Notes under the pieces: model-generated | Seen by the model: only the letters and a program-made list of their open reading frames with translations | What the model was told of the DNA's origin: nothing | Database searches by the model: none | Shown here: positions 1 through 42,266 of the stretch, one piece after another | Layout of the letters: every line of letters starts with the position of its first letter | Numbering within the stretch: position 1 is the stretch's first letter | DNA from: a virus | Virus record (IMG/VR): IMGVR_UViG_3300031566_000118 | Coordinates: 1-42,266 of that record | Length of the DNA stretch: 42,266 nucleotides | Reading direction: 5' to 3' (one strand) | Made by a program: the position numbers and the translations under genes

Positions 1-2
1 GT

Positions 3-47
3 GCGACGAATGCTGACTATCCATACGTTAACCCGTTGACCTCATAA
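3..47 (+). CDS. C-terminal end of an upstream gene, possibly major capsid protein (partial)
   Basis: The third frame is open from the window edge and ends in TAA at 45-47, reading ATNADYPYVNPLTS. A short aromatic/proline tail of this kind followed by a hairpin and small virion genes is what the end of a major capsid gene would look like, and the next recognisable genes are head completion genes. Only 14 residues are visible, so the identity is an inference from position. Confidence 0.4.
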   Translation, partial: ATNADYPYVNPLTS

Positions 48-57
48 ACCCCTTCTC

Positions 58-85
58 GGCGGGCTGTTCTCTATAATGGCCCGCC
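58..85 (+). terminator. hairpin after the putative capsid gene
   Basis: GGCGGGC (58-64) pairs with GCCCGCC (79-85) around a 14-nt loop. No T-run follows, so it may be a weak terminator or an mRNA-stabilising hairpin after a highly expressed capsid message. Confidence 0.4.
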
Positions 86-104
86 CTAAAACGAGGATCA
101 AGAT

Positions 105-296
105 ATGGCAATACTACCAATTGGGGCGACCAACTTTAAATTTATTGGGTTATCGTCTGATGATAAGTCACCCTCCGATTATGTAGAGGGTGCGGAGCTT
201 CATTTGGTCGATACCGGTGAAGAACTGATCTTGCATGATGGCATGTGGGAGCTAGATCGTAGGTTAACAAGAGCGCTGCAAGTGGCGTTCGTATAA
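105..296 (+). CDS. small hypothetical virion-region protein
   Basis: 63 residues, mostly beta-prone and soluble, without signal or membrane segment. It starts MAILPIGATNFKFIG and contains the stretch ELHLVDTGEELILHDGMWELDRR, a pattern (small protein with an N-terminal hydrophobic strand and a W-x-x-D-R-R block) common directly downstream of phage capsid genes. A GAGGA site lies 7-11 bases before the ATG. Function unknown; an accessory head protein is a guess from position. Confidence 0.7.
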   Translation: MAILPIGATNFKFIGLSSDDKSPSDYVEGAELHLVDTGEELILHDGMWELDRRLTRALQVAFV

Positions 297-319
297 CGAT
301 ATACAAGGAGGATTTAATC

Positions 320-913
320 ATGTACGGAAAAACAGAAGCAGGAGTTGGCAAACCTGTGCTGGTAGATTCCAGCGGAGAGATAATTACTATAGGCGGTGAT
401 GGAGCTTTTGCATATACCGTAAGGCAGGGGGATTGTTACTATGCGGCCAATCAGACTGGATGTGTTTGGACTGTAGAATTGGCAACAACCTATACTGGGC
501 TGTGTGTTAGTAACCCGGTAGGTTCAGGTAAAATTTTCAGTATCCTCATGGCTGGCTATTCGGAAATTGTGGCACCAACAGGAATCAATGATGCATGGCT
601 GGCAGGCGGATATCATGCCAGTACGGACGTTGCTGCCGGTGTTGCAGAGACGCCTCACAATCTGCTATTGGGTGGTGCAGCGGGTGCTGGAAAGGCATGG
701 ACAGGCGCGACATTGCCGGTTGCCCCAACGTATATCTTGCCTATTCAGACAGGTCATACGGCAGCGGCTTTGTCTGGTGGAAGTCCTTGTTTGCAAACTA
801 TCAACGGCATAATCCAAGTTCCCGCTGGTGGATTTGTTATTGTGGCCTGCTTTACCATTGGTGTTGCGGTAGGTGCAAAGGCCGCAATCCTCTGGAGAGA
901 AGTTGATGCCTAA
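320..913 (+). CDS. hypothetical phage structural protein, Gly/Ala-rich
   Basis: 197 residues rich in Gly, Ala, Thr and Val, with no signal peptide and no charged linker, as in beta-rich virion proteins. AAGGAGG lies just before the ATG (304-310). It is followed by a hairpin that may end its transcript. Its size and position after the capsid gene would suit a head decoration protein, but no diagnostic motif was recognised. Confidence 0.7.
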   Translation: MYGKTEAGVGKPVLVDSSGEIITIGGDGAFAYTVRQGDCYYAANQTGCVWTVELATTYTGLCVSNPVGSGKIFSILMAGYSEIVAPTGINDAWLAGGYHASTDVAAGVAETPHNLLLGGAAGAGKAWTGATLPVAPTYILPIQTGHTAAALSGGSPCLQTINGIIQVPAGGFVIVACFTIGVAVGAKAAILWREVDA

Positions 914-921
914 TGGCTTCG

Positions 922-945
922 ACAGGGCGGCTTATGTCGCCCTGT
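922..945 (+). terminator. perfect 8-bp hairpin after the 320-913 gene
   Basis: ACAGGGCG (922-929) pairs exactly with CGCCCTGT (938-945) around an 8-nt loop. It lies just downstream of a stop codon, but no poly-T follows, so it may be a processing or attenuating structure rather than a full intrinsic terminator. Confidence 0.45.
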
Positions 946-1029
946 AAGGCTTAGAAGTTAGTATGAGCGGCACAATAAGGCAAAGGTAAACCATGCCAAA
1001 ATATGAACTTGCCATAAGAAGGAGATAAA

Positions 1030-1215
1030 ATGAGAACAGAATATCGGATCATTGCAACGATGACTTTTGACAATACTGCTGATCGTGAAACTTGGTATGC
1101 AGCCATTAAAACAGCAGTAGTGAATGCAAAACCATCTAAACCAGTATTTCTACAGGCACATATGACAAAAGATGAATACATAGTATCTGAAGTGCCAATA
1201 ACTGAGGCAATCTAA
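1030..1215 (+). CDS. small hypothetical protein
   Basis: 61 residues, soluble, with a ferredoxin-like alternation of strands and one helix (YRIIATMTF, then DRETWYAAIKTAVVNAK). The ribosome binding site AAGGAGA at 1018-1024 is strong and fixes the start. It is followed without a gap by the next gene. Function unknown. Confidence 0.7.
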   Translation: MRTEYRIIATMTFDNTADRETWYAAIKTAVVNAKPSKPVFLQAHMTKDEYIVSEVPITEAI

Positions 1216-1767
1216 TTGGCAACTTATTTTGGTCAACAAACATATGTAGGGGATAACGATACCATTTATAACCAATATAAAGCCTACAAGAATGTAACAC
1301 ATGCTTGCCCAGGAAGTGGCGCACAGAGTATTGAAGCTCTGGAGTTCTATGCGAAGGCTTATTCGGGAACTGTATATTATCGGCTTGGTATCTATACAGC
1401 GGATGGGGTTTTAGTTGCGGAGGGAACTTCGCAGGTATCAATGGATACTACTTACGCCTGGAGAGGTTATATAAGTTCAGGAATTACATGGAGAAATGAA
1501 TATACTTCATTAACTGGTGGAGTTTCTTATAAACTGGCTTACTTTGTAGGTTTCCGTTCTGTAATCGGGTATCAAGCTGGAACAAGCGGAGATATGGGAT
1601 ATAATCCTGGTGACTTTTCTGACGGAATGCCAGACCCAATTCCTACTATAACAAATTCATCCTATAAGGACATGATTAGATGCGGAGTCGATCCGATAAT
1701 CGCAGGTTCTATCCTTCCCTTAATAGGCCATAGTTTAGGCGGACAATGCAATCGTATGACAGGATAA
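1216..1767 (+). CDS. hypothetical beta-rich phage protein, TTG start
   Basis: 183 residues. The reading frame opens with TTG directly after the TAA of the previous gene, so translation is probably coupled. The sequence is rich in aromatic residues and alternating strands (YYRLGIYTADGVLVAEGTSQ, SYKLAYFVGFRS), suggesting a jelly-roll or carbohydrate-binding-like fold used in virion appendages. No enzyme motif is visible. The fold assignment is an inference. Confidence 0.65.
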   Translation: MATYFGQQTYVGDNDTIYNQYKAYKNVTHACPGSGAQSIEALEFYAKAYSGTVYYRLGIYTADGVLVAEGTSQVSMDTTYAWRGYISSGITWRNEYTSLTGGVSYKLAYFVGFRSVIGYQAGTSGDMGYNPGDFSDGMPDPIPTITNSSYKDMIRCGVDPIIAGSILPLIGHSLGGQCNRMTG

Positions 1768-1779
1768 GGTGAATAAATA

Positions 1780-2232
1780 ATGAAGCAAGAAGTCAATATC
1801 GGACAGACTGATTATACGGTACTCATACTAATCCGCGACACGGCAGGCGCACCTAAAACAGGACTTACCAATGCTTCTGCTGGAATAGATGTTTGCTATA
1901 CTCGGGTGGAGACGGATAATGATGTTGTTCTAACGGCGGGCGCGCCGGTTGCTTTGGCAACTCCGGCACTTACAGATGTCCATCTGGATTGGGGATTTTT
2001 AGAAGTCGATGCAACTAATGCTCCTGGGGTATATCGTCTTGATATTGCCGATGGAGTGTTTGCTTCGGGAGCGTGGTCTGCGGTTGTCTCACTTATATGT
2101 ACCGGCTGTGATCCCACTCATCTGGAATTTATGCTTGTTCCCGTGAGTCCGTATGTAGGGGTTAATATTTCTACTGTTGAAGGGGTAGATGCCACAGACA
2201 CACTCGATAAAGCGGAGGCAGGAGTATCATGA
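1780..2232 (+). CDS. Ig-like virion accessory protein
   Basis: 150 residues with the layout of a small phage Ig-like protein: an N-terminal strand MKQEVNIGQTDYTVLILIRD, the phrase GAPKTGLT, a D-V-C-Y-T-R strand, then APGVYRLDIADGVFASGAW. Proteins of this kind, with 'GxPKTGLT ... APGxYRLD', are frequent in tailed-phage structural clusters, where they probably decorate head or tail. The C-terminal DATDTLDKAEAGVS looks like a linker. It overlaps the next gene by ATGA. Confidence 0.65.
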   Translation: MKQEVNIGQTDYTVLILIRDTAGAPKTGLTNASAGIDVCYTRVETDNDVVLTAGAPVALATPALTDVHLDWGFLEVDATNAPGVYRLDIADGVFASGAWSAVVSLICTGCDPTHLEFMLVPVSPYVGVNISTVEGVDATDTLDKAEAGVS

Positions 2233-2387
2233 AAAAGAAGATTGTGAGAGCTAGAGAACGAACCAAAGTAACAAATGAGAAAAAGCGGAAAAAGCCAGCG
2301 AAGAAAACAAAGACAATAACATCGCCAGCTATGATTTTAGATGATTATGTTGGCGGTGGTGACACTAACGAAGCAACAATAACATAA
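2229..2387 (+). CDS. Lys/Arg-rich 52-residue protein
   Basis: ATG at 2229 overlaps the previous stop (ATGA). The product begins MKKKIVRARERTKV; its first 30 residues are strongly basic, and it ends in an acidic/glycine tail (ILDDYVGGGDTNEAT). The basic half could bind nucleic acid or an acidic virion surface. No family was recognised. The tight coupling and clean stop before the next ribosome binding site support a real gene. Confidence 0.55.
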   Translation: MKKKIVRARERTKVTNEKKRKKPAKKTKTITSPAMILDDYVGGGDTNEATIT

Positions 2388-2406
2388 GTTAACGGAGGGT
2401 AACAAA

Positions 2407-3006
2407 ATGGCACAGGGAGAATATAGAGTTAATGAAATTATTAGGCTTACATACCAGGCGGCTAATCTATTATCTGCTGCCGCTCCCACATGTAAGGTAT
2501 TTGATGAAGCTGGGGCATCTGATTTAGTTGCTCAGTCGGCCTTACATTCGGCATTGACAGCCGGAGAGAAGGCCCAGGGTAGGTATCATGGACACTTCAC
2601 CCCTGATGCTGAAGGGAGATGGACTGTATACATTCTCGATAAGAATAGCGCAGGGGCGGTAACCAAAACCTATAATGTTGGCGGACACAATGTTGATTCA
2701 GTGGGAGATAAGGCCACGTCGGCTGATAGTCAGGCTACGATTGCAGCGGCCAAAGCGACCTCGGCAGATAGCCAGGCGACCATAGCAGCGGCAAAGGCTA
2801 CAAGTGCTGATAGTCAGGCCACAATAGCTGCGACCAAGGCCACATCTGCATTAGGTAAGGCAACTTCCGCAGATAGTCAAGCTACTCTAGCAGCTAATGC
2901 AGCCGCATCAGCCTTAGTGGCAGCTGCATTGGCGGCGGGTTATGCGGCCTCTGGTGCGACCGCAGCAGCAGTTGCGGCGATAGGTCAACCAGCAAGCGTG
3001 AGCTAA
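2407..3006 (+). CDS. virion accessory protein: Ig-like head plus Ala-rich 14-residue repeats
   Basis: 199 residues. The first ~95 form a small beta domain (EYRVNEIIRLTYQ ... GRWTVYILDKNSAG). From ~residue 102, 14-residue units KATSADSQATIAAA are repeated three times exactly or nearly so, then in degraded form, ending in an Ala-rich tail. The repeats should form a long helix or coiled coil, like a short fibre stalk. GGAGG at 2395-2399 precedes the ATG. A virion protrusion is inferred from architecture and location. Confidence 0.65.
   Translation: MAQGEYRVNEIIRLTYQAANLLSAAAPTCKVFDEAGASDLVAQSALHSALTAGEKAQGRYHGHFTPDAEGRWTVYILDKNSAGAVTKTYNVGGHNVDSVGDKATSADSQATIAAAKATSADSQATIAAAKATSADSQATIAATKATSALGKATSADSQATLAANAAASALVAAALAAGYAASGATAAAVAAIGQPASVS
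2710..2898 (+). repeat. tandem 42-bp repeat coding KATSADSQATIAAA
   Basis: Units start at 2710, 2752 and 2794, followed by a half unit and a degenerate copy. Synonymous differences between units show the protein sequence is kept rather than being a very recent DNA duplication. Confidence 0.85.
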
Positions 3007-3030
3007 AAAACATTTTAATAGGGGTTTTAA

Positions 3031-3267
3031 GTGGCAATAGCAGATTGCAAATCATGTTTCTGGCATGAACAGAACGACAAAGCAAGCGCATGTTTTAATC
3101 CTTTATGGGACCCCAGATCGCAATTTGATATGAACAAACATTGCGATTATAAACCCATAATTGACCCTGATGAAGAGGTAGCTGTACGAACTATCTGTGG
3201 AACTCTCATGAGGGGTAAACATGGGAATCTAGGAACTTGCCCTAGAATGAGCGGTTTATGCGCGTAG
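3031..3267 (+). CDS. small Cys-rich protein, GTG start
   Basis: 78 residues with seven cysteines, starting CKSC at residues 6-9 and ending LCA. The spacing (CxxC, then single C plus HC, C, C, C) suggests one or two metal sites or a disulfide-rich domain. GTG at 3031 follows a weak GGGG site. It overlaps the next gene by 10 nt. Function unknown. Confidence 0.6.
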   Translation: MAIADCKSCFWHEQNDKASACFNPLWDPRSQFDMNKHCDYKPIIDPDEEVAVRTICGTLMRGKHGNLGTCPRMSGLCA

Positions 3268-4787
3268 CCCACTTTGCACAGTTCACCCCTAACCGTTCAG
3301 GTATGTATGAGACGGTTAGGGATATGATCTTTGCTGAGCGAATGTACGGCATTGATGCCCAATTCATTGATTGCAAGGGTAACTCGGAGCAGGGGCAGGA
3401 TTGTTGCCGTGTGGGGTTGCATGATAAGGACTTAGTGAGCGTAAGCCCTGAGTGGTCCTATAATGCAGATATTCTCATGCGGCACTCACTAGCCCCGGAT
3501 CCGATTATTAGGATCGGCATACCTGTCATTATGTGCTTACACGGCCGGCCGGAATACTCCTATATTCTGGAGCATAATAAGAAGTCGCCAGTCCTTACGA
3601 TCATGTCAAATGCTGAAGCTAATCCACGGTATAGGGCCTTTATTAGCTTTTGGCAGGAGCACAAGCCGTTTTGGGATATTATAGCGGGGCAGAAAAAAAC
3701 ATATTATATCCCTGCCCCAGTGGACCTAATTAAGTATAACCCAAAGGGCTTGACCTTTAATTTTGGGGATCTTAGCGGTAGCCCCAATATAATTATCGCG
3801 GATATTTGGAGAGAGGATATTACCCCATTCAATACTATCTTTGCCGTTGCACGATTTAAGGAACTATATTGTCCTACTGCGAAAGCGCAGGTGTTTGGTT
3901 GTCCTCCGCCGGGTGCTCCATATATTGCAAACTTGATACAGAGCCTAAGAAACAAGGGCATTGTGGGTGTTGCGGACGCTTTAGTGCCATTCATGCCAGA
4001 CGTTTACAGGGCAGGTGACATTTTGGTAACACCGCATAGAATTGCCACGCGGGTAGTTCGCGAGGCATTAGCATCAGGCTTGCCAATAGTCGCAGGAACA
4101 GGATGTTCTTATACGAATTATACGGCCGATGCTAGGGATACTGACGGATTCGCACAGGCTATCAATAATTGCTGGTTGGCTTTGCAGCGAGAGGATTTAC
4201 GCGGTGAGGCCCGGAAATTAGCCGAGCAGGAGTTCAATTATGAGAAGGTGGGACAAGCATTATTGAACATCTTCAATGAAGTGCTGGAAGCTGACTCGCA
4301 GACAATACCACAGAATGAGCCGATTGAATGGAGTGGATGGACCCTTGACCCGACCGATTGGATAATGCTCAGGGACATAATACGTGAGAGAGGATTAAAA
4401 CGAGTAGTTGAAATTGGCGCAGGGGCATCAACCATATTATTTGAGCGATTAGGTATGGAGGTTATCAGTTTTGAGACTAGGCCAGAAACCCTTCAAGAAG
4501 TGTTGCGGAAAACGCATCATGCCGATATTCGGCACTGGAACGGCCGCTATCTAAAGATAGATGAGGACTTTGACCTAGCCCTTATAGACGGTCCCTTTGG
4601 TGGGGAGAATCGAGAACCATCATATAAGGCAATCGCCAATAGTAGCATACCACTTGTGGCCTGCCACGACTCTAAACGGAAAGAGGATCAAGTCTGGATA
4701 GATAAATACTTTAGCACCTGGAAACAGATTGCAAAAAACGATGATTCTGTCCAGGGTTTAATCATATTTGAAAGGCCGAAAATATGA
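3258..4787 (+). CDS. GT-B glycosyltransferase fused to a SAM-methyltransferase-like domain
   Basis: 509 residues. Residues ~1-345 resemble a GT4-type GT-B glycosyltransferase: the N-terminal sugar-acceptor half begins MRVAHFAQFTPNRSGMYETV, and the donor-binding half has the family signature REALASGLPIVAGTG (~270-284). Residues ~365-509 look like a class I methyltransferase, with the SAM loop VVEIGAGAS (~383) and an acidic LALIDGPFGG segment. The product would transfer a sugar and may methylate it. It lies among virion genes, unlike an LPS locus, so virion or host-surface glycan modification is the likely role. Substrate unknown. Confidence 0.8.
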   Translation: MRVAHFAQFTPNRSGMYETVRDMIFAERMYGIDAQFIDCKGNSEQGQDCCRVGLHDKDLVSVSPEWSYNADILMRHSLAPDPIIRIGIPVIMCLHGRPEYSYILEHNKKSPVLTIMSNAEANPRYRAFISFWQEHKPFWDIIAGQKKTYYIPAPVDLIKYNPKGLTFNFGDLSGSPNIIIADIWREDITPFNTIFAVARFKELYCPTAKAQVFGCPPPGAPYIANLIQSLRNKGIVGVADALVPFMPDVYRAGDILVTPHRIATRVVREALASGLPIVAGTGCSYTNYTADARDTDGFAQAINNCWLALQREDLRGEARKLAEQEFNYEKVGQALLNIFNEVLEADSQTIPQNEPIEWSGWTLDPTDWIMLRDIIRERGLKRVVEIGAGASTILFERLGMEVISFETRPETLQEVLRKTHHADIRHWNGRYLKIDEDFDLALIDGPFGGENREPSYKAIANSSIPLVACHDSKRKEDQVWIDKYFSTWKQIAKNDDSVQGLIIFERPKI

Positions 4788-5227
4788 GTACCTTGTTTTG
4801 TGAGACAGGGACGAATCGCTTGGTTTATAAGGCAGAGAATTTCGGTACAGGAATCACCGTCACGGCATATATTTGGAATCCTAGTTTGACTAAATCAGCG
4901 GAGCAGACGTTTACCGAAGTGGAAGAAGGTCTTTATTATCTGGACTATAACTTTACAGTGGTTGGTACTTATTTCGGAAAATTCTATGAGGACGGAACCG
5001 CCAAGACCACCGGTGTCTTTAGAATCCCTGAAGTCGATAACGATGGAACTGCCATTTCACTAGCGGGTGCGTTTAAATTGGCGTTATCGGTCTTAGCGGG
5101 TGAATCGTCTGGGGGCGGTACTACCACAATAGTTTTCAGGGATATTGCCGACACGAAAAACAGAATATCAGCTACCGTTGACGCCTCAGGGAATCGAACC
5201 GCAGTAGGGACAAGAGATGCTACCTAA
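4784..5227 (+). CDS. phage structural accessory protein with Ig-like N-domain
   Basis: 147 residues, overlapping the previous gene by ATGA. The N-terminal ~90 residues form a small beta domain (VTAYIWNPSL ... GLYYLDYNF ... GTYFGKFYEDG). The C-terminal segment (FRDIADTKNRISATVDASGNR) is a motif I recognise from small proteins of tailed-phage structural clusters; its function is not established. TAATG overlaps the next gene. Confidence 0.65.
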   Translation: MSTLFCETGTNRLVYKAENFGTGITVTAYIWNPSLTKSAEQTFTEVEEGLYYLDYNFTVVGTYFGKFYEDGTAKTTGVFRIPEVDNDGTAISLAGAFKLALSVLAGESSGGGTTTIVFRDIADTKNRISATVDASGNRTAVGTRDAT

Positions 5228-5487
5228 TGGCAACTAAAATGAACGTCGGCTACTGGCAGGAGGATTATTTCCCTGATGGGTATTGGCAAGCACTTTATTG
5301 GCCTAGTTATGCTGAACCCCTTGCAAATTTTACAGCGGCAGCACGACATTTTGCATTTACGGCTAACACTAGAACCTTTTCATGGATTGGCAAGGTTAAG
5401 GTTTTTGCATTCACCAGCAAAGTTAAAACTATTGCGTTTACTACGCTTAAAAGAATCTATAATTTCATTACAAAGGAAGTATTATAA
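5227..5487 (+). CDS. aromatic/repeat microprotein of the virion cluster
   Basis: 86 residues. It begins with a Tyr/Trp-rich block (GYWQEDYFPDGYWQALYWPSY) of a kind seen in many phage structural clusters. It continues with short repeats of the form FxFTxxxRxFxW / FAFTxxVKxIAFT, each a likely beta hairpin with alternating aromatic and basic residues. The start overlaps the previous stop by TAATG and the stop overlaps the next start. Probably virion-associated; function unknown. Confidence 0.6.
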   Translation: MATKMNVGYWQEDYFPDGYWQALYWPSYAEPLANFTAAARHFAFTANTRTFSWIGKVKVFAFTSKVKTIAFTTLKRIYNFITKEVL

Positions 5488-5834
5488 TGCCAAACTTCCA
5501 AGGTACTGATTCGATAACGGTCCAACCGAATACGGCTGCAATGCCATACACGTTTACCTTTACGGTATGCAGTTCTGTAATAGCTAATGATGGGCAGTTA
5601 CCATACGGCACTAATATATCAGCTATAACAGTTACGGCACATACGAGTGATGGAACGGCAGATACCGACCTGATAAATGGCACCCCCAGTGTGGCGGCAA
5701 ATGTAGTGACGGTTGCTCTGGATTATCCGACTACCAATGGCGCGGGAACATATCATCTGACGTTTGTTTATACCTTGGATAGTGGCGCAAAAGACGAAGC
5801 CGATTTTAATCGTGTTCATGTAAAGGATAAATAA
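5487..5834 (+). CDS. Ig-like virion accessory protein
   Basis: 115 residues, almost all beta (PYTFTFTVC, ITVTAHTSDGTADTDL, TYHLTFVYTLDSGAKDEADFNRVHVKDK). The last strand pattern, 'GTYHLTFVYTLDSG', is typical of small Ig-like phage proteins. TAATG coupling on both sides places it in the same translational unit as its neighbours. Likely a head or tail decoration domain. Confidence 0.65.
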   Translation: MPNFQGTDSITVQPNTAAMPYTFTFTVCSSVIANDGQLPYGTNISAITVTAHTSDGTADTDLINGTPSVAANVVTVALDYPTTNGAGTYHLTFVYTLDSGAKDEADFNRVHVKDK

Positions 5835-6433
5835 TGCAAGCAGTAATATATACGCCCCCGGTACTAGAGCCTATCACGCAAGATGAAGCGAAAGAACACT
5901 TGCGGATTGAACAAACTGACGATATTGAAAACGATTATATTGATGCCATTATCAAAGCTGCCAGAGAGCACGTGGAAGATATTTGCCGGAGAGCCTTGCT
6001 AACTCAGGTGTGGGATTATTACCTTGACAAGTTCCCCGGGAATGATTTCATCAAGCTACCTTTTGGCAACCTGCAAGCTACCGGGCTAACCATTACATAT
6101 TACTCGGTTGATACCGATGATTCAAAAAAGACCAATACCTTAACCTTGACAAGCGACTACCTGATTGAGACTAATGGCGAGGCGTGTGGTAAAATCGTTT
6201 TACCGTATGGTGAAACATGGCCGAGTTTTACGGCATGGCCGACCCAGCCTGTTAAAATCCATTTCACTTGCGGGTGGACGACCAGAGCTTTGGTGCCATA
6301 CAAGATCAAGGCAGCTATCAAGATGCTGGCAGAGGATCTTTACAATATGAGAAGTGCTCAACATGTAGGGGTAACGGTAACTGAAAATAAAACTGTAATG
6401 GCTTTGCTCTCGCCATACAGAATCTGGGTTTAA
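5834..6433 (+). CDS. head-tail connector protein (phiE125 gp8 / HK97 gp6 type)
   Basis: 199 residues. The N-terminal PITQDEAKEHLRIEQTDDIENDYIDAIIKAAREHVEDICRRAL is the hallmark of phage head-tail connectors of the gp6/gp8 type, in which these helices form the ring below the portal. The C-terminal half has the usual YKIKAAIKMLAEDLYNMR helix. Length is normal for the phiE125 gp8 group. It is followed after 3 nt by the head-tail adaptor, the expected gene order. Confidence 0.88.
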   Translation: MQAVIYTPPVLEPITQDEAKEHLRIEQTDDIENDYIDAIIKAAREHVEDICRRALLTQVWDYYLDKFPGNDFIKLPFGNLQATGLTITYYSVDTDDSKKTNTLTLTSDYLIETNGEACGKIVLPYGETWPSFTAWPTQPVKIHFTCGWTTRALVPYKIKAAIKMLAEDLYNMRSAQHVGVTVTENKTVMALLSPYRIWV

Positions 6434-6436
6434 GCA

Positions 6437-6754
6437 ATGCAATCAGGTGAACTTAAAAAACTTATAACTCTTCAATATGAAACTAAAACGGCAGACGGGA
6501 TGGGATCGTTTACGGTAGTCTGGACTGATTTGGCAACTGTTTGGGCGGCTATCTGGCCGATATCTGCCAATGAAATAGTACAATCTATGCAGACTAATAT
6601 GATCATAAGCCATAGGGTCAGGATTCGATATAGAAGTGGGGTTCTTTCAAGCTGGAGAATCAAGTTCGGTGATCGCTATTTTAATATTGTGAGCATAATT
6701 AACCCTTCAGAACGAGGGGAATGGCTCGATATTATGGCAAAGGAGTCAACCTAA
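6437..6754 (+). CDS. head-tail adaptor (SPP1 gp16-like stopper)
   Basis: 105 residues with the standard pattern of this family: GELKKLITLQ at the N-terminus, DGMGSFTVVWTDLATVWAAIWPISANE in the middle, then HRVRIRYRSGV and a closing strand FNIVSIINPSERGEWLDIMAKE. These proteins plug the connector and mark the head-tail joint. It sits between the connector and the tail terminator as expected. Confidence 0.9.
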   Translation: MQSGELKKLITLQYETKTADGMGSFTVVWTDLATVWAAIWPISANEIVQSMQTNMIISHRVRIRYRSGVLSSWRIKFGDRYFNIVSIINPSERGEWLDIMAKEST

Positions 6755-6767
6755 GGAGATAGTATAA

Positions 6768-6998
6768 ATGTTTCTAAGTGTTAGGCATAAGCCATTGCAA
6801 AAAGAGGCATTACGACATTTTGTCATTAATAAGGATAATGATGAGGAGATCCCTCGCGTGATTTGGGCGAATGATGAAACAGGACGCTACCGGCAATATC
6901 TAATAGATAATGCAGGGAAGCTAATAGTCGAAAATGGGGAAATCAAAAGCAAGATATTTACTGGAAATATTGAATTGCGGAAAAGGAAGTCAACTTAA
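6768..6998 (+). CDS. small hypothetical phage protein of the head-tail joint region
   Basis: 76 residues with a core of ..DEEIPRVIWANDETGRYRQYLID.., a pattern seen in other small phage proteins next to head-tail adaptors. AAGGAGA (6754-6760) precedes the ATG, and the next gene starts on the base after its stop. Function unknown. Confidence 0.65.
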   Translation: MFLSVRHKPLQKEALRHFVINKDNDEEIPRVIWANDETGRYRQYLIDNAGKLIVENGEIKSKIFTGNIELRKRKST

Positions 6999-7427
6999 AT
7001 GCTCAATCTTACGACAGCTATAATAACAAAAGCTGCTGGATCTACTTTTTTGACCAGTATTGGTAGCCAATTACGTAACGGTAGGGCTGAAGATGATGAT
7101 GCTTATCCCTATTGTGTCTTTTTGCTTCCTGTATTTGGCGACCCTCAATCACTATCAACATTTGAGAGGGACTATAACGACATATTAATGCAGTTTTCAA
7201 TTTTTTCGGCACTGCATGCGCCATCTGAAGCTTGGACGATTTATGGATACCTAAAGGAACTTTATGATGATTGTACGCTAGAGACGCTTACTGGAGAGAC
7301 ACTAATTTTAATGGAGCGCCGAAATATACCACAACCAATACCAGAAGATCATACGATAAAGGGTGGCGGTTTGCAAAGGGTTTGGCACCTTCCTGTTGAA
7401 TATGGCATTGTAACGAAGCTCGATTAA
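6999..7427 (+). CDS. tail terminator / tail completion protein
   Basis: 142 residues of the small alpha/beta fold used by tail terminators: an N-terminal helix, then DAYPYCVFLLPVFGDPQ, a central strand LMQFSIFSA, a helix AWTIYGYLKELYDDC, and a final long strand after LILMERRNIPQP. This layout (helix, 'YPYVVF' strand, 'QFSIFS' strand, helix, C-terminal strand) is that of gp17/DUF3168-type completion proteins. The position before the tail tube supports it. Confidence 0.78.
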   Translation: MLNLTTAIITKAAGSTFLTSIGSQLRNGRAEDDDAYPYCVFLLPVFGDPQSLSTFERDYNDILMQFSIFSALHAPSEAWTIYGYLKELYDDCTLETLTGETLILMERRNIPQPIPEDHTIKGGGLQRVWHLPVEYGIVTKLD

Positions 7428-7440
7428 TTTAAGGAAATTT

Positions 7441-7644
7441 ATGGAAAAAGCTCTTTCACAAATCACCCGCGCAGAATGGATTGCTATTAACTGGATTGAG
7501 ATTGATCCGGTAATGGGTGGTGACAGCGGTGACAGAGTATTTATGGGTAACAACAAAAGAACGCCGGATGAGGCAGCGGAAGCGGCCATGGATTGGGATT
7601 CAACGATAGAGGAAAGAGAAGAATTTCAAGGCGTAGAGTTATGA
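7441..7644 (+). CDS. small acidic hypothetical protein
   Basis: 67 residues, acidic (EEREEFQGVEL at the end), with no recognisable motif. AAGGAA lies 5 bases before the ATG and the stop overlaps the next start by ATGA, so it is translationally coupled to the methyltransferase. It may belong to the inserted glycan-modification block rather than the virion set. Confidence 0.6.
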   Translation: MEKALSQITRAEWIAINWIEIDPVMGGDSGDRVFMGNNKRTPDEAAEAAMDWDSTIEEREEFQGVEL

Positions 7645-8306
7645 AAAATAAAAATATCATAGTAGCTCGGAACTTAATCAGATGCCTCGACCTCGACAGC
7701 CTCCGAAACGCAGAAGTTGTGGCAAATCTCGTGCGCTGTTTCGGGATTGTCGCATGGCCGCAGTCAACCGGCCCGGAAATGCAGTTCATTGTTCCTGTAG
7801 GAATAGCACAGACTCCCCAGCAGATCGCCAAGGCCCTTGTCTATGTGAGCCAATTTAAGATCACTTCATTCTGTGAGATCGGCGTCATGCACGGCGGAAA
7901 TTTTCTTTTCTGTTCGGAATATCTCCGGCGATTCAACTCAAATATTCGATGTATAGGCATTGATCCGGCGGATTGTCTTGACCCGGAGATCCGGGAGATT
8001 ATCGAAAAAGAGGTATGGTTGAGTTTCAAACCTTCCACAAGCGATGACATCGCGGGTATGATCTTCGATCTCATCTTCATTGACGGAGATCACACAATGC
8101 CCTGGCTCGTGAGGGACTGGGAGAATGTCGGGCGGCTTTCAAAGATATGCGCTTTTCATGACCTACAGGAGCCTACGTGTCCCGACGTGGCGGTATTTTG
8201 GGAAATACTAAACGGTGAAAATAAAGAGAAGTTTGAATTTCTTGACGATCCATCTGGGCGCAAGATACATGGGATCGGGATTATTCATGCAAAAGGAATC
8301 GAATGA
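7641..8306 (+). CDS. class I SAM-dependent methyltransferase (Methyltransf_24 / CmcI-like)
   Basis: 221 residues from the ATG at 7641, chosen because it overlaps the previous stop; an in-frame TTG at 7593 lies inside the previous gene. The SAM-binding loop CEIGVMHGGNF is at ~78-88, an acidic ribose-binding strand CIGIDPAD follows, and the post-motif IDGDHTMPWLVRDWE is at ~147-161. These motifs fit O-methyltransferases that act on sugars or small molecules. The stop overlaps the glycosyltransferase at 8303 by ATGA, so the two probably act in one pathway. Confidence 0.8.
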   Translation: MKNKNIIVARNLIRCLDLDSLRNAEVVANLVRCFGIVAWPQSTGPEMQFIVPVGIAQTPQQIAKALVYVSQFKITSFCEIGVMHGGNFLFCSEYLRRFNSNIRCIGIDPADCLDPEIREIIEKEVWLSFKPSTSDDIAGMIFDLIFIDGDHTMPWLVRDWENVGRLSKICAFHDLQEPTCPDVAVFWEILNGENKEKFEFLDDPSGRKIHGIGIIHAKGIE

Positions 8307-9637
8307 AAAATGTTCACCTTTTCATGCCGTTCACAAGGTACGAACTCTGGTCGAAATTGCTTGACGCATATCGGCCAATGAACGTGATTCTGCATCCGCT
8401 CACGTTCACGGGTACACCGCCGGTTGAATATTCTGAGGAATGGATTCAGCCCTTCGTTTACAACAAACCGAAATATGGTGACTTCGGAGTTCCCCTGCAC
8501 AACGCATTTATACGAGAATTTCCCATCGCCGATGATGACTATTATGTCCAAATGGCAGATGATGATATGTATGAGTCGGGGGTATTCGATTCTATCAGAA
8601 AACTCGATGATCCCGTGGTAATTATCTCCATGAAACGCGGAGATTGTGTTCCCCCCAACGCACTTCCAGAACGGGCATACCCGACAAATACCCTTCTGGC
8701 AAAACCCGAAAATATGGTTGTCGGAAAAGTAGGCGGTGAACAGGTCTTTATGAAGGGATCTGTTTTGAAACTAGTTCAGTATGATGAAAATTATCCGGCT
8801 ATCGCCGATGGATTGATGGCCGAATACCTCAAGACCATATATCCAATTCATTATGAACCAGACCTGTTTGCTCTTTTCAATTTCTATGAGCCTGGGCGAT
8901 GGGATAAAGGCGAAGCGAAGACGCACGGGAATACTGGTTTAAATGATAGCATGTTAAACATCCAATTTGGGGTGATGGTCAATGACCAAGTGCGTCTTGA
9001 TATGGTTCTCCGGCAATCGCAAATTAAAGGCAATATGCACTATCTCGACGAACCCGAATCAGCTACAAAGGGACTGAATAAACTCCTTGCCGTGATGGAG
9101 GCTGAAGGTGCGGACATAGCGGTCCTTTGTCACCAGGATATGTTTTTCCGGCACGATTGGATCAAGCAGGTTGAGGAACAATTGGCGAAACTACCCGATT
9201 CATGGCTTGTTGCCGGAGTTATCGGGAAGGATATGCGGGGACGGATATGCGGCAAATTTCATGCCATGCAGATCCCTCTTTACCATGATACTTCAGAGAT
9301 TCATAACTTTCCGGAACCCGCATGTTGTCTTGATGAATGCGTTCTTATTGTTAATCTTAAAAGGGGGTTTAGGTTTGATGAGGGCTTGGAAGGATTTGAT
9401 TTGTATGGAACATTAATTGTTTTGCAGGCATGGCAAATGGGTTTAACGGCTTGGGTTATCGATGCTTTTTGTGAGCATTATTCTTTGCGGCCACTTCCAT
9501 ATTTTCCAGATGAGTCATTTCGGAATGGTTTTAAATGGATTTATAACAAGTTCAATAAAAAAGTGATTAGGATTGATTCAACAGCAGCGGAATTTTCCGC
9601 AGAAAAAACAGAGCTTGAAACGCCAACGGCGGTATAG
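8303..9637 (+). CDS. two-domain GT-A glycosyltransferase
   Basis: 444 residues. Residues ~1-215 have a GT-A-like core with a DxD-type acidic motif in VQMADDDMYESGVF (~82-95). Residues ~225-430 resemble a second nucleotide-sugar domain with the phrase ADIAVLCHQDMFFRHDWIKQ (~270-290), as in GT2-like (Glyco_tranf_2_5-type) enzymes. Codon use and G+C are higher in the first two-thirds than in the last 300 bases, which are AT-rich, suggesting a mosaic origin. It is coupled to the methyltransferase upstream. Confidence 0.75.
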   Translation: MKNVHLFMPFTRYELWSKLLDAYRPMNVILHPLTFTGTPPVEYSEEWIQPFVYNKPKYGDFGVPLHNAFIREFPIADDDYYVQMADDDMYESGVFDSIRKLDDPVVIISMKRGDCVPPNALPERAYPTNTLLAKPENMVVGKVGGEQVFMKGSVLKLVQYDENYPAIADGLMAEYLKTIYPIHYEPDLFALFNFYEPGRWDKGEAKTHGNTGLNDSMLNIQFGVMVNDQVRLDMVLRQSQIKGNMHYLDEPESATKGLNKLLAVMEAEGADIAVLCHQDMFFRHDWIKQVEEQLAKLPDSWLVAGVIGKDMRGRICGKFHAMQIPLYHDTSEIHNFPEPACCLDECVLIVNLKRGFRFDEGLEGFDLYGTLIVLQAWQMGLTAWVIDAFCEHYSLRPLPYFPDESFRNGFKWIYNKFNKKVIRIDSTAAEFSAEKTELETPTAV

Positions 9638-9656
9638 AGGAATATAGTGGGAAGTA

Positions 9657-9719
9657 ATGTTTTTTGATGAAACGCAAGTTAATGAAGTGAACGTAATACA
9701 ACAATTAGGAGGGAAGTAA
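9657..9719 (+). CDS. possible 20-residue leader frame before the tail tube
   Basis: ATG at 9657 after a GGGAAG site opens a 20-codon frame (MFFDETQVNEVNVIQQLGGK) whose end lies in the ribosome binding site of the tail tube gene. It could couple translation of the tail tube, or be chance. Confidence 0.25.
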   Translation: MFFDETQVNEVNVIQQLGGK

Positions 9720-9720
9720 A

Positions 9721-10146
9721 ATGAAGATTTCAGGTAAAGCTGGGTATGTGATGTATGGCGGCAATACGATTGCCGAACTTACGGAATGGGCAATAACCGG
9801 AGTATCAATGGCGGTTATCAAAAAAGATCCTGCTTTTGCGGATACTGTCGTTGAAAAGATTGCTGATGGAGTTGCGGAACCCGGATCGGTTTCATTCAAA
9901 GGGAATTACGATCCGAATGATTCAACCGGTCAGACATTGTTAGCAGCAGCATGTAAGGCGGGGATTGGGATATACAATCTGTATCTCTACGCAGCCGCTG
10001 CTACCTGGTGGCATGTTGGTACTGGTGGCACAATCCTTATTAGCAAAGCAGATGCCGTCACGCTTCCAAGGAGTGGGATGGGAGTTATCGACTTTGCGGG
10101 AGAGGTTGAAGGCGCATGTATGGAGCAGGTAGGTACAGGATCATAA
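9721..10146 (+). CDS. major tail tube protein
   Basis: 141 residues. The opening SGKAGYVMYGGNTIAELTEWAITGVSM and the repeated pattern of strands with VSFKGNYDPNDSTGQ and an AGEVEGACMEQ close are characteristic of tube proteins of long non-contractile tails. A very strong AGGAGG site precedes it, as expected for an abundant virion protein. The tail chaperone gene with frameshift follows directly, which is the conserved order in siphoviruses. Confidence 0.85.
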   Translation: MKISGKAGYVMYGGNTIAELTEWAITGVSMAVIKKDPAFADTVVEKIADGVAEPGSVSFKGNYDPNDSTGQTLLAAACKAGIGIYNLYLYAAAATWWHVGTGGTILISKADAVTLPRSGMGVIDFAGEVEGACMEQVGTGS

Positions 10147-10170
10147 CAATAGCAGAAAGGAAATCTTATT

Positions 10171-10650
10171 ATGTTGATTGACCTTGATGTCTCACAGGGA
10201 GAATGGTTTCCGTTTTTCGGTTCACATATCGATCAAGCAACTGGCGATGTTGTTTATCATGACCCGGAGCCGGATGCGCGAGCACAAATCAGAAGCACAG
10301 CTCCGTTCTTTGAACTGAAATTGAAGGGCAGGGAAAGACGCAGGGAACACGTCTTCAATCCCAAATCCAGGGGTATGGATCGAATAACATATTTCAAAGA
10401 CCAAACCGTTGAAGAACAGATGGTTGAACTCGATGAAATGTACGACTATGCCATTACAGAACTAGAGGGATTCAAAGACAAGCGCACGGGGAAGGTAATA
10501 GACTGCACAAGGGAAAATAAGGCGCTCTTGCGACACAATGAGGTGTTCAATCGCTACTTTAATCGCTGCCAACAAATCCTGCATGGCAGCAGCATTAAAG
10601 ATAAAGAGGACGCCGAAAAAAACTCCTCGACTCCGCAGGATGGGCAATAG
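10171..10650 (+). CDS. tail assembly chaperone (gpG-like), zero-frame product
   Basis: 159 residues; begins with a tube-like beta segment and continues with the helical EEQMVELDEMYDYAITELEGFKD. Position between tube and tape measure and the in-frame A AAAAAC slip site near its 3' end identify it as the short product of a G/GT chaperone pair. Most ribosomes should end here at TAG 10648-10650; a minority should shift to the -1 frame and make a 257-residue fusion. The chaperone pair coats the tape measure while the tube polymerises around it. Confidence 0.82.
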   Translation: MLIDLDVSQGEWFPFFGSHIDQATGDVVYHDPEPDARAQIRSTAPFFELKLKGRERRREHVFNPKSRGMDRITYFKDQTVEEQMVELDEMYDYAITELEGFKDKRTGKVIDCTRENKALLRHNEVFNRYFNRCQQILHGSSIKDKEDAEKNSSTPQDGQ

Positions 10651-10671
10651 AGTATGCTTCGTCTTGCGGAG
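10617..10671 (+). promoter_or_regulatory. programmed -1 ribosomal frameshift signal
   Basis: A AAA AAC (10617-10623) is read in the zero frame as xxA AAA AAC, the canonical slippery heptamer. Seven bases later a stem begins: 10631-10642 pairs with 10660-10671 over 12 bp (two G-U pairs) around a 17-nt loop. After slipping, the -1 frame is open from CTC at 10623 to the stop at 10943. All three elements (heptamer, spacer, stem) match known G/GT frameshift sites. Confidence 0.88.
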
Positions 10672-10943
10672 GATGCAGGAAGATGTATGCGAGGAGAATG
10701 CCCCCTGAAGAGCCTCCGTGTGCGGCATGCAGGATAGACCCGGTTGAAGAAAATGGAGATGCACTAAGGATATTCTTCATTGTTCAGAACCAGTTTGTGA
10801 TGGGATTTAATGGACCTGTAAGTATTAATCAGCTTGCAATACATGAGGCCATTAGGCTTTACGAGGTTGCTGACCATCAGGGATGCTTCGAGGGGGTCTT
10901 GCGGCTGGGGCGATGGTGGATCGAGAAGATGAGGGAGAGATAA
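10623..10943 (+). CDS. tail assembly chaperone extension (T part of G-T fusion), -1 frame
   Basis: The -1 frame is open from the slip site; an internal ATG at 10683 exists but has no good ribosome binding site. The extension contains YASSCGGC and EEPPCAACRID (two CxxC pairs, a possible zinc site), then a helical stretch INQLAIHEAIRLYEV and ends in RLGRWWIEKMRER, similar in layout to gpT-like/DUF1799-type chaperone parts. It should exist mainly as the C-terminal part of a 257-residue fusion with the upstream product. Confidence 0.8.
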   Translation, partial: LLDSAGWAIEYASSCGGCRKMYARRMPPEEPPCAACRIDPVEENGDALRIFFIVQNQFVMGFNGPVSINQLAIHEAIRLYEVADHQGCFEGVLRLGRWWIEKMRER

Positions 10944-10968
10944 CGATAATGTGCAAAGAGGCAACGCC

Positions 10969-11358
10969 ATGAGAATATCCAACTGGAACCCTAACAAATT
11001 CGATGAAGAATTTGACAATGTAGCCATTGAACGCCTTGTCGAGGCTGGTGAGGTTGTGGCTGGTGCGGCTCGTCAAAAATGTCCTGTCGGGACCATTAGC
11101 AGACCTATGTATAAAACCGGACCTTATGCGGGTCAACCCTGGACAGCTAGGGATGCAGGGCAACTCAAAAAGTCTATCCGGGTTACTCGTAAGCACTCAA
11201 AGACTGGAAAACTATTAGCGAAAAAGAGGGATGTCCGTATCTATGTAGGTAATTTCCTGGCGTACTATGCTTCGATTGTTGAATACTCAAAACCGTTTAT
11301 GAGGCCTGCTCTGGCTCAATCAATACCTGCAATTAAGACAATCATAGGGGTGAAGTAA
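10969..11358 (+). CDS. HK97 gp10-like tail/neck protein
   Basis: 129 residues from ATG 10969, which has AGAGG 7 bases upstream; an in-frame GTG at 10951 has none. The pattern ..ERLVEAGEVVAGAARQKCPVGT.., then DAGQLKKSIRV, VYVGNFLAYYASIVEYSKPFMRPAL is that of HK97 gp10-type proteins (helix, cysteine/proline 'CPVGT', SIR strand, 'YA..VEYS..PFMRPA' close). In many phages this gene lies between the adaptor and the tail terminator; here it follows the chaperones. Confidence 0.82.
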   Translation: MRISNWNPNKFDEEFDNVAIERLVEAGEVVAGAARQKCPVGTISRPMYKTGPYAGQPWTARDAGQLKKSIRVTRKHSKTGKLLAKKRDVRIYVGNFLAYYASIVEYSKPFMRPALAQSIPAIKTIIGVK

Positions 11359-11359
11359 A

Positions 11360-12514
11360 GTGGCGCAATTCTCCGAAGAACATAGAAGAAAACTATCTGA
11401 GGCAGCGAAACGACGTTGGCAAGATCCTGAGTATTGCAAGGAAATGGCATCCATCGTGATAACGGATGAAGGCAGAAAGGCGATATCCGATAGCATGAAA
11501 GCTAGATGGCAAGATTCGGAATATAAAAAGAATCATCCGAAAGTTAATCTATCTGAATCAGCAAGGCGTAGTATATCTGAGAAAGCCAAAAAAAGATGGT
11601 CCGATCCTATATTTAAATCACGAGTAACAAAGAAAATAGGCAAAACAGCCAAGGAAGTTTGGGAACGACCTGGATACAAAGAAAAAATGTCCGAATCTTT
11701 AAGGGGATGTTGTGCTGGCGAAAAGAACCATATGTGGGGGAAAAAGCTATCAATAGAAGGTCGCAAAAAGCTAAGTGAGGCACATAAGGGAATCCAAGCT
11801 GGAGAAAATCATCCAATGTTCGGCAAACATCATTCTAATGAATCAAAACAGAAAATGAGTGAATCCCATAATGATTATCAATCTGGGGAAGGGCACCCGA
11901 TGTTTGGGAGGCATCATTCTGAAGACTCCAAAGCAAAGATAATCGCGGCTCATTTAGGCATCCCATTATCAGAGGAACATAAAAAGAAAATAGGAAAAGC
12001 CAGCAAGAGAGTTTGGGCAACAATAGATGAAGAAAAAAAGAAAGTATGGCGACAGAAAATAGGTGATGGCAACAAGGGAAAAATTATTTCTAAAGAATCC
12101 AGAGAAAAATTATCCAAAGCACACAAGAAACTTTGGGAAAACCCAGAACACGCAAAAAAATGCCTCGTTTTTAATTCTCCTAACAAGTGCGAAACTAAAC
12201 TTATGAATCTTTTGGATAAAATATATCCTGGCGAATGGAAATTTGTAGGGGACGGACAGGTTGTTATAGACGGGAAATGCCCTGATTTTATCAATATAAA
12301 TGGGAGGAAACAGATTATAGAGCTTTACGGCGAAAGATGGCACCAGGATGATGATCCGCAAGACAGGATCAATGTATTCAAACCATTTGGATATGATACC
12401 TTAATCATCTGGGTGAAAGAATTATCAAACAAAAAAAGGTTAGAGCGCACGCTTGTTACCTTTTGCCAAGGAGATCCTAACTTTTTGGTATTGGAAAAAG
12501 GAGGTTGTCGATAA
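11360..12514 (+). CDS. free-standing homing endonuclease, NUMOD3 repeats plus Vsr/EDxHD-like nuclease
   Basis: 384 residues, GTG start 2 nt after the previous stop. Residues ~1-270 contain many NUMOD3-type DNA-binding units, e.g. GENHPMFGKHHSNESKQKMS and GEGHPMFGRHHSEDSKAKI, and N-terminal 'RRKLSEAAKRRWQDPEY' units. Residues ~275-384 form a PD-(D/E)XK/Vsr-like nuclease: CETKLMNLLD, CPDFIN (acidic), IIELYGERWHQDD and a closing DTLIIWVKEL. AT-richer than its flanks. It splits the tail operon without an intron, so it is a mobile, free-standing endonuclease gene. It also supplies the ribosome binding site for the tape measure. Confidence 0.85.
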   Translation: MAQFSEEHRRKLSEAAKRRWQDPEYCKEMASIVITDEGRKAISDSMKARWQDSEYKKNHPKVNLSESARRSISEKAKKRWSDPIFKSRVTKKIGKTAKEVWERPGYKEKMSESLRGCCAGEKNHMWGKKLSIEGRKKLSEAHKGIQAGENHPMFGKHHSNESKQKMSESHNDYQSGEGHPMFGRHHSEDSKAKIIAAHLGIPLSEEHKKKIGKASKRVWATIDEEKKKVWRQKIGDGNKGKIISKESREKLSKAHKKLWENPEHAKKCLVFNSPNKCETKLMNLLDKIYPGEWKFVGDGQVVIDGKCPDFININGRKQIIELYGERWHQDDDPQDRINVFKPFGYDTLIIWVKELSNKKRLERTLVTFCQGDPNFLVLEKGGCR

Positions 12515-12574
12515 TGGCTGGTAAACCTATCGGCACGGTATTTCGTATCTCTTGATTTAGACAAAACAAGGTAC
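12514..12574 (+). other. out-of-frame original start of the tape-measure gene
   Basis: AAAGGAGG (12497-12504) and ATG 12514 (overlapping the TAA of the endonuclease) open MAGKPIGTVF, a normal tape-measure N-terminus, but the frame stops at TGA 12553. If one base (C12544) is skipped, translation continues as VSLDLDKTRYMKGQQ into the long frame. A single-base insertion, a sequencing error, or a +1 shift at TTT-C would each explain this. Confidence 0.75.
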
Positions 12575-15500
12575 ATGAAAGGCCAGCAGACCCTTTTCAA
12601 AGAGGCCCAAGATGGCGCATCTGTCCTTGAAAAGAACTTTAAGAATCTGGGTATCAAATCCGGGGCGACTTTTGATCTCATGCGGGCGCAGGCCGAGAAG
12701 TCCTTTGAAGCCATTCAAAAGAGCGGCAAGGCTACGGCAGATGATCTTGTCCGGGCAGAAAAGGCTAAGACCGACAAAATCAAGCAACTCAATGAGGAGC
12801 AGTACGGACACCAAAAGACTCTTTTAGAAGACCTGAAAAATCATTGGAAGGCATACGCGATAGCGGTAACGGCCGCTGTATATGCGGCTCAGAAAATAGC
12901 GGTGAAATCAATCTCATTGGCTATGGAACAGGAAAAGGCTGAGGTTGCTTTAGCTGCATCCCTGAGAGCCAATAATGAATATACCAAGGAGCTTGTCAAG
13001 AGTTATGCTGATTTTGCTTCTGGTATTCAGGCAGTTACGACATACGGGGATGAAGAAGTCTTGAAGTTAATGGCGCTTCAGAAAAACCTTGGCGTGACTT
13101 CTGATAGGCTGGAAGATGCTACTAAGATGACTATCGGTCTTGCTGCTGCAACGGGGCGAGATGTGCAATCTATGGCAATGTATATTGCCCTTGCGGAGCA
13201 GGGCGAGTTTACAATGCTCCGAAGGTATATCCCTGCCCTTCGGTCTACCACTGATGCCACTGAACAATTACAAATTATAACAGAGTTCGCAGCAAGGGGC
13301 TTTGAGGTTGCGAAGGAAAATGCCAAGACCTTCTCCGGTGGCCTGGACCAGCTAAAAAATCTCTTTGGAGACTTACAGGAACGCGTAGGGAATGTGGTTG
13401 TCAAGAATGAAGTCTTATTGCATTTAATGGAAGAGGGCAAATCAACCTTACTGGAATGGATTGATAAAGTTGAACAATGGGTAAATGCCAATGATAAACT
13501 AATAGAACAAAAGACGTATGAAACTATTGATAAGATAAAGGCAAGCATCCAAGGTATCGTTGATATTTACAATGCACTTCCTGAAGGAATTGTAGGGGCT
13601 GGTGCCGTTGGCCTTGTGGGAAGGATACTCATAGGCCATCCAGCCGGATTATTGCTTGGCCTATTGCCACTTATAGCTGCCCAGATAGATAATCTTGCAA
13701 AAAAGATGAGTGGTCTTAGTGTTGCTGAACTTTATGAGGAGCATCAAAAATTAATCGATAATATGTATGCTGCCTCTAAAGCCGGGATCCCATACGAAGA
13801 ATGGTCTGCAATATTCGGCGGCGGTAAGGGCGGTAAGGGTGCAGGGGGTGAATTTGGAACGGTTGTAAGTGATGAAATCAAGAAGATTGCAAAAGCCTTG
13901 GAGGAAGAGGCAGATGCTATCGAGAAGGTAAAGAAGCTCGCAAAGGATCTTTATGGTCCCACTAAGATTTCCGCTGCCGATGCTGAAAAAATTCTTAAAG
14001 ATGTCACCGATGAGATGGACAAATTTAACGCTGCGAGTGAGGAGGCTTGGGCGACTTATCAGAACCTTCATGATGAACGTTTCAATCTGGGCGATGCCGC
14101 TGGTGACTTAGAAACCCTGAAAGAATTGACTTGGGGATGGGCGAATGAATTACAGGCTGTTGCGGATCTGGAAAAAGAGATCGCAGTGGGAATGGAAGCG
14201 ACTGAGTGGAGCCTAGGGAAAGCTAACGAACAAACAAAAAAAGCATACGAAGAGGCAGAAAAAGCCGCCGAGAAAGCCGCAAAAGAATATGAAGCTATTT
14301 GGACTCATGCGCTTGAAGGCTTGCAGGATGCCTTCAGGGACTTTTGGTACAACGTGCTCGATGGGCAGATAGATAACTGGGAGAGTTTCCTGGATGAAAT
14401 ATCCAACTTGTTCAAGAAAATGCTGTCAGAGCTTATCGCGTATGCCATGACGAAGCAGATAATAATTCCTGTCGTGGGTAGCATATTCGGCACAGCAGGC
14501 ACTTCACTTTTAGGTCAAGCGGGTACGAGTGCCGGTGGAAGTCTTCTTGGAAATCTAGGTATGAATTTGGCGGGTAAACTCGGTTACGAAGTAGGATATG
14601 CTGGGATTACGGGCGGCATTCCTTCGCTCGGGTCCCTTCTCAATACTCCTATCGGTGGGGGCGAGGTTTATGGTGCCATGTATGGCGGGGGTATGTCGGG
14701 CACCTCAAGCATGGGGGCGACTTTAGGCACGACCGGATTTCTTGCGGCTGCTGCAGCCATGGCTTACTATATCATATCAGAGACATTGAATAAGAATAAA
14801 CGGCCTACTGCGGGTACTGAATTTACTATCGGAAGAGGTGGACCGGAGGAATCGCTATTGACAGGGGAATTGGGGTATGTCGGTTCCTCTAATCTTTCTG
14901 CCGATATGATAAATCAGGTAATTGAGCAGAATCAGGCAATCCTTGATGATGCCCTGGGGTTCTATCAAACGCTATATGACAACTTGGGGCCAGAGGCTCA
15001 GCAGAATATCCTTGCACAATTAGACGATCTTACGCCTTTTAAAATTACTGCAAACCTTGGGGGCGAAGCGTCAAATACAACGCGCCAAATGACCGAAGAA
15101 GAACGGACATATTTTCAAGGTATAGCGGCCCAAAGAGATGCACTGGTAATAAGAACCTGGGATGATTGGATGGGGGTATTTATCGAGACCATTTCTGATA
15201 CTAGTCTTTATGATGAGTTGAACTTGCAATTACAACGAGTAGATCTCGCAGCTAATACTATCTTTGAATCCTTGGGTACAGCATATACGCACTATTGGGA
15301 TGAAGCTATAGGCCAGTGGGTTAAATATTGGGAAGACAGCAGTGATTTCTTTACAGGTTCAGAACACCCCAGCGTATTTAAGCTAGTTGGTCATACTATC
15401 GGTGCTCCATTTGCCGAGGAATTCATATCAAGCATACGAGAGGGATTTGAAGGATCGGATGTTTTTGATATCGCATCGGAACAACTCAAGGGTCTCCTGG

Positions 15501-16456
15501 ACACTCTTACGGTAGGTAATTTCGTTGATGACATTGAGCTATTCCTAACTCAGTTAAATCAAGTGGGAATTGCGATTAATAATGCCGAGGTGATATGGGA
15601 GAGCTTTCAGCGATTTATCGATACGAGCGCGGAGTCCACGAATGCAGTTACTGAAGCGATTGCAACTGCTAACCAGCAGTTTGATGCCTATCTGGTAGCA
15701 TTGGAAGAGGTAGGCATTGACCTTTCTTTAGTGACCGACCTTGAGGGTAAACGAGCGCAGGCGATAGAGAAGACCATTGAAAAATTGGCTGAGCCTATCT
15801 GGAAACCCATCAAGGATATTATCGCAAAGAATACCCTTTCCTCTTTCAATTACGAACTACAAAACCTCAATGAATGGTATGAAACCCAGCTTGACAGCAT
15901 CAAGGGCTTTGAGACGGAGGCCCCGGACATTTTTACCCAGATGCTTGCCAACCTGAACGAAGCCGCCGGATACCAGGCTCAAAATCTCATTGACAATTAC
16001 ATTACTCCTGTCACTGATGAATGGCAAAATTTCTTTTCCGACCTTGCCCTATCTCAATTAGCTCCTGTCCAAAGTTATGAAGCCTATCAAATGGAATACC
16101 AGCGGCTACTCGCAATGGCCGGTCAGAGTGCAGAGGATTTTCAGAAATATTCTGATTATGTCAAGAACGAATACTTGCCCTGGATGAAAGCCTATACTGG
16201 GGAAGGCCCGGATTATAAAGACATTTGGGAATCGGTATATGCCCAAGGAACGGCAATAGGTGTACCGGGTGCAACCGAGCAAGCGCCACTGAGTCTTGAT
16301 TTGACTGGGCTGAGTAATGCCTTTCTTGATGCGATACAACCGATCCTGGAACGAGACCAATCAATAACGATAGTCATTGATGGCCACACAATAGCAGATA
16401 TCATTGTTGAACAATACAATAACGGGCATGAAGGTTTAAGGTCAATTTGGGTATAG
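12575..16456 (+). CDS. tape measure protein
   Basis: 1293 residues in the long frame (about 1313 if the displaced 20-residue start is included). The N-terminal half is alpha-helical coiled coil rich in Ala, Glu and Lys. Hydrophobic segments lie at ~337-372 and ~721-735, with a Gly-rich stretch between ~640 and 720, as in tape measures that act in DNA injection. The C-terminus is IVIDGHTIADIIVEQYNNGH followed by a GLRSIW end, reused in the next gene. It follows the chaperones. By the usual ~1.5 A per residue, the tail would be near 200 nm. The in-frame ATG 12575 has only a weak AAGG site. Confidence 0.88.
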   Translation: MKGQQTLFKEAQDGASVLEKNFKNLGIKSGATFDLMRAQAEKSFEAIQKSGKATADDLVRAEKAKTDKIKQLNEEQYGHQKTLLEDLKNHWKAYAIAVTAAVYAAQKIAVKSISLAMEQEKAEVALAASLRANNEYTKELVKSYADFASGIQAVTTYGDEEVLKLMALQKNLGVTSDRLEDATKMTIGLAAATGRDVQSMAMYIALAEQGEFTMLRRYIPALRSTTDATEQLQIITEFAARGFEVAKENAKTFSGGLDQLKNLFGDLQERVGNVVVKNEVLLHLMEEGKSTLLEWIDKVEQWVNANDKLIEQKTYETIDKIKASIQGIVDIYNALPEGIVGAGAVGLVGRILIGHPAGLLLGLLPLIAAQIDNLAKKMSGLSVAELYEEHQKLIDNMYAASKAGIPYEEWSAIFGGGKGGKGAGGEFGTVVSDEIKKIAKALEEEADAIEKVKKLAKDLYGPTKISAADAEKILKDVTDEMDKFNAASEEAWATYQNLHDERFNLGDAAGDLETLKELTWGWANELQAVADLEKEIAVGMEATEWSLGKANEQTKKAYEEAEKAAEKAAKEYEAIWTHALEGLQDAFRDFWYNVLDGQIDNWESFLDEISNLFKKMLSELIAYAMTKQIIIPVVGSIFGTAGTSLLGQAGTSAGGSLLGNLGMNLAGKLGYEVGYAGITGGIPSLGSLLNTPIGGGEVYGAMYGGGMSGTSSMGATLGTTGFLAAAAAMAYYIISETLNKNKRPTAGTEFTIGRGGPEESLLTGELGYVGSSNLSADMINQVIEQNQAILDDALGFYQTLYDNLGPEAQQNILAQLDDLTPFKITANLGGEASNTTRQMTEEERTYFQGIAAQRDALVIRTWDDWMGVFIETISDTSLYDELNLQLQRVDLAANTIFESLGTAYTHYWDEAIGQWVKYWEDSSDFFTGSEHPSVFKLVGHTIGAPFAEEFISSIREGFEGSDVFDIASEQLKGLLDTLTVGNFVDDIELFLTQLNQVGIAINNAEVIWESFQRFIDTSAESTNAVTEAIATANQQFDAYLVALEEVGIDLSLVTDLEGKRAQAIEKTIEKLAEPIWKPIKDIIAKNTLSSFNYELQNLNEWYETQLDSIKGFETEAPDIFTQMLANLNEAAGYQAQNLIDNYITPVTDEWQNFFSDLALSQLAPVQSYEAYQMEYQRLLAMAGQSAEDFQKYSDYVKNEYLPWMKAYTGEGPDYKDIWESVYAQGTAIGVPGATEQAPLSLDLTGLSNAFLDAIQPILERDQSITIVIDGHTIADIIVEQYNNGHEGLRSIWV

Positions 16457-16473
16457 TTTAAAAGGAGTTAGGT

Positions 16474-16692
16474 ATGGCACATAGCGAAAAATGTCCTGTC
16501 TGCAATGGCAAGGGTAAGGTTAAAAAGGAACAATGTCATGGGTGTCTTGGTTTAGGCTGGGTGACTGTGCAAGATCAGCTAATTATTAAAGAAACAGAAT
16601 GTGCAGTTGTTGTTGATGGTCACAGTATAGCCGACGCTATCATTGAACAATATAATAATGGTCATCAAGGATTGAGATCAATCTGGCAGTAG
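16474..16692 (+). CDS. zinc-finger microprotein carrying a copy of the tape-measure C-terminus
   Basis: 72 residues. Residues 7-30 hold two DnaJ-type CxxCxGxG units (CPVCNGKG and CHGCLGLG), which bind zinc. Residues ~45-72 repeat the last 28 residues of the tape measure with 21 identities (VVVDGHSIADAIIEQYNNGH, then GLRSIWQ). AAGGAG precedes the ATG. The shared tail suggests that both proteins dock to the same partner, perhaps the tail tip or the chaperone complex, with this protein as an assembly factor. Function is an inference. Confidence 0.75.
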   Translation: MAHSEKCPVCNGKGKVKKEQCHGCLGLGWVTVQDQLIIKETECAVVVDGHSIADAIIEQYNNGHQGLRSIWQ

Positions 16693-16701
16693 GATTGAAT
16701 T

Positions 16702-17121
16702 ATGGCTGAAATTGAAATGTATGACTACTTAGCGACGATTGCGGCTGACAATAACCAGACGTTAACAGTTAGCCCCCGGAAGGTCATTGTTGAGACTGGC
16801 TATAAGAATCAAGTCATCCACAAGATGGATGATAATAGCGAAGAGAGGATTGATTTTGGCACTGCTAACATATCAGAGTTTGATGTGACACTTCCATTTA
16901 CCTCTCTAACCGCATCAGACGCAGGAACCTTAATGTTATTCTGGCATAATAGCGGTTATGGCAATGGATGTACTAAAACCTTTAAATGGGCTCATCCTGA
17001 AGATACTCATACTTATGTAATCAGGTTTGATTGTGATTTACCACGAGCCATTAAATATTATGGAGAACATGAAATAGCCAATGTAAAAATAAAAGTCTTA
17101 GGTAGGATAGCAGACGCATAA
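16702..17121 (+). CDS. minor tail protein, distal tail region
   Basis: 139 residues, beta-rich: RKVIVETGYKNQVIHKMDDNSEERIDFGTA, then a strand pair and FKWAHPEDTHTYVIRFDCDLPRAIKYYGEHEIANVKIKVLGR. The terms 'KW..P.D..TYVVRF' and a closing strand pair are typical of distal-tail or DUF2460-like proteins that join the tube to the tip. It overlaps the next tail tip gene by one base (TAATG). Confidence 0.65.
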   Translation: MAEIEMYDYLATIAADNNQTLTVSPRKVIVETGYKNQVIHKMDDNSEERIDFGTANISEFDVTLPFTSLTASDAGTLMLFWHNSGYGNGCTKTFKWAHPEDTHTYVIRFDCDLPRAIKYYGEHEIANVKIKVLGRIADA

Positions 17122-19652
17122 TGGCTGTAACCTTTGGTGCAAATCAAATCACTATCGCAGCTTCAAGATATAAGCTGGTGTCATGGTTATTTACTATTAC
17201 CACAACAGCTACCGCCGATCCTCCAGCAGGGAACGCATACCCTTGGTCACACAAGGCAATTATTTATGATGCACAACCTTATACGGCCAAGATTGACCTT
17301 GAATCGATTGTAGTCACTCTCACTCGTGGTAAATCCGAACTCGGGCTTGTCACCCCTAATAGCCTGAAATTCCGATTTACAAATGCTGGAAACACTTACA
17401 CCTCTGCTAAACTTCGGGGTGCCGCTGTGCTTGTTAAACTCGTTGTCAGTGATGGCACCCTCACTGAAATTATGAGGACATGGCGGTTTCGGGTAAAGAA
17501 GGCCGAGGGCGCATATCAGTGGATGAATGTCGAGTGTGAGGATTTTGTGCAGCAATATATCAAAGGCGATTATCCTAACACGCCACTTGTAAAAAATTTA
17601 TGGTATTCCATTGATCCTGATGCCAAAGGGATCAATGATACTCTTTCCATTCCTATCCCATTCGGGACTTGTTATGTGCCGTTAAGATCGGTCTATATTA
17701 GCGCGGATACTGCGCGGTATTATGTGCTCGGCCCCAGTGCCCATACCTATACAATTACAGAAGTCCGATCTCCAAGAGCATGGGGCGCAAAACGCGTATG
17801 GGCAAGTGGTGACGGCTATGCATTTACCCAATCCACGAAAACAGGAAGTGACGGAAATACTTATGATGTATTTCAGCCAATAATCGCAGATAGCGATTCG
17901 GATACTGTTGCTGACGCGAATGGTCTATGGCGGGAAGGTGAGCGATTTTTGGATATGCCCACCAAGTTTAGTCGTGATGATACCTCTGCATTAACCGCCC
18001 CTGGCGATGTTATCGAGTTTGTTCTAGAAGACATGGGAGTGCCTTCTGCTGATATTAATACTGGCGCAGGTTCAACTTTTGCGACTGCCAATACCGTCTA
18101 TTCGGGATGGTCGCTCGCTTATAATGGCGGGTATTTCTACAAGCAAGATAGAGCCGAAGTCATATCACAACTCCTCTATCAGTGCCATTCCTGCTTCCAG
18201 GTCACCGATAAACTTGAACTACATGTGCTATCAAAGGACTCACAAGCAACCCTCACGAAAGCAAATGTAATTCGGCAGGTCAAACAACCAGGGCAAAGAG
18301 AGGGTAAAGGGGAAGGCAGTTTCAAGTATTCTTTGCTTGATCCATCCCTTGAAGATGCGGGTAATGTGGCATATCAGGAAGCAGGGGAAGCACAAGATGA
18401 ATTTCATAAAATCATAGTACCGACTGTTGACGGGGGTACACCTACTCAATATGCGGCAGAAACGATTATTTGCAATATGGTCTCGGATAGCCAGGATGTT
18501 CAGCGAATAGGGACGTTATACTTTCAGCGCAAACTTGAAAAGGATGGCATGGCATCGTTTAAGGCCGGGGGATTCAACCTTGACTTACAACCGAATGATG
18601 TAATTACCCTCAATCATGCTGATTATGGTGGTAACTATGCGGTGCTGATGGATACGATGACTATCCATTATGACCTATCCATTGACATGAAGTGCATTAA
18701 GTATGCTGTAGCCTTAGAGGATTGGGCAGGTGTTAACCCTGGTGCGATAACAATTGCTATTGACGCTGGCGCTACTTACTGGACGTCAGTTATAGTAGGG
18801 CCAGATGCTTCCGTATCATCTGGCACAATGCCCAATCTTCTTCCTGGCCGTCTTAAAGTGGGGGATGCCACAAACTATATCCTCTTTGATCCTTTCATTC
18901 CCATAATGAGTTTTTATCAGGGGGCACAAATAAGGGTCAAAGTTGGGGATTTAGGAACGGGCGATTATGGAGTTGAATTTCTAGATTCTTCTGGCAATTC
19001 CATTCTGAAGCTTGATGGCTCTGGTGGCAATATCCTAGCTGGGTGGACAGTGGATTCCAATAAATTCACCTGTGACAGTGGTGCGGTGGGCCTGAATAGT
19101 GAAGTAACTGGAGGAACTGACTGGCGCATCTGGGCAGGACACGCAACGCCGGGAAGCGCACCTTTCAGAGTTGATGAAAACGGCAACCTTTATGCCACAT
19201 CAGCCATTATCCAGGGGATCATCACGGCAGGCGAGATCCACATCCCGGATCAGGACGTAACAGGTGAGAGTTTTCATGTCCAGCCGGACGGGGATTCCTG
19301 GTGGGGCTGCACCGAAACCGAGTTCAACGCCGATCCTGATAACGCCCTTGCCTATATTCTGAAGACCGGGATTGCAAAGTTTCAAAATGTGGCCCTGGGT
19401 GCCACGGTGGGTGGGGCGGTGGAGCTCGGTTATACCAACATGGATACCTTTATTATCAATTTCGATGAGGATGATGTAGATGTCGAACTGCGTTTCGCCA
19501 GGACTACCGGCGGTGCTGCAAGTATCACCTGGAACGGTGCCCTGGTACAGTGCAGCAAGGCTTTAAAACCGGTGGATCTCGGCATCAATAACATATCAGC
19601 CAGTGCACCTGGCACGCCGTTTGCTGGTCAAGTTTGGCTAGATGTATCATAG
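17121..19652 (+). CDS. tail tip / baseplate hub and fibre protein
   Basis: 843 residues. The first ~560 resemble a hub-type tip protein with many strands and a 'LQPNDVITLNHADYGG' turn late in the hub. The part from ~595 resembles the central-fibre tails of siphoviruses: FLDSSGNSILKLDGSGGN, WTVDSNKF, GGTDWRIWAGHATPGSAPFRVDENGNLYATSAIIQG. These motifs fit the connecting domains of host-recognition fibres. From ~19195 to its end the gene is visibly richer in G+C than the rest, so the fibre end may have been exchanged by recombination. Confidence 0.75.
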   Translation: MAVTFGANQITIAASRYKLVSWLFTITTTATADPPAGNAYPWSHKAIIYDAQPYTAKIDLESIVVTLTRGKSELGLVTPNSLKFRFTNAGNTYTSAKLRGAAVLVKLVVSDGTLTEIMRTWRFRVKKAEGAYQWMNVECEDFVQQYIKGDYPNTPLVKNLWYSIDPDAKGINDTLSIPIPFGTCYVPLRSVYISADTARYYVLGPSAHTYTITEVRSPRAWGAKRVWASGDGYAFTQSTKTGSDGNTYDVFQPIIADSDSDTVADANGLWREGERFLDMPTKFSRDDTSALTAPGDVIEFVLEDMGVPSADINTGAGSTFATANTVYSGWSLAYNGGYFYKQDRAEVISQLLYQCHSCFQVTDKLELHVLSKDSQATLTKANVIRQVKQPGQREGKGEGSFKYSLLDPSLEDAGNVAYQEAGEAQDEFHKIIVPTVDGGTPTQYAAETIICNMVSDSQDVQRIGTLYFQRKLEKDGMASFKAGGFNLDLQPNDVITLNHADYGGNYAVLMDTMTIHYDLSIDMKCIKYAVALEDWAGVNPGAITIAIDAGATYWTSVIVGPDASVSSGTMPNLLPGRLKVGDATNYILFDPFIPIMSFYQGAQIRVKVGDLGTGDYGVEFLDSSGNSILKLDGSGGNILAGWTVDSNKFTCDSGAVGLNSEVTGGTDWRIWAGHATPGSAPFRVDENGNLYATSAIIQGIITAGEIHIPDQDVTGESFHVQPDGDSWWGCTETEFNADPDNALAYILKTGIAKFQNVALGATVGGAVELGYTNMDTFIINFDEDDVDVELRFARTTGGAASITWNGALVQCSKALKPVDLGINNISASAPGTPFAGQVWLDVS

Positions 19653-19664
19653 AAAGGAGAAAGT

Positions 19665-20936
19665 ATGATTTCTATCCTGACACCCGTGCATAAAGCATCA
19701 GAGCAATATCTTAGTGAGGCTTATGAATCTTTGACGACGCAAACCCTTCCAGATTGGGAATGGATAATAATAACTAATGGAGGTGGTACAGTCTCTGAAG
19801 ATTTAATAAGAGATAAGAAGATCAAAATCTTTCCAGTTGAGGATGATGATCCTAAAGGAGAATATAACTGCATTGGCCGTCTTAAAAAATATGCTGCTTC
19901 TCAGGCTCAGGGAGAAATCCTGGTGGAGCTGGATGCCGACGATATCCTGATGCCGGATAGCCTGGAGGAGATCCGCAGGGCCTTTGAAGACCCGGCCGTG
20001 GCCATGGTGTATTCCAACAGCGCGGAGTTCAAGCAGGAGACCTGGGAGAGTTCAGCTTATTCCAACTATTGGGGCTGGCAGTCCCGGCCGTTCTTCTATA
20101 ACGGTCACAAATTGCAGGAGATGCTCGCCTGGCCTCCGGGGCCCCACATGATGCGGTTTATCTTCTGGGCCCCGAACCATGTGAGGGCCTGGCGCAAGGG
20201 CGCCTATGACGCGATCGGCGGCCATAACGAGAAGCTGAAGACCGGGGACGATCATGAACTCTGCTGCCGCTTTTATGCGGAATACGGGGCGCGAGGCATG
20301 AGGCATATTGATAAGTGCCTGTACCTCTACCGGGTCCACGACGGGAATTCCTGCCGGGTCTATAATAACGACGTGCAGGTACAGACCCTGCAAAACTATC
20401 TCAAATTCAGCCGGTCCATGGCCGTCCGCTGGGCAAGGGATGAAGGGCTGCGGCTCATTGACCTTGGCGGCCAGTTTAATCCGTGGGCCGGGTTCGAGAC
20501 CGTTGATCTCGTAAATGCGGAGATCTCCGCGGATCTCAACAAAAAATGGCCTTTTAAAAACAGCAGCGTGGGGGTGATCAAGGCCTCCCATGTGTTCGAG
20601 CACCTGAAGGATCCGGTCCATACCATGAACGAGGCCTATCGCGTGCTGGCACCGGGCGGGTGGCTCTTTATCGAGGTGCCTTCCACGGATGGCCGCGGGG
20701 CCTTCCAGGATCCGGGCCATGTCTCGTTCTGGAACCAGAACTCGATCTGGTACTACACAAATCGAAATTATTCCCGTTTTATCCCGGGCTATAAGGGACG
20801 GTTTCAGAACAGCCGCACGGTCACGTATTTCCCGACCGAGTTTGAGAAGAATAACAACATCCCTGTCGTACAGGCGGACCTGATCGCCTTGAAACCGCCA
20901 TACGATGAACGCCCTGTTGGAGAGGTATTGATTTAA
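19665..20936 (+). CDS. GT-A (GT2-like) glycosyltransferase fused to a class I methyltransferase
   Basis: 423 residues. Residues 1-~245 are a GT2 domain: MISILTPVHKASEQYLSEAY, the DxD motif LVELDADDILMPDS (~87-100) and the late GGHNEKLKTGDDHELCCRF acceptor segment. Residues ~260-423 are a methyltransferase: LIDLGGQFNPW, ISADLNKKWPF, HVFEHLKDP and YRVLAPGGWLFIEVPS (the post-SAM motif). The first 250 bases are AT-rich and the rest strongly GC-rich. It lies directly before the collagen-like fibre, so that fibre is an obvious candidate substrate. Confidence 0.85.
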   Translation: MISILTPVHKASEQYLSEAYESLTTQTLPDWEWIIITNGGGTVSEDLIRDKKIKIFPVEDDDPKGEYNCIGRLKKYAASQAQGEILVELDADDILMPDSLEEIRRAFEDPAVAMVYSNSAEFKQETWESSAYSNYWGWQSRPFFYNGHKLQEMLAWPPGPHMMRFIFWAPNHVRAWRKGAYDAIGGHNEKLKTGDDHELCCRFYAEYGARGMRHIDKCLYLYRVHDGNSCRVYNNDVQVQTLQNYLKFSRSMAVRWARDEGLRLIDLGGQFNPWAGFETVDLVNAEISADLNKKWPFKNSSVGVIKASHVFEHLKDPVHTMNEAYRVLAPGGWLFIEVPSTDGRGAFQDPGHVSFWNQNSIWYYTNRNYSRFIPGYKGRFQNSRTVTYFPTEFEKNNNIPVVQADLIALKPPYDERPVGEVLI

Positions 20937-21106
20937 TATGAACAATTAGGGTTCTTCGGACGGTAGGCCAACCAGAAGAAGACGCAAGAAAGAATTAAGG
21001 GCGGCAGTGAGGTGCCTCGCCATCTCATTGTTGCCCTTTTTCTTTGCCCTGAAAGAACACAACAGAATGCCACAGAGACTCAGGAGTCATGAGGTCTTGA
21101 TTTAAT
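20922..21106 (+). repeat. 169-bp segment between near-identical 16-bp repeats
   Basis: GAGGTATTGATTTAAT (20922-20937) at the end of the glycosyltransferase gene recurs as GAGGTCTTGATTTAAT (21091-21106) at the start of the collagen gene. Without the 169-bp interval the two genes would overlap as TAATG. The segment carries a terminator and no protein gene. Confidence 0.6.
20997..21045 (+). terminator. strong intrinsic terminator before the collagen-like gene
   Basis: 20997-21011 pairs with 21024-21038 over 15 bp (three G-U pairs) around a 12-nt loop, and the stem is followed by TTTTTCTTT (21037-21045). It is the best Rho-independent terminator in the + operon and should separate tail-tip transcription from the collagen fibre gene. 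Confidence 0.8.
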
Positions 21107-24100
21107 GGCCATATTGAAGATCAGAAATGCAGCGAACGACGCCTGGTATGAGCTGAGCGGCGCCCAGGGTGATATCGGCCCACAGGGGCCGCAGGGCTTT
21201 CAGGGCGTTGTCGGTGCACAGGGCGATCAGGGGGTGGTCGGCAATCAGGGCGCCCAGGGCGTGACAGGAGCGCAGGGATCGACAGGCGCCCAAGGGTCGA
21301 CAGGCGCACAGGGCGACCAGGGTGTTGCCGGCGCAACAGGTGCACAGGGCGCCCAGGGGATCGCAGGAGCACAAGGATCGCAGGGACCGCAGGGTGTTGT
21401 AGGAGCGCAGGGCGATGAGGGCGCAACCGGCGCAACAGGTGCACAGGGCGCCCAGGGGATCGCAGGAGCACAAGGATCGCAGGGACCGCAGGGTGTTGTA
21501 GGAGCGCAGGGCGATGAGGGCGCAACCGGCGCAACAGGCCCGCAGGGTACGCAGGGGGCGACAGGTACCCAGGGCTCGCAGGGGCCGCAAGGAAGTGTAG
21601 GTGCTCAGGGCGATGAAGGTGCAACAGGAGCAACAGGAGCTCAAGGTAACCAAGGCATTCCTGGAGCTCAGGGTAGTGTAGGTGCACAAGGTTCAGTAGG
21701 TGCACAAGGCGATGAGGGAGCTACAGGTGCAACTGGATCTCAGGGTGCACAAGGAATTACAGGTGCGCAAGGTTCACAGGGTCCGCAAGGCGTCGTAGGG
21801 GCTCAAGGCGATGAGGGTGCAACTGGAGCGACAGGATCTCAAGGTGATCAGGGAGCAACAGGTGCTCAAGGATCTATCGGTGCACAAGGATCAGTTGGTG
21901 CTCAAGGATTCCAAGGTGTAACAGGTGCAACAGGTGCTCAGGGTAATCAAGGAGTAACTGGTGCACAAGGAAGTATTGGTGCACAGGGAAGCCAAGGACA
22001 CCAAGGATTCCAAGGATCTACAGGAGCTACTGGATCACAAGGTACACAAGGTGTAGCTGGTGCACAAGGTTCAACTGGAGCTCAAGGTTCGGTAGGCGCT
22101 CAAGGATTTCAGGGAGATACTGGACCTGCGGGAGCAGAAGGTATTGTATGGCAAGGTACATGGAACAGTGAAACAACTTATGTAATTGATGACGCCGTAG
22201 CCGAGGGCGGGACATCTTATATATGTATTTTAGGACATACTAATCACCAACCTCCGAATGCAACATACTGGCATATTTTATCTTTAGAAGGTGCACAAGG
22301 ATCAACTGGCCCACAAGGTTCAGTCGGAGCACAAGGAAATCAAGGTGCAACCGGCGCCCAAGGTGCTACAGGATCTCAAGGTTCTCAAGGTGCAACTGGA
22401 GCAGTTGGTGCTCAGGGATTACCTGGGGATCAAGGATTTCAAGGTGCTACAGGTGTTCAAGGAGCTCCAGGCGCTCAAGGATCACAGGGTGAAACAGGAA
22501 CAACAGGTGCTCAAGGATCTGTCGGAGCTCAAGGCTTTCAAGGAGCTACTGGAGTTCAAGGTGCACCAGGTGCACAAGGAAGCCAAGGTGCGACTGGTGC
22601 CACAGGCGCTCAGGGATCAGTAGGCACTCAAGGTGATCAAGGTGATACGGGATCACAAGGTGCAACTGGATCTCAAGGAAGTCAGGGGGCTACGGGTGCA
22701 ACAGGGGCACAAGGCTCGGTGGGGCCACAAGGATTTCAGGGTTTAACAGGTACACAAGGAGCTACGGGATCACAGGGCGCTCAGGGAGCAACAGGTTCTA
22801 CGGGTGCACAGGGATCTGTAGGTGCACAAGGTGATCAGGGCGACGAAGGAGCTCAAGGTGCTACAGGAACTCAAGGAAGTCAAGGAGCCACTGGCGCGAC
22901 AGGAGCTCAAGGATCGACAGGTGCTCAGGGATTTCAAGGAGTTACGGGTGCACAAGGAATAACTGGTGCACAGGGATCGCAAGGTGCAACTGGCGCAACG
23001 GGCGCTCAGGGTTCCACAGGACCTCAAGGATTTCAAGGTTTAACAGGAGATCAGGGAGCCACTGGTTCACAGGGTAGTCAAGGTGCAACAGGGGATATAG
23101 GTGCTCAAGGTCCAACTGGAGCACAGGGTAATCAGGGTGCTACAGGATCACAGGGAGCTACAGGTGCGCAAGGCAGTCAAGGAAATGTAGGAGCACAAGG
23201 ATCTACAGGAACACAGGGTGCACAAGGGGCTACAGGATCAGAAGGTGCGCAGGGAGCTCAAGGTGCACAAGGAGCTCAAGGACTCCTTGGTGATACACTT
23301 GCACATTCAGTTACGATTAGTGATACTGGCAGTATACATTCCATGGGAAAGGATACTTATGATAGCATTGTACCTGGATTCATCCTTGGGTATGATGTAG
23401 ATGCTTACAAATTAAAAGTTGGTAGTCCAACATCAAATTTAGATTGGGATGGAAACGAGCTTACAATACTCGGTGCTGTAACAGCAGATTCTTTTGAATC
23501 AACCCTTTATGGTGACCTCACCCAAGCAATGTCGTATGTAAAAACTGTCCTTGGTGCTGGAGATGAATATAATCATGATTTAACTGATACAGATTTATCA
23601 GATGGAACAGAAAGTAATATAAATGCTGATACTCATCTTGATTATGGAGTTTCGATTAGATTAGCCACGCAAAAAGAATGGGATGATGTAGGAGCTGTTT
23701 GGGATACAGGTACATGGGATGTACCAATCGATTCTTCGGGAGATTGGACATCAGCATCAATAGATTTAGGAGCTCTCCAAACCTTACAACTTGGAATGCG
23801 TTTTATTTTAGAAGAAGAAGTCCCAGCATCTACTGATGTTATCATTTTTCTACAATATTCTATAGATGGTGTCGACTGGGGAGCAAACAGTCCAGACTTT
23901 GATGATACTAACTGGGAAACCTTAGTTCAAACATTACTAACAGGAAAAGTATATAAAGCTACTGGAGCTGTTTATACTTTCAGATACTTTAAGTTAAAAA
24001 TAGAGCTTGCAACAACAGTTACTACAGATGAAATAGTTTTGCATATGATGACATACTTGGGAAATGTTGTAAATCTTTTCCAAGAATTCACAGCTCAAAC

Positions 24101-24296
24101 TATAGCAGCGGGTGGAACAGTTTTCTCATTAGGTGATTTTAATTCAGCTCCTGCTATAACAGTAACTCCAGTAGGATCAACAGTTCTAGTTCCTTTGATT
24201 ACTACGCAGTCAGAATTAAGTGTAACTATAAAACTGTATAATTTAGCAGGAAATGATGTAGGCGGTATTGCTAATATAAATATTATAGGTGTGTAG
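21105..24296 (+). CDS. collagen-like tail fibre with internal carbohydrate-binding-like module
   Basis: 1063 residues. Residues ~18-727 are Gly-x-y triplets ([18 protein letters not shown]), which form a collagen triple helix. They are broken once at ~343-395 by a globular piece, [20 protein letters not shown] then [22 protein letters not shown], which resembles CBM5/12 or chitin-binding-type modules. Residues ~728-1063 form a C-terminal globular domain, probably the trimerisation and receptor-binding head. The N-terminal [17 protein letters not shown] should attach to the tail. The triplets contain many Thr, possible glycan sites. Codon choice changes within the repeat near 21600. Confidence 0.85.
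21333..21530 (+). repeat. 99-bp tandem duplication within the collagen repeat
   Basis: 21333-21431 is followed by a nearly exact copy at 21432-21530 (33 codons, starting GCAACAGGTGCACAGGGCGC). It is a recent duplication and shows that the number of triplets can change by unequal recombination. Confidence 0.85.
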
Positions 24297-24311
24297 GAAA
24301 GGAGTAATGAA

Positions 24312-25130
24312 ATGGCATATGATGCAACCAAACCAGTAACAGGTGGCTCTCTTGTTGCTGCGGATATAAGAGAAAATTTTAGGGCATTAAAAGAAGATGA
24401 GATAGTGATTGCTGCGGAAATTAGTGATGCTAGTATATCTCAAGCTAAACTAAAGACATCTTCAGGAAGTGTTAGTGTTGTTTGTGGGATGGGGGCTGAT
24501 GGATTGACAGGTAATCTTCCTGGTGGTGAATATGGTTTTGTGGTGCAAACAAAAGCAGACTCAATATACATAAATTTTATAGGATTAGAAGATCTAGATT
24601 TAACAGCAAGTTACGCAACCCCAGGTGTTCTTTTTCACAACATTGATGGAAAAGCCACTCATACAGGATATGCTCAGCAACGTTATGTTACAGCGTCTGG
24701 TGAGGTATATTGGATTTTTATTTTGAGAGATAATTTAACAAAGGATATTTATAAAATGTGGCAATCTAATGATCATCCTTGCTTTTTTTGTGGAGGAAAA
24801 CCATTGCTTATGCCTCATCCATTTTCAGGATATGATCCAATCACTGAAGAAATTATTGTAATTAACCCTTCAGAAAATGAAGTCCTTGAAATAAGAGAAA
24901 AATGTATCATGGGAGAAGATGAACCGGATAAAGATTTTCTGGAAGTATTTGAAAAAGAATATGAGATAGATGAAAGTTCTAATCCATCATGGCCTACAAA
25001 AGGAATTACGGTAAAGTTGCCCTCTGATAAAGATTGGAGAATTATGCCACCTGGGACACTAATAAAACCTATTAAGAAAGTAATCACTAAGCCTGATTAT
25101 ATTATAGTCAAGAATCTTAAAAAGAAATAA
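24312..25130 (+). CDS. phage tail protein
   Basis: 272 residues. The opening AYDATKPVTGGSLVAADIRENFRALKEDEI and the following AEISDASISQAKLKTSSG are a common N-terminal module of phage tail proteins that docks small fibre or assembly proteins. The middle is beta-rich. The last ~110 residues contain CFFCGGKPLLMPHPF and a charged Lys/Glu tail, which look unrelated to the N-terminal module. GGAGTAATGAA precedes the ATG. Likely a fibre-associated or tail tip component. Confidence 0.65.
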   Translation: MAYDATKPVTGGSLVAADIRENFRALKEDEIVIAAEISDASISQAKLKTSSGSVSVVCGMGADGLTGNLPGGEYGFVVQTKADSIYINFIGLEDLDLTASYATPGVLFHNIDGKATHTGYAQQRYVTASGEVYWIFILRDNLTKDIYKMWQSNDHPCFFCGGKPLLMPHPFSGYDPITEEIIVINPSENEVLEIREKCIMGEDEPDKDFLEVFEKEYEIDESSNPSWPTKGITVKLPSDKDWRIMPPGTLIKPIKKVITKPDYIIVKNLKKK

Positions 25131-25146
25131 ATGTAGGAGGACAATA

Positions 25147-25593
25147 ATGGCTAAAAAAGCAACGATGAATGATTTGGTTGATATAAAAAATTGTTATATG
25201 CAAAGCGGTTATGAATTCAGGCCTTCTTATCGTAATGAATTAGAAGACTATTTAACACGTCATATACGGGATGGTCATTGTTATTGGGACTATGGAGCCG
25301 CAGTTATTGCTTGGGTAATCACTAAACGTGGAGAAAACACATTTGATCCTAGTGCGAATGTTGGCGATTTGATGATAGTATCAATTGTTAATGGAACTGA
25401 TGATCAGATGAATTTAGATAGACTATTAAATGAAATATATGATGAGCATCCAGGAGCCACTTGTTATGGTAGAACAAAAAAAACTAATATAAAGATGATT
25501 ACTAGATTCAACCGACGTTTTAAATCAATACAAACAAAAGAGATGGGTGACTATATTTTATATTGGTGGAAGATCGAAGATGTTATTAAATAA
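25147..25593 (+). CDS. hypothetical protein, GNAT-like layout
   Basis: 148 residues. A central strand-turn-strand (YGAAVIAWVI ... VGDLMIVSIVNG) followed by a helix with LDRLLNEIYDEHPGATCYG and a closing YWWKIEDVI is reminiscent of acyltransferase (GNAT) folds found in some virion or DNA-packaging proteins, but the acetyl-CoA loop is not clear. AGGAGG precedes the ATG. Function unknown. Confidence 0.55.
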   Translation: MAKKATMNDLVDIKNCYMQSGYEFRPSYRNELEDYLTRHIRDGHCYWDYGAAVIAWVITKRGENTFDPSANVGDLMIVSIVNGTDDQMNLDRLLNEIYDEHPGATCYGRTKKTNIKMITRFNRRFKSIQTKEMGDYILYWWKIEDVIK

Positions 25594-25619
25594 ATGCATG
25601 CATGAAATGAAATCAATAC

Positions 25620-25659
25620 TACTAAAAATAGATTAGTGGAAAGTGCGGTTTTTTTAGTA
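25620..25659 (+). terminator. AT-rich hairpin, possible terminator
   Basis: TACTAAAAA (25620-25628) pairs with TTTTTAGTA (25651-25659). The T-run belongs to the 3' arm and a second T-tract does not follow, so it is a weak candidate. Confidence 0.35.
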
Positions 25660-25685
25660 TTATATAATTAACGTTTCTCTTCAAC

Positions 25686-25784
25686 ATTGCAGAAGAAAAA
25701 GAGAAAAAGTTGATCAAAGATAAAGAAGCTGAGATCCTTGAAAGATTGGCGCGAGAGGAACTTATTGCAGAAGGAAAGTTATAA
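25686..25784 (+). pseudogene. short charged frame without a start codon, probable remnant
   Basis: An open stretch (IAEEKEKKLIKDKEAEILERLAREE, then LIAEGKL and TAA at 25782) reads like the helical C-terminus of a protein but has no ATG/GTG/TTG and no ribosome binding site. Another short tail (VAVDKPPKKGKG, stop near 25854) follows. The 25594-25881 interval therefore looks like gene debris plus a hairpin rather than a functional gene. Confidence 0.35.
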
Positions 25785-25881
25785 ATAACAAAAAATAATT
25801 TATCAAAATAAATGCTGTGGCCGTGGACAAACCACCTAAAAAGGGCAAGGGATAAAAACTTAGAGAAGAAAGGAGTACCGG

Positions 25882-26343
25882 ATGAAGAAGCCCGATAATG
25901 AGCAATCAATCATTGTGACGAACAGGTACATCGACGAATTGACCGCCAGAAAAGGACCGAAGGAAGCGATAGAGCATAATAAGACTTTGCCGGTAAAAGC
26001 ACGCTACTGGCTCGCCAGGGCATTCGACAAGCTAGAGCAGGAGGCCAGGATCTATTTCAAGAGTAGACAACAACTCGTTAATCAGTATGCCAGCTACTAT
26101 GATGCGGACCTCAAAGGCGAAGACGGAAAGGTGCTTCACAAAAAAGGAGACATCATCTCGTATCCTGATGGGTCGGTGCAATTGCAGAACCTAGCGGCGT
26201 TTCAGAAAGACCTTTTGGTACTACAGGAGATCGAGATCCGGCTTGATATCAATAAGGTAGCGCTCCGATTGGAAGATGTGGAGGACCTGGACATCGAGCA
26301 AATGCAACTCTTGTTGCCGCTTGTGGATATAACGGTGAACTAA
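25882..26343 (+). CDS. hypothetical helical protein, DUF1617-like
   Basis: 153 residues. A basic helix-rich N-terminal half (TLPVKARYWLARAFDKLEQEARIYFKSRQQL) is followed by a hydrophilic loop and an acidic end (LQEIEIRLDINKVALRLED VEDLDIEQMQ). This order resembles DUF1617-type small phage proteins found after tail genes. AAAGGAG precedes the ATG. The function of that family is not known to me. Confidence 0.55.
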   Translation: MKKPDNEQSIIVTNRYIDELTARKGPKEAIEHNKTLPVKARYWLARAFDKLEQEARIYFKSRQQLVNQYASYYDADLKGEDGKVLHKKGDIISYPDGSVQLQNLAAFQKDLLVLQEIEIRLDINKVALRLEDVEDLDIEQMQLLLPLVDITVN

Positions 26344-26344
26344 C

Positions 26345-26584
26345 ATGCCAAACGGAAAACTGACGTGGACGGAATGGCAAAACCTGACTGACGATCAAAA
26401 GGATTTCAAGTTATATGAAGCCCATGCAATATCTGTGAATGCTTTTTCTAACCATGATATTCGGCTTGTTAAGTTAGAATCACGGAAACGATTTGATACG
26501 ACTATTGCCGGATCAATGGGTTTCATTGGGGGATTCGCCGGAGGTTTTGCGGCAATGCTGGGAAGGTGGTTTATAGGAAAATGA
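26345..26584 (+). CDS. membrane protein, holin-like or XhlA-like
   Basis: 79 residues. A soluble, charged N-terminal ~55 residues lead into one C-terminal hydrophobic segment (GSMGFIGGFAGGFAAMLGRW, then FIGK). The C-terminal single TM with a helical cytosolic part resembles hemolysin XhlA-type lysis proteins. Stop overlaps the next start by ATGA. It lies before the peptidase gene, where a holin partner is expected. Confidence 0.55.
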   Translation: MPNGKLTWTEWQNLTDDQKDFKLYEAHAISVNAFSNHDIRLVKLESRKRFDTTIAGSMGFIGGFAGGFAAMLGRWFIGK

Positions 26585-26718
26585 CTGACACATCAAACCA
26601 CGATTTCCGCAATGGTCTCTTGATTATCCGGGGTCTTATTAAGCAGGTCGAGAAGAAACTAAAAGAGATGGAAAAGGCTTACAATGACAAACTCAAAGAG
26701 AATGATAGTCAGGATTGA
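26581..26718 (+). CDS. 45-residue helical protein
   Basis: ATG 26581 overlaps the previous TGA. The product (MTDTSNHDFRNGLLIIRGL then IKQVEKKLKEMEKAYNDKLKEN) is one amphipathic coiled coil with no membrane segment. It overlaps the peptidase gene by 35 nt. The coupling suggests a small partner of the holin-like protein, but the function is unknown. Confidence 0.5.
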   Translation: MTDTSNHDFRNGLLIIRGLIKQVEKKLKEMEKAYNDKLKENDSQD

Positions 26719-27079
26719 TGATGCCGGGTCAGGAGAGTTCGGGGCCAAGCGTGAAGGCAGGTTGCACCTTGGGGTTGATCTCAGATACGAACCCACCGAA
26801 CCAGTCAGGGCTTTCTTTGATGCCCATGTCACCCGTATGGTGTACCCCTACACTGACACGCTTACTTGGCAGGGGCTAGAGTTGGTAAGCAAAGACCGGA
26901 AATGGATTATGCACATATTGTATGTTCATCCCCTTGTCGAAGTCTTACGATATGATGTTGTGGAAGGTCAAATAATAGGACACGCCCAAGATATTAGACA
27001 GCGTTATCCTCACTTGCCCAAGATGACCAACCACATCCATATAAATTTATATGCAAATTTAACCGAGTTTTTTAGGTGA
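26684..27079 (+). CDS. M23-type peptidoglycan endopeptidase (endolysin candidate)
   Basis: 131 residues. The metal ligands of an M23 (LytM-like) fold are in place: HLGVD (first His and Asp, ~28-32) and HIHIN (HxH, ~117-121) near the end. It is short and consists of the catalytic core only, without a cell-wall-binding domain or signal peptide. It sits in a small-membrane-protein cluster, as expected for lysis. An alternative start is ATG 26702. It should cut the peptide bridges of the cell wall once the membrane is opened. Confidence 0.7.
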   Translation: MTNSKRMIVRIDDAGSGEFGAKREGRLHLGVDLRYEPTEPVRAFFDAHVTRMVYPYTDTLTWQGLELVSKDRKWIMHILYVHPLVEVLRYDVVEGQIIGHAQDIRQRYPHLPKMTNHIHINLYANLTEFFR

Positions 27080-27083
27080 AACC

Positions 27084-27737
27084 ATGAAAAAACTATTACT
27101 GGCGATTGTCGCCACAGCCTTGATGGGATGTGTGACCACGGAACCAATTACCCCCACAATAACCGCTGAACCTGAACCTGCAATTAAACAACTTGAAAGC
27201 GTTACGACAAAGATCACAGGGGACGATATCTTTGAATTGCGTGACTGGCTGGAGAATAAGCCGTCAGACTCTTGGGATGAAGTCCTGCAAGAAGGTCAGG
27301 GCTACCGCATCATTGAACGCAAGGTAGTGCGGGAACAGAATTTGACCGGACACGATAATTTCCGATGGCGCTGGGATGAACGATATATCTCAATCGTAAT
27401 GCTGGAAACGGAAGAGAAACTTCGCATTGCACCGGAGATATATTTCACAATTAAACAATATCAGGAGTTAGTTTCGGTTAATAGTAGGCAATTTGTATTG
27501 TGGAATTTAGTAGAAGCCGACACGGATGGTACGGTCGATGTATGGGAAAGAGGTTATTATTTGAACTTTAATTGCTTCGAGGATGATCCTCTATACACTT
27601 TTGTGATGCCATATTGGCCCGAAGGTTTTACTAATCCTGATTGGGGAACACCGCCACGACAGGAAGCCCAGGACTTAATTGACGAGTTGGTTACTTGGTG
27701 GTTGGAGCAATCGAAGATAATTAAGCAGGGGGTGTGA
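27084..27737 (+). CDS. lipoprotein, possible spanin or surface protein
   Basis: 217 residues. MKKLLLAIVATALMGC is a lipoprotein signal with lipobox (LMGC, Cys 16). A Thr/Pro-rich linker follows and then an acidic soluble domain rich in W and Y. It could be an outer-membrane spanin-like partner or a moron that alters the host surface. No catalytic motif is seen. Confidence 0.65.
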   Translation: MKKLLLAIVATALMGCVTTEPITPTITAEPEPAIKQLESVTTKITGDDIFELRDWLENKPSDSWDEVLQEGQGYRIIERKVVREQNLTGHDNFRWRWDERYISIVMLETEEKLRIAPEIYFTIKQYQELVSVNSRQFVLWNLVEADTDGTVDVWERGYYLNFNCFEDDPLYTFVMPYWPEGFTNPDWGTPPRQEAQDLIDELVTWWLEQSKIIKQGV

Positions 27738-27738
27738 T

Positions 27739-27915
27739 ATGGACCTAGGGGGATATTATCCTGCCAATCCAGGTAGTCTTCGTCTTATGAAACTTAGACG
27801 GGTATGGCTTGCCAGAAGATTAGAATATTTAGATCAACTAATTGGAAAAAAAGAATTGAAAGAGCAGGAAGAATCAGTAAAAAGGGGAAATATAATGATT
27901 AACAAGGGGGTGTGA
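27739..27915 (+). CDS. YYP microprotein A (58 aa)
   Basis: ATG 27739 follows AGGGGGTGTGAT, and the product starts MDLGGYYPANPGSLRLMKL. The YYP motif, an L-x-x-L-K-x-R-R helix and a charged end recur in the next gene, so the two are tandem paralogues. No signal or membrane segment is present. Function unknown. Confidence 0.55.
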   Translation: MDLGGYYPANPGSLRLMKLRRVWLARRLEYLDQLIGKKELKEQEESVKRGNIMINKGV

Positions 27916-27916
27916 T

Positions 27917-28096
27917 ATGGCCCTGAAACAATACTACCCGACAGATGAGGACAAGCTCCATGCCCTAAAGACCAGAAGGAGAAGGTTGGGGGTGCTATGG
28001 ATAGCAACAAATAATGAGATTAAGGAACTGGAAGCTAAGCAGATGCCGGAATTAAACAAGAAGTCTTGGTGGTCAAGGATAACTAGGAGATGGTGA
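27917..28096 (+). CDS. YYP microprotein B (59 aa)
   Basis: ATG 27917 sits in the same start context as the previous gene (GGGGGTGTGATATGG). The product MALKQYYPTDEDKLHALKT, then RRRRLGVLWIATNNEIKELE, is paralogous to microprotein A in its YYP motif, basic helix and length. It ends KSWWSRITRRW. Function unknown. Confidence 0.55.
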   Translation: MALKQYYPTDEDKLHALKTRRRRLGVLWIATNNEIKELEAKQMPELNKKSWWSRITRRW

Positions 28097-28100
28097 CATT

Positions 28101-28208
28101 ATGACAGCATGGGGATGGATACAACTGACAGGCATCAGCCTTTACCTTATAGGGTTAGGGATTGTCCATAAGATTAAAAAGGTGTTCAAGCGTGAAGAGA
28201 AAGATTGA
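28101..28208 (+). CDS. 35-residue single-TM protein
   Basis: MTAWGWIQLTGISLYLIGLG and IVHKIKKVFKREEKD: a hydrophobic helix of ~18 residues followed by a basic tail, typical of a small inner-membrane protein. It overlaps the next gene by 17 nt. Could be a holin-like or antiholin peptide. Confidence 0.45.
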   Translation: MTAWGWIQLTGISLYLIGLGIVHKIKKVFKREEKD

Positions 28209-28296
28209 CGGCGTAATGGTCACAATCCGAATCGAGACAGTCGTTGCGATTTGGAAATGGATAATACGTAAACTTAAACCAAGAAAAGGAGAGTAG
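28192..28296 (+). CDS. 34-residue basic protein, GTG start
   Basis: GTG 28192 follows an AAAAAGG site inside the preceding gene. VKRKIDGVMVTIRIETVVAI then WKWIIRKLKPRKGE gives a short amphipathic, basic peptide that may lie on the membrane surface. Overlap suggests translational coupling. Confidence 0.4.
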   Translation: MKRKIDGVMVTIRIETVVAIWKWIIRKLKPRKGE

Positions 28297-28300
28297 AAAA

Positions 28301-28501
28301 ATGAGAGCAAAAATTATTGCAAAATTGTTTGAGATTTTATTGGGGCTTTTTCCAGCAGAACTTCTCAAGGGATTCGTGGATCAATTGATTGACTTGATTG
28401 AGAATGCAGTAGCCAAGAGTGAAAATAAGCTGGACGATCAGATCGTATTGCCTTTGTGCGTTATGATTCGGTCTGCTTTTGACATTCCTGACAATGACTA
28501 A
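28301..28501 (+). CDS. 66-residue amphipathic protein of the lysis region
   Basis: AAAAGGAGAG precedes the ATG. The N-terminal MRAKIIAKLFEILLGLFPAE is strongly amphipathic and could sit on a membrane, followed by a helical LLKGFVDQLIDLIENAVAKS. No homology recognised. Location with the other small membrane proteins suggests a lysis accessory role. Confidence 0.5.
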   Translation: MRAKIIAKLFEILLGLFPAELLKGFVDQLIDLIENAVAKSENKLDDQIVLPLCVMIRSAFDIPDND

Positions 28502-28513
28502 CGGGGTGACAAA

Positions 28514-28900
28514 ATGAAAAAACTATTACTTGCTCTGGCGTTGTGTGGGCTTTTGGTCTTGCCCACTTGGGCAATGGCAGGGGAAAAGACGCTGACGTTT
28601 CAATGGAATCAAACACTCTCGGATGACTTTGCCGGGTGGCGGCTCTATAAATCTGAGGTGGCGGGGGGACCATATGCTAAACATGGTAATGACATTCTTT
28701 TTGTCTCTGAACAACCAGTTTATGAGTCGGCCCAGGCCCTCACTTCTCCTGATGCTGAGACCCATATCTATTATTTCGTTCTTACTGCATTTGATACATC
28801 TGGTAATGAGAGTGGGTTTTCCAATGAGGTCAATGCTAGGATTGATTTTGAGTCACCAGGATCTCCATTTACTCTTAAAGTAACAGTAACGACACCCTAG
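28514..28900 (+). CDS. secreted fibronectin type III-like protein
   Basis: 128 residues. MKKLLLALALCGLLVLPTWA is a Sec signal peptide with likely cleavage after AMA. The rest is one Fn3-like domain: FAGWRLYKSEVAGGPY, then YYFVLTAFDTSGNESGFSNE (the conserved last strand). As the last gene of the + operon, next to the hairpins at 28905 and 28961, it may be a lysogeny or surface-acting moron. Confidence 0.75.
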   Translation: MKKLLLALALCGLLVLPTWAMAGEKTLTFQWNQTLSDDFAGWRLYKSEVAGGPYAKHGNDILFVSEQPVYESAQALTSPDAETHIYYFVLTAFDTSGNESGFSNEVNARIDFESPGSPFTLKVTVTTP

Positions 28901-28904
28901 CTTA

Positions 28905-28919
28905 TCCGCCATGTGCGGA
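28905..28919 (+). terminator. small hairpin after the Fn3 gene
   Basis: TCCGC (28905-28909) pairs with GCGGA (28915-28919) around a 5-nt loop. It is weak alone but precedes a second, larger hairpin. Confidence 0.3.
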
Positions 28920-28960
28920 AAAAGTTACGAGGCCGTTATGCTATGGCGACTTCAGCTTAG

Positions 28961-28989
28961 CAAAAGGGGCCATCCTGCGGCCCCCTTTG
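28961..28989 (+). terminator. terminator at the end of the + operon
   Basis: CAAAAGGGGCC (28961-28971) pairs with GGCCCCCTTTG (28979-28989) with single-base bulges. It lies after the last + gene and before the insertion sequence, where the rightward transcript must end. Confidence 0.5.
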
Positions 28990-29095
28990 CGCCCTGCTAG
29001 CCCCTTCATCACCTCCCTTCAATCCATCAAAATTATGCGCAGGGGACTGCCTGCTTTAGCTGGCAGAGGAATGCGCATCCTTTCTCTTTTTTAGG

Positions 29096-29124
29096 TTGAC
29101 AAATATTATATAAGGCGATATTAT
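29096..29124 (+). promoter_or_regulatory. promoter of tnpA
   Basis: TTGACA (29096-29101), 17-bp spacer, TATTAT (29119-29124). The tnpA ATG lies only 8 bases after the -10 box and has no ribosome binding site, so the message would be leaderless or nearly so. Confidence 0.7.
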
Positions 29125-29131
29125 ATAATAC

Positions 29132-29527
29132 ATGAGCAAATACAGTAAAAACACCGGTGCAGTTTTCAGCCTTAAATATCACATCGTTTGGTGTCCGAAA
29201 TATCGACGGAAAGTTCTTGAAAATGAAGTTGCCAAACGCCTTGAAATGTTGTTGCACCAAAAAGCCGATGAAATAAATATGGTTATTCATGGGCTTGAAA
29301 TAATGCCCGATCATGTACATCTGTTTGTTGAATCCGATCCAACGTGGGCAGTTGCCGGCCTCGCACACGCTTTTAAGGGCTATACGAGCCGTATTCTTAG
29401 AAAAGAATTTGCTTTTCTTCGTTCCAGACTGCCTACTCTTTGGAGTAAAAGCTATTATGCAGGGACAGTCGGGCATGTGTCTGAAGAAACGATTAAAAAA
29501 TATATCGAATCTCAAAAAGGAAAATGA
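29132..29527 (+). CDS. tnpA: IS200/IS605 TnpA, Y1 HUH transposase
   Basis: 131 residues, normal length. The HUH metal motif is DHVHLFV (~59-65), and the catalytic tyrosine is in IKKYIESQ (~Y124) near the C-terminus. YHIVWCPKYRRKVL is the conserved N-terminal signature. The enzyme cuts and rejoins single-stranded IS ends bearing the hairpins. It looks intact. It is followed without a gap by tnpB. Confidence 0.92.
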   Translation: MSKYSKNTGAVFSLKYHIVWCPKYRRKVLENEVAKRLEMLLHQKADEINMVIHGLEIMPDHVHLFVESDPTWAVAGLAHAFKGYTSRILRKEFAFLRSRLPTLWSKSYYAGTVGHVSEETIKKYIESQKGK

Positions 29528-30637
29528 ATGCGGAAAGCTTTCAAATATAGGCTTTTTACAAATAAGACTCAAGAAACCAAACTGGAAAAGCTTTTCGATT
29601 CCGCCCGGTTTCTTTACAACTGCGCCCTTGAACATCGTATGGTTTACTGGAAGCAATGGCGCAAATCGGTCAATTATTACGACCAGGCAAATACGATTAA
29701 AGAAATAAGAAGCTTCGATGAAGGCATTGCACAACTTAATTATTCCGCTTCTCAGGATATTCTCAGGCGACTGGATAAATCGTTCCAGGCTTTCTTTAGG
29801 CGATTGAAATTGGGTGACAAACCCGGCTTCCCCCGATTTAAAGGCCGAGACCGCTTTGATTCGATCACCTTCCCGTCCTATGGTGATGGAATCCGCCTCA
29901 AGAACGGCAAGCTCTACATTCAAAATGTCGGCAGTGTCAGAATCAGGGTGCATCGGGATCTTGAAGGAAAGATCAAAACTCTTGCTATCAAGTGGCAGAA
30001 CGGGCACTTTTACGCTTGCTTTTCCTGTGATAATGTAATTCCAAAGATTCTTGATCCCTGCACTGATGAAGTCGGCATCGATGTCGGTATCAAATCTTTT
30101 GCCGTGATGTCCAATGGTGAAGTCATAGATAACCCCAAATACCTGAAACAGTCCGAAGACAAGCTTAAGGATCTTCAGCGCAAACACTCTGAAAAGCGTA
30201 CTCGCAAAACCAGAAAGAAGCTTTCCCGCCTGCACGCTAAAGTCGGCAACCAGCGCAAAGACTTTTTGCATAAGCTCAGCCGGAACATAGTCAACCGGTT
30301 CGGCTTTATCTTTGTCGAAGCCCTGAAGCCGAAACAAATGGTTAACGGCAATCACAGAATTTTGAACAAGTATATCAACGACGCGGCATGGGCGATGTTC
30401 TTTGGCTGTTTGCAATACAAGGCAGAATGGGCCGGTAGAGCATTTGTCAAAGTCAACCCAAAAGGAACAACACAATCCTGCTCCAACTGTGGTGTGATTG
30501 TTCCAAAGGATTTGAGTATTAGAGTCCACGATTGTCCTTGTGGCTTTAAAACTTCCAGGGATCATAATGCCGCCTTAAATATTCTCAGGCTGGGACACAG
30601 CCTTTGCTTTACGCAAGAAGCCGTCTGCTTCAGCTGA
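29528..30637 (+). CDS. tnpB: TnpB, RNA-guided RuvC nuclease of IS605
   Basis: 369 residues. The RuvC residues are present: D in GIDVGIKS (~184), E in FVEALKPKQM (~263) and the final D in SRDHNAALNIL (~344). A zinc ribbon with CSNCG and CPCG lies at ~318-337. TnpB cleaves DNA guided by an RNA made from the element's 3' end; here the stop (30635-30637) falls within the right-end hairpin, so the guide-RNA scaffold should overlap the last codons. Intact. Confidence 0.92.
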   Translation: MRKAFKYRLFTNKTQETKLEKLFDSARFLYNCALEHRMVYWKQWRKSVNYYDQANTIKEIRSFDEGIAQLNYSASQDILRRLDKSFQAFFRRLKLGDKPGFPRFKGRDRFDSITFPSYGDGIRLKNGKLYIQNVGSVRIRVHRDLEGKIKTLAIKWQNGHFYACFSCDNVIPKILDPCTDEVGIDVGIKSFAVMSNGEVIDNPKYLKQSEDKLKDLQRKHSEKRTRKTRKKLSRLHAKVGNQRKDFLHKLSRNIVNRFGFIFVEALKPKQMVNGNHRILNKYINDAAWAMFFGCLQYKAEWAGRAFVKVNPKGTTQSCSNCGVIVPKDLSIRVHDCPCGFKTSRDHNAALNILRLGHSLCFTQEAVCFS

Positions 30638-30660
30638 CGGAGTTGTCACCTCCTACCCCC
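30500..30660 (+). ncRNA. probable omega-RNA (TnpB guide RNA) at the IS right end
   Basis: In this family the guide RNA is processed from the 3' end of the tnpB message, including the right-end hairpin (30621-30640), with the guide read from the flanking host DNA. Extent is approximate and inferred from family knowledge; only the hairpin and tnpB stop are seen. Confidence 0.4.
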
Positions 30661-30672
30661 TTCACTGCCAGA

Positions 30673-30873
30673 TTATAATTCATCTCCAAAATCTCTCATA
30701 ACCATCTCAAATTCTCTTTGGATACACTGTGCTTTATGATTGGCTTCCATTAACTCTTTGAGCATCCATATTGGGGTGTATTTACGATTAATTCTATCTA
30801 GTATTCGTTGGATGCCATCCACTAGATGTTTTGCTTGATTACGGTTGTACTTTCTAGCTGATATTGCACTCAT
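30673..30873 (-). CDS. 66-residue helical protein
   Basis: Starts MSAISARKYNRNQAKHLVDG and continues as an amphipathic helix with a basic middle. GGGAGGTAGGAG precedes the ATG, the strongest ribosome binding site in this area. Last gene of the leftward operon, beyond the attP. Function unknown. Confidence 0.55.
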   Translation of the reverse strand: MSAISARKYNRNQAKHLVDGIQRILDRINRKYTPIWMLKELMEANHKAQCIQREFEMVMRDFGDEL

Positions 30874-31059
30874 CTCCTACCTCCCCCACTGCCTCCGGTC
30901 TTATGTTATTTTTTTACAGTAAACCATCCAGATGTACATTCATGCACGTCTAAAATTTGAATGGTTTCTTTGTTAAACCCCCGATACTCCTTATTCCCCG
31001 AAACAGTCAAACAACAAAGATTAAATATAAACAAGTAAAACATTTCAACCCCTTACGCT

Positions 31060-31226
31060 TGATACCAATCTGATACCCCTATAAATTCAGCTAGTTACAC
31101 GGATTTAGTATCAGCCCATTTTTAAAGTTGTGGAATATCAACTACTTGCTAATGTAGGTCTTGGGGTTCAAATCCCCGCGTCCCGACCAAGTATCAGCAA
31201 CACAATCCTTGCAATTACAACTACTT
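31060..31226. other. attP region: tRNA 3' end with integrase arm-type motifs
   Basis: 31152-31189 matches the end of a tRNA: T-arm stem TGGGG, loop TTCAAAT, stem CCCCG, acceptor strand CGTCCCG, A73 and an encoded CCA. The acceptor would pair with CGGGACG, which fits tRNA-Pro. The rest of the tRNA is absent, so this is the phage's copy of the crossover region. Around it lie short repeats: GTATCA at 31060-31065 and 31071-31076 (inverted) and 31108-31113 and 31191-31196; CAACTACTT at 31139-31147 and 31218-31226. They flank the core and resemble arm-binding sites. The integrase gene is adjacent. The interval 30874-31258 holds no protein gene. Confidence 0.7.
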
Positions 31227-31258
31227 ATCTTGTCCGTGGTCATGGTTTTCACTCGGTT

Positions 31259-31501
31259 TCACCCTTCTAAAAACGGTTCAAGCGGGTTGCAACGGAGTAG
31301 CAAGGAATTTTTTTCCATTATAATCGAATATCGCCCCAATGGATCGGTTAAAATCTGAGGTTGGTTTAATGCCTCAGCATACCAAATATCAGCGTCCCTA
31401 TTGCCTTTTTGATAACCATTCCCGAATCCAATTTGATATGCTATATATCCCATAAATCCAAACATTCCTAAGATTATTAAAAAGGATAATAATTTCTCCA
31501 T
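31259..31501 (-). CDS. single-TM hypothetical protein beside attP
   Basis: 80 residues. MEKLLSFLIILGMFGFMGYI is an N-terminal membrane anchor; the rest is soluble and ends near the attP. AAAGGTGGG precedes the ATG. It could be a superinfection-exclusion or lysogenic-conversion protein, but no homology was recognised. Confidence 0.5.
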   Translation of the reverse strand: MEKLLSFLIILGMFGFMGYIAYQIGFGNGYQKGNRDADIWYAEALNQPQILTDPLGRYSIIMEKNSLLLRCNPLEPFLEG

Positions 31502-31528
31502 TTCCCACCTTTGCTTTGGATTAAGGTT

Positions 31529-31717
31529 TCAATCACTTACCCCTGGTTTGATTGATGCAGCTTTATCCAATACTAAACGAAGTTCTTTAGGGGAAATTCC
31601 CCACATTAAATTAATAAATTCAACGGAAATACCAACGTATTTTTCATTGGATAAATCAAAGTATTTCTTGTACTTTTCCCATAATTCTGGGGGACATTTT
31701 TGTTTCTGCATAGACAT
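31529..31717 (-). CDS. 62-residue protein overlapping the integrase end
   Basis: MSMQKQKCPPELWEKYKKYF, then a helical CKYVGISVEF-type segment without a known motif; overlaps the last 62 bases of the integrase gene in another frame. AGGTGAGA precedes the ATG. The overlap is unusual but the ribosome binding site is good. A small regulator or excisionase-like role is possible, but there is no clear HTH. Confidence 0.45.
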   Translation of the reverse strand: MSMQKQKCPPELWEKYKKYFDLSNEKYVGISVEFINLMWGISPKELRLVLDKAASIKPGVSD

Positions 31718-32738
31718 TTCTCACCTCATCCATCTCTATCTGGAAGTATCTTTCAAACGCCTTATTAGTCGAGTGCATGGTAGCCCGCTTGATTTGCTCC
31801 GGTGAACAATGCTCCCTCAGGGCCCGGGCCGAGCTGTGCCGTGTTCCTCCGTAGAGGTCAACACCCTCGATACCAAGATTTTTGCAAGCTTTTTTCCAAT
31901 ATCTGTATAGGTGTTTTCGTCCAAAGCCCGATAATTTGCTAGGGTTGACATTAGCACTGACCGCTTTGTTGTGTCGAAAAAAATATACATGAGGCAGTGC
32001 TCTCGGAAAGGATTTGACCAATTCAATATCTTCAGCCAGTAAAGGAACAGTCTTAAGCTTATTTTCCTTATTATATTTAACATTTACCACCCCCAGGGAG
32101 AGGTCAAAGTCTCCCTCTTTAATGTTTATAAGCTCCACTGGCCTGATGCTAATGTAAGTCGCCAGCCACTTAATCCCTATCCAAATCTTCGGGTTGATGT
32201 GATATGATATGCGTTTGACTTCCTCTATGATTCGCTGCTGTGTTTCCTTGTCTACTGTGCGCCGCCAACCTAGTTGGTACTTGACTTTCGGGAACTCGGG
32301 AAGCGGAATCTTTCGGTCCCGTTTACAGACCCACGAAAAAAAGGCGTGGATCGTTTCAAGATGCCGTGCTTTCGTAGTTGCAGATAATCCCCCTGGTAGA
32401 GATATAAGGAAATCCTCAATGTCACCGAAGGAAATGCTTTTAATATTCCGCGTTCCAAAGAAATCCATAGCTCTGCCCATGTGAGTTTTAAGATGACATA
32501 TATCTCTGAGCCGATCTTTACGAACATCAATCCACTTCCCCGCCAAAGCAGAGAAAGCCAAAGGCTGATCTTTTTGATAATCTCTGACATCTAGTACCCC
32601 CTTGTCATGTTCATAACGTAGCCCGGTTAAGAATCTCTCTGCCTCGTCCCAGCTCTTAAACCGCCGGAATACCCCCGGAAACTTGACGAAAAATGGAGCA
32701 CCCTTGCCACTTTTGTTGACATATACCCTGCCTTTCAT
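31656..32738 (-). CDS. int: tyrosine recombinase (phage integrase)
   Basis: 360 residues from ATG 32738, preceded by GGGGGGA; an in-frame ATG 60 bases upstream lacks a site. An N-terminal arm-binding part is followed by a core-binding domain (GKWIDVRKDRLRDICHLKTH) and a catalytic domain: R in ISIRPVELINI, K in NKENKLKTVPL, R in LYGGTRHSSA, H in ATMHST, and the nucleophile Y in FERYFQIE. The first His of the HxxR box is not visible (a Gly occupies it). It should recombine attP with a tRNA gene in the host. It lies next to the attP. Confidence 0.85.
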   Translation of the reverse strand: MKGRVYVNKSGKGAPFFVKFPGVFRRFKSWDEAERFLTGLRYEHDKGVLDVRDYQKDQPLAFSALAGKWIDVRKDRLRDICHLKTHMGRAMDFFGTRNIKSISFGDIEDFLISLPGGLSATTKARHLETIHAFFSWVCKRDRKIPLPEFPKVKYQLGWRRTVDKETQQRIIEEVKRISYHINPKIWIGIKWLATYISIRPVELINIKEGDFDLSLGVVNVKYNKENKLKTVPLLAEDIELVKSFPRALPHVYFFRHNKAVSANVNPSKLSGFGRKHLYRYWKKACKNLGIEGVDLYGGTRHSSARALREHCSPEQIKRATMHSTNKAFERYFQIEMDEVRNVYAETKMSPRIMGKVQEIL

Positions 32739-32798
32739 ACAGATCCCCCCTTTCTGTTTTTGGGGGAGTGTACTATGGAAGGGGGAAGGGGTCAACAT

Positions 32799-33473
32799 TC
32801 AGGAAACTCCCACAGGGGTAATTCTCACAAGATTCTTTTTTAGCTTAGCCTTTGTGAATATCCGTAAATCTGCTACTAATCTTTCTATCTTCTCCACACT
32901 TGGTGGCTCAGGTAAATTACTGTGCTGGCTGTCTGCTCCGATATTGACCCATGCAGGATTGCAAAGACCAATAAGGTTTAACAATTCCTCTTCATCAAAA
33001 TCCATGATTGGTTCGATTGTGACCATCGTTGAGAAGGTCTTTGAAAGTAAACCGAGAAATGTTGCCCGCTGATCTACCGGAGGAGCCATACCCATTTGAG
33101 GATAATTCCTGTTGGTTTCAATGGTAGTACCAAGGATTGAATTAATGGGAATATACTCTCTTAGCTTAAACATTCTCTTGGGGTTCTTGCTCTGGAAAAG
33201 ATATCGAGGAGTAGGAAACTTAGCACAATATTCAAGAGTATTTTTTATCCATTCAACAGGAATTGCGTCTGCCCACATATCACAAGAACTACCCACAAAA
33301 ATGAAGTTTCCTTTCCCCAAGTCTGTCTTAAGTTCTTCCTGGTCAAATCGGAGATCACCCTGTTTGAATCTTCTCATGTAGCAGTAACTACAATCATGGG
33401 GGCATTTGCCCTTGATCGTATTCCAGGTGTGGGTGACAAAAGAATACATATTACCTTTACTTGGGTTAAGCAT
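32799..33473 (-). CDS. DUF5131 / phage Gp37-Gp68-like radical-SAM-type protein
   Basis: 224 residues. CPHDCSYCYM (C-x3-C-x2-C, ~24-33) is a radical-SAM-like iron-sulfur motif near the N-terminus, and FIFVGSSCDMWADAIPVEWI, NPKRMF and SILGTTIETN follow, the pattern of phage Gp37/Gp68 proteins (DUF5131). The family's reaction is not known to me. It stands between the recT operon and int. Confidence 0.75.
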   Translation of the reverse strand: MLNPSKGNMYSFVTHTWNTIKGKCPHDCSYCYMRRFKQGDLRFDQEELKTDLGKGNFIFVGSSCDMWADAIPVEWIKNTLEYCAKFPTPRYLFQSKNPKRMFKLREYIPINSILGTTIETNRNYPQMGMAPPVDQRATFLGLLSKTFSTMVTIEPIMDFDEEELLNLIGLCNPAWVNIGADSQHSNLPEPPSVEKIERLVADLRIFTKAKLKKNLVRITPVGVS

Positions 33474-33476
33474 ATT

Positions 33477-33707
33477 TTACTCTCCCTCCTCCTGGGCTTT
33501 CATAGGATAATTAGCTGCCATTATGGTTAGCGGGCTATCTTGCACTAAATCTGGGTGATATATCGCAGCATAACATGCCTTCAGAGCGTCCGCAGCATCC
33601 TGGGCACTAGCCTCTTTCCCTCGCAATTTGTGTAATGCTTTTGCTGCTATCCTTATTTCATGTTCCCATAGGATTACTACGGTTTGCGTTTTTATTTTTG
33701 CTGGCAT
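33477..33707 (-). CDS. 76-residue helical protein
   Basis: From ATG 33707 preceded by AAAGGAGAGAG, giving MPAKIKTQTVVILWEHEIRI, then AAKALHKLRGKEASAQDAADALKAC. All-alpha with a positively charged helix in the middle, as in small DNA-binding or recombination-accessory proteins. Function unknown. Confidence 0.55.
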   Translation of the reverse strand: MPAKIKTQTVVILWEHEIRIAAKALHKLRGKEASAQDAADALKACYAAIYHPDLVQDSPLTIMAANYPMKAQEEGE

Positions 33708-33759
33708 CTCTCTCCTTTCAATGCCCCGTTTCGCATTCTTGCATGGTGGGGCTGACCAG

Positions 33760-33954
33760 TTATTTAGGAGGAGGAAACCATTCACCACCTTTCGAGTGGA
33801 TTCTTACCTTGCCTGTCTTTGTTACATATACCTCTATGTCGTGTTTATCTGTTTTAATGCCTATTGTCACACAACCCTTTCTTTCATCTGAACAAATCCG
33901 GGTGACCTTGGCATTCCCCCACTCAAAGCCGTAGTGTGTCTCCTTATAGTGCAT
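33760..33954 (-). CDS. 64-residue hypothetical protein
   Basis: ATG 33954 follows GAGGAGGGAG and overlaps the end of recT by 11 nt. MHYKETHYGFEWGNAKVTRI, then CSDERKGCVTIGIKTDKHDIEVYVTKTGKVRIHSKGGEW: a compact beta-rich protein with basic strands that could bind nucleic acid. Function unknown. Confidence 0.55.
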   Translation of the reverse strand: MHYKETHYGFEWGNAKVTRICSDERKGCVTIGIKTDKHDIEVYVTKTGKVRIHSKGGEWFPPPK

Positions 33955-35125
33955 CTCCCTCCTCAATAACCGGAGCCCTGTTCTGATACTCCCACTCGCT
34001 GTACGCCTGGCACTTGGGCTTGTCGTCACAGTTTCCTTCACAGACTCGAATGAATACATACCTCTTCTTTTCGGGACACCAGATCGACGCCCCATTCCCC
34101 TTTACCTCCTTCTCCTCTTCATGGCGCTTATGGATGCCAGCCGCTACCTCTTCGGCAGGGGTAATGGGTTTAACTTCTGGCTTTGGGTCCAAAGGCCAGG
34201 GCTCGGCATACAGCTTATGCCACTTTGCTTTTGCCTCCTGTAGATCTTCAGGTGAAAGCGTCCTGAGTTCCTCAAGGTGGGTATGGATGTAGGTACTGTA
34301 TCCATGGCTTTTGAGGTTAATCCATTCCTCACGGAAAGGATCTTTGGCCTCTGGCTCAGGGTCAGGGCTCTTCGTCGAGCCTGGGGCATCCTGCGAAGCT
34401 TGGGGGGGGTTCTCCGCTTCTCCTTTGACAGAGTAAAGGTCTACCCCTTCTTTCGATTCGGCGCCATTTGCTACCTTTAATGTTCTCTCAGGCGTGACAT
34501 CAATAATCATGTCTTCCAGTTCATCAATAGTCTGTATCCCCATTTTTAGACCGGGCTCATACGCATTGATGAAAAAAGACGCTGATCGATAGCGATACAT
34601 TTGACCGGGCATGTTTCGCCACATATTTGATTCAACTTTTTTGTCCGGCCCCGGTTTGTCATACCAACCCATCCCCTGGATTAAATCAAAATCAATCCAA
34701 TCTCCGTAAAGATTTTCTCCTGTTTCTTTGTCTTTCGCATAAGCTCGACACGCAGCATCTTTTCCTTTTGGGAAATCTCCCTTCATCTCCCATCGAAGCG
34801 GAGGAACAAAAAGTTTTGTTCGTTCATTGAAAAGTGCAATGAGCAACTTCGCCTCAAATCCTGGCCTTCCGTGAACTGTATAGCTTGTTTGCATGAGACC
34901 AAAAACGTCTATGCCAAGGCGCTCGGAAAGATTCAGCATTATCATACAATTTCCTACGCCTGCTCCCCCTCTGAAATGATCAGGAACCATTGTTGAAGCG
35001 GCTAGCATTCCGGCTACTTTTTTGGCAAATTCAAATCTTTCCACATCCAGAAAGATAGATGATTCTCCACGCTTTGCCAAAGCCAACTCATGTCGTTTAA
35101 TTTCTGCCAATCCTGTCTCTTCCAT
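33944..35125 (-). CDS. recT: RecT-family single-strand annealing recombinase
   Basis: 393 residues. The N-terminal 230 have the RecT layout: MLAASTMVPDHFRGGAGVGN, ERLGIDVFGLMQTSYTVHGR, PGFEAKLLIALFNERTK, and MWRNMPGQMYRYRSASFF. The C-terminal 130 are an acidic, Pro-rich tail ending in a CxxxC.. pair of Cys motifs (ICR-type CPEKKRYVFIRVCEGNCDDKPKC), absent from many RecT. It anneals strands at resected ends made by the exonuclease, whose gene is 13 bp upstream. GGAGGAGAAGG precedes the ATG. Confidence 0.85.
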   Translation of the reverse strand: MEETGLAEIKRHELALAKRGESSIFLDVERFEFAKKVAGMLAASTMVPDHFRGGAGVGNCMIMLNLSERLGIDVFGLMQTSYTVHGRPGFEAKLLIALFNERTKLFVPPLRWEMKGDFPKGKDAACRAYAKDKETGENLYGDWIDFDLIQGMGWYDKPGPDKKVESNMWRNMPGQMYRYRSASFFINAYEPGLKMGIQTIDELEDMIIDVTPERTLKVANGAESKEGVDLYSVKGEAENPPQASQDAPGSTKSPDPEPEAKDPFREEWINLKSHGYSTYIHTHLEELRTLSPEDLQEAKAKWHKLYAEPWPLDPKPEVKPITPAEEVAAGIHKRHEEEKEVKGNGASIWCPEKKRYVFIRVCEGNCDDKPKCQAYSEWEYQNRAPVIEEGDAL

Positions 35126-35137
35126 CCTTCTCCTCCG

Positions 35138-35956
35138 TTATTCAATTATAAAATTTTGACGTTTCTTCCATCCCGGCAGATCCAAGTTATTCACCTCTAT
35201 TGGGTAACATGGCCAGGAGTTTTCCTTCATGCAACGCTCATAAATCCCAAGTATTTGATTGCACCTAACAAGGCCGTCTTGAATCAGGTCATTTGTGGCC
35301 TTATATACGATAACCCCGAAAGGCGGCTCCTTCTCCACTGCAACAAAATAGAAGTCCTCATGCTCGACTTGCGTTATTTGTGTGAGTCCATAGAGATACC
35401 AAGCTGCTTGAATGCCGTACCCTAAGTCATAGGCCTTCTTCCCCCACGGTCCCGGTCGTGCGTCAGTCGTAGATTTCAAATCAACAATGACTCGCTGTTC
35501 GGTATTGAGCCAATCCAAGCGGAGTTTACACAAGATATCTTTTACCATCGAATCATACCAATAACCCGAAAGCTCTTTTTTGCCATATTGCAACAACTCC
35601 TTTGCCTGGGGATGTTCAAAAATTGCATTTCGCATACCTTCAATGTTGGCCTTCTCCTGATGTGCAAGGAGATATTGATTTTTCTCTTGAGCCTCGACTG
35701 CCATTTCCTTGCCGAGTTTCATTGCTTTGGTGATTCCAGGAGGCAGGAAAACAAAATTTTGTTTGTAATAATCAGGCTCCAAAGCAGCAGCATGAAAGGC
35801 TGAACCTAAAATCATGGCCGACGTTTCTTGATATTGTTCTTTGGCTTTGTAATGGGCTGGTGAGCGTTCGAGTAGTCGAAGATCAGAACTGCTCAGACCT
35901 GGCCCATCATGATATTTCTGATTCTCTATATTATAAAAACCTGTTTCCATTTGCAT
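35138..35956 (-). CDS. RecE-like 5'-3' exonuclease (PD-(D/E)XK, DUF3799)
   Basis: 272 residues from ATG 35956, preceded by GGAGGG; earlier in-frame starts overlap the neighbouring microprotein. Motifs of the DUF3799/lambda-Exo type: LSSSDLRLLERSP near the N-terminus, LGSAFHAAAL (~55), KLRLDWLN and VIVDLKSTTDARP (the D and the DxK of the nuclease core), and GYGIQAAWYLYGL (Q of QxxxY). It resects double-stranded ends for RecT. Confidence 0.85.
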   Translation of the reverse strand: MQMETGFYNIENQKYHDGPGLSSSDLRLLERSPAHYKAKEQYQETSAMILGSAFHAAALEPDYYKQNFVFLPPGITKAMKLGKEMAVEAQEKNQYLLAHQEKANIEGMRNAIFEHPQAKELLQYGKKELSGYWYDSMVKDILCKLRLDWLNTEQRVIVDLKSTTDARPGPWGKKAYDLGYGIQAAWYLYGLTQITQVEHEDFYFVAVEKEPPFGVIVYKATNDLIQDGLVRCNQILGIYERCMKENSWPCYPIEVNNLDLPGWKKRQNFIIE

Positions 35957-35958
35957 AT

Positions 35959-36069
35959 TTACCCTCCTATCACTGCGAAATAATGCCAGGCATACCCACA
36001 CATTACCCCTGTCGCAAACAGGCACAGGGCACACATTAACAAGATCGCTATGGTTGTTTCGATAGACAT
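35959..36069 (-). CDS. 36-residue membrane protein
   Basis: AGGAGGCCCTGG precedes ATG 36069. MSIETTIAILLMCALCLFAT then GVMCGYAWHYFAVIGG is one hydrophobic helix with Cys residues. The frame starts inside the previous gene and ends three bases before the exonuclease start, so it is coupled to both. Function unknown. Confidence 0.5.
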   Translation of the reverse strand: MSIETTIAILLMCALCLFATGVMCGYAWHYFAVIGG

Positions 36070-36272
36070 TCCAGGGCCTCCTTTGCTATGTTTGCGATGT
36101 TAAAACAGATAGCTCGCTGATCTATCCAGGGAAGGGTATCTGATTGCTCAGGACTAGCCCAAGCGTATATCACCGTGAGCGCACTTTCCATCTCCTGATA
36201 TCGGTACTCCCGGCAGTCACAACCGTAATAATGGGTCACGCACTTCTCGGCTCGCTTCTTTGATATAGTCAT
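36048..36272 (-). CDS. 74-residue Cys-containing protein
   Basis: ATG 36272 overlaps the TGA of the zinc-ribbon gene upstream (ATGA). MTISKKRAEKCVTHYYGCDC is followed by a helical part (ALTVIYAWASPEQS) and a C-terminal helix. One CxxC-like pair (GCDC). The coupling supports a real gene; its function is unknown. Confidence 0.5.
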   Translation of the reverse strand: MTISKKRAEKCVTHYYGCDCREYRYQEMESALTVIYAWASPEQSDTLPWIDQRAICFNIANIAKEALECLSKQP

Positions 36273-36406
36273 TTGCGAACTGGCTCTACATAACAATAAC
36301 ATTCCCAACAAAAAGGTTCTCCATTAAACCCAGCAGCATAAAGTCTTCCATTACAATGGGGGCACCTGAAAGACTCAGGCCATAATAATTTATTATCCGT
36401 ATTCAT
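36269..36406 (-). CDS. 45-residue zinc ribbon
   Basis: Residues CPHC at 15-18 and CWEC at 33-36 (plus C38) form a rubredoxin-like or zinc-ribbon pair around a short beta loop. Starts ATG 36406 after GAGGT, and its TGA overlaps the next ATG. Probably binds nucleic acid or another protein. Confidence 0.55.
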   Translation of the reverse strand: MNTDNKLLWPESFRCPHCNGRLYAAGFNGEPFCWECYCYVEPVRK

Positions 36407-36421
36407 TTATGTACCTCTACT

Positions 36422-36661
36422 CTAACCGCATTTAGGGCAGGGCTTCCCTTCTCGGAACCATCCCCTACCTTCATGTCCACAAGGTTCTTTAGTTGTAGGT
36501 TCGATATCAGGTTTCGCAGGGGTAGGCTTAACCATAAGTTTAGTACGGCAAAACCCACACCAACAAAACCCTATAAATCCTTCACTCGTAGGTTTATCAA
36601 ATTGGTATCTCTCCAGAAAAATATGTCCACAACTGCATTGACTAGGATAAAAAATCTTCAC
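36422..36661 (-). CDS. 79-residue double zinc ribbon, GTG start
   Basis: Two four-Cys sets: CSCGH / CWCGFCR and CGHEGRG / CPKCG at the C-terminus. GTG 36661 overlaps the previous TGA by GTGA, with AGGAGG seven bases upstream, so it is coupled. The Cys pattern fits two small zinc domains. Function unknown. Confidence 0.55.
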   Translation of the reverse strand: MKIFYPSQCSCGHIFLERYQFDKPTSEGFIGFCWCGFCRTKLMVKPTPAKPDIEPTTKEPCGHEGRGWFREGKPCPKCG

Positions 36662-36828
36662 CTACACCTCCTACACACAAACACCCCCGGCCATATATAG
36701 GCCCGATTAGTTACCGGTTTATTACACTCGATGCACACAGAAACAATCGGCAAGGGTTTAGGAACTGGTGGCATGGCGATTGCGGATGGGGCCAGGAGCA
36801 GCAGGCTAAAAATTAACGCCCTGATCAT
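36658..36828 (-). CDS. secreted or membrane-anchored zinc-ribbon microprotein
   Basis: 56 residues. MIRALIFSLLLLAPSAIAMP is a Sec signal peptide or anchor; after it come CIEC (32-35) and CRRC (52-55), a four-Cys zinc ribbon. ATG 36828 overlaps the previous stop by ATGA and its stop overlaps the next start by GTGA. A signal-bearing zinc ribbon is unusual; the mature part would be in the periplasm. Confidence 0.6.
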   Translation of the reverse strand: MIRALIFSLLLLAPSAIAMPPVPKPLPIVSVCIECNKPVTNRAYIWPGVFVCRRCR

Positions 36829-37091
36829 TTCCAACAATGCTTCCCACCATGCCAGTTCTGTAGCTTGCGTTTAAGAGCGGAAACTTCTTCAGAATCCAGG
36901 TAATACACTGGATCACTGGCAATTTTTGTATAGAATTTATTAAGTTCTTTATTGAATTGCCGTGTTACCAATTCAGCAGTTTCTTGGCTATCACATTCAT
37001 GGCTAAACGCATAAAAAGGTTTACAGGTTTTTAATCCACTATCCATTTGTAGCCAAACAACATCATTTACACGCTCAAAAGAGGGGTTCAT
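36825..37091 (-). CDS. 88-residue hypothetical protein
   Basis: AGGAGGTGAA gives one of the best ribosome binding sites here. A first half of strands (VVWLQMDSGLKTCKPFYAFSH) is followed by a helix (QETAELVTRQFNKELNKFYTK) and an acidic turn. Soluble. Function unknown. Confidence 0.6.
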   Translation of the reverse strand: MNPSFERVNDVVWLQMDSGLKTCKPFYAFSHECDSQETAELVTRQFNKELNKFYTKIASDPVYYLDSEEVSALKRKLQNWHGGKHCWK

Positions 37092-37116
37092 TTTTCACCT
37101 CCTAAAAATTAGAATC

Positions 37117-37218
37117 CTAATCATCGTCATCATCATCACCCCATAGCGGCTTGGCGAAGTACCGGACTATCCAAATCACCGCAGCAGCAATTACGATTAC
37201 GAATATGATTTCTAACAT
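37117..37218 (-). CDS. 33-residue membrane protein with a six-Asp tail
   Basis: ATG 37218 lies in GGGAATG of the preceding gene. MLEIIFVIVIAAAVIWIVRY is one TM helix; FAKPLWG then six Asp. The start overlaps the stop of the gene at 37212-37349 by 7 nt. Such acidic-tail TM peptides may act as toxins, holin-like peptides or regulators; function unknown. Confidence 0.45.
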   Translation of the reverse strand: MLEIIFVIVIAAAVIWIVRYFAKPLWGDDDDDD

Positions 37219-37349
37219 TCCCTTTCCCTCTCAACGATAGGGTACTTGGCGGAAATCCTCTTCAGAATGCGTCCGGTTATCAAACCCGCAAAGATGCTTA
37301 CAATGAACCAACCCAATATCCAGACTATCCATAATTTCAACGGTGCCAT
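37212..37349 (-). CDS. 45-residue membrane protein
   Basis: AAGGAGA precedes ATG 37349. MAPLKLWIVWILGWFIVSIF then AGLITGRILKRISAK: one TM with a basic end (positive-inside) and a soluble tail that overlaps the next gene. It forms a pair with the acidic-tail microprotein. Confidence 0.5.
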   Translation of the reverse strand: MAPLKLWIVWILGWFIVSIFAGLITGRILKRISAKYPIVEREREC

Positions 37350-37438
37350 TTCAATCTCCTTCTAGCCGGAGGCCCTACCCCAAGACCCCCGGCATATACT
37401 AGGGTTAGGCTGTTAGTTGACATGCCAACAGGTAAGAG

Positions 37439-37506
37439 TTAGGGGGGAAAGCTCCATTTGTTCTTGGGATTTAAGGAGCGGCCCCACACCTTGTTGACCC
37501 CCCTAA
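37439..37506. repeat. nested inverted repeat in a gene-poor stretch
   Basis: TTAGGGGGG (37439-37447) pairs with CCCCCCTAA (37498-37506), and inside it GCTCC (37451-37455) with GGAGC (37485-37489). The segment 37350-37508 has no protein gene. The structure could be a processing hairpin, an attenuator or an untranslated RNA; it works in either strand. Confidence 0.5.
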
Positions 37507-37508
37507 TT

Positions 37509-37724
37509 TTAGACTTGCCCTTGAACCTTGTCTTTTATTCGTAGCATGTTACTGTGTATCAAGGCCGTTCCTATAGCTACCTTGACAGTGACCAACATCG
37601 GGTGTTGCCCAAGCACCTGTTTCCAGGTCGCACACACGGTTTTTCTTTCCTTTAACAAGGGCAAGATAACCTCTACTGGCAACCAGGGATTCCCGATTCT
37701 CCACCCTGTAATTCGTACCTCCAA
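37509..37724 (-). CDS. 71-residue protein, TTG (or ATT) start
   Basis: The frame TGWRIGNPWLPVEVILPLLK, then TVCATWKQVLGQHPML and ALIHSNMLRIKDKVQGQV has the feel of a real small phage protein (Trp-containing N-terminal strand, helix, 'HSNMLRI' end). TTG 37724 is the earliest start after a TAG; alternatively ATT 37712, which has GGAGGT five bases upstream. A competing frame of 51 codons in the same stretch is less convincing. Confidence 0.5.
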   Translation of the reverse strand: MEVRITGWRIGNPWLPVEVILPLLKERKTVCATWKQVLGQHPMLVTVKVAIGTALIHSNMLRIKDKVQGQV

Positions 37725-37788
37725 AAAGGACGCGTGCTAAATACGAACTAGCAATTTATTAATCGTTCTACGCACTGCCAGCGATTTT

Positions 37789-37980
37789 GTGCCGGTAGCC
37801 AGGATTTGAACCTGGACGTGGTTGTTGGGTCATCTCTTCTTAGTTTCCCAAGCCCCTGTCAACAAGATGCTATATTTGACACGAGATATAGTATAGCTTG
37901 CTCGTAGTTTAATGTGAATTACAACTGTCCACTTCTATTCACTTTGAATGCGTCTACCAAATCTTTCCGCCACTACCGGC
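37789..37980 (-). ncRNA. tRNA-like/tmRNA-like structured RNA with an inserted pseudoknot domain
   Basis: 5' end GCCGGTAG (37980-37973) pairs exactly with CTACCGGC (37798-37791), an 8-bp acceptor-like stem; GGCGG then TTGGTAGACGC (37960-37950) is D-arm-like, as in tRNA-Leu; CCAGG-TTCAAAT-CCTGG (37815-37799) is a T-arm directly beside the acceptor. The trinucleotide after the C-discriminator is ACA, not CCA. Between D- and T-arm lie ~130 nt: a closing helix GTTGT (37925-37921)/ACAAC (37825-37821), extended by GTGG/CCAC, and an H-type pseudoknot: ACGAG (+ strand CTCGT 37901-37905) with CTCGT (+ ACGAG 37881-37885), and GCTATA (+ TATAGC 37892-37897) with TATAGC (+ GCTATA 37869-37874). The length, 192 nt, and absent variable arm rule out a plain tRNA. 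No convincing tag reading frame was found, so a tmRNA is possible but unproven. Confidence 0.65.
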
Positions 37981-37983
37981 TTG

Positions 37984-38076
37984 TCAAAGAACATTGCGGG
38001 GAGTGTCTCAACTTCCTCCCTCTTTATCAGGGCTGTCAGCCGTTACTCACTCAGCTCCCCGCATATCAAAGAACAT
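37984..38076. repeat. structured element: 8-bp inverted repeat within an 11-bp direct repeat
   Basis: TCAAAGAACAT at 37984-37994 recurs at 38066-38076. Immediately inside each copy lie the two halves of a perfect inverted repeat, GCGGGGAG (37996-38003) and CTCCCCGC (38055-38062). The sequence between has no protein gene. It lies just upstream of the tRNA-like RNA, in transcription order, so both may be parts of one RNA module, or this may be a small insertion. Confidence 0.65.
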
Positions 38077-38147
38077 TTTTACTAAGTGCCCGTCTGCTGC
38101 CCTCTGACGGCCTCTTGAGGTCCGTACTAGCGAGGGTCTTGTGCTTC

Positions 38148-38336
38148 TTAGGCTGTACCGCTCTGAGTGACGTTGCGCTCAGAACAGTTGGAATCCATCT
38201 TCTCCACCAGTTCCTTGTAAAACCTAGCCAAAGAATCCCAGCAAGGTGGTAGTGTTCTCATAAATTCAACGAGCCATTTCAATTGCTCGGCTTCTTCTTG
38301 GGTCTCAATGAATATGTAGGATGATCGAAATGTCAT
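38148..38336 (-). CDS. 62-residue protein
   Basis: ATG 38336 follows AAGGAGCCAGCC. MTFRSSYIFIETQEEAEQL, then KWLVEFMRTLPPCWDSLARF: a beta strand and two helices. It shares its translation-start block with the lipoprotein gene at 39087. Function unknown. Confidence 0.55.
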   Translation of the reverse strand: MTFRSSYIFIETQEEAEQLKWLVEFMRTLPPCWDSLARFYKELVEKMDSNCSERNVTQSGTA

Positions 38337-38349
38337 GGCTGGCTCCTTT

Positions 38350-38517
38350 TTAATCGCTCTCCTGTGGTTCATACTGAAAGCATCCCTCCTCATTGTGACA
38401 TCCCACGCAGGGTTGCTCTATGCCAGCCCAAAGAATTTGCTGAAGCAGATCGGGCGTGAGCATGCAACCCACTCGGATTTTGCCTTGGGCTTGTAATATG
38501 GCTCTCGGGGTGTTCAT
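38350..38517 (-). CDS. 55-residue CxxC protein
   Basis: ATG 38517 follows AAGGAGCCTCAC. Product MNTPRAILQAQGKIRVGC, a helical middle, then CVGC and GC near the end, a possible zinc site. Function unknown. Confidence 0.55.
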   Translation of the reverse strand: MNTPRAILQAQGKIRVGCMLTPDLLQQILWAGIEQPCVGCHNEEGCFQYEPQESD

Positions 38518-38533
38518 GTGAGGCTCCTTGGTT

Positions 38534-38704
38534 TCAATCTGGAATATAATCAGTTACCGGAACCGAATAAACGCCCTCAGTCAACTGGGCACGGCCAGGC
38601 TCAATAATCGCGGTCACATGAGGGTGACAGTTTTTATTCAGCCATTCGATCAAGGGTCGTGCGGCTGTTTCAAAATATTTCTGCTGCTCGTCGGTTAAAA
38701 TCAT
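38534..38704 (-). CDS. 56-residue protein
   Basis: ATG 38704 follows AAGGAG and overlaps the stop of a 13-codon leader (ATGA). MILTDEQQKYFETAARPLIE, then a beta strand HPHVTAIIEPGRAQLTEGVY. The 'ARPLIEWLNKNCHPH' segment resembles small phage proteins of early operons, without known function. Confidence 0.55.
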   Translation of the reverse strand: MILTDEQQKYFETAARPLIEWLNKNCHPHVTAIIEPGRAQLTEGVYSVPVTDYIPD

Positions 38705-38742
38705 GATGTTCTCCTTTTCATGGATTTTAGGTTTGTGGTCAT
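38701..38742 (-). CDS. 13-codon leader peptide coupled to the next gene
   Basis: ATG 38742 after AAGGAGCCGCT reads MTTNLKSMKRRTS and stops as TGA overlapping the ATG of the 38704 gene. It fits a translational-coupling leader. Confidence 0.35.
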   Translation of the reverse strand: MTTNLKSMKRRTS

Positions 38743-38751
38743 AGCGGCTCC

Positions 38752-39087
38752 TTATTGCCTATCGTTGTGAATAGCTAACCCTGCATTAATCGCAGTCTTA
38801 ACCCCCAGAAGTGGCTTTCTGAGCCACGGAATATAATGGGAAATGATAACAGCCAAAGTCTGTGAACCAACCATACAGCCGGCGAGGTGAGCTCTTGAGT
38901 GATGCTTGCCCAAAATAAGATTCCGTGCAGATCCCCCTCTATCCATGATGCGCTCGGACGTATAATAATCAGCGGCCGCCGCCAGCGTTGAAGCCACAAG
39001 CAATGTCTTCTCTGTTGTCGTCCACGGCCTGGGGCTGTGCGCGCAGGCGGTTAAAGTGAGAATTAAGATGAAAAGGGTTAGTTTCAT
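38752..39087 (-). CDS. lipoprotein, first gene of the leftward operon
   Basis: 111 residues from ATG 39087, preceded by AAGGAGCCAGCC. MKLTLFILILTLTAC carries the lipobox LTAC (Cys 15). The rest includes DYYTSERIMDRGGSARNLIL, GKHHSRAHLAG and a hydrophobic helix QTLAVIISHYI. Outer- or inner-membrane attachment with a possible exclusion or conversion role is a guess. Transcribed directly from the strong promoter at 39118-39147. Confidence 0.6.
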   Translation of the reverse strand: MKLTLFILILTLTACAHSPRPWTTTEKTLLVASTLAAAADYYTSERIMDRGGSARNLILGKHHSRAHLAGCMVGSQTLAVIISHYIPWLRKPLLGVKTAINAGLAIHNDRQ

Positions 39088-39117
39088 GGCTGGCTCCTTG
39101 ATTTGGGTTTGGGGTAT

Positions 39118-39147
39118 ATTATAAATTCCTTCGTTGGAAAATGTCAA
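39118..39147 (-). promoter_or_regulatory. leftward early promoter
   Basis: On the - strand TTGACA (39147-39142), an 18-bp spacer and TATAAT (39123-39118): full matches to both sigma-70 boxes. It faces the leftward early operon. The + strand promoter at 39172 is 25 bases away in the opposite direction. Confidence 0.85.
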
Positions 39148-39171
39148 GGAAAATCTTTGGAAAAAAATATC

Positions 39172-39200
39172 TTGACTTTATTTCTTTCTGGGATTATCAT
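39172..39200 (+). promoter_or_regulatory. rightward promoter, leaderless message
   Basis: TTGACT (39172-39177), a 17-bp spacer and TATCAT (39195-39200). Transcription would start near 39207, the A of the ATG, giving a leaderless mRNA like those of phage repressors made for maintenance. Confidence 0.7.
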
Positions 39201-39206
39201 TTTGCC

Positions 39207-39623
39207 ATGCTGACAGAACTGAGAAATGCAGAGGTTAAAGCCTTCCGCAAAAAGATTGATGTATTTATCGCCAAAAAGCTGAAATTTATGCTCGACGTAG
39301 AGAATTGGCAGGGGGTTGAACTCCACCGAAAATATGGCTTTCCATCTAACCGCCAGTCCGAGTTAATGAATCCCGAAAAATATCTAGGTCCTATAGTCAG
39401 TGATGACTTACTGGCAATTTTATTAGGAGGTAATTTTGTGACAACGGAACAGATCAAGAAGGATGCGGGGTTAACAGAGAAGGAACTGGACTATTTCAAT
39501 GAGAATTTCGGGTTTTATGGCAACAAGGAGCTGCGACAGGAGATTATCCGGCTTCTTAGGGCGGGGGAAGATCCGGAGAAGGTGTTGCGGAACTACCGCT
39601 TAGAGAAGGGCATCCCAGACTAA
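39207..39623 (+). CDS. candidate regulator/repressor, leaderless
   Basis: 138 residues from ATG 39207, which lies at the predicted transcription start. The middle contains an HTH-like stretch, TTEQIKKDAGLTEKELDYFN (~75-94), preceded by KAFRKKIDVFIAKKLKF; the rest is helical. The gene is divergent from the leftward early operon, as in lysogeny switches. An in-frame ATG upstream (39141) would place the start in the promoter, so it is less likely. No known family was recognised; the repressor role is inferred from leaderless transcription and position. Confidence 0.55.
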   Translation: MLTELRNAEVKAFRKKIDVFIAKKLKFMLDVENWQGVELHRKYGFPSNRQSELMNPEKYLGPIVSDDLLAILLGGNFVTTEQIKKDAGLTEKELDYFNENFGFYGNKELRQEIIRLLRAGEDPEKVLRNYRLEKGIPD

Positions 39624-39755
39624 AAATTTTTTACCCAAATTTTTCCAGCAATGGATACAGGCTAGGAAAGACAGTATATTTTCCCTTAAGTATAATAATT
39701 ATAACCTTGTGTCAATACTCGAAAAATACCGATTTTATACGGATGAGAATAGGCA

Positions 39756-40847
39756 ATGAACATTAAACTCGATTCTGAATTTCAATCTTTAATCCCACCG
39801 ATCACCCCAGAAGAAAAACTGCTATTAGAGCAAAGTATAATAGCTGAAGGATGCCGTGATGCCCTTGTAGTATGGCAAGAGAAAAATATTCTGCTAGACG
39901 GCCACAATCGCCTAGAAATTTGCAACCGCCGGGGGATTTCATTTCAAACCGCTGAAATTAGCTTGGCAGACAGGGAAGAGGCCGCCGATTGGATAGATAG
40001 AAACCAGCTAGGCCGTAGAAATCTTACGCCAGACCAGATGAGTATTCTGCGGGGGCGCAGATATAATCGGGCGAAACAGAATCTCGGCGGACAGATCCCG
40101 GGATCAAGGGTAGATCAAAATGAGCCACCCATATCCACCGCTGACCGCCTCGCAAAAGAGCATGGCGTATCACCGGCCACGATCAAACGGGATGGGAAAA
40201 TTGCCATATTTCTTGAACAGTATCCAGACGAATCGCAAGCCATTATACAGGGCAAAAAAAGCCTTGCTGACGTCCGGCGTGAGATTAAGCGCAAGGAAAT
40301 AATTGAAAAACTGGAAGATATAGATACAAAAAAAGTCAAAGCCATAGAAGGAATTTACGATGTTATTATTATTGATCCACCTTGGCCGACAGAAAAGATA
40401 GAACGTGATATAGCGCCAGATCAGGTTGGGTTTGATTATCCAACTATGACGACAGCTGAACTTGAGGCGTTTAATATCCCGGCAGCTGATAATTGTCATG
40501 TCTGGCTATGGACAACACATAAGTTCCTACCAATAGCATTTCGCTTATTGCAAGTATGGGGCTTGAAATATGTGTGTTGTTTCGTGTGGCATAAACCAGG
40601 CGGATTCCAACCCTTTGGATTACCACAATATAACTGTGAGTTTGCTTTATATGCCAGAAAAGGAACACCGCAATTTATTGATGCTAAAGCTTTCCCGGTA
40701 TGCTTCGAAGCATCCCGCACCGGACATTCTGAAAAGCCAGAATTATTTTATGATGTAATCCGGAGAGTTACCGCTGGTCGCCGGATAGATATTTTTAATA
40801 GGCGTTTAATTGAAGGATTTGATGGTTGGGGACTAGAAGCAATATAG
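39756..40847 (+). CDS. ParB-like N-domain fused to an MT-A70-type adenine methyltransferase
   Basis: 363 residues. Residues ~1-185: ParB/Srx-type NTPase-like start, with ILLDGHNRLEICNRRGI (~46-62) and a helix-rich DNA-binding part (LAKEHGVSPATIKRDGKIA, an HTH). Residues ~190-363: VIIIDPPWP (DPPW, ~206) of N6-adenine methyltransferases of the MT-A70 group, with SEKPELFYDVIRR near the end. It may methylate adenine in its own or host DNA; the N-domain should set the sequence choice. Follows 130 bp of AT-rich leader and is directly joined to the next gene. Confidence 0.85.
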   Translation: MNIKLDSEFQSLIPPITPEEKLLLEQSIIAEGCRDALVVWQEKNILLDGHNRLEICNRRGISFQTAEISLADREEAADWIDRNQLGRRNLTPDQMSILRGRRYNRAKQNLGGQIPGSRVDQNEPPISTADRLAKEHGVSPATIKRDGKIAIFLEQYPDESQAIIQGKKSLADVRREIKRKEIIEKLEDIDTKKVKAIEGIYDVIIIDPPWPTEKIERDIAPDQVGFDYPTMTTAELEAFNIPAADNCHVWLWTTHKFLPIAFRLLQVWGLKYVCCFVWHKPGGFQPFGLPQYNCEFALYARKGTPQFIDAKAFPVCFEASRTGHSEKPELFYDVIRRVTAGRRIDIFNRRLIEGFDGWGLEAI

Positions 40848-41336
40848 ATGGAAAAATGGCAATACCAAAAACAATGGGCTGATGGATTTTTACCAGAAAT
40901 AAAACGCATTTTAGGCGAACATCTTATTAGCGAACCGCCGATAGAAGAAGATGCTGAACATAACACAGATTTAATGGTACTTCGGCTTGATGCTGTACGG
41001 ATTGCGTGTCGAATCCGAAAATATGATTATTTAAAAATTTACGGGAATGAATTTACTATTAGAGCAGGATTACCAAGTGGAGCCAAAACGGAATTAACCA
41101 AAATCATAGAAGGCTGGGGGGATTATTTTTTCTATGCCTTCTGCGATGAGCAAGAAGAACACTTAGCGAAATGGTCTTTGTGCAATCTGAATGTCTTCAG
41201 GCTATGGTTCAACCGTCAAATAATCAAAAATAAAGAACTTCCTGGAGACAAAATTCCCAATCGCGATAATTCATCCTATTTCATGGCTTTTACTTTTTCA
41301 GATTTACCAGAAGATTTTGTTATCGCAAACCTTTAG
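40848..41336 (+). CDS. hypothetical partner of the ParB/MT-A70 gene
   Basis: 162 residues. Starts on the base after the methyltransferase stop. The centre has TDLMVLRLDAVRIACRIRKY, EFTIRAGLPSGAKTELTKII and WGDYFFYAFCDEQEEHLAKW. The 'D-..-R-Y...E-F-T-I-R' strand-rich core resembles a PD-(D/E)XK-like fold, but the catalytic set is not certain. It could be a nuclease or DNA-end protein that works with the methylation; that is an inference. Confidence 0.55.
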   Translation: MEKWQYQKQWADGFLPEIKRILGEHLISEPPIEEDAEHNTDLMVLRLDAVRIACRIRKYDYLKIYGNEFTIRAGLPSGAKTELTKIIEGWGDYFFYAFCDEQEEHLAKWSLCNLNVFRLWFNRQIIKNKELPGDKIPNRDNSSYFMAFTFSDLPEDFVIANL

Positions 41337-41343
41337 GTGGCAA

Positions 41344-41562
41344 TTGGCCCTAACCCCCAAGTGCATAAAATGTGGAAGGAAACATGAGCCGGTAGCAAGC
41401 CGGTTTAATGATATCACCAGCACAATATGCGACGAGCCCTGCTTGACGGAGTGTATCCAGTGCATTCAAGCTCGGAATGACTTGTGGCCATGTTTCAGGA
41501 CAGGCACCCGGACTTATTGTGACCAAGTAAAATGCAAGTATAGGGGGAGATGTTTAGTATGA
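41344..41562 (+). CDS. 72-residue zinc protein, TTG start
   Basis: TTG 41344 follows AGGTGG; TTG 41317 lies inside the previous gene. CIKCGRKH near the N-terminus, then CDEPCLTECIQCIQ and CDQVKCKYRGRC: nine or more Cys in CxxC pairs, so several zinc sites. It ends with the ATGA overlap. Function unknown. Confidence 0.5.
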   Translation: MALTPKCIKCGRKHEPVASRFNDITSTICDEPCLTECIQCIQARNDLWPCFRTGTRTYCDQVKCKYRGRCLV

Positions 41563-41924
41563 AGCTCCCTCCACCCAGGCCCTGCATCCACTGTCATAAA
41601 ATGTTTCAACCAGGCTTTAGAGGCCAAGCGCAAAAATGGTGTCTTAAAACAGCAGAATGCCGAGAAGATCACCTGGAAGTCAAAAGGGAACGCACCCGAC
41701 AGATCCGGATCCTCCGGAAAGAGAATGGCCCAGTATATAAGCTCTCGGATGGTCATGGGGAGAGGACAAAACAGGGGGGGCCCAACGGTTGGAATTGCGT
41801 GGAGTGCGGCAAGCCCCTGTCTGGTCCATATCGGTACCGGCATCCTGGGGCATGTCAGCAAAAAATGTTTGCTCGGGAGCAACGGACTGAGGGAGATTGG
41901 CTTTATGCGGAGGCGGGGGAGTGA
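41559..41924 (+). CDS. 121-residue zinc-binding protein
   Basis: From ATG 41559, overlapping the previous TGA. Two zinc units: CIHCHKMFQPGFRGQAQKWC plus C, and WNCVECGKPLSG with HPGAC. Between them lies a basic helix (EVKRERTRQIRILRKE). Resembles small phage nucleic-acid-binding proteins. Ends in GTGA overlap with the next. Confidence 0.55.
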   Translation: MKLPPPRPCIHCHKMFQPGFRGQAQKWCLKTAECREDHLEVKRERTRQIRILRKENGPVYKLSDGHGERTKQGGPNGWNCVECGKPLSGPYRYRHPGACQQKMFAREQRTEGDWLYAEAGE

Positions 41925-42220
41925 GGCCATATTACCAAACTATGAATCTATTAAACCTTAAAGAGAATTTTAAGAAATATAAAGTACCTGCCAAGTCGCT
42001 CGAAGATTTTCTAAATCGTTATTATAAACACGAGAGGTTCAGGGGTCGAGGAGATGAGTACGCAAGGAAACTAATTGAATCCCATCGATCTGATTTTGAA
42101 CAAGATGGATATGACATTATCAGTCATCATGACAGCGTAACTGGTAGAATTGTAGCCTATTATGGGTCATCTATTAGACAGAAGGCATCAAAGCAAGAAC
42201 AGGAGAGGTTGTTTAATTGA
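41921..42220 (+). CDS. 99-residue hypothetical protein, GTG start
   Basis: GTG 41921 overlaps the previous TGA and follows GGAGGCGGGGGA; ATG 41942 in the same frame has no site, so GTG is preferred. Product: helical, basic (KENFKKYKVPAKSLEDFLNR, then HERFRGRGDEYARKLIESHR), ending in KASKQEQERLFN. Function unknown. Confidence 0.55.
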   Translation: MRPYYQTMNLLNLKENFKKYKVPAKSLEDFLNRYYKHERFRGRGDEYARKLIESHRSDFEQDGYDIISHHDSVTGRIVAYYGSSIRQKASKQEQERLFN

Positions 42221-42266
42221 CAGATTATTCCACATACCAGCAGGAGCAGGAAGACAGGATGAGGGC
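42217..42266 (+). CDS. start of a further gene, cut by the window edge
   Basis: TTG 42217 overlaps the previous TGA (TTGA) and AGGAGAGG lies upstream. The visible start is MTDYSTYQQEQEDRMR. Too short to identify. Confidence 0.45.
   Translation, partial: MTDYSTYQQEQEDRMR

Follow-up and report, generated by a model that had tools for sequence, protein, structure and literature searches.

The window, i.e., the whole stretch of 42,266 nucleotides analysed here, derives from a temperate tailed phage (an IMG/VR record), and the genes in it that bear on a possible modification of its tail fibre are as follows:

3258..4787, + strand: probable glycosyltransferase group 1 with a C-terminus judged methyltransferase-like by eye (sub-threshold Pfam match)
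7641..8306, + strand: Methyltransf_24 methyltransferase (Pfam match over cut-off)
8303..9637, + strand: unknown-family protein, second half GT-A-like (residues 273-395 match 2qgi)
17121..19652, + strand: tail protein of 843 aa, probable fibre-docking adaptor (blastp; PHROG tail fibre match at residues 666-707)
19665..20936, + strand: fusion of a family-2 glycosyltransferase and a class I methyltransferase (GT2-MT), 423 aa (Pfam, AlphaFold2, Foldseek)
21105..24296, + strand: collagen-like tail fibre of 1063 aa, proposed substrate (Pfam Collagen, tail fibre PHROGs, triplet count)

The 3258 gene is situated in the head/neck region, and 7641 and 8303 directly precede the gene at 9721, whose product was matched to the major tail protein (phrog_158). 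Only 12 bases separate the end of the tail protein gene from the start of 19665, which in turn lies directly 5' of the fibre gene with a gap of 168 bases.

The first-pass annotation had credited four genes (3258, 7641, 8303 and 19665) with glycosyltransferase and/or methyltransferase domains, two of them as fusions, and this held for 19665 and 7641. The 19665 protein has a GT2 domain at residues 3-148 (PF00535, 1e-13, 52 bits vs a cut-off of 23.3) and, at about residues 281-343, a methyltransferase part recognized by two Pfam models (PF13489, 2e-9, 37.8 bits vs 27; PF08241, 2.5e-9, 38.1 bits vs 21.2). Its AlphaFold2 model (pLDDT 94.4) matched GT-A enzymes, e.g., SpsA and chondroitin polymerase, in Foldseek at E values of 1e-11 to 1e-14. 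A DxD-type motif is present, the metal-binding residues D90, D92, D93 and D196 are invariant across 42 members of the GT2-MT family, and the catalytic aspartates of the GT2 domain are intact at the level of sequence; the methyltransferase domain is predicted to bind SAM and to methylate a sugar. The 7641 protein matched Methyltransf_24 with 29.1 bits vs a cut-off of 26.3. The 3258 protein reached 22.9 bits vs a cut-off of 27 for glycosyltransferase group 1, with weak NCBIfam matches, and its C-terminal methyltransferase-like part had no Pfam match. The 8303 protein had no match in Pfam, PHROG or NCBIfam; its residues 273-395 matched the solved “ATP synthase subunits region ORF 6” (2qgi, 1e-6), which we take to be a glycosyltransferase-like GT-A fold, and its single-sequence AlphaFold2 model had a pLDDT of 33. 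One fusion is therefore firm and the second is not, since both 19665 domains exceed the Pfam cut-offs, whereas the glycosyltransferase part of 3258 falls below its cut-off and its methyltransferase part was recognized by eye.

The fibre matched Pfam Collagen at 7.8e-102, and its 222 Gly-X-Y triplets form two runs, one at residues 19-348 and the other at 396-731, with a short insert outside the repeat near residues 347-394 that includes a sub-threshold Pfam match to CBM_5_12 (residues 352-380), and a non-repeat C-terminal domain. The earlier remark that it has many Thr in Gly-x-Thr triplets is true (60/222, 27%) but did not capture the main feature, since 122/222 triplets (55%) are Gly-x-Gln. 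The fibre thus shares with BclA and BclA3 a long Gly-X-Y region and a neighbouring glycosyltransferase gene, in a recurrent arrangement, but its main Y residue is Gln rather than Thr. Other phages have a counterpart of the C-terminal stretch of the tail protein (about residues 689-841) immediately ahead of GT2-MT (by blastp, 45% over 689-841 in L003/L004, 64% over 775-840 in L086, and 42% over 749-841 in L088); on these sequence matches, the stretch is probably a fibre-docking adaptor. The trio of tail adaptor, GT2-MT and collagen fibre recurs in the phages L004, L086 and L088, whose upstream genes are unmatched.

Since the greedy ORF caller errs in GC-rich DNA, the linkage of GT2-MT to collagen genes was counted using tblastn and six-frame repeats, with a threshold of 10 uninterrupted triplets (8 in some counts, including the window triplet count). 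The relatives taken were the best 80 of 132 and the best 80 of 133, and names of classes and phyla were taken from record titles or the tree listing, or are given as background. With near-copies removed at 90%, a collagen repeat was found within 2 kb of 44/62 bacterial and 11/31 viral full-length GT2-MT genes; the other 18/62 and 20/31 had no repeat within that distance, some of them at contig ends. Repeat coverage fell to 0.00% (bacterial) and 0.35% (viral) at 7-10 kb, and none of nine methyltransferase-only relatives had a repeat within 2 kb. The collagen-linked genes are spread throughout an 84-row tree, and gene order varies among them. A single ORF joining collagen and GT2-MT in L161 was excluded as evidence, as it seems to be frameshifted at its C-terminal end and is followed by a transposase-like ORF.

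In two evenly drawn genome samples, which include the sample centres and the already-met GT2-MT genomes G006 and G827 (p-values were also computed without the centres), every genome with GT2-MT carried collagen (17/17 and 6/6), compared to 101/279 and 52/241 genomes without it; about a third of the GT2-MT-free genomes in unselected classes also carry collagen. A third sample, the class of a Mucilaginibacter genome, had GT2-MT in 1/395, that one being the sample centre itself. Among 13 GT2-MT virus records taken as having no adjacent repeat, some of them near-copies of each other and one of which (L041) in fact has GT2-MT and a collagen ORF 1.9 kb apart, collagen was present elsewhere in 9 and absent from 4. 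One of these 9, the isolate S-CRM01, has three collagen genes, and its GT2-MT is far from the fibres, among metabolic genes. From the other direction, at least 80 viral collagen loci, each a short stretch, were sampled by pattern, and 0/80 of the loci listed had a full-length GT2-MT anywhere in their stretch; most viral collagens therefore do without the enzyme. A predicted enrichment of glycosyltransferases beside Gln-rich as opposed to Gln-poor viral collagens did not hold among the families listed: no glycosyltransferase family was among the 25 listed of 61 beside Gln-rich collagens without GT2-MT (18 loci, 87 ORFs), and the 25 listed of 81 beside Gln-poor ones (29 loci, 131 of 132 ORFs) included four GT2 and two GT9 ORFs. 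Models of the two domains of the GT2-MT family had no match in either set of loci.

The earlier proposal that fibre glycosylation is plausible is strongly supported for 19665 by this linkage across many phages and bacteria, and we consider it quite probable, from gene context and domain content, that the neighbouring collagen-like fibre is the substrate of the 19665 protein, a modifying enzyme dedicated to it. The GT2 domain would, in the host cell, move a sugar from a nucleotide-sugar donor onto the fibre chain, and the methyltransferase domain would then O-methylate the transferred sugar, so that the resulting cap would resemble the methylated sugars of spore collagens. In known collagens, sugar is attached at the Y position of Gly-X-Y, which the triple helix leaves exposed; with less certainty, this would be the attachment point here as well, mostly at Gln and partly at Thr. 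Such decoration may stabilize or shield the Pro-poor fibre, or tune host contact. The adaptor, GT2-MT and fibre genes travel between phages as a single cassette.

The composition of the linked collagens bears on the acceptor residue. The median for Gln at Y was 53%, vs 12% in background sets, and in one test Gln at Y separated linked from background collagens (52% vs 14%, p=5e-11). Of 40 background actinomycete loci, 34 or 39 gave enough repeat, depending on the test. Gln was the sole residue present in all 64 linked collagens (69 entries less those sharing sequence, many with repeats cut by contig ends). Lys is scarce in them. Thr at Y did not separate the two groups (17% vs 13%, p=0.32), so Thr was rejected as a mark of linked collagens, and the Thr-based argument for an O-linked fibre sugar fell with it, several linked collagens being nearly free of Ser and Thr. 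It is still quite conceivable, if somewhat short of an even chance, that the sugar is placed on Thr or Ser of the fibre, as in BclA3, and that Gln merely gives a stable uncharged helix: 60 of the window triplets end in Thr, published Gram-positive collagens have 48% Thr at Y, the linked collagens of L116, L139, L151 and L399 are rich in Thr and poor in Gln, and SgtA acts on both Thr and Ser (available part of PMC7157674). Difficult to accommodate there, besides the failure of Thr to separate the groups, are L374, with no Ser/Thr in 44 triplets, L387, with about 3 per 100, and L401, where the repeat beside a relative of the glycosyltransferase domain has GPQ, GFQ and GIQ only. As Gln is in all 64 linked collagens, some of which have almost no Ser/Thr, the acceptor may be Gln, and we tentatively put forward GT2-MT as a candidate collagen glutamine glycosyltransferase that would place a sugar, subsequently methylated, on Gln at Y of Gly-X-Gln. 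Sugar on Gln is rare chemistry, and we know of no collagen modification like a Gln-linked methylated sugar.

It is unlikely that the true target is a partner protein or a region of the fibre outside the repeat, with the Gly-x-Gln repeat as a docking site for the enzyme only. The loci of L110 and L116, where a TPR protein separates collagen from GT2-MT, would suit such an arrangement, the end domains differ among the linked collagens, and the composition test covered the repeat only; however, across lineages those end domains seem to have little in common, in contrast to the shared repeat composition, and single-domain glycosyltransferase relatives adjoin repeats of this kind as well (Gln at Y, 52-61%). 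Decidedly improbable is a single virion glycosylation pathway comprising all four genes, despite their presence among the structural genes of one phage and a mycobacteriophage precedent for capsid and tail tube (available part of PMC12619734). The 3258, 7641 and 8303 proteins had no relatives in 50,697 phage records (tblastn), and in the viral contig search 3258 had one relative, L009 (45% over residues 1-344), and 8303 near-identical copies only. Moreover, L007, whose proteins are about 100% identical to those of the window from 5487 on, retains 7641 and 8303 and has other genes in place of 3258. The suggestion of a four-gene system for the fibre was rejected on these results; the three genes show no sign of belonging to the fibre, and only the positions of 3258 in the head region and of 7641/8303 before 9721 suggest capsid or tail-tube glycosylation. 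Improbable, too, is that 19665 has glycans of the host surface as its target, in superinfection exclusion or serotype change, and adjoins the fibre since both concern that surface, a role customary for phage glycosyltransferases (available part of PMC7029224) and in keeping with the polysaccharide-building GT2 enzymes among its Foldseek neighbours, but one that leaves unexplained both the collagen-adjoining chromosomal copies in several bacterial phyla and the common Gln signature.

Modification of the fibre by GT2-MT would have broader relevance. Most annotations of phage glycosyltransferases give DNA or host glycans as the target. GT2-MT is a recognizable enzyme family whose partner, Gly-X-Gln collagen, is defined, so that sequence allows a guess at the substrate, which can then be tested. 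Its occurrence beside Gln-rich collagens in many other phages and bacteria points to a widespread, unstudied decoration of microbial collagens. If the acceptor is Gln, this would be a new class of collagen modification common to phages and bacteria of at least five phyla, would stabilize triple helices that lack hydroxyproline, and might serve to produce stable recombinant collagens with no need for prolyl hydroxylase. On the phage side, the trio would represent a swappable, self-modifying fibre cassette.

Our literature search, which covered few subscription journals, found no paper tying a GT2-methyltransferase fusion to collagen-like proteins; several systems resemble the proposed one in part. 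BclA has methylated sugars, Thr-based repeats and a multi-enzyme pathway, and so differs from a single GT2-MT. Like the proposed fibre, BclA of the Bacillus cereus group is described as a surface protein of the collagen-like type that bears sugar side chains (PMC8968730, in part). In Clostridioides difficile spores, SgtA, whose gene lies immediately upstream of bclA3, attaches GlcNAc to Thr in collagen-repeat peptides, i.e., a glycosyltransferase gene adjoins the gene of its collagen-like substrate and the Gly-X-Y region is targeted, as proposed here; unlike here, the GlcNAc is on Thr/Ser, the setting is a spore rather than a phage, and the available text mentions no methyltransferase domain for SgtA (PMC7157674). 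Mimivirus L230 is, like GT2-MT, a two-domain viral enzyme, and it modifies viral collagen, but it combines a lysyl hydroxylase with a glucosyltransferase acting on hydroxylysine, whereas the linked collagens here are Lys-poor (PMC9614988, in part). Mycobacteriophage glycosyltransferases act on virion proteins (Freeman 2023, cited in PMC12619734), although these are the capsid and tail tube rather than a collagen fibre, as far as the available text goes. Finally, while the available account of glutamine hexosylation in mycoplasma describes neither sequence specificity nor collagen, its lipoproteins demonstrate that bacteria can carry sugar on Gln (PMC4657876).

The window, a linear IMG/VR record of 42,266 bases, comes from a temperate tailed phage and carries late genes; the following were recognised in it (start coordinates):

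5834, head-tail adaptor
6437, head closure
9721, major tail protein
12575, tape measure
31656, integrase

Since no terminase, portal or capsid genes were recognised in these 42,266 bases, the record is probably incomplete. Contig L002 is a second carrier of 19665 and its neighbours (99-100% protein identity), and contig L007 is ~100% protein-identical to the window from 5487 to its own end; its upstream genes differ, and thus the module with 3258 (window 105-4787) has been swapped. An RNA-guided endonuclease, TnpB (29528-30637, +; NCBIfam, 1e-85), and its possible TnpA, a 131-aa ORF immediately 5' of it (29132-29527), are an IS200/IS605-type insertion between the late genes and the integrase. 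The window also has a NUMOD3 homing-endonuclease-like ORF between tail genes (11360-12514), a 72-aa ORF (16474-16692) in which the tape measure protein's end recurs at the C-terminus (64% over 33 aa), and an ORF combining ParB-like and DNA methyltransferase parts (39756-40847).

The first-pass annotation had proposed that the fibre is glycosylated by four genes (3258, 7641, 8303 and 19665). What stands is a probable pairing of 19665, a family-2 glycosyltransferase fused to a methyltransferase (GT2-MT), with fibre 21105, as argued by the linkage of its family to collagen across phages and bacteria. The collagen-like nature of 21105 is beyond doubt (Pfam Collagen, 7.8e-102), and the fibre is very probably the substrate of 19665, whose family is widespread and unstudied. 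Contig L004 has the order of the window, i.e., a segment similar to residues 689-841 of tail protein 17121-19652 (the proposed fibre-docking adaptor), GT2-MT (60%) and a 1013-aa collagen-like fibre; its upstream genes, and those of L003, seemingly the same phage, match no window protein. The trio recurs in Phenylobacterium and Anaerolineaceae MAG contigs with phage-like genes (L086 and L088; C-terminal adaptor 64% and 42%), and in L011 and L087 GT2-MT directly precedes a collagen ORF behind different upstream genes. The window, L004, L086, L088, L011 and L087 form one clade (support 99/98, 84-row tree), with collagen directly downstream of GT2-MT in 6/6 members.

Relatives were sought with a four-row alignment in viral contigs and one-per-species bacterial genomes (best 80 of 132, best 80 of 133). 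Among full-length GT2-MT genes of these best-80 sets, with copies above 90% identity removed, a collagen repeat lay within 2 kb in 44/62 bacterial and 11/31 viral cases (15/22 and 9/15 after reduction at 60% identity). Repeat coverage at 0-1, 1-2, 2-4, 4-7 and 7-10 kb was 9.9, 15.4, 4.7, 1.6 and 0.00% in bacteria and 7.7, 10.4, 2.0, 1.3 and 0.35% in viruses. Relatives of the methyltransferase domain alone had a repeat within 2 kb in 0/9 cases, and single-domain glycosyltransferase relatives in 3/11. Collagen-linked genes are spread throughout the 84-row tree (Actinomycetota, Pseudomonadota, Bacteroidota, Chlorobiota, Planctomycetota and phage-like contigs L086-L088), phages being interspersed among bacteria. 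In 28 bacterial and 5 viral cases the collagen closest to GT2-MT is encoded upstream of it in the same orientation, in 8 and 4 downstream in the same orientation, and in 9 and 1 on the opposite strand; that gene order changes and the company is kept points to function. Contigs that begin inside the collagen gene beside GT2-MT (e.g., L090, L096, L098, L107, L109, L110, L116 and L124) indicate that assembly breaks probably hide more pairs. A TPR-repeat gene, possibly for a substrate-recruiting partner, lies between the two in L110 (2213-2956) and L116 (4635-5252), and in L375, L376 and L377 (genomes G113, G185 and G051) two GT2-MT genes on one contig face each other near a single collagen gene.

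The association was also found in genomes not chosen for collagen. In the class to which Saccharopolyspora flava belongs, 17 of the 296 genomes sampled had GT2-MT (1e-25) and 118 had Pfam Collagen (1e-7), the 118 including 17/17 of those with GT2-MT (p=8e-8; 2e-7 without the genome on which the sample was centred). A Gly-X-Y run lay within ~3 kb of GT2-MT in 15/17, the two exceptions being G033 and G036; in G036 both matches are close to the ends of contigs. In 247 genomes of the class of Acidimicrobiaceae record L109 the counts were 6 and 58, again with complete overlap (6/6; p=1e-4, 6e-4 without the centre), and a repeat lay within 3 kb in 5/6.

Threonine had been expected to mark the linked collagens, but glutamine was found instead. 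Fibre 21105 has 222 Gly-X-Y triplets (GAQ 59, GAT 37, GSQ 22), with Gln at Y in 122/222 and Thr in 60/222. In Actinobacteria, Gln occupies 52% of Y in GT2-MT-adjacent collagens versus 14% in collagens from genomes of the class that lack GT2-MT (p=5e-11), Thr occupies 17% versus 13% (p=0.32), and Lys and Glu are depleted. In a pattern-based sample of viral collagens, 80 among the matches listed, the median Gln share of Y was 12%; Table 4 of PMC3368898 gives mean shares of 13.0% (viruses), 18.4% (Gram-positive bacteria) and 14.5% (collagens of E. coli prophages). At least 40% Gln was reached by 8/8 linked viral collagens versus 8/80 of the matches listed (p=5e-6), and by 10/14 linked bacterial collagens versus 2/39 (p=2e-6), the linked sets being reduced at 60% identity. 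Among 64 distinct linked collagens (median Gln share of Y 53%), Gln was the only residue at 5 or more per 100 triplets in 64/64 (Thr 53, Ser 42, Ala 58, Pro 52). Several linked collagens are nearly free of Ser and Thr, and that of L401, beside a glycosyltransferase-domain relative, has 22 triplets of GPQ, GFQ and GIQ only. Single-domain glycosyltransferase relatives in other phages adjoin repeats with 52-61% Gln, and therefore it is the GT2 domain rather than the methyltransferase that tracks Gln. Counter to this pattern, the Gln share of Y is 17-26% in five linked collagens, of which four carry 52-71% Thr, and L399 combines 6% Gln with 89% Thr. In multi-collagen genomes, non-adjacent collagens are often Gln-poor (0-21%: L349-L352, L356, L358-L360, L363, L366, L368, L370), but others have 27-81% (L353-L355, L361, L362, L364, L365, L367, L369, L371, L372), some at contig ends.

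Based on its domains, invariant catalytic residues, a confident structure model with GT-A relatives and genetic linkage, GT2-MT would transfer a sugar to the fibre, its methyltransferase part would methylate that sugar, and the acceptor would lie at Y, where Gln is, by exclusion, the best single candidate. In L005, the GT2-MT has an additional N-terminal part of ~325 aa without a Pfam match and, directly upstream, an RmlD-type sugar reductase gene (8061-9023, 1.5e-53), which hints at a deoxysugar (e.g., rhamnose).

As to the four genes claimed to encode glycosyltransferases or methyltransferases, 19665 is a firm fusion and 7641 a methyltransferase over the Pfam cut-off, but the glycosyltransferase match of 3258 fell under it and 8303 had no family match in the Pfam search. 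Half of 8303 resembles a solved protein, which we take to be GT-A-like. Both 7641 and 8303 lie directly 5' of the major tail protein gene and 3258 within the head region; the L009 relative of 3258 is also among genes resembling structural ones. From position, all three could act on capsid or tail-tube proteins, by analogy with the capsid and tail-tube glycosylation of mycobacteriophages (cited in PMC12619734). For Gln, the hexose on Gln described for mycoplasma (PMC4657876) is a rare precedent, and such precedents make the predicted chemistry possible. Among characterised cases, the closest parallel for a glycosyltransferase gene beside that of its collagen substrate is SgtA, described in PMC7157674 as encoded next to BclA3.

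Follow-up and report, generated by a model that had tools for sequence, protein, structure and literature searches.

A zinc-module microprotein encoded behind a phage tape measure gene carries an old copy of the tape measure C-terminus

The stretch of DNA analysed here (the window) is a 42,266-base record covering positions 1-42,266 of IMGVR_UViG_3300031566_000118 and belongs to a temperate, tailed phage, with an integrase gene at 31656-32798. Its tail genes run in the order tail tube, G/GT, tape measure protein (TMP), microgene, gpM-like gene and hub; with the microgene set aside, this is the lambda-type order. A sister contig of the same phage, IMGVR 3300031539_000125, is 99.9% identical to the window over 18.5 kb and shows zero differences in the TMP gene and the microgene, which argues against an isolated assembly slip at this site, with the proviso that the two contigs may not be independent. 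All 21 differences between them are confined to a 270-bp patch (9217-9487) inside the gene at 8303-9637; they fall mostly at third codon positions and look like a recombination patch.

The TMP gene occupies positions 12575..16456 on the plus strand and encodes, as called, a protein of 1293 amino acids that matches phrog_167 (E=2e-7) and, by BLASTP, the TMPs of the related contigs L030, L110 and L121 (E 2e-13 to 1e-6). Likeness to the L030 protein extends beyond the C-terminal tail discussed below, the BLASTP matches having E 2e-13 towards the N-terminus and 1e-7 towards the C-terminus. An ATG at 12514, located behind the strong Shine-Dalgarno sequence AAAAAGGAGG, reads MAGKPIGTVF and resembles the TMP starts of L030 and L121; from there, a +1 frame change near 12540, common to both contigs of this phage, is required to reach the 1293-codon frame. 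This ATG, combined with the frame change, is probably the true start of the protein, and about 20 N-terminal residues are probably missing from the frame as called. The frame change may be programmed, an error or a mutation, and it leaves the full functionality of the phage in doubt. Immediately upstream of the TMP gene lies a NUMOD3 homing-endonuclease-like gene (11360-12514). A G/GT-type pair of tail assembly chaperones is found at 10171-10943, with a slippery A AAA AAC at 10617-10623 for a -1 shift into the second frame.

The microgene (16474..16692, plus strand) encodes a protein of 72 amino acids and is preceded by the Shine-Dalgarno sequence AAAAGGAG (16460..16467, plus strand), 6 nt before its ATG. 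An earlier, sequence-only reading of this locus had described a 1293-residue TMP followed by a 72-residue protein with a DnaJ-type CxxCxGxG pair at its N-terminus. Both open reading frames exist as described (12575-16456 and 16474-16692), as do the two zinc knuckles, CPVCNGKG (16492..16515) and CHGCLGLG (16534..16557), which lie on the plus strand and make up residues 7-28 of the microprotein. The DnaJ central domain model, PF00684, matches with E = 1.1e-4 and stays below its cut-off (22.8 vs 32.7 bits). More generally, no curated family reaches its cut-off for the zinc microproteins, the nearest being DnaJ and anti-TRAP.

The first 35 residues of the microprotein instead place it in a phage family, M[AS]HAE[KR]CPxCxGxG ... 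CHGCxGxGWVxVxD, represented on about 70 viral contigs (L012-L108). In the family alignments, the Cys and Gly columns are invariant or nearly invariant in the first knuckle and invariant in the second, and the microprotein keeps every invariant Cys, Gly and Trp column of the core of about 35 residues. Family members vary in their C-termini, where Pro and Tyr are often abundant, and a TMP-like tail is found in none of the about 70 other members, being restricted to the lineage of the window. At the loci tested, the neighbours of the family genes are mostly terminase, portal, head-tail adaptor and head protease genes. AlphaFold2 models the zinc module of the microprotein confidently (residues 1-33, with pLDDT 94-98 over residues 1-30), whereas the tail, a predicted strand and a helix at residues 52-61, reaches pLDDT 40-58. 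A Foldseek search with this model, whose tail is of low confidence, returns anti-TRAP first (E 0.013, prob 1.00, TM 0.39-0.53). By sequence, the microprotein tail has no match among solved structures, and our literature search found no paper on the zinc microprotein family or on TMP decoys.

Downstream of the microgene, a 139-aa protein is encoded at 16702..17121 (plus strand). Its best Foldseek match is the lambda tail-tip chain 8iyk_E (E=6e-4), accompanied by tail chains of GTA (6tba), T1 (9l9p) and Sf11, and VIA-align recovers the same lambda, GTA and T1 group with Z 4.8-6.1. Chain 8iyk_E has 109 residues, the size of gpM; the name gpM for it is our own assignment. Given that the model of the 139-aa protein is of moderate confidence (pLDDT 67), its identity as a lambda gpM-like distal tail protein is likely rather than firm; it is also a candidate neighbour of the site where the TMP would dock. 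The following gene (17121..19652, plus strand) encodes an 843-aa tail hub or tip protein (phrog_22201 tail fiber, E=4e-6). Also within the tail gene cluster is a family 2 glycosyltransferase fused to a methyltransferase (19665-20936). A 1063-aa protein with long collagen-like repeats (21105-24296; PF01391, E 8e-102) is probably a fibre.

The central observation at this locus is that the TMP and the microprotein have one C-terminal segment in common. The TMP copy, TIVIDGHTIADIIVEQYNNGHEGLRSIW, comprises 28 codons at 16367..16450 and the microprotein copy, AVVVDGHSIADAIIEQYNNGHQGLRSIW, lies at 16603..16686, both on the plus strand; 21/28 residues and 60/84 bases are identical. The sequence-only reading had placed this identity in the last 28 residues of each protein; the degree of identity holds, and the position is off by one, as the block stops one residue before each C-terminus (V in the TMP, Q in the microprotein). 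That two proteins share the segment is well beyond chance: the local alignment of the microprotein tail to the TMP scores 133, as compared to a mean of 28.9, an SD of 3.9 and a maximum of 49 for 2000 shuffles of the tail, and the runner-up among the 2278 pairs of C-termini in the window scores 36. The two proteins are not joined by translation. Their frames differ, and the frame of the microgene is open for only four codons before its ATG (76 vs 72 codons), which rejects a translational fusion; read-through of the TMP stop codon would meet another stop after four codons.

Comparison to related phages, a clade that we defined through the genes neighbouring the microgene, indicates which of the two copies came first. 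The segment recurs at the same position of the TMP in eight related contigs (six distinct TMP tails), and none of these has the microgene. In L009/L112, L030/L113, L110, L111, L118-L120 and L121 the TMP gene directly adjoins a homologue of the 139-aa gpM-like gene, and homologues of the hub gene follow after the gpM-like gene. The absence of the microgene from these relatives identifies it as an insertion between the TMP gene and the gpM-like gene. In L114, a homing-endonuclease-like gene (6629-7309) lies between the TMP gene and the distal tail gene; it is a homologue of the NUMOD3 gene of the window (31% identity, E 2e-20) and occupies the exact place at which the window has its microgene. 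The TMPs of the clade end roughly in [IV]xVxIDG[KR]xI[AG]xVV..Q...N..L...IRR, that is, a strand, D/N-G (G-G in L009), two variable residues, I or F, a helix and basic residues, and L114 follows the same pattern. The relatives' TMPs carry the tail, and their homology to the window TMP is not confined to it; the TMP has thus possessed the tail for long, and it is the microprotein that bears the copy.

The sequence-only reading was to fall if homologous tape measures proved to be without the shared tail; what we found is the same pattern at the same position, albeit with modest statistics. When a profile was built without the window sequences, both window tails were its top matches outside the training set, but only at E about 0.6, and support for the clade-wide motif therefore comes mainly from its position and from the homologous TMP sequence beside it. 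Between the two window tails, identity is 72% over 29 columns, whereas neither exceeds 38% against the TMP tails of other clade members, which makes them paralogues that arose in one lineage or were acquired from a close one. Beyond the clade, tblastn of the TMP, the TMP tail and the distal tail protein against 50,697 phage records gave no match, the hub matched these records over 48 residues only, and two scans of bacterial genomes gave zero confirmed relatives.

An insertion of this kind could by itself have left the second tail behind. When the zinc gene entered, it might have duplicated the 3' end of the TMP gene, leaving intact the TMP end as well as the region in which the next gene starts, and the copied tail would then have no function of its own as a tail. 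The relatives without microgene and the repeat on both sides of the zinc part speak for such a scar, and repeats also flank other small phage genes. In L023/L024, a zinc gene at the portal/protease junction is bracketed by a 26-bp direct repeat (24/26 identical; 2281-2306 and 2503-2528 in L023), of which one copy forms the end of the portal gene and the other both the end of the zinc gene and the beginning of the head protease gene. L021 has an exact repeat of 16 bp, and L104 has a 25-bp repeat around an unrelated gene. However, zinc genes do not have flanking repeats significantly more often than other small genes (4/71 vs 4/159, P=0.2), and the same numbers lend no support to a mobile zinc gene that regularly duplicates its target.

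Copying of a neighbour's C-terminus is likewise not supported as a habit of the zinc family, the window alone being clearly above shuffles. The HAYAKAG/HAHAKAG likeness in L023 lies within the shuffle range as protein, while the 26-bp repeat is real as DNA. Two further candidates, L069 (4737-5312) and L106 (4734-5324), were discarded: here the zinc core is located inside a protein resembling the small terminase subunit, next to a paralogue-like gene, and the zinc protein and its neighbour have a similar C-terminus (DAKxKLL...IA). These pairs look like ordinary paralogues.

What weighs most against a scar is the pattern of substitutions between the two copies. The 24 base differences are split 6/2/16 over codon positions 1/2/3, and they cause seven residue changes where 14.3 would be expected for 24 randomly placed base changes (P=5e-5). 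We obtained a dN of 0.14 and a saturated dS, and of the 20 identical residues with degenerate codons eight use the same codon, compared to 7.9 expected under independent choice from the codon usage of the phage, so that synonymous codons are effectively randomised. Silent sites have thus become saturated while 75% of the residues were kept, which indicates that the duplication is old and that both copies are under selection at the protein level; these estimates are coarse, as the segment has 28 codons only. Even if every amino acid change had occurred on the microprotein branch, that branch would look constrained in view of the high silent divergence, assuming similar branch lengths. Of all the evidence for a copied tail that works as a protein, we regard this conservation as the strongest. 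A functionless copy would not retain 21/28 residues as its synonymous sites saturate, and a scar would not be conserved, so that duplication upon insertion is the likely origin of the tail yet not a full account of it. That the tail is such a scar and nothing else seems improbable to us.

Work on other phages suggests what the segment might do. A TP901-1 TMP shortened by its last 30 residues yields heads without tails (PMC5099701), and in lambda the C-terminus of gpH is a three-helix coiled coil within the tail tip (PMC10721106). TMPs meet the tail-tip initiator complex through this end, and by analogy the segment of the window TMP is likely to serve as a docking tail there. Since the microprotein has kept the same segment, it would most likely be addressed to the same site. 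We therefore favour, at slightly better than even odds, a microprotein that is directed to the TMP C-terminal site and acts as an accessory of tail assembly, be it a cap, an adaptor or a minor component of the tip. The sequence-only reading had suggested that the small protein may compete with the TMP or guide it at the tail tip or connector, and our results do not discriminate between these two roles. A zinc-module gene would have entered between the TMP gene and the gpM-like gene and acquired the TMP segment, both copies of which were then retained by selection. Produced from the same operon while tails are being built, the microprotein might bind the tip proteins in which the TMP C-terminus is held, or else the bundle of TMP C-termini itself, and its zinc module could provide the effector or oligomerising half.

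Binding to the bundle is one of these two readings and is considered apart for its own predictions. Here, the shared tail would be a trimerising strand and helix through which the microprotein enters mixed bundles with TMP C-termini, and the microprotein would act as a chaperone dedicated to the TMP for as long as the tip is not ready. Anti-TRAP is a trimer built through its C-terminal helix (PMC11255114), the gpH C-terminus likewise trimerises (PMC10721106), and the microprotein unites an anti-TRAP-like module with the TMP segment. On the other hand, the phage already encodes a G/GT chaperone pair, and we consider this reading doubtful. Alternatively, the microprotein might imitate the TMP C-terminus as a decoy and so keep related superinfecting phages from assembling their tails or releasing their TMP, or it might limit the number of tails. 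It bears the docking segment without the ruler, and exclusion would suit a temperate phage; but the microgene is located in the late tail operon behind the phage's own TMP gene and has a strong ribosome-binding site, so that such a factor would poison the phage when its own tails assemble. Because of this position, we judge a decoy unlikely.

The favoured role as an assembly accessory can be phrased more specifically, if tentatively. It is possible, though we would not expect it on balance, that the microprotein is a diffusible second bearer of the docking segment, grafted onto an anti-TRAP-like zinc trimer, and that it works as a three-fold adaptor sharing or pre-occupying the seat of the TMP in the tip during assembly. 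If true, a three-fold zinc adaptor at this seat would be a previously undescribed kind of tail morphogenesis factor. Few structures show how the TMP is seated in the tail tip. A second natural bearer of the 28-residue segment, in which the silent positions are scrambled, indicates which residues are important for seating, and the microprotein provides a small, soluble tool with which to look for the partner of the TMP segment. The finding also points to an uncharacterised family of phage zinc microproteins with interchangeable C-termini.

The zinc module and the TMP tail are both known parts, and their combination is new and limited to one lineage. Anti-TRAP, or RtpA (PF15777, NF058604; PDB 3ld0, 2bx9), shares with the microprotein a small single-zinc CxxCxGxG module, behind which anti-TRAP has a C-terminal helix and the microprotein a predicted one, and its trimer appears to parallel the union of zinc module and TMP helix seen here. 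The microprotein nevertheless scores far below the cut-offs of these families (24.1 vs 65 bits for NF058604 and 18.5 vs 32 for PF15777), its tail is derived from a TMP, and its gene lies in a phage late operon. The DnaJ central domain (PF00684) has the same CxxCxGxG motifs, of which the microprotein contains two rather than four; it has no J domain and remains below the gathering score. Lambda gpG and gpGT are small tail assembly chaperones thought to act on the TMP, and the microprotein is likewise small; in contrast to the microgene, which is located downstream of the TMP gene and thus differs from G/GT chaperones with their upstream position and -1 frameshift, they are encoded upstream and have no zinc module. 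Similar to the C-termini of lambda gpH and the TP901-1 TMP, the segment forms the very end of homologous TMPs, whose genes precede the distal tail gene; in the phage of the window, however, a second, separate protein bears it as well.

What the first reader, a model, noticed from the sequence alone, without database searches (positions are those of the whole stretch)
37789..37980. A tRNA-like RNA of 192 nt with an internal pseudoknot domain, read on the - strand
Eight-bp acceptor-like ends, a Leu-type D-arm block and a perfect T-arm lie at the two ends, while ~130 nt with a closing helix and an H-type pseudoknot replace the anticodon and variable arms. The ends and pseudoknot pair by direct reading. 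This is not a normal tRNA (too long, no variable arm, ACA in place of CCA, C at the discriminator). It resembles tmRNA in general plan (tRNA-like ends around a pseudoknot), but no tag frame with an ALA-type end was seen. It may be a new tRNA-like RNA, a phage tmRNA variant, or a tRNA-Leu interrupted by a structured insert.
Basis: partly seen in the sequence, partly recalled or inferred. Interest (0 to 1): 0.85.

Follow-up and report, generated by a model that had tools for sequence, protein, structure and literature searches.

The report
Anticodon-less leucine-tRNA mimic in phages
This phage carries an RNA that looks like the top half of a leucine transfer RNA, with its decoding arm replaced by a long insert, and it belongs to a large, apparently undescribed family of such RNAs in environmental phages that may still be charged with leucine although they cannot read codons.

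Summary
On the - strand, 37790-37980 has an 8-bp acceptor stem, a Leu-type D arm and a perfect T arm around a 134-nt insert. ARAGORN and Rfam find nothing there. It is not an isolated oddity. IMG/VR scans give over 110 distinct relatives, often several per phage and often in tRNA arrays. They share 47 different but always paired acceptor stems, and their inserts of about 45-150 nt are nearly all different. At the tRNA register 137 of 299 D-arm/T-arm pairs have perfect acceptors, against 1 in 16 shifted controls together. A covariance model built without the window finds it at E=8e-14, above every ordinary tRNA-Leu tested. No anticodon stem exceeds chance, yet the LeuRS identity elements are kept, and LeuRS is known to charge tRNA-Leu lacking anticodon and variable arms. 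Best reading: an anticodon-less, probably leucylatable tRNA-Leu scaffold carrying a structured cargo. Family structure is shown by covariation; charging and cargo function are inferred. The window's own pseudoknot pairs, but no better than shuffles (p=0.33), and no diverged relative of its insert was found.

The parts
37788..37980 (-). whole tRNA(Leu)-like RNA (5' end at 37980; encoded 3' end ...CTACCGGC-A-CA)
   Evidence: covariance model R1, built without the window: 59.9 bits, E 8.3e-14
37973..37980 (-). acceptor stem, 5' strand GCCGGTAG (8 bp)
   Evidence: sequence; 8-bp subtype also in L227, L098, L115
37950..37972 (-). U8-G9 and Leu-type D arm TGGCGGAAAGATTTGGTAGACGC: A14 37966, A15 37965, G18G19 37958-37957, A20a 37955; D loop 4 nt longer than the family norm
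37816..37949 (-). 134-nt insert replacing anticodon and variable arms; last base 37816 is U48
   Evidence: no anticodon stem
37869..37906 (-). possible H-type pseudoknot: TACGAG 37906-37901 / CTCGTG 37885-37880 and GCTATA 37897-37892 / TATAGC 37874-37869
   Evidence: pairs by reading; not better than shuffles, p 0.33
37818..37932 (-). possible closing helix GTGG 37932-37929 / CCAC 37821-37818 with GTTG 37925-37922 / CAAC 37827-37824
   Evidence: pairs by reading; not better than shuffles, p 0.53
37799..37815 (-). T arm CCAGG-TTCAAAT-CCTGG
37791..37798 (-). acceptor stem, 3' strand CTACCGGC
37790..37790 (-). discriminator A73 in the 8-bp reading; followed by CA, no encoded CCA
37982..37995 (-). 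AATGTTCTTTGACA, boxA-like motif just upstream of the RNA
   Evidence: direct repeat D1; boxA resemblance from memory; not enriched across the family
38064..38077 (-). AATGTTCTTTGATA, second copy of the boxA-like motif
37996..38062 (-). neighbouring 67-nt element with 8-bp closing stem GCGGGGAG/CTCCCCGC, no T arm; likely another RNA of the same array
   Evidence: sequence and fold

Best explanation
It is a phage-encoded tRNA(Leu)-like RNA that keeps the acceptor/T-arm helix and the D-loop/T-loop elbow but has lost the anticodon and variable arms; a 134-nt insert takes their place. Most likely host RNase P, RNase Z and the CCA enzyme process it as a tRNA. LeuRS, which does not need the anticodon, can then charge it, and the insert acts as a specific structured cargo on a stable, leucylatable tRNA scaffold. 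Shown: tRNA-like architecture, membership of a large phage family, absence of an anticodon arm, conservation of LeuRS identity elements, covarying structure in several family inserts. Inferred: expression, processing, charging, and a cargo role against or inside the host.
For: Register test: 137 perfect acceptors of 299 pairs against 1 in 16 shifted controls. Model without the window finds it at E 8.3e-14; ordinary tRNA-Leu reach at most 46.2 bits against 59.9. 47 distinct paired acceptor stems. U8 111/111, A14 111, A15 110, U48 107, A73 93 (97 with the 8-bp form) of 111; none of these is fixed by the search patterns. Anticodon stem at chance level. E. coli LeuRS needs A73, A15-U48, G18G19, A20a and D/T-loop contacts, and charges tRNA-Leu lacking anticodon and variable arms (PMC9976931). 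Inserts differ between RNAs, yet one insert core is nearly invariant in 16 loci with different arms and related inserts covary.
Against: No expression, processing or charging data. A Leu type could be inherited without charging being used; about 13% lack A at the discriminator. The long variable arm is missing, and LeuRS of some organisms may need it. The window's own insert shows no unusual folding and has no diverged relative. The 8-bp acceptor lengthens the helix by one pair, which might weaken charging of this copy.
Confidence: 0.55

Rival explanations
1. Pure scaffold: the tRNA-like ends only give end maturation and nuclease resistance to a small effector RNA; charging plays no role and the Leu type is inherited from one ancestral tRNA.
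For: Inserts are diverse and conserved in type; tRNA ends suffice for RNase P, RNase Z and CCA addition (general knowledge).
Against: A73, A15 and U48 are kept across 47 acceptor stems; A73 is not needed for mere stability. About 40 of 53 unselected over-long units are Leu type.
Confidence: 0.25
2. Decoy: the RNA titrates LeuRS, EF-Tu or a host defence nuclease that attacks tRNAs, and the insert protects it because no anticodon loop is left to cut.
For: Phage tRNAs are proposed to evade anticodon nucleases (PMC10264068); many of these phages carry tRNA arrays.
Against: A decoy does not need many different conserved inserts; removal of the anticodon arm also removes the site most such nucleases recognise.
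Confidence: 0.1
3. Leucine tmRNA: a trans-translation RNA that enters stalled ribosomes and adds leucine or a tag.
For: Same general plan: tRNA-like ends, no anticodon, inserts with crossing helices in some members.
Against: No tag frame in the window; inserts are as short as 40-60 nt; ordinary tmRNAs occur in two member contigs besides (L004, L116); no shared insert feature for a common ribosomal role.
Confidence: 0.05
4. A tRNA-Leu gene carrying an intron, or broken by an insertion.
For: The ends are tRNA-Leu; group I introns in tRNA-Leu are known (general knowledge).
Against: No anticodon stem above chance; ARAGORN with introns does not call the window; no Rfam intron hit; over 100 intact copies with paired stems.
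Confidence: 0.03
5. Chance or pseudogene: two tRNA pieces that happen to lie together.
For: The insert folds no better than shuffles.
Against: Register test 137 against 1; model hit E 8e-14.
Confidence: 0.02

Closest known systems
tRNA-Leu (class II tRNA)
   Same: Acceptor plus T arm, Leu D arm, U8-A14, A15-U48, A73; several members score above the Rfam tRNA cut-off with long inserts
   Different: No anticodon arm and no variable arm; 40-150 nt of other sequence instead
tmRNA (ssrA)
   Same: Anticodon-less tRNA-like ends around a long insert, with crossing helices in some members
   Different: Leu instead of Ala features, a real D stem, no tag frame in the window, far shorter inserts
Plant RNA virus tRNA-like structures
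   Same: Viral tRNA mimicry recognised by a synthetase (PMC5723415, title and abstract only)
   Different: Separate small RNAs of DNA phages, not the 3' end of an RNA genome
Phage T4 species 1 RNA (rnaC)
   Same: Stable phage RNA in a tRNA cluster with a T arm near its 3' end
   Different: No Leu D arm or matching acceptor seen; only a weak model hit, E 0.05
GOLLD, ROOL and theta ribozymes
   Same: Structured phage RNAs in or near tRNA islands (PMC12286853, PMC10879173)
   Different: No tRNA scaffold around them; one GOLLD RNA lies in family contig L175

Membership tests
Phage anticodon-less tRNA(Leu)-like RNAs (defined here) | Leu D arm and T arm joined by a paired acceptor at the tRNA register | tested here: met
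Phage anticodon-less tRNA(Leu)-like RNAs (defined here) | No anticodon stem at the tRNA position | tested here: met
   window 2 of 5 pairs; family at chance level
Phage anticodon-less tRNA(Leu)-like RNAs (defined here) | U8, A14, A15, U48 and A after the acceptor helix | tested here: met
Phage anticodon-less tRNA(Leu)-like RNAs (defined here) | Insert is a conserved structured domain | tested here: inconclusive
   shown for other members; not for this insert
tRNA-Leu | Anticodon arm with a Leu anticodon | tested here: not met
tRNA-Leu | Charging by LeuRS | not testable with these tools
   identity elements present; needs an assay
tmRNA | G3:U70 alanine identity | tested here: not met
   window third pair is C-G; G:U at the third pair in 1 of 111 members
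tmRNA | Tag reading frame | tested here: not met
   three-frame translation; ARAGORN none
Group I intron in tRNA-Leu | Group I core and recoverable tRNA exons | tested here: not met
   no Rfam intron hit at E<10 in the local scan; no anticodon exons

The most novel reading that the evidence does not exclude
Environmental phages carry a modular class of leucyl-accepting adaptor RNAs that cannot decode: a constant tRNA-Leu acceptor/elbow scaffold with exchangeable, individually conserved structured cargoes, several per phage, acting as host-directed effector RNAs in their charged form.
Probability: 0.4. Interest if true: 0.95.

Novelty: categorically new. Interest (0 to 1): 0.86.

Why it matters
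tmRNA is the well-known natural anticodon-less tRNA mimic of bacteria, and it uses alanine. A large phage family built on tRNA-Leu would be a second, independent case, at a synthetase already shown to tolerate loss of the anticodon arm. It would explain part of the unknown RNA in phage tRNA arrays, give a simple charging assay as a test, and offer a natural scaffold with many different cargoes. Annotation tools miss these RNAs or call them poor tRNAs.

Tried and rejected
Searches for relatives of the window's own insert (exact and degenerate patterns, neighbour protein, long-D-loop pattern, blastn in phages) gave only the 99.99% identical contig, one unrelated-insert member, or no match. Pseudoknot as support for the window: rejected as evidence because shuffles do as well. 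boxA-like leader as a family feature: 9 of 101 upstream against 3 and 7 in controls, not clearly enriched. Antisense matches of inserts to their own contig: same as the reversed control. Named phages matching by blastn: the six checked carry ordinary tRNA genes with a Leu-type D arm. His identity from G-1:C73: dropped because members with C there always continue with A. Ordinary tRNA arrays as false positives: seen (L036) and removed with ARAGORN. Spread in bacterial genomes: 793 genomes of two phyla gave three with strong matches, two of them already known; strict filters may miss some. Paper searches found no description; subscription papers and most preprints are not held.

Full report
What is there. 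On the - strand the sequence reads GCCGGTAG-TG-GCGGAAAGATTTGGTAGACGC, then 134 nt, then CCAGG-TTCAAAT-CCTGG-CTACCGGC-A-CA. The window is a virus record with an integrase, RecT, exonuclease and tape-measure gene. ARAGORN finds no tRNA or tmRNA in it, and Rfam finds no RNA above gathering score. The free fold of the RNA contains the acceptor stem, the GCG/CGC D stem and four pairs of the T stem, but the total energy is not unusual (z -1.0).

Two points need correction. If the acceptor stem is read as 8 bp, the discriminator is A and not C. In the family all four members with C after seven pairs have G at position -1 and A next (window, L227, L098, L115), so this 8-bp form is a regular subtype. 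The encoded 3' end is ACA rather than CCA, as in most of the family (A73 93/111, C74 96/111). The pseudoknot can be drawn, but the best crossing pair of helices in dinucleotide shuffles is as strong in a third of cases. It is therefore possible, not shown.

The family. A pattern of Leu D loop, 122-152 bases and T arm in IMG/VR gave 118 loci. Some were ordinary tRNA arrays, but over twenty were single tRNA-like units with a perfect acceptor stem and an unrelated insert. Further scans at other lengths gave more, and insert gaps cluster between about 50 and 140 nt. Among 299 D-arm/T-arm pairs, 137 had a perfect acceptor at the tRNA register; all sixteen shifted registers together gave one. This is the unbiased test; later counts of acceptor pairs, including those, come from sequences already filtered for pairing. 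A scan that does not require a Leu D arm found 567 units with T arm and acceptor in 2.35 Mb, 199 of them over-long, against 5 in three controls; 145 of the over-long ones had the Leu D arm. The Leu bias goes beyond the search pattern: of 53 over-long units that no pattern selected, about 40 are Leu type (a loose classification).

Membership of the window. A covariance model from 44 other phage RNAs, without the window, finds it at 59.9 bits (E 8.3e-14). Ordinary tRNA-Leu genes of named phages reach at most 46.2 bits.

What is kept and what is lost. In 111 members U8, A14, A15 and U48 are present in 111, 111, 110 and 107, although none of these four is fixed by the search patterns. U48 is the last base of an otherwise hypervariable insert in which T makes up 25%. 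A73 is present in 93, or 97 counting the 8-bp form. An anticodon stem at the right place is no more frequent than in shuffles (7/111, chance 5.8%), while most ordinary tRNA-Leu in the same loci have 4-5 of 5 pairs. The kept set matches what E. coli LeuRS needs: A73, A15-U48, G18G19, A20a and D/T-loop contacts, but not the anticodon or variable arm; truncated tRNA-Leu without these arms is still charged (PMC9976931). The inference that these RNAs can be leucylated rests on this.

The inserts. By sequence similarity nearly all differ: 111 inserts give only ten small groups. One type, ATGGTTATAGCACNNNGGGT, is in 16 IMG/VR loci, always right after a D-stem end GACG and before a T arm. Its core is nearly invariant while acceptors and D loops differ, and some D loops carry extra sequence. 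Its 4-bp stem covaries and crosses an invariant TTATAG/CTATAA helix (9 double-change cells, 98.8% paired against at most 60% when slid). Eight groups of related inserts show 22 compensatory against 2 broken pairs; the structure there was predicted from the same sequences, so this leans towards agreement. Hence at least some inserts are functional structured RNAs, in part pseudoknotted.

Mechanism. The most likely reading is a tRNA-processed, leucylatable scaffold that carries an effector RNA. The cargo idea comes from constant ends with many different conserved inserts; the charging idea from the conserved identity set. A pure stability scaffold is the main rival. A decoy, a Leu tmRNA and an intron are less likely, for the reasons in the rival section.

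Context. AATGTTCTTTGA(C/T)A occurs 1-2 nt before this RNA and before a neighbouring 67-nt element with an 8-bp closing stem. It resembles the boxA antitermination signal (from memory). A similar TTGTTCTTTGACAT precedes the arrays in L220 and L259, but the motif is not enriched in general. The stretch 37500-38150 seems to be a small array of non-coding RNAs.

Distribution. Members occur singly or several per phage, often among ordinary tRNAs (L220 has 24), in viral contigs and in phage-like contigs of genome bins. Sampled bacterial genomes of two phyla are nearly free of them. One genome in the Chitinophagaceae phylum sample has a member next to a RecT-like gene 31% identical to the window's RecT. 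The named-phage records checked had only ordinary tRNAs, but that collection could not be scanned with the model.

Limits. No expression or charging data; no diverged relative of this insert; literature access partial. The novelty class refers to the RNA family, absent as a family of its own from Rfam 15 and from the papers that could be searched.

Noticed in passing
window 37996-38062 and 37514-37665: Two further non-coding elements closed by perfect helices (8 bp; 10 bp CTTGCCCTTG/CAAGGGCAAG) flank the RNA, suggesting a small array of structured RNAs.
   Followed up: partly
window 29132-30637: IS200/IS605-type element: a TnpA-like ORF directly followed by a TnpB-like transposase, also in the near-identical contig.
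   Followed up: no
L143, L167, L173, L163, L142, L123, L150; L267, L268, L274: Family members with an extra hairpin inserted in the D loop between A15 and G18, a second insertion site in the same scaffold.
   Followed up: no
L145, L166, L218, L266-L277: A nearly invariant insert core (ATGGTTATAGCAC...CACTATAATGGCAGCCC) shared by phages with different arms; likely a specific ligand- or protein-binding RNA.
   Followed up: partly
L220:5640-5770 and L220:6780-6940, - strand: Other structured non-coding stretches with long closing helices but no T arm inside a 24-tRNA phage array.
   Followed up: no
L009:7913-8098 and L134:2005-2130: Inserts that themselves contain a second D-arm/T-arm or T-arm-like unit, nested inside the tRNA-like ends.
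   Followed up: no
L256:1409-1547: Phage T4 species 1 RNA (rnaC) has a T arm near its 3' end and a weak full-length match to the family model, E 0.05.
   Followed up: partly
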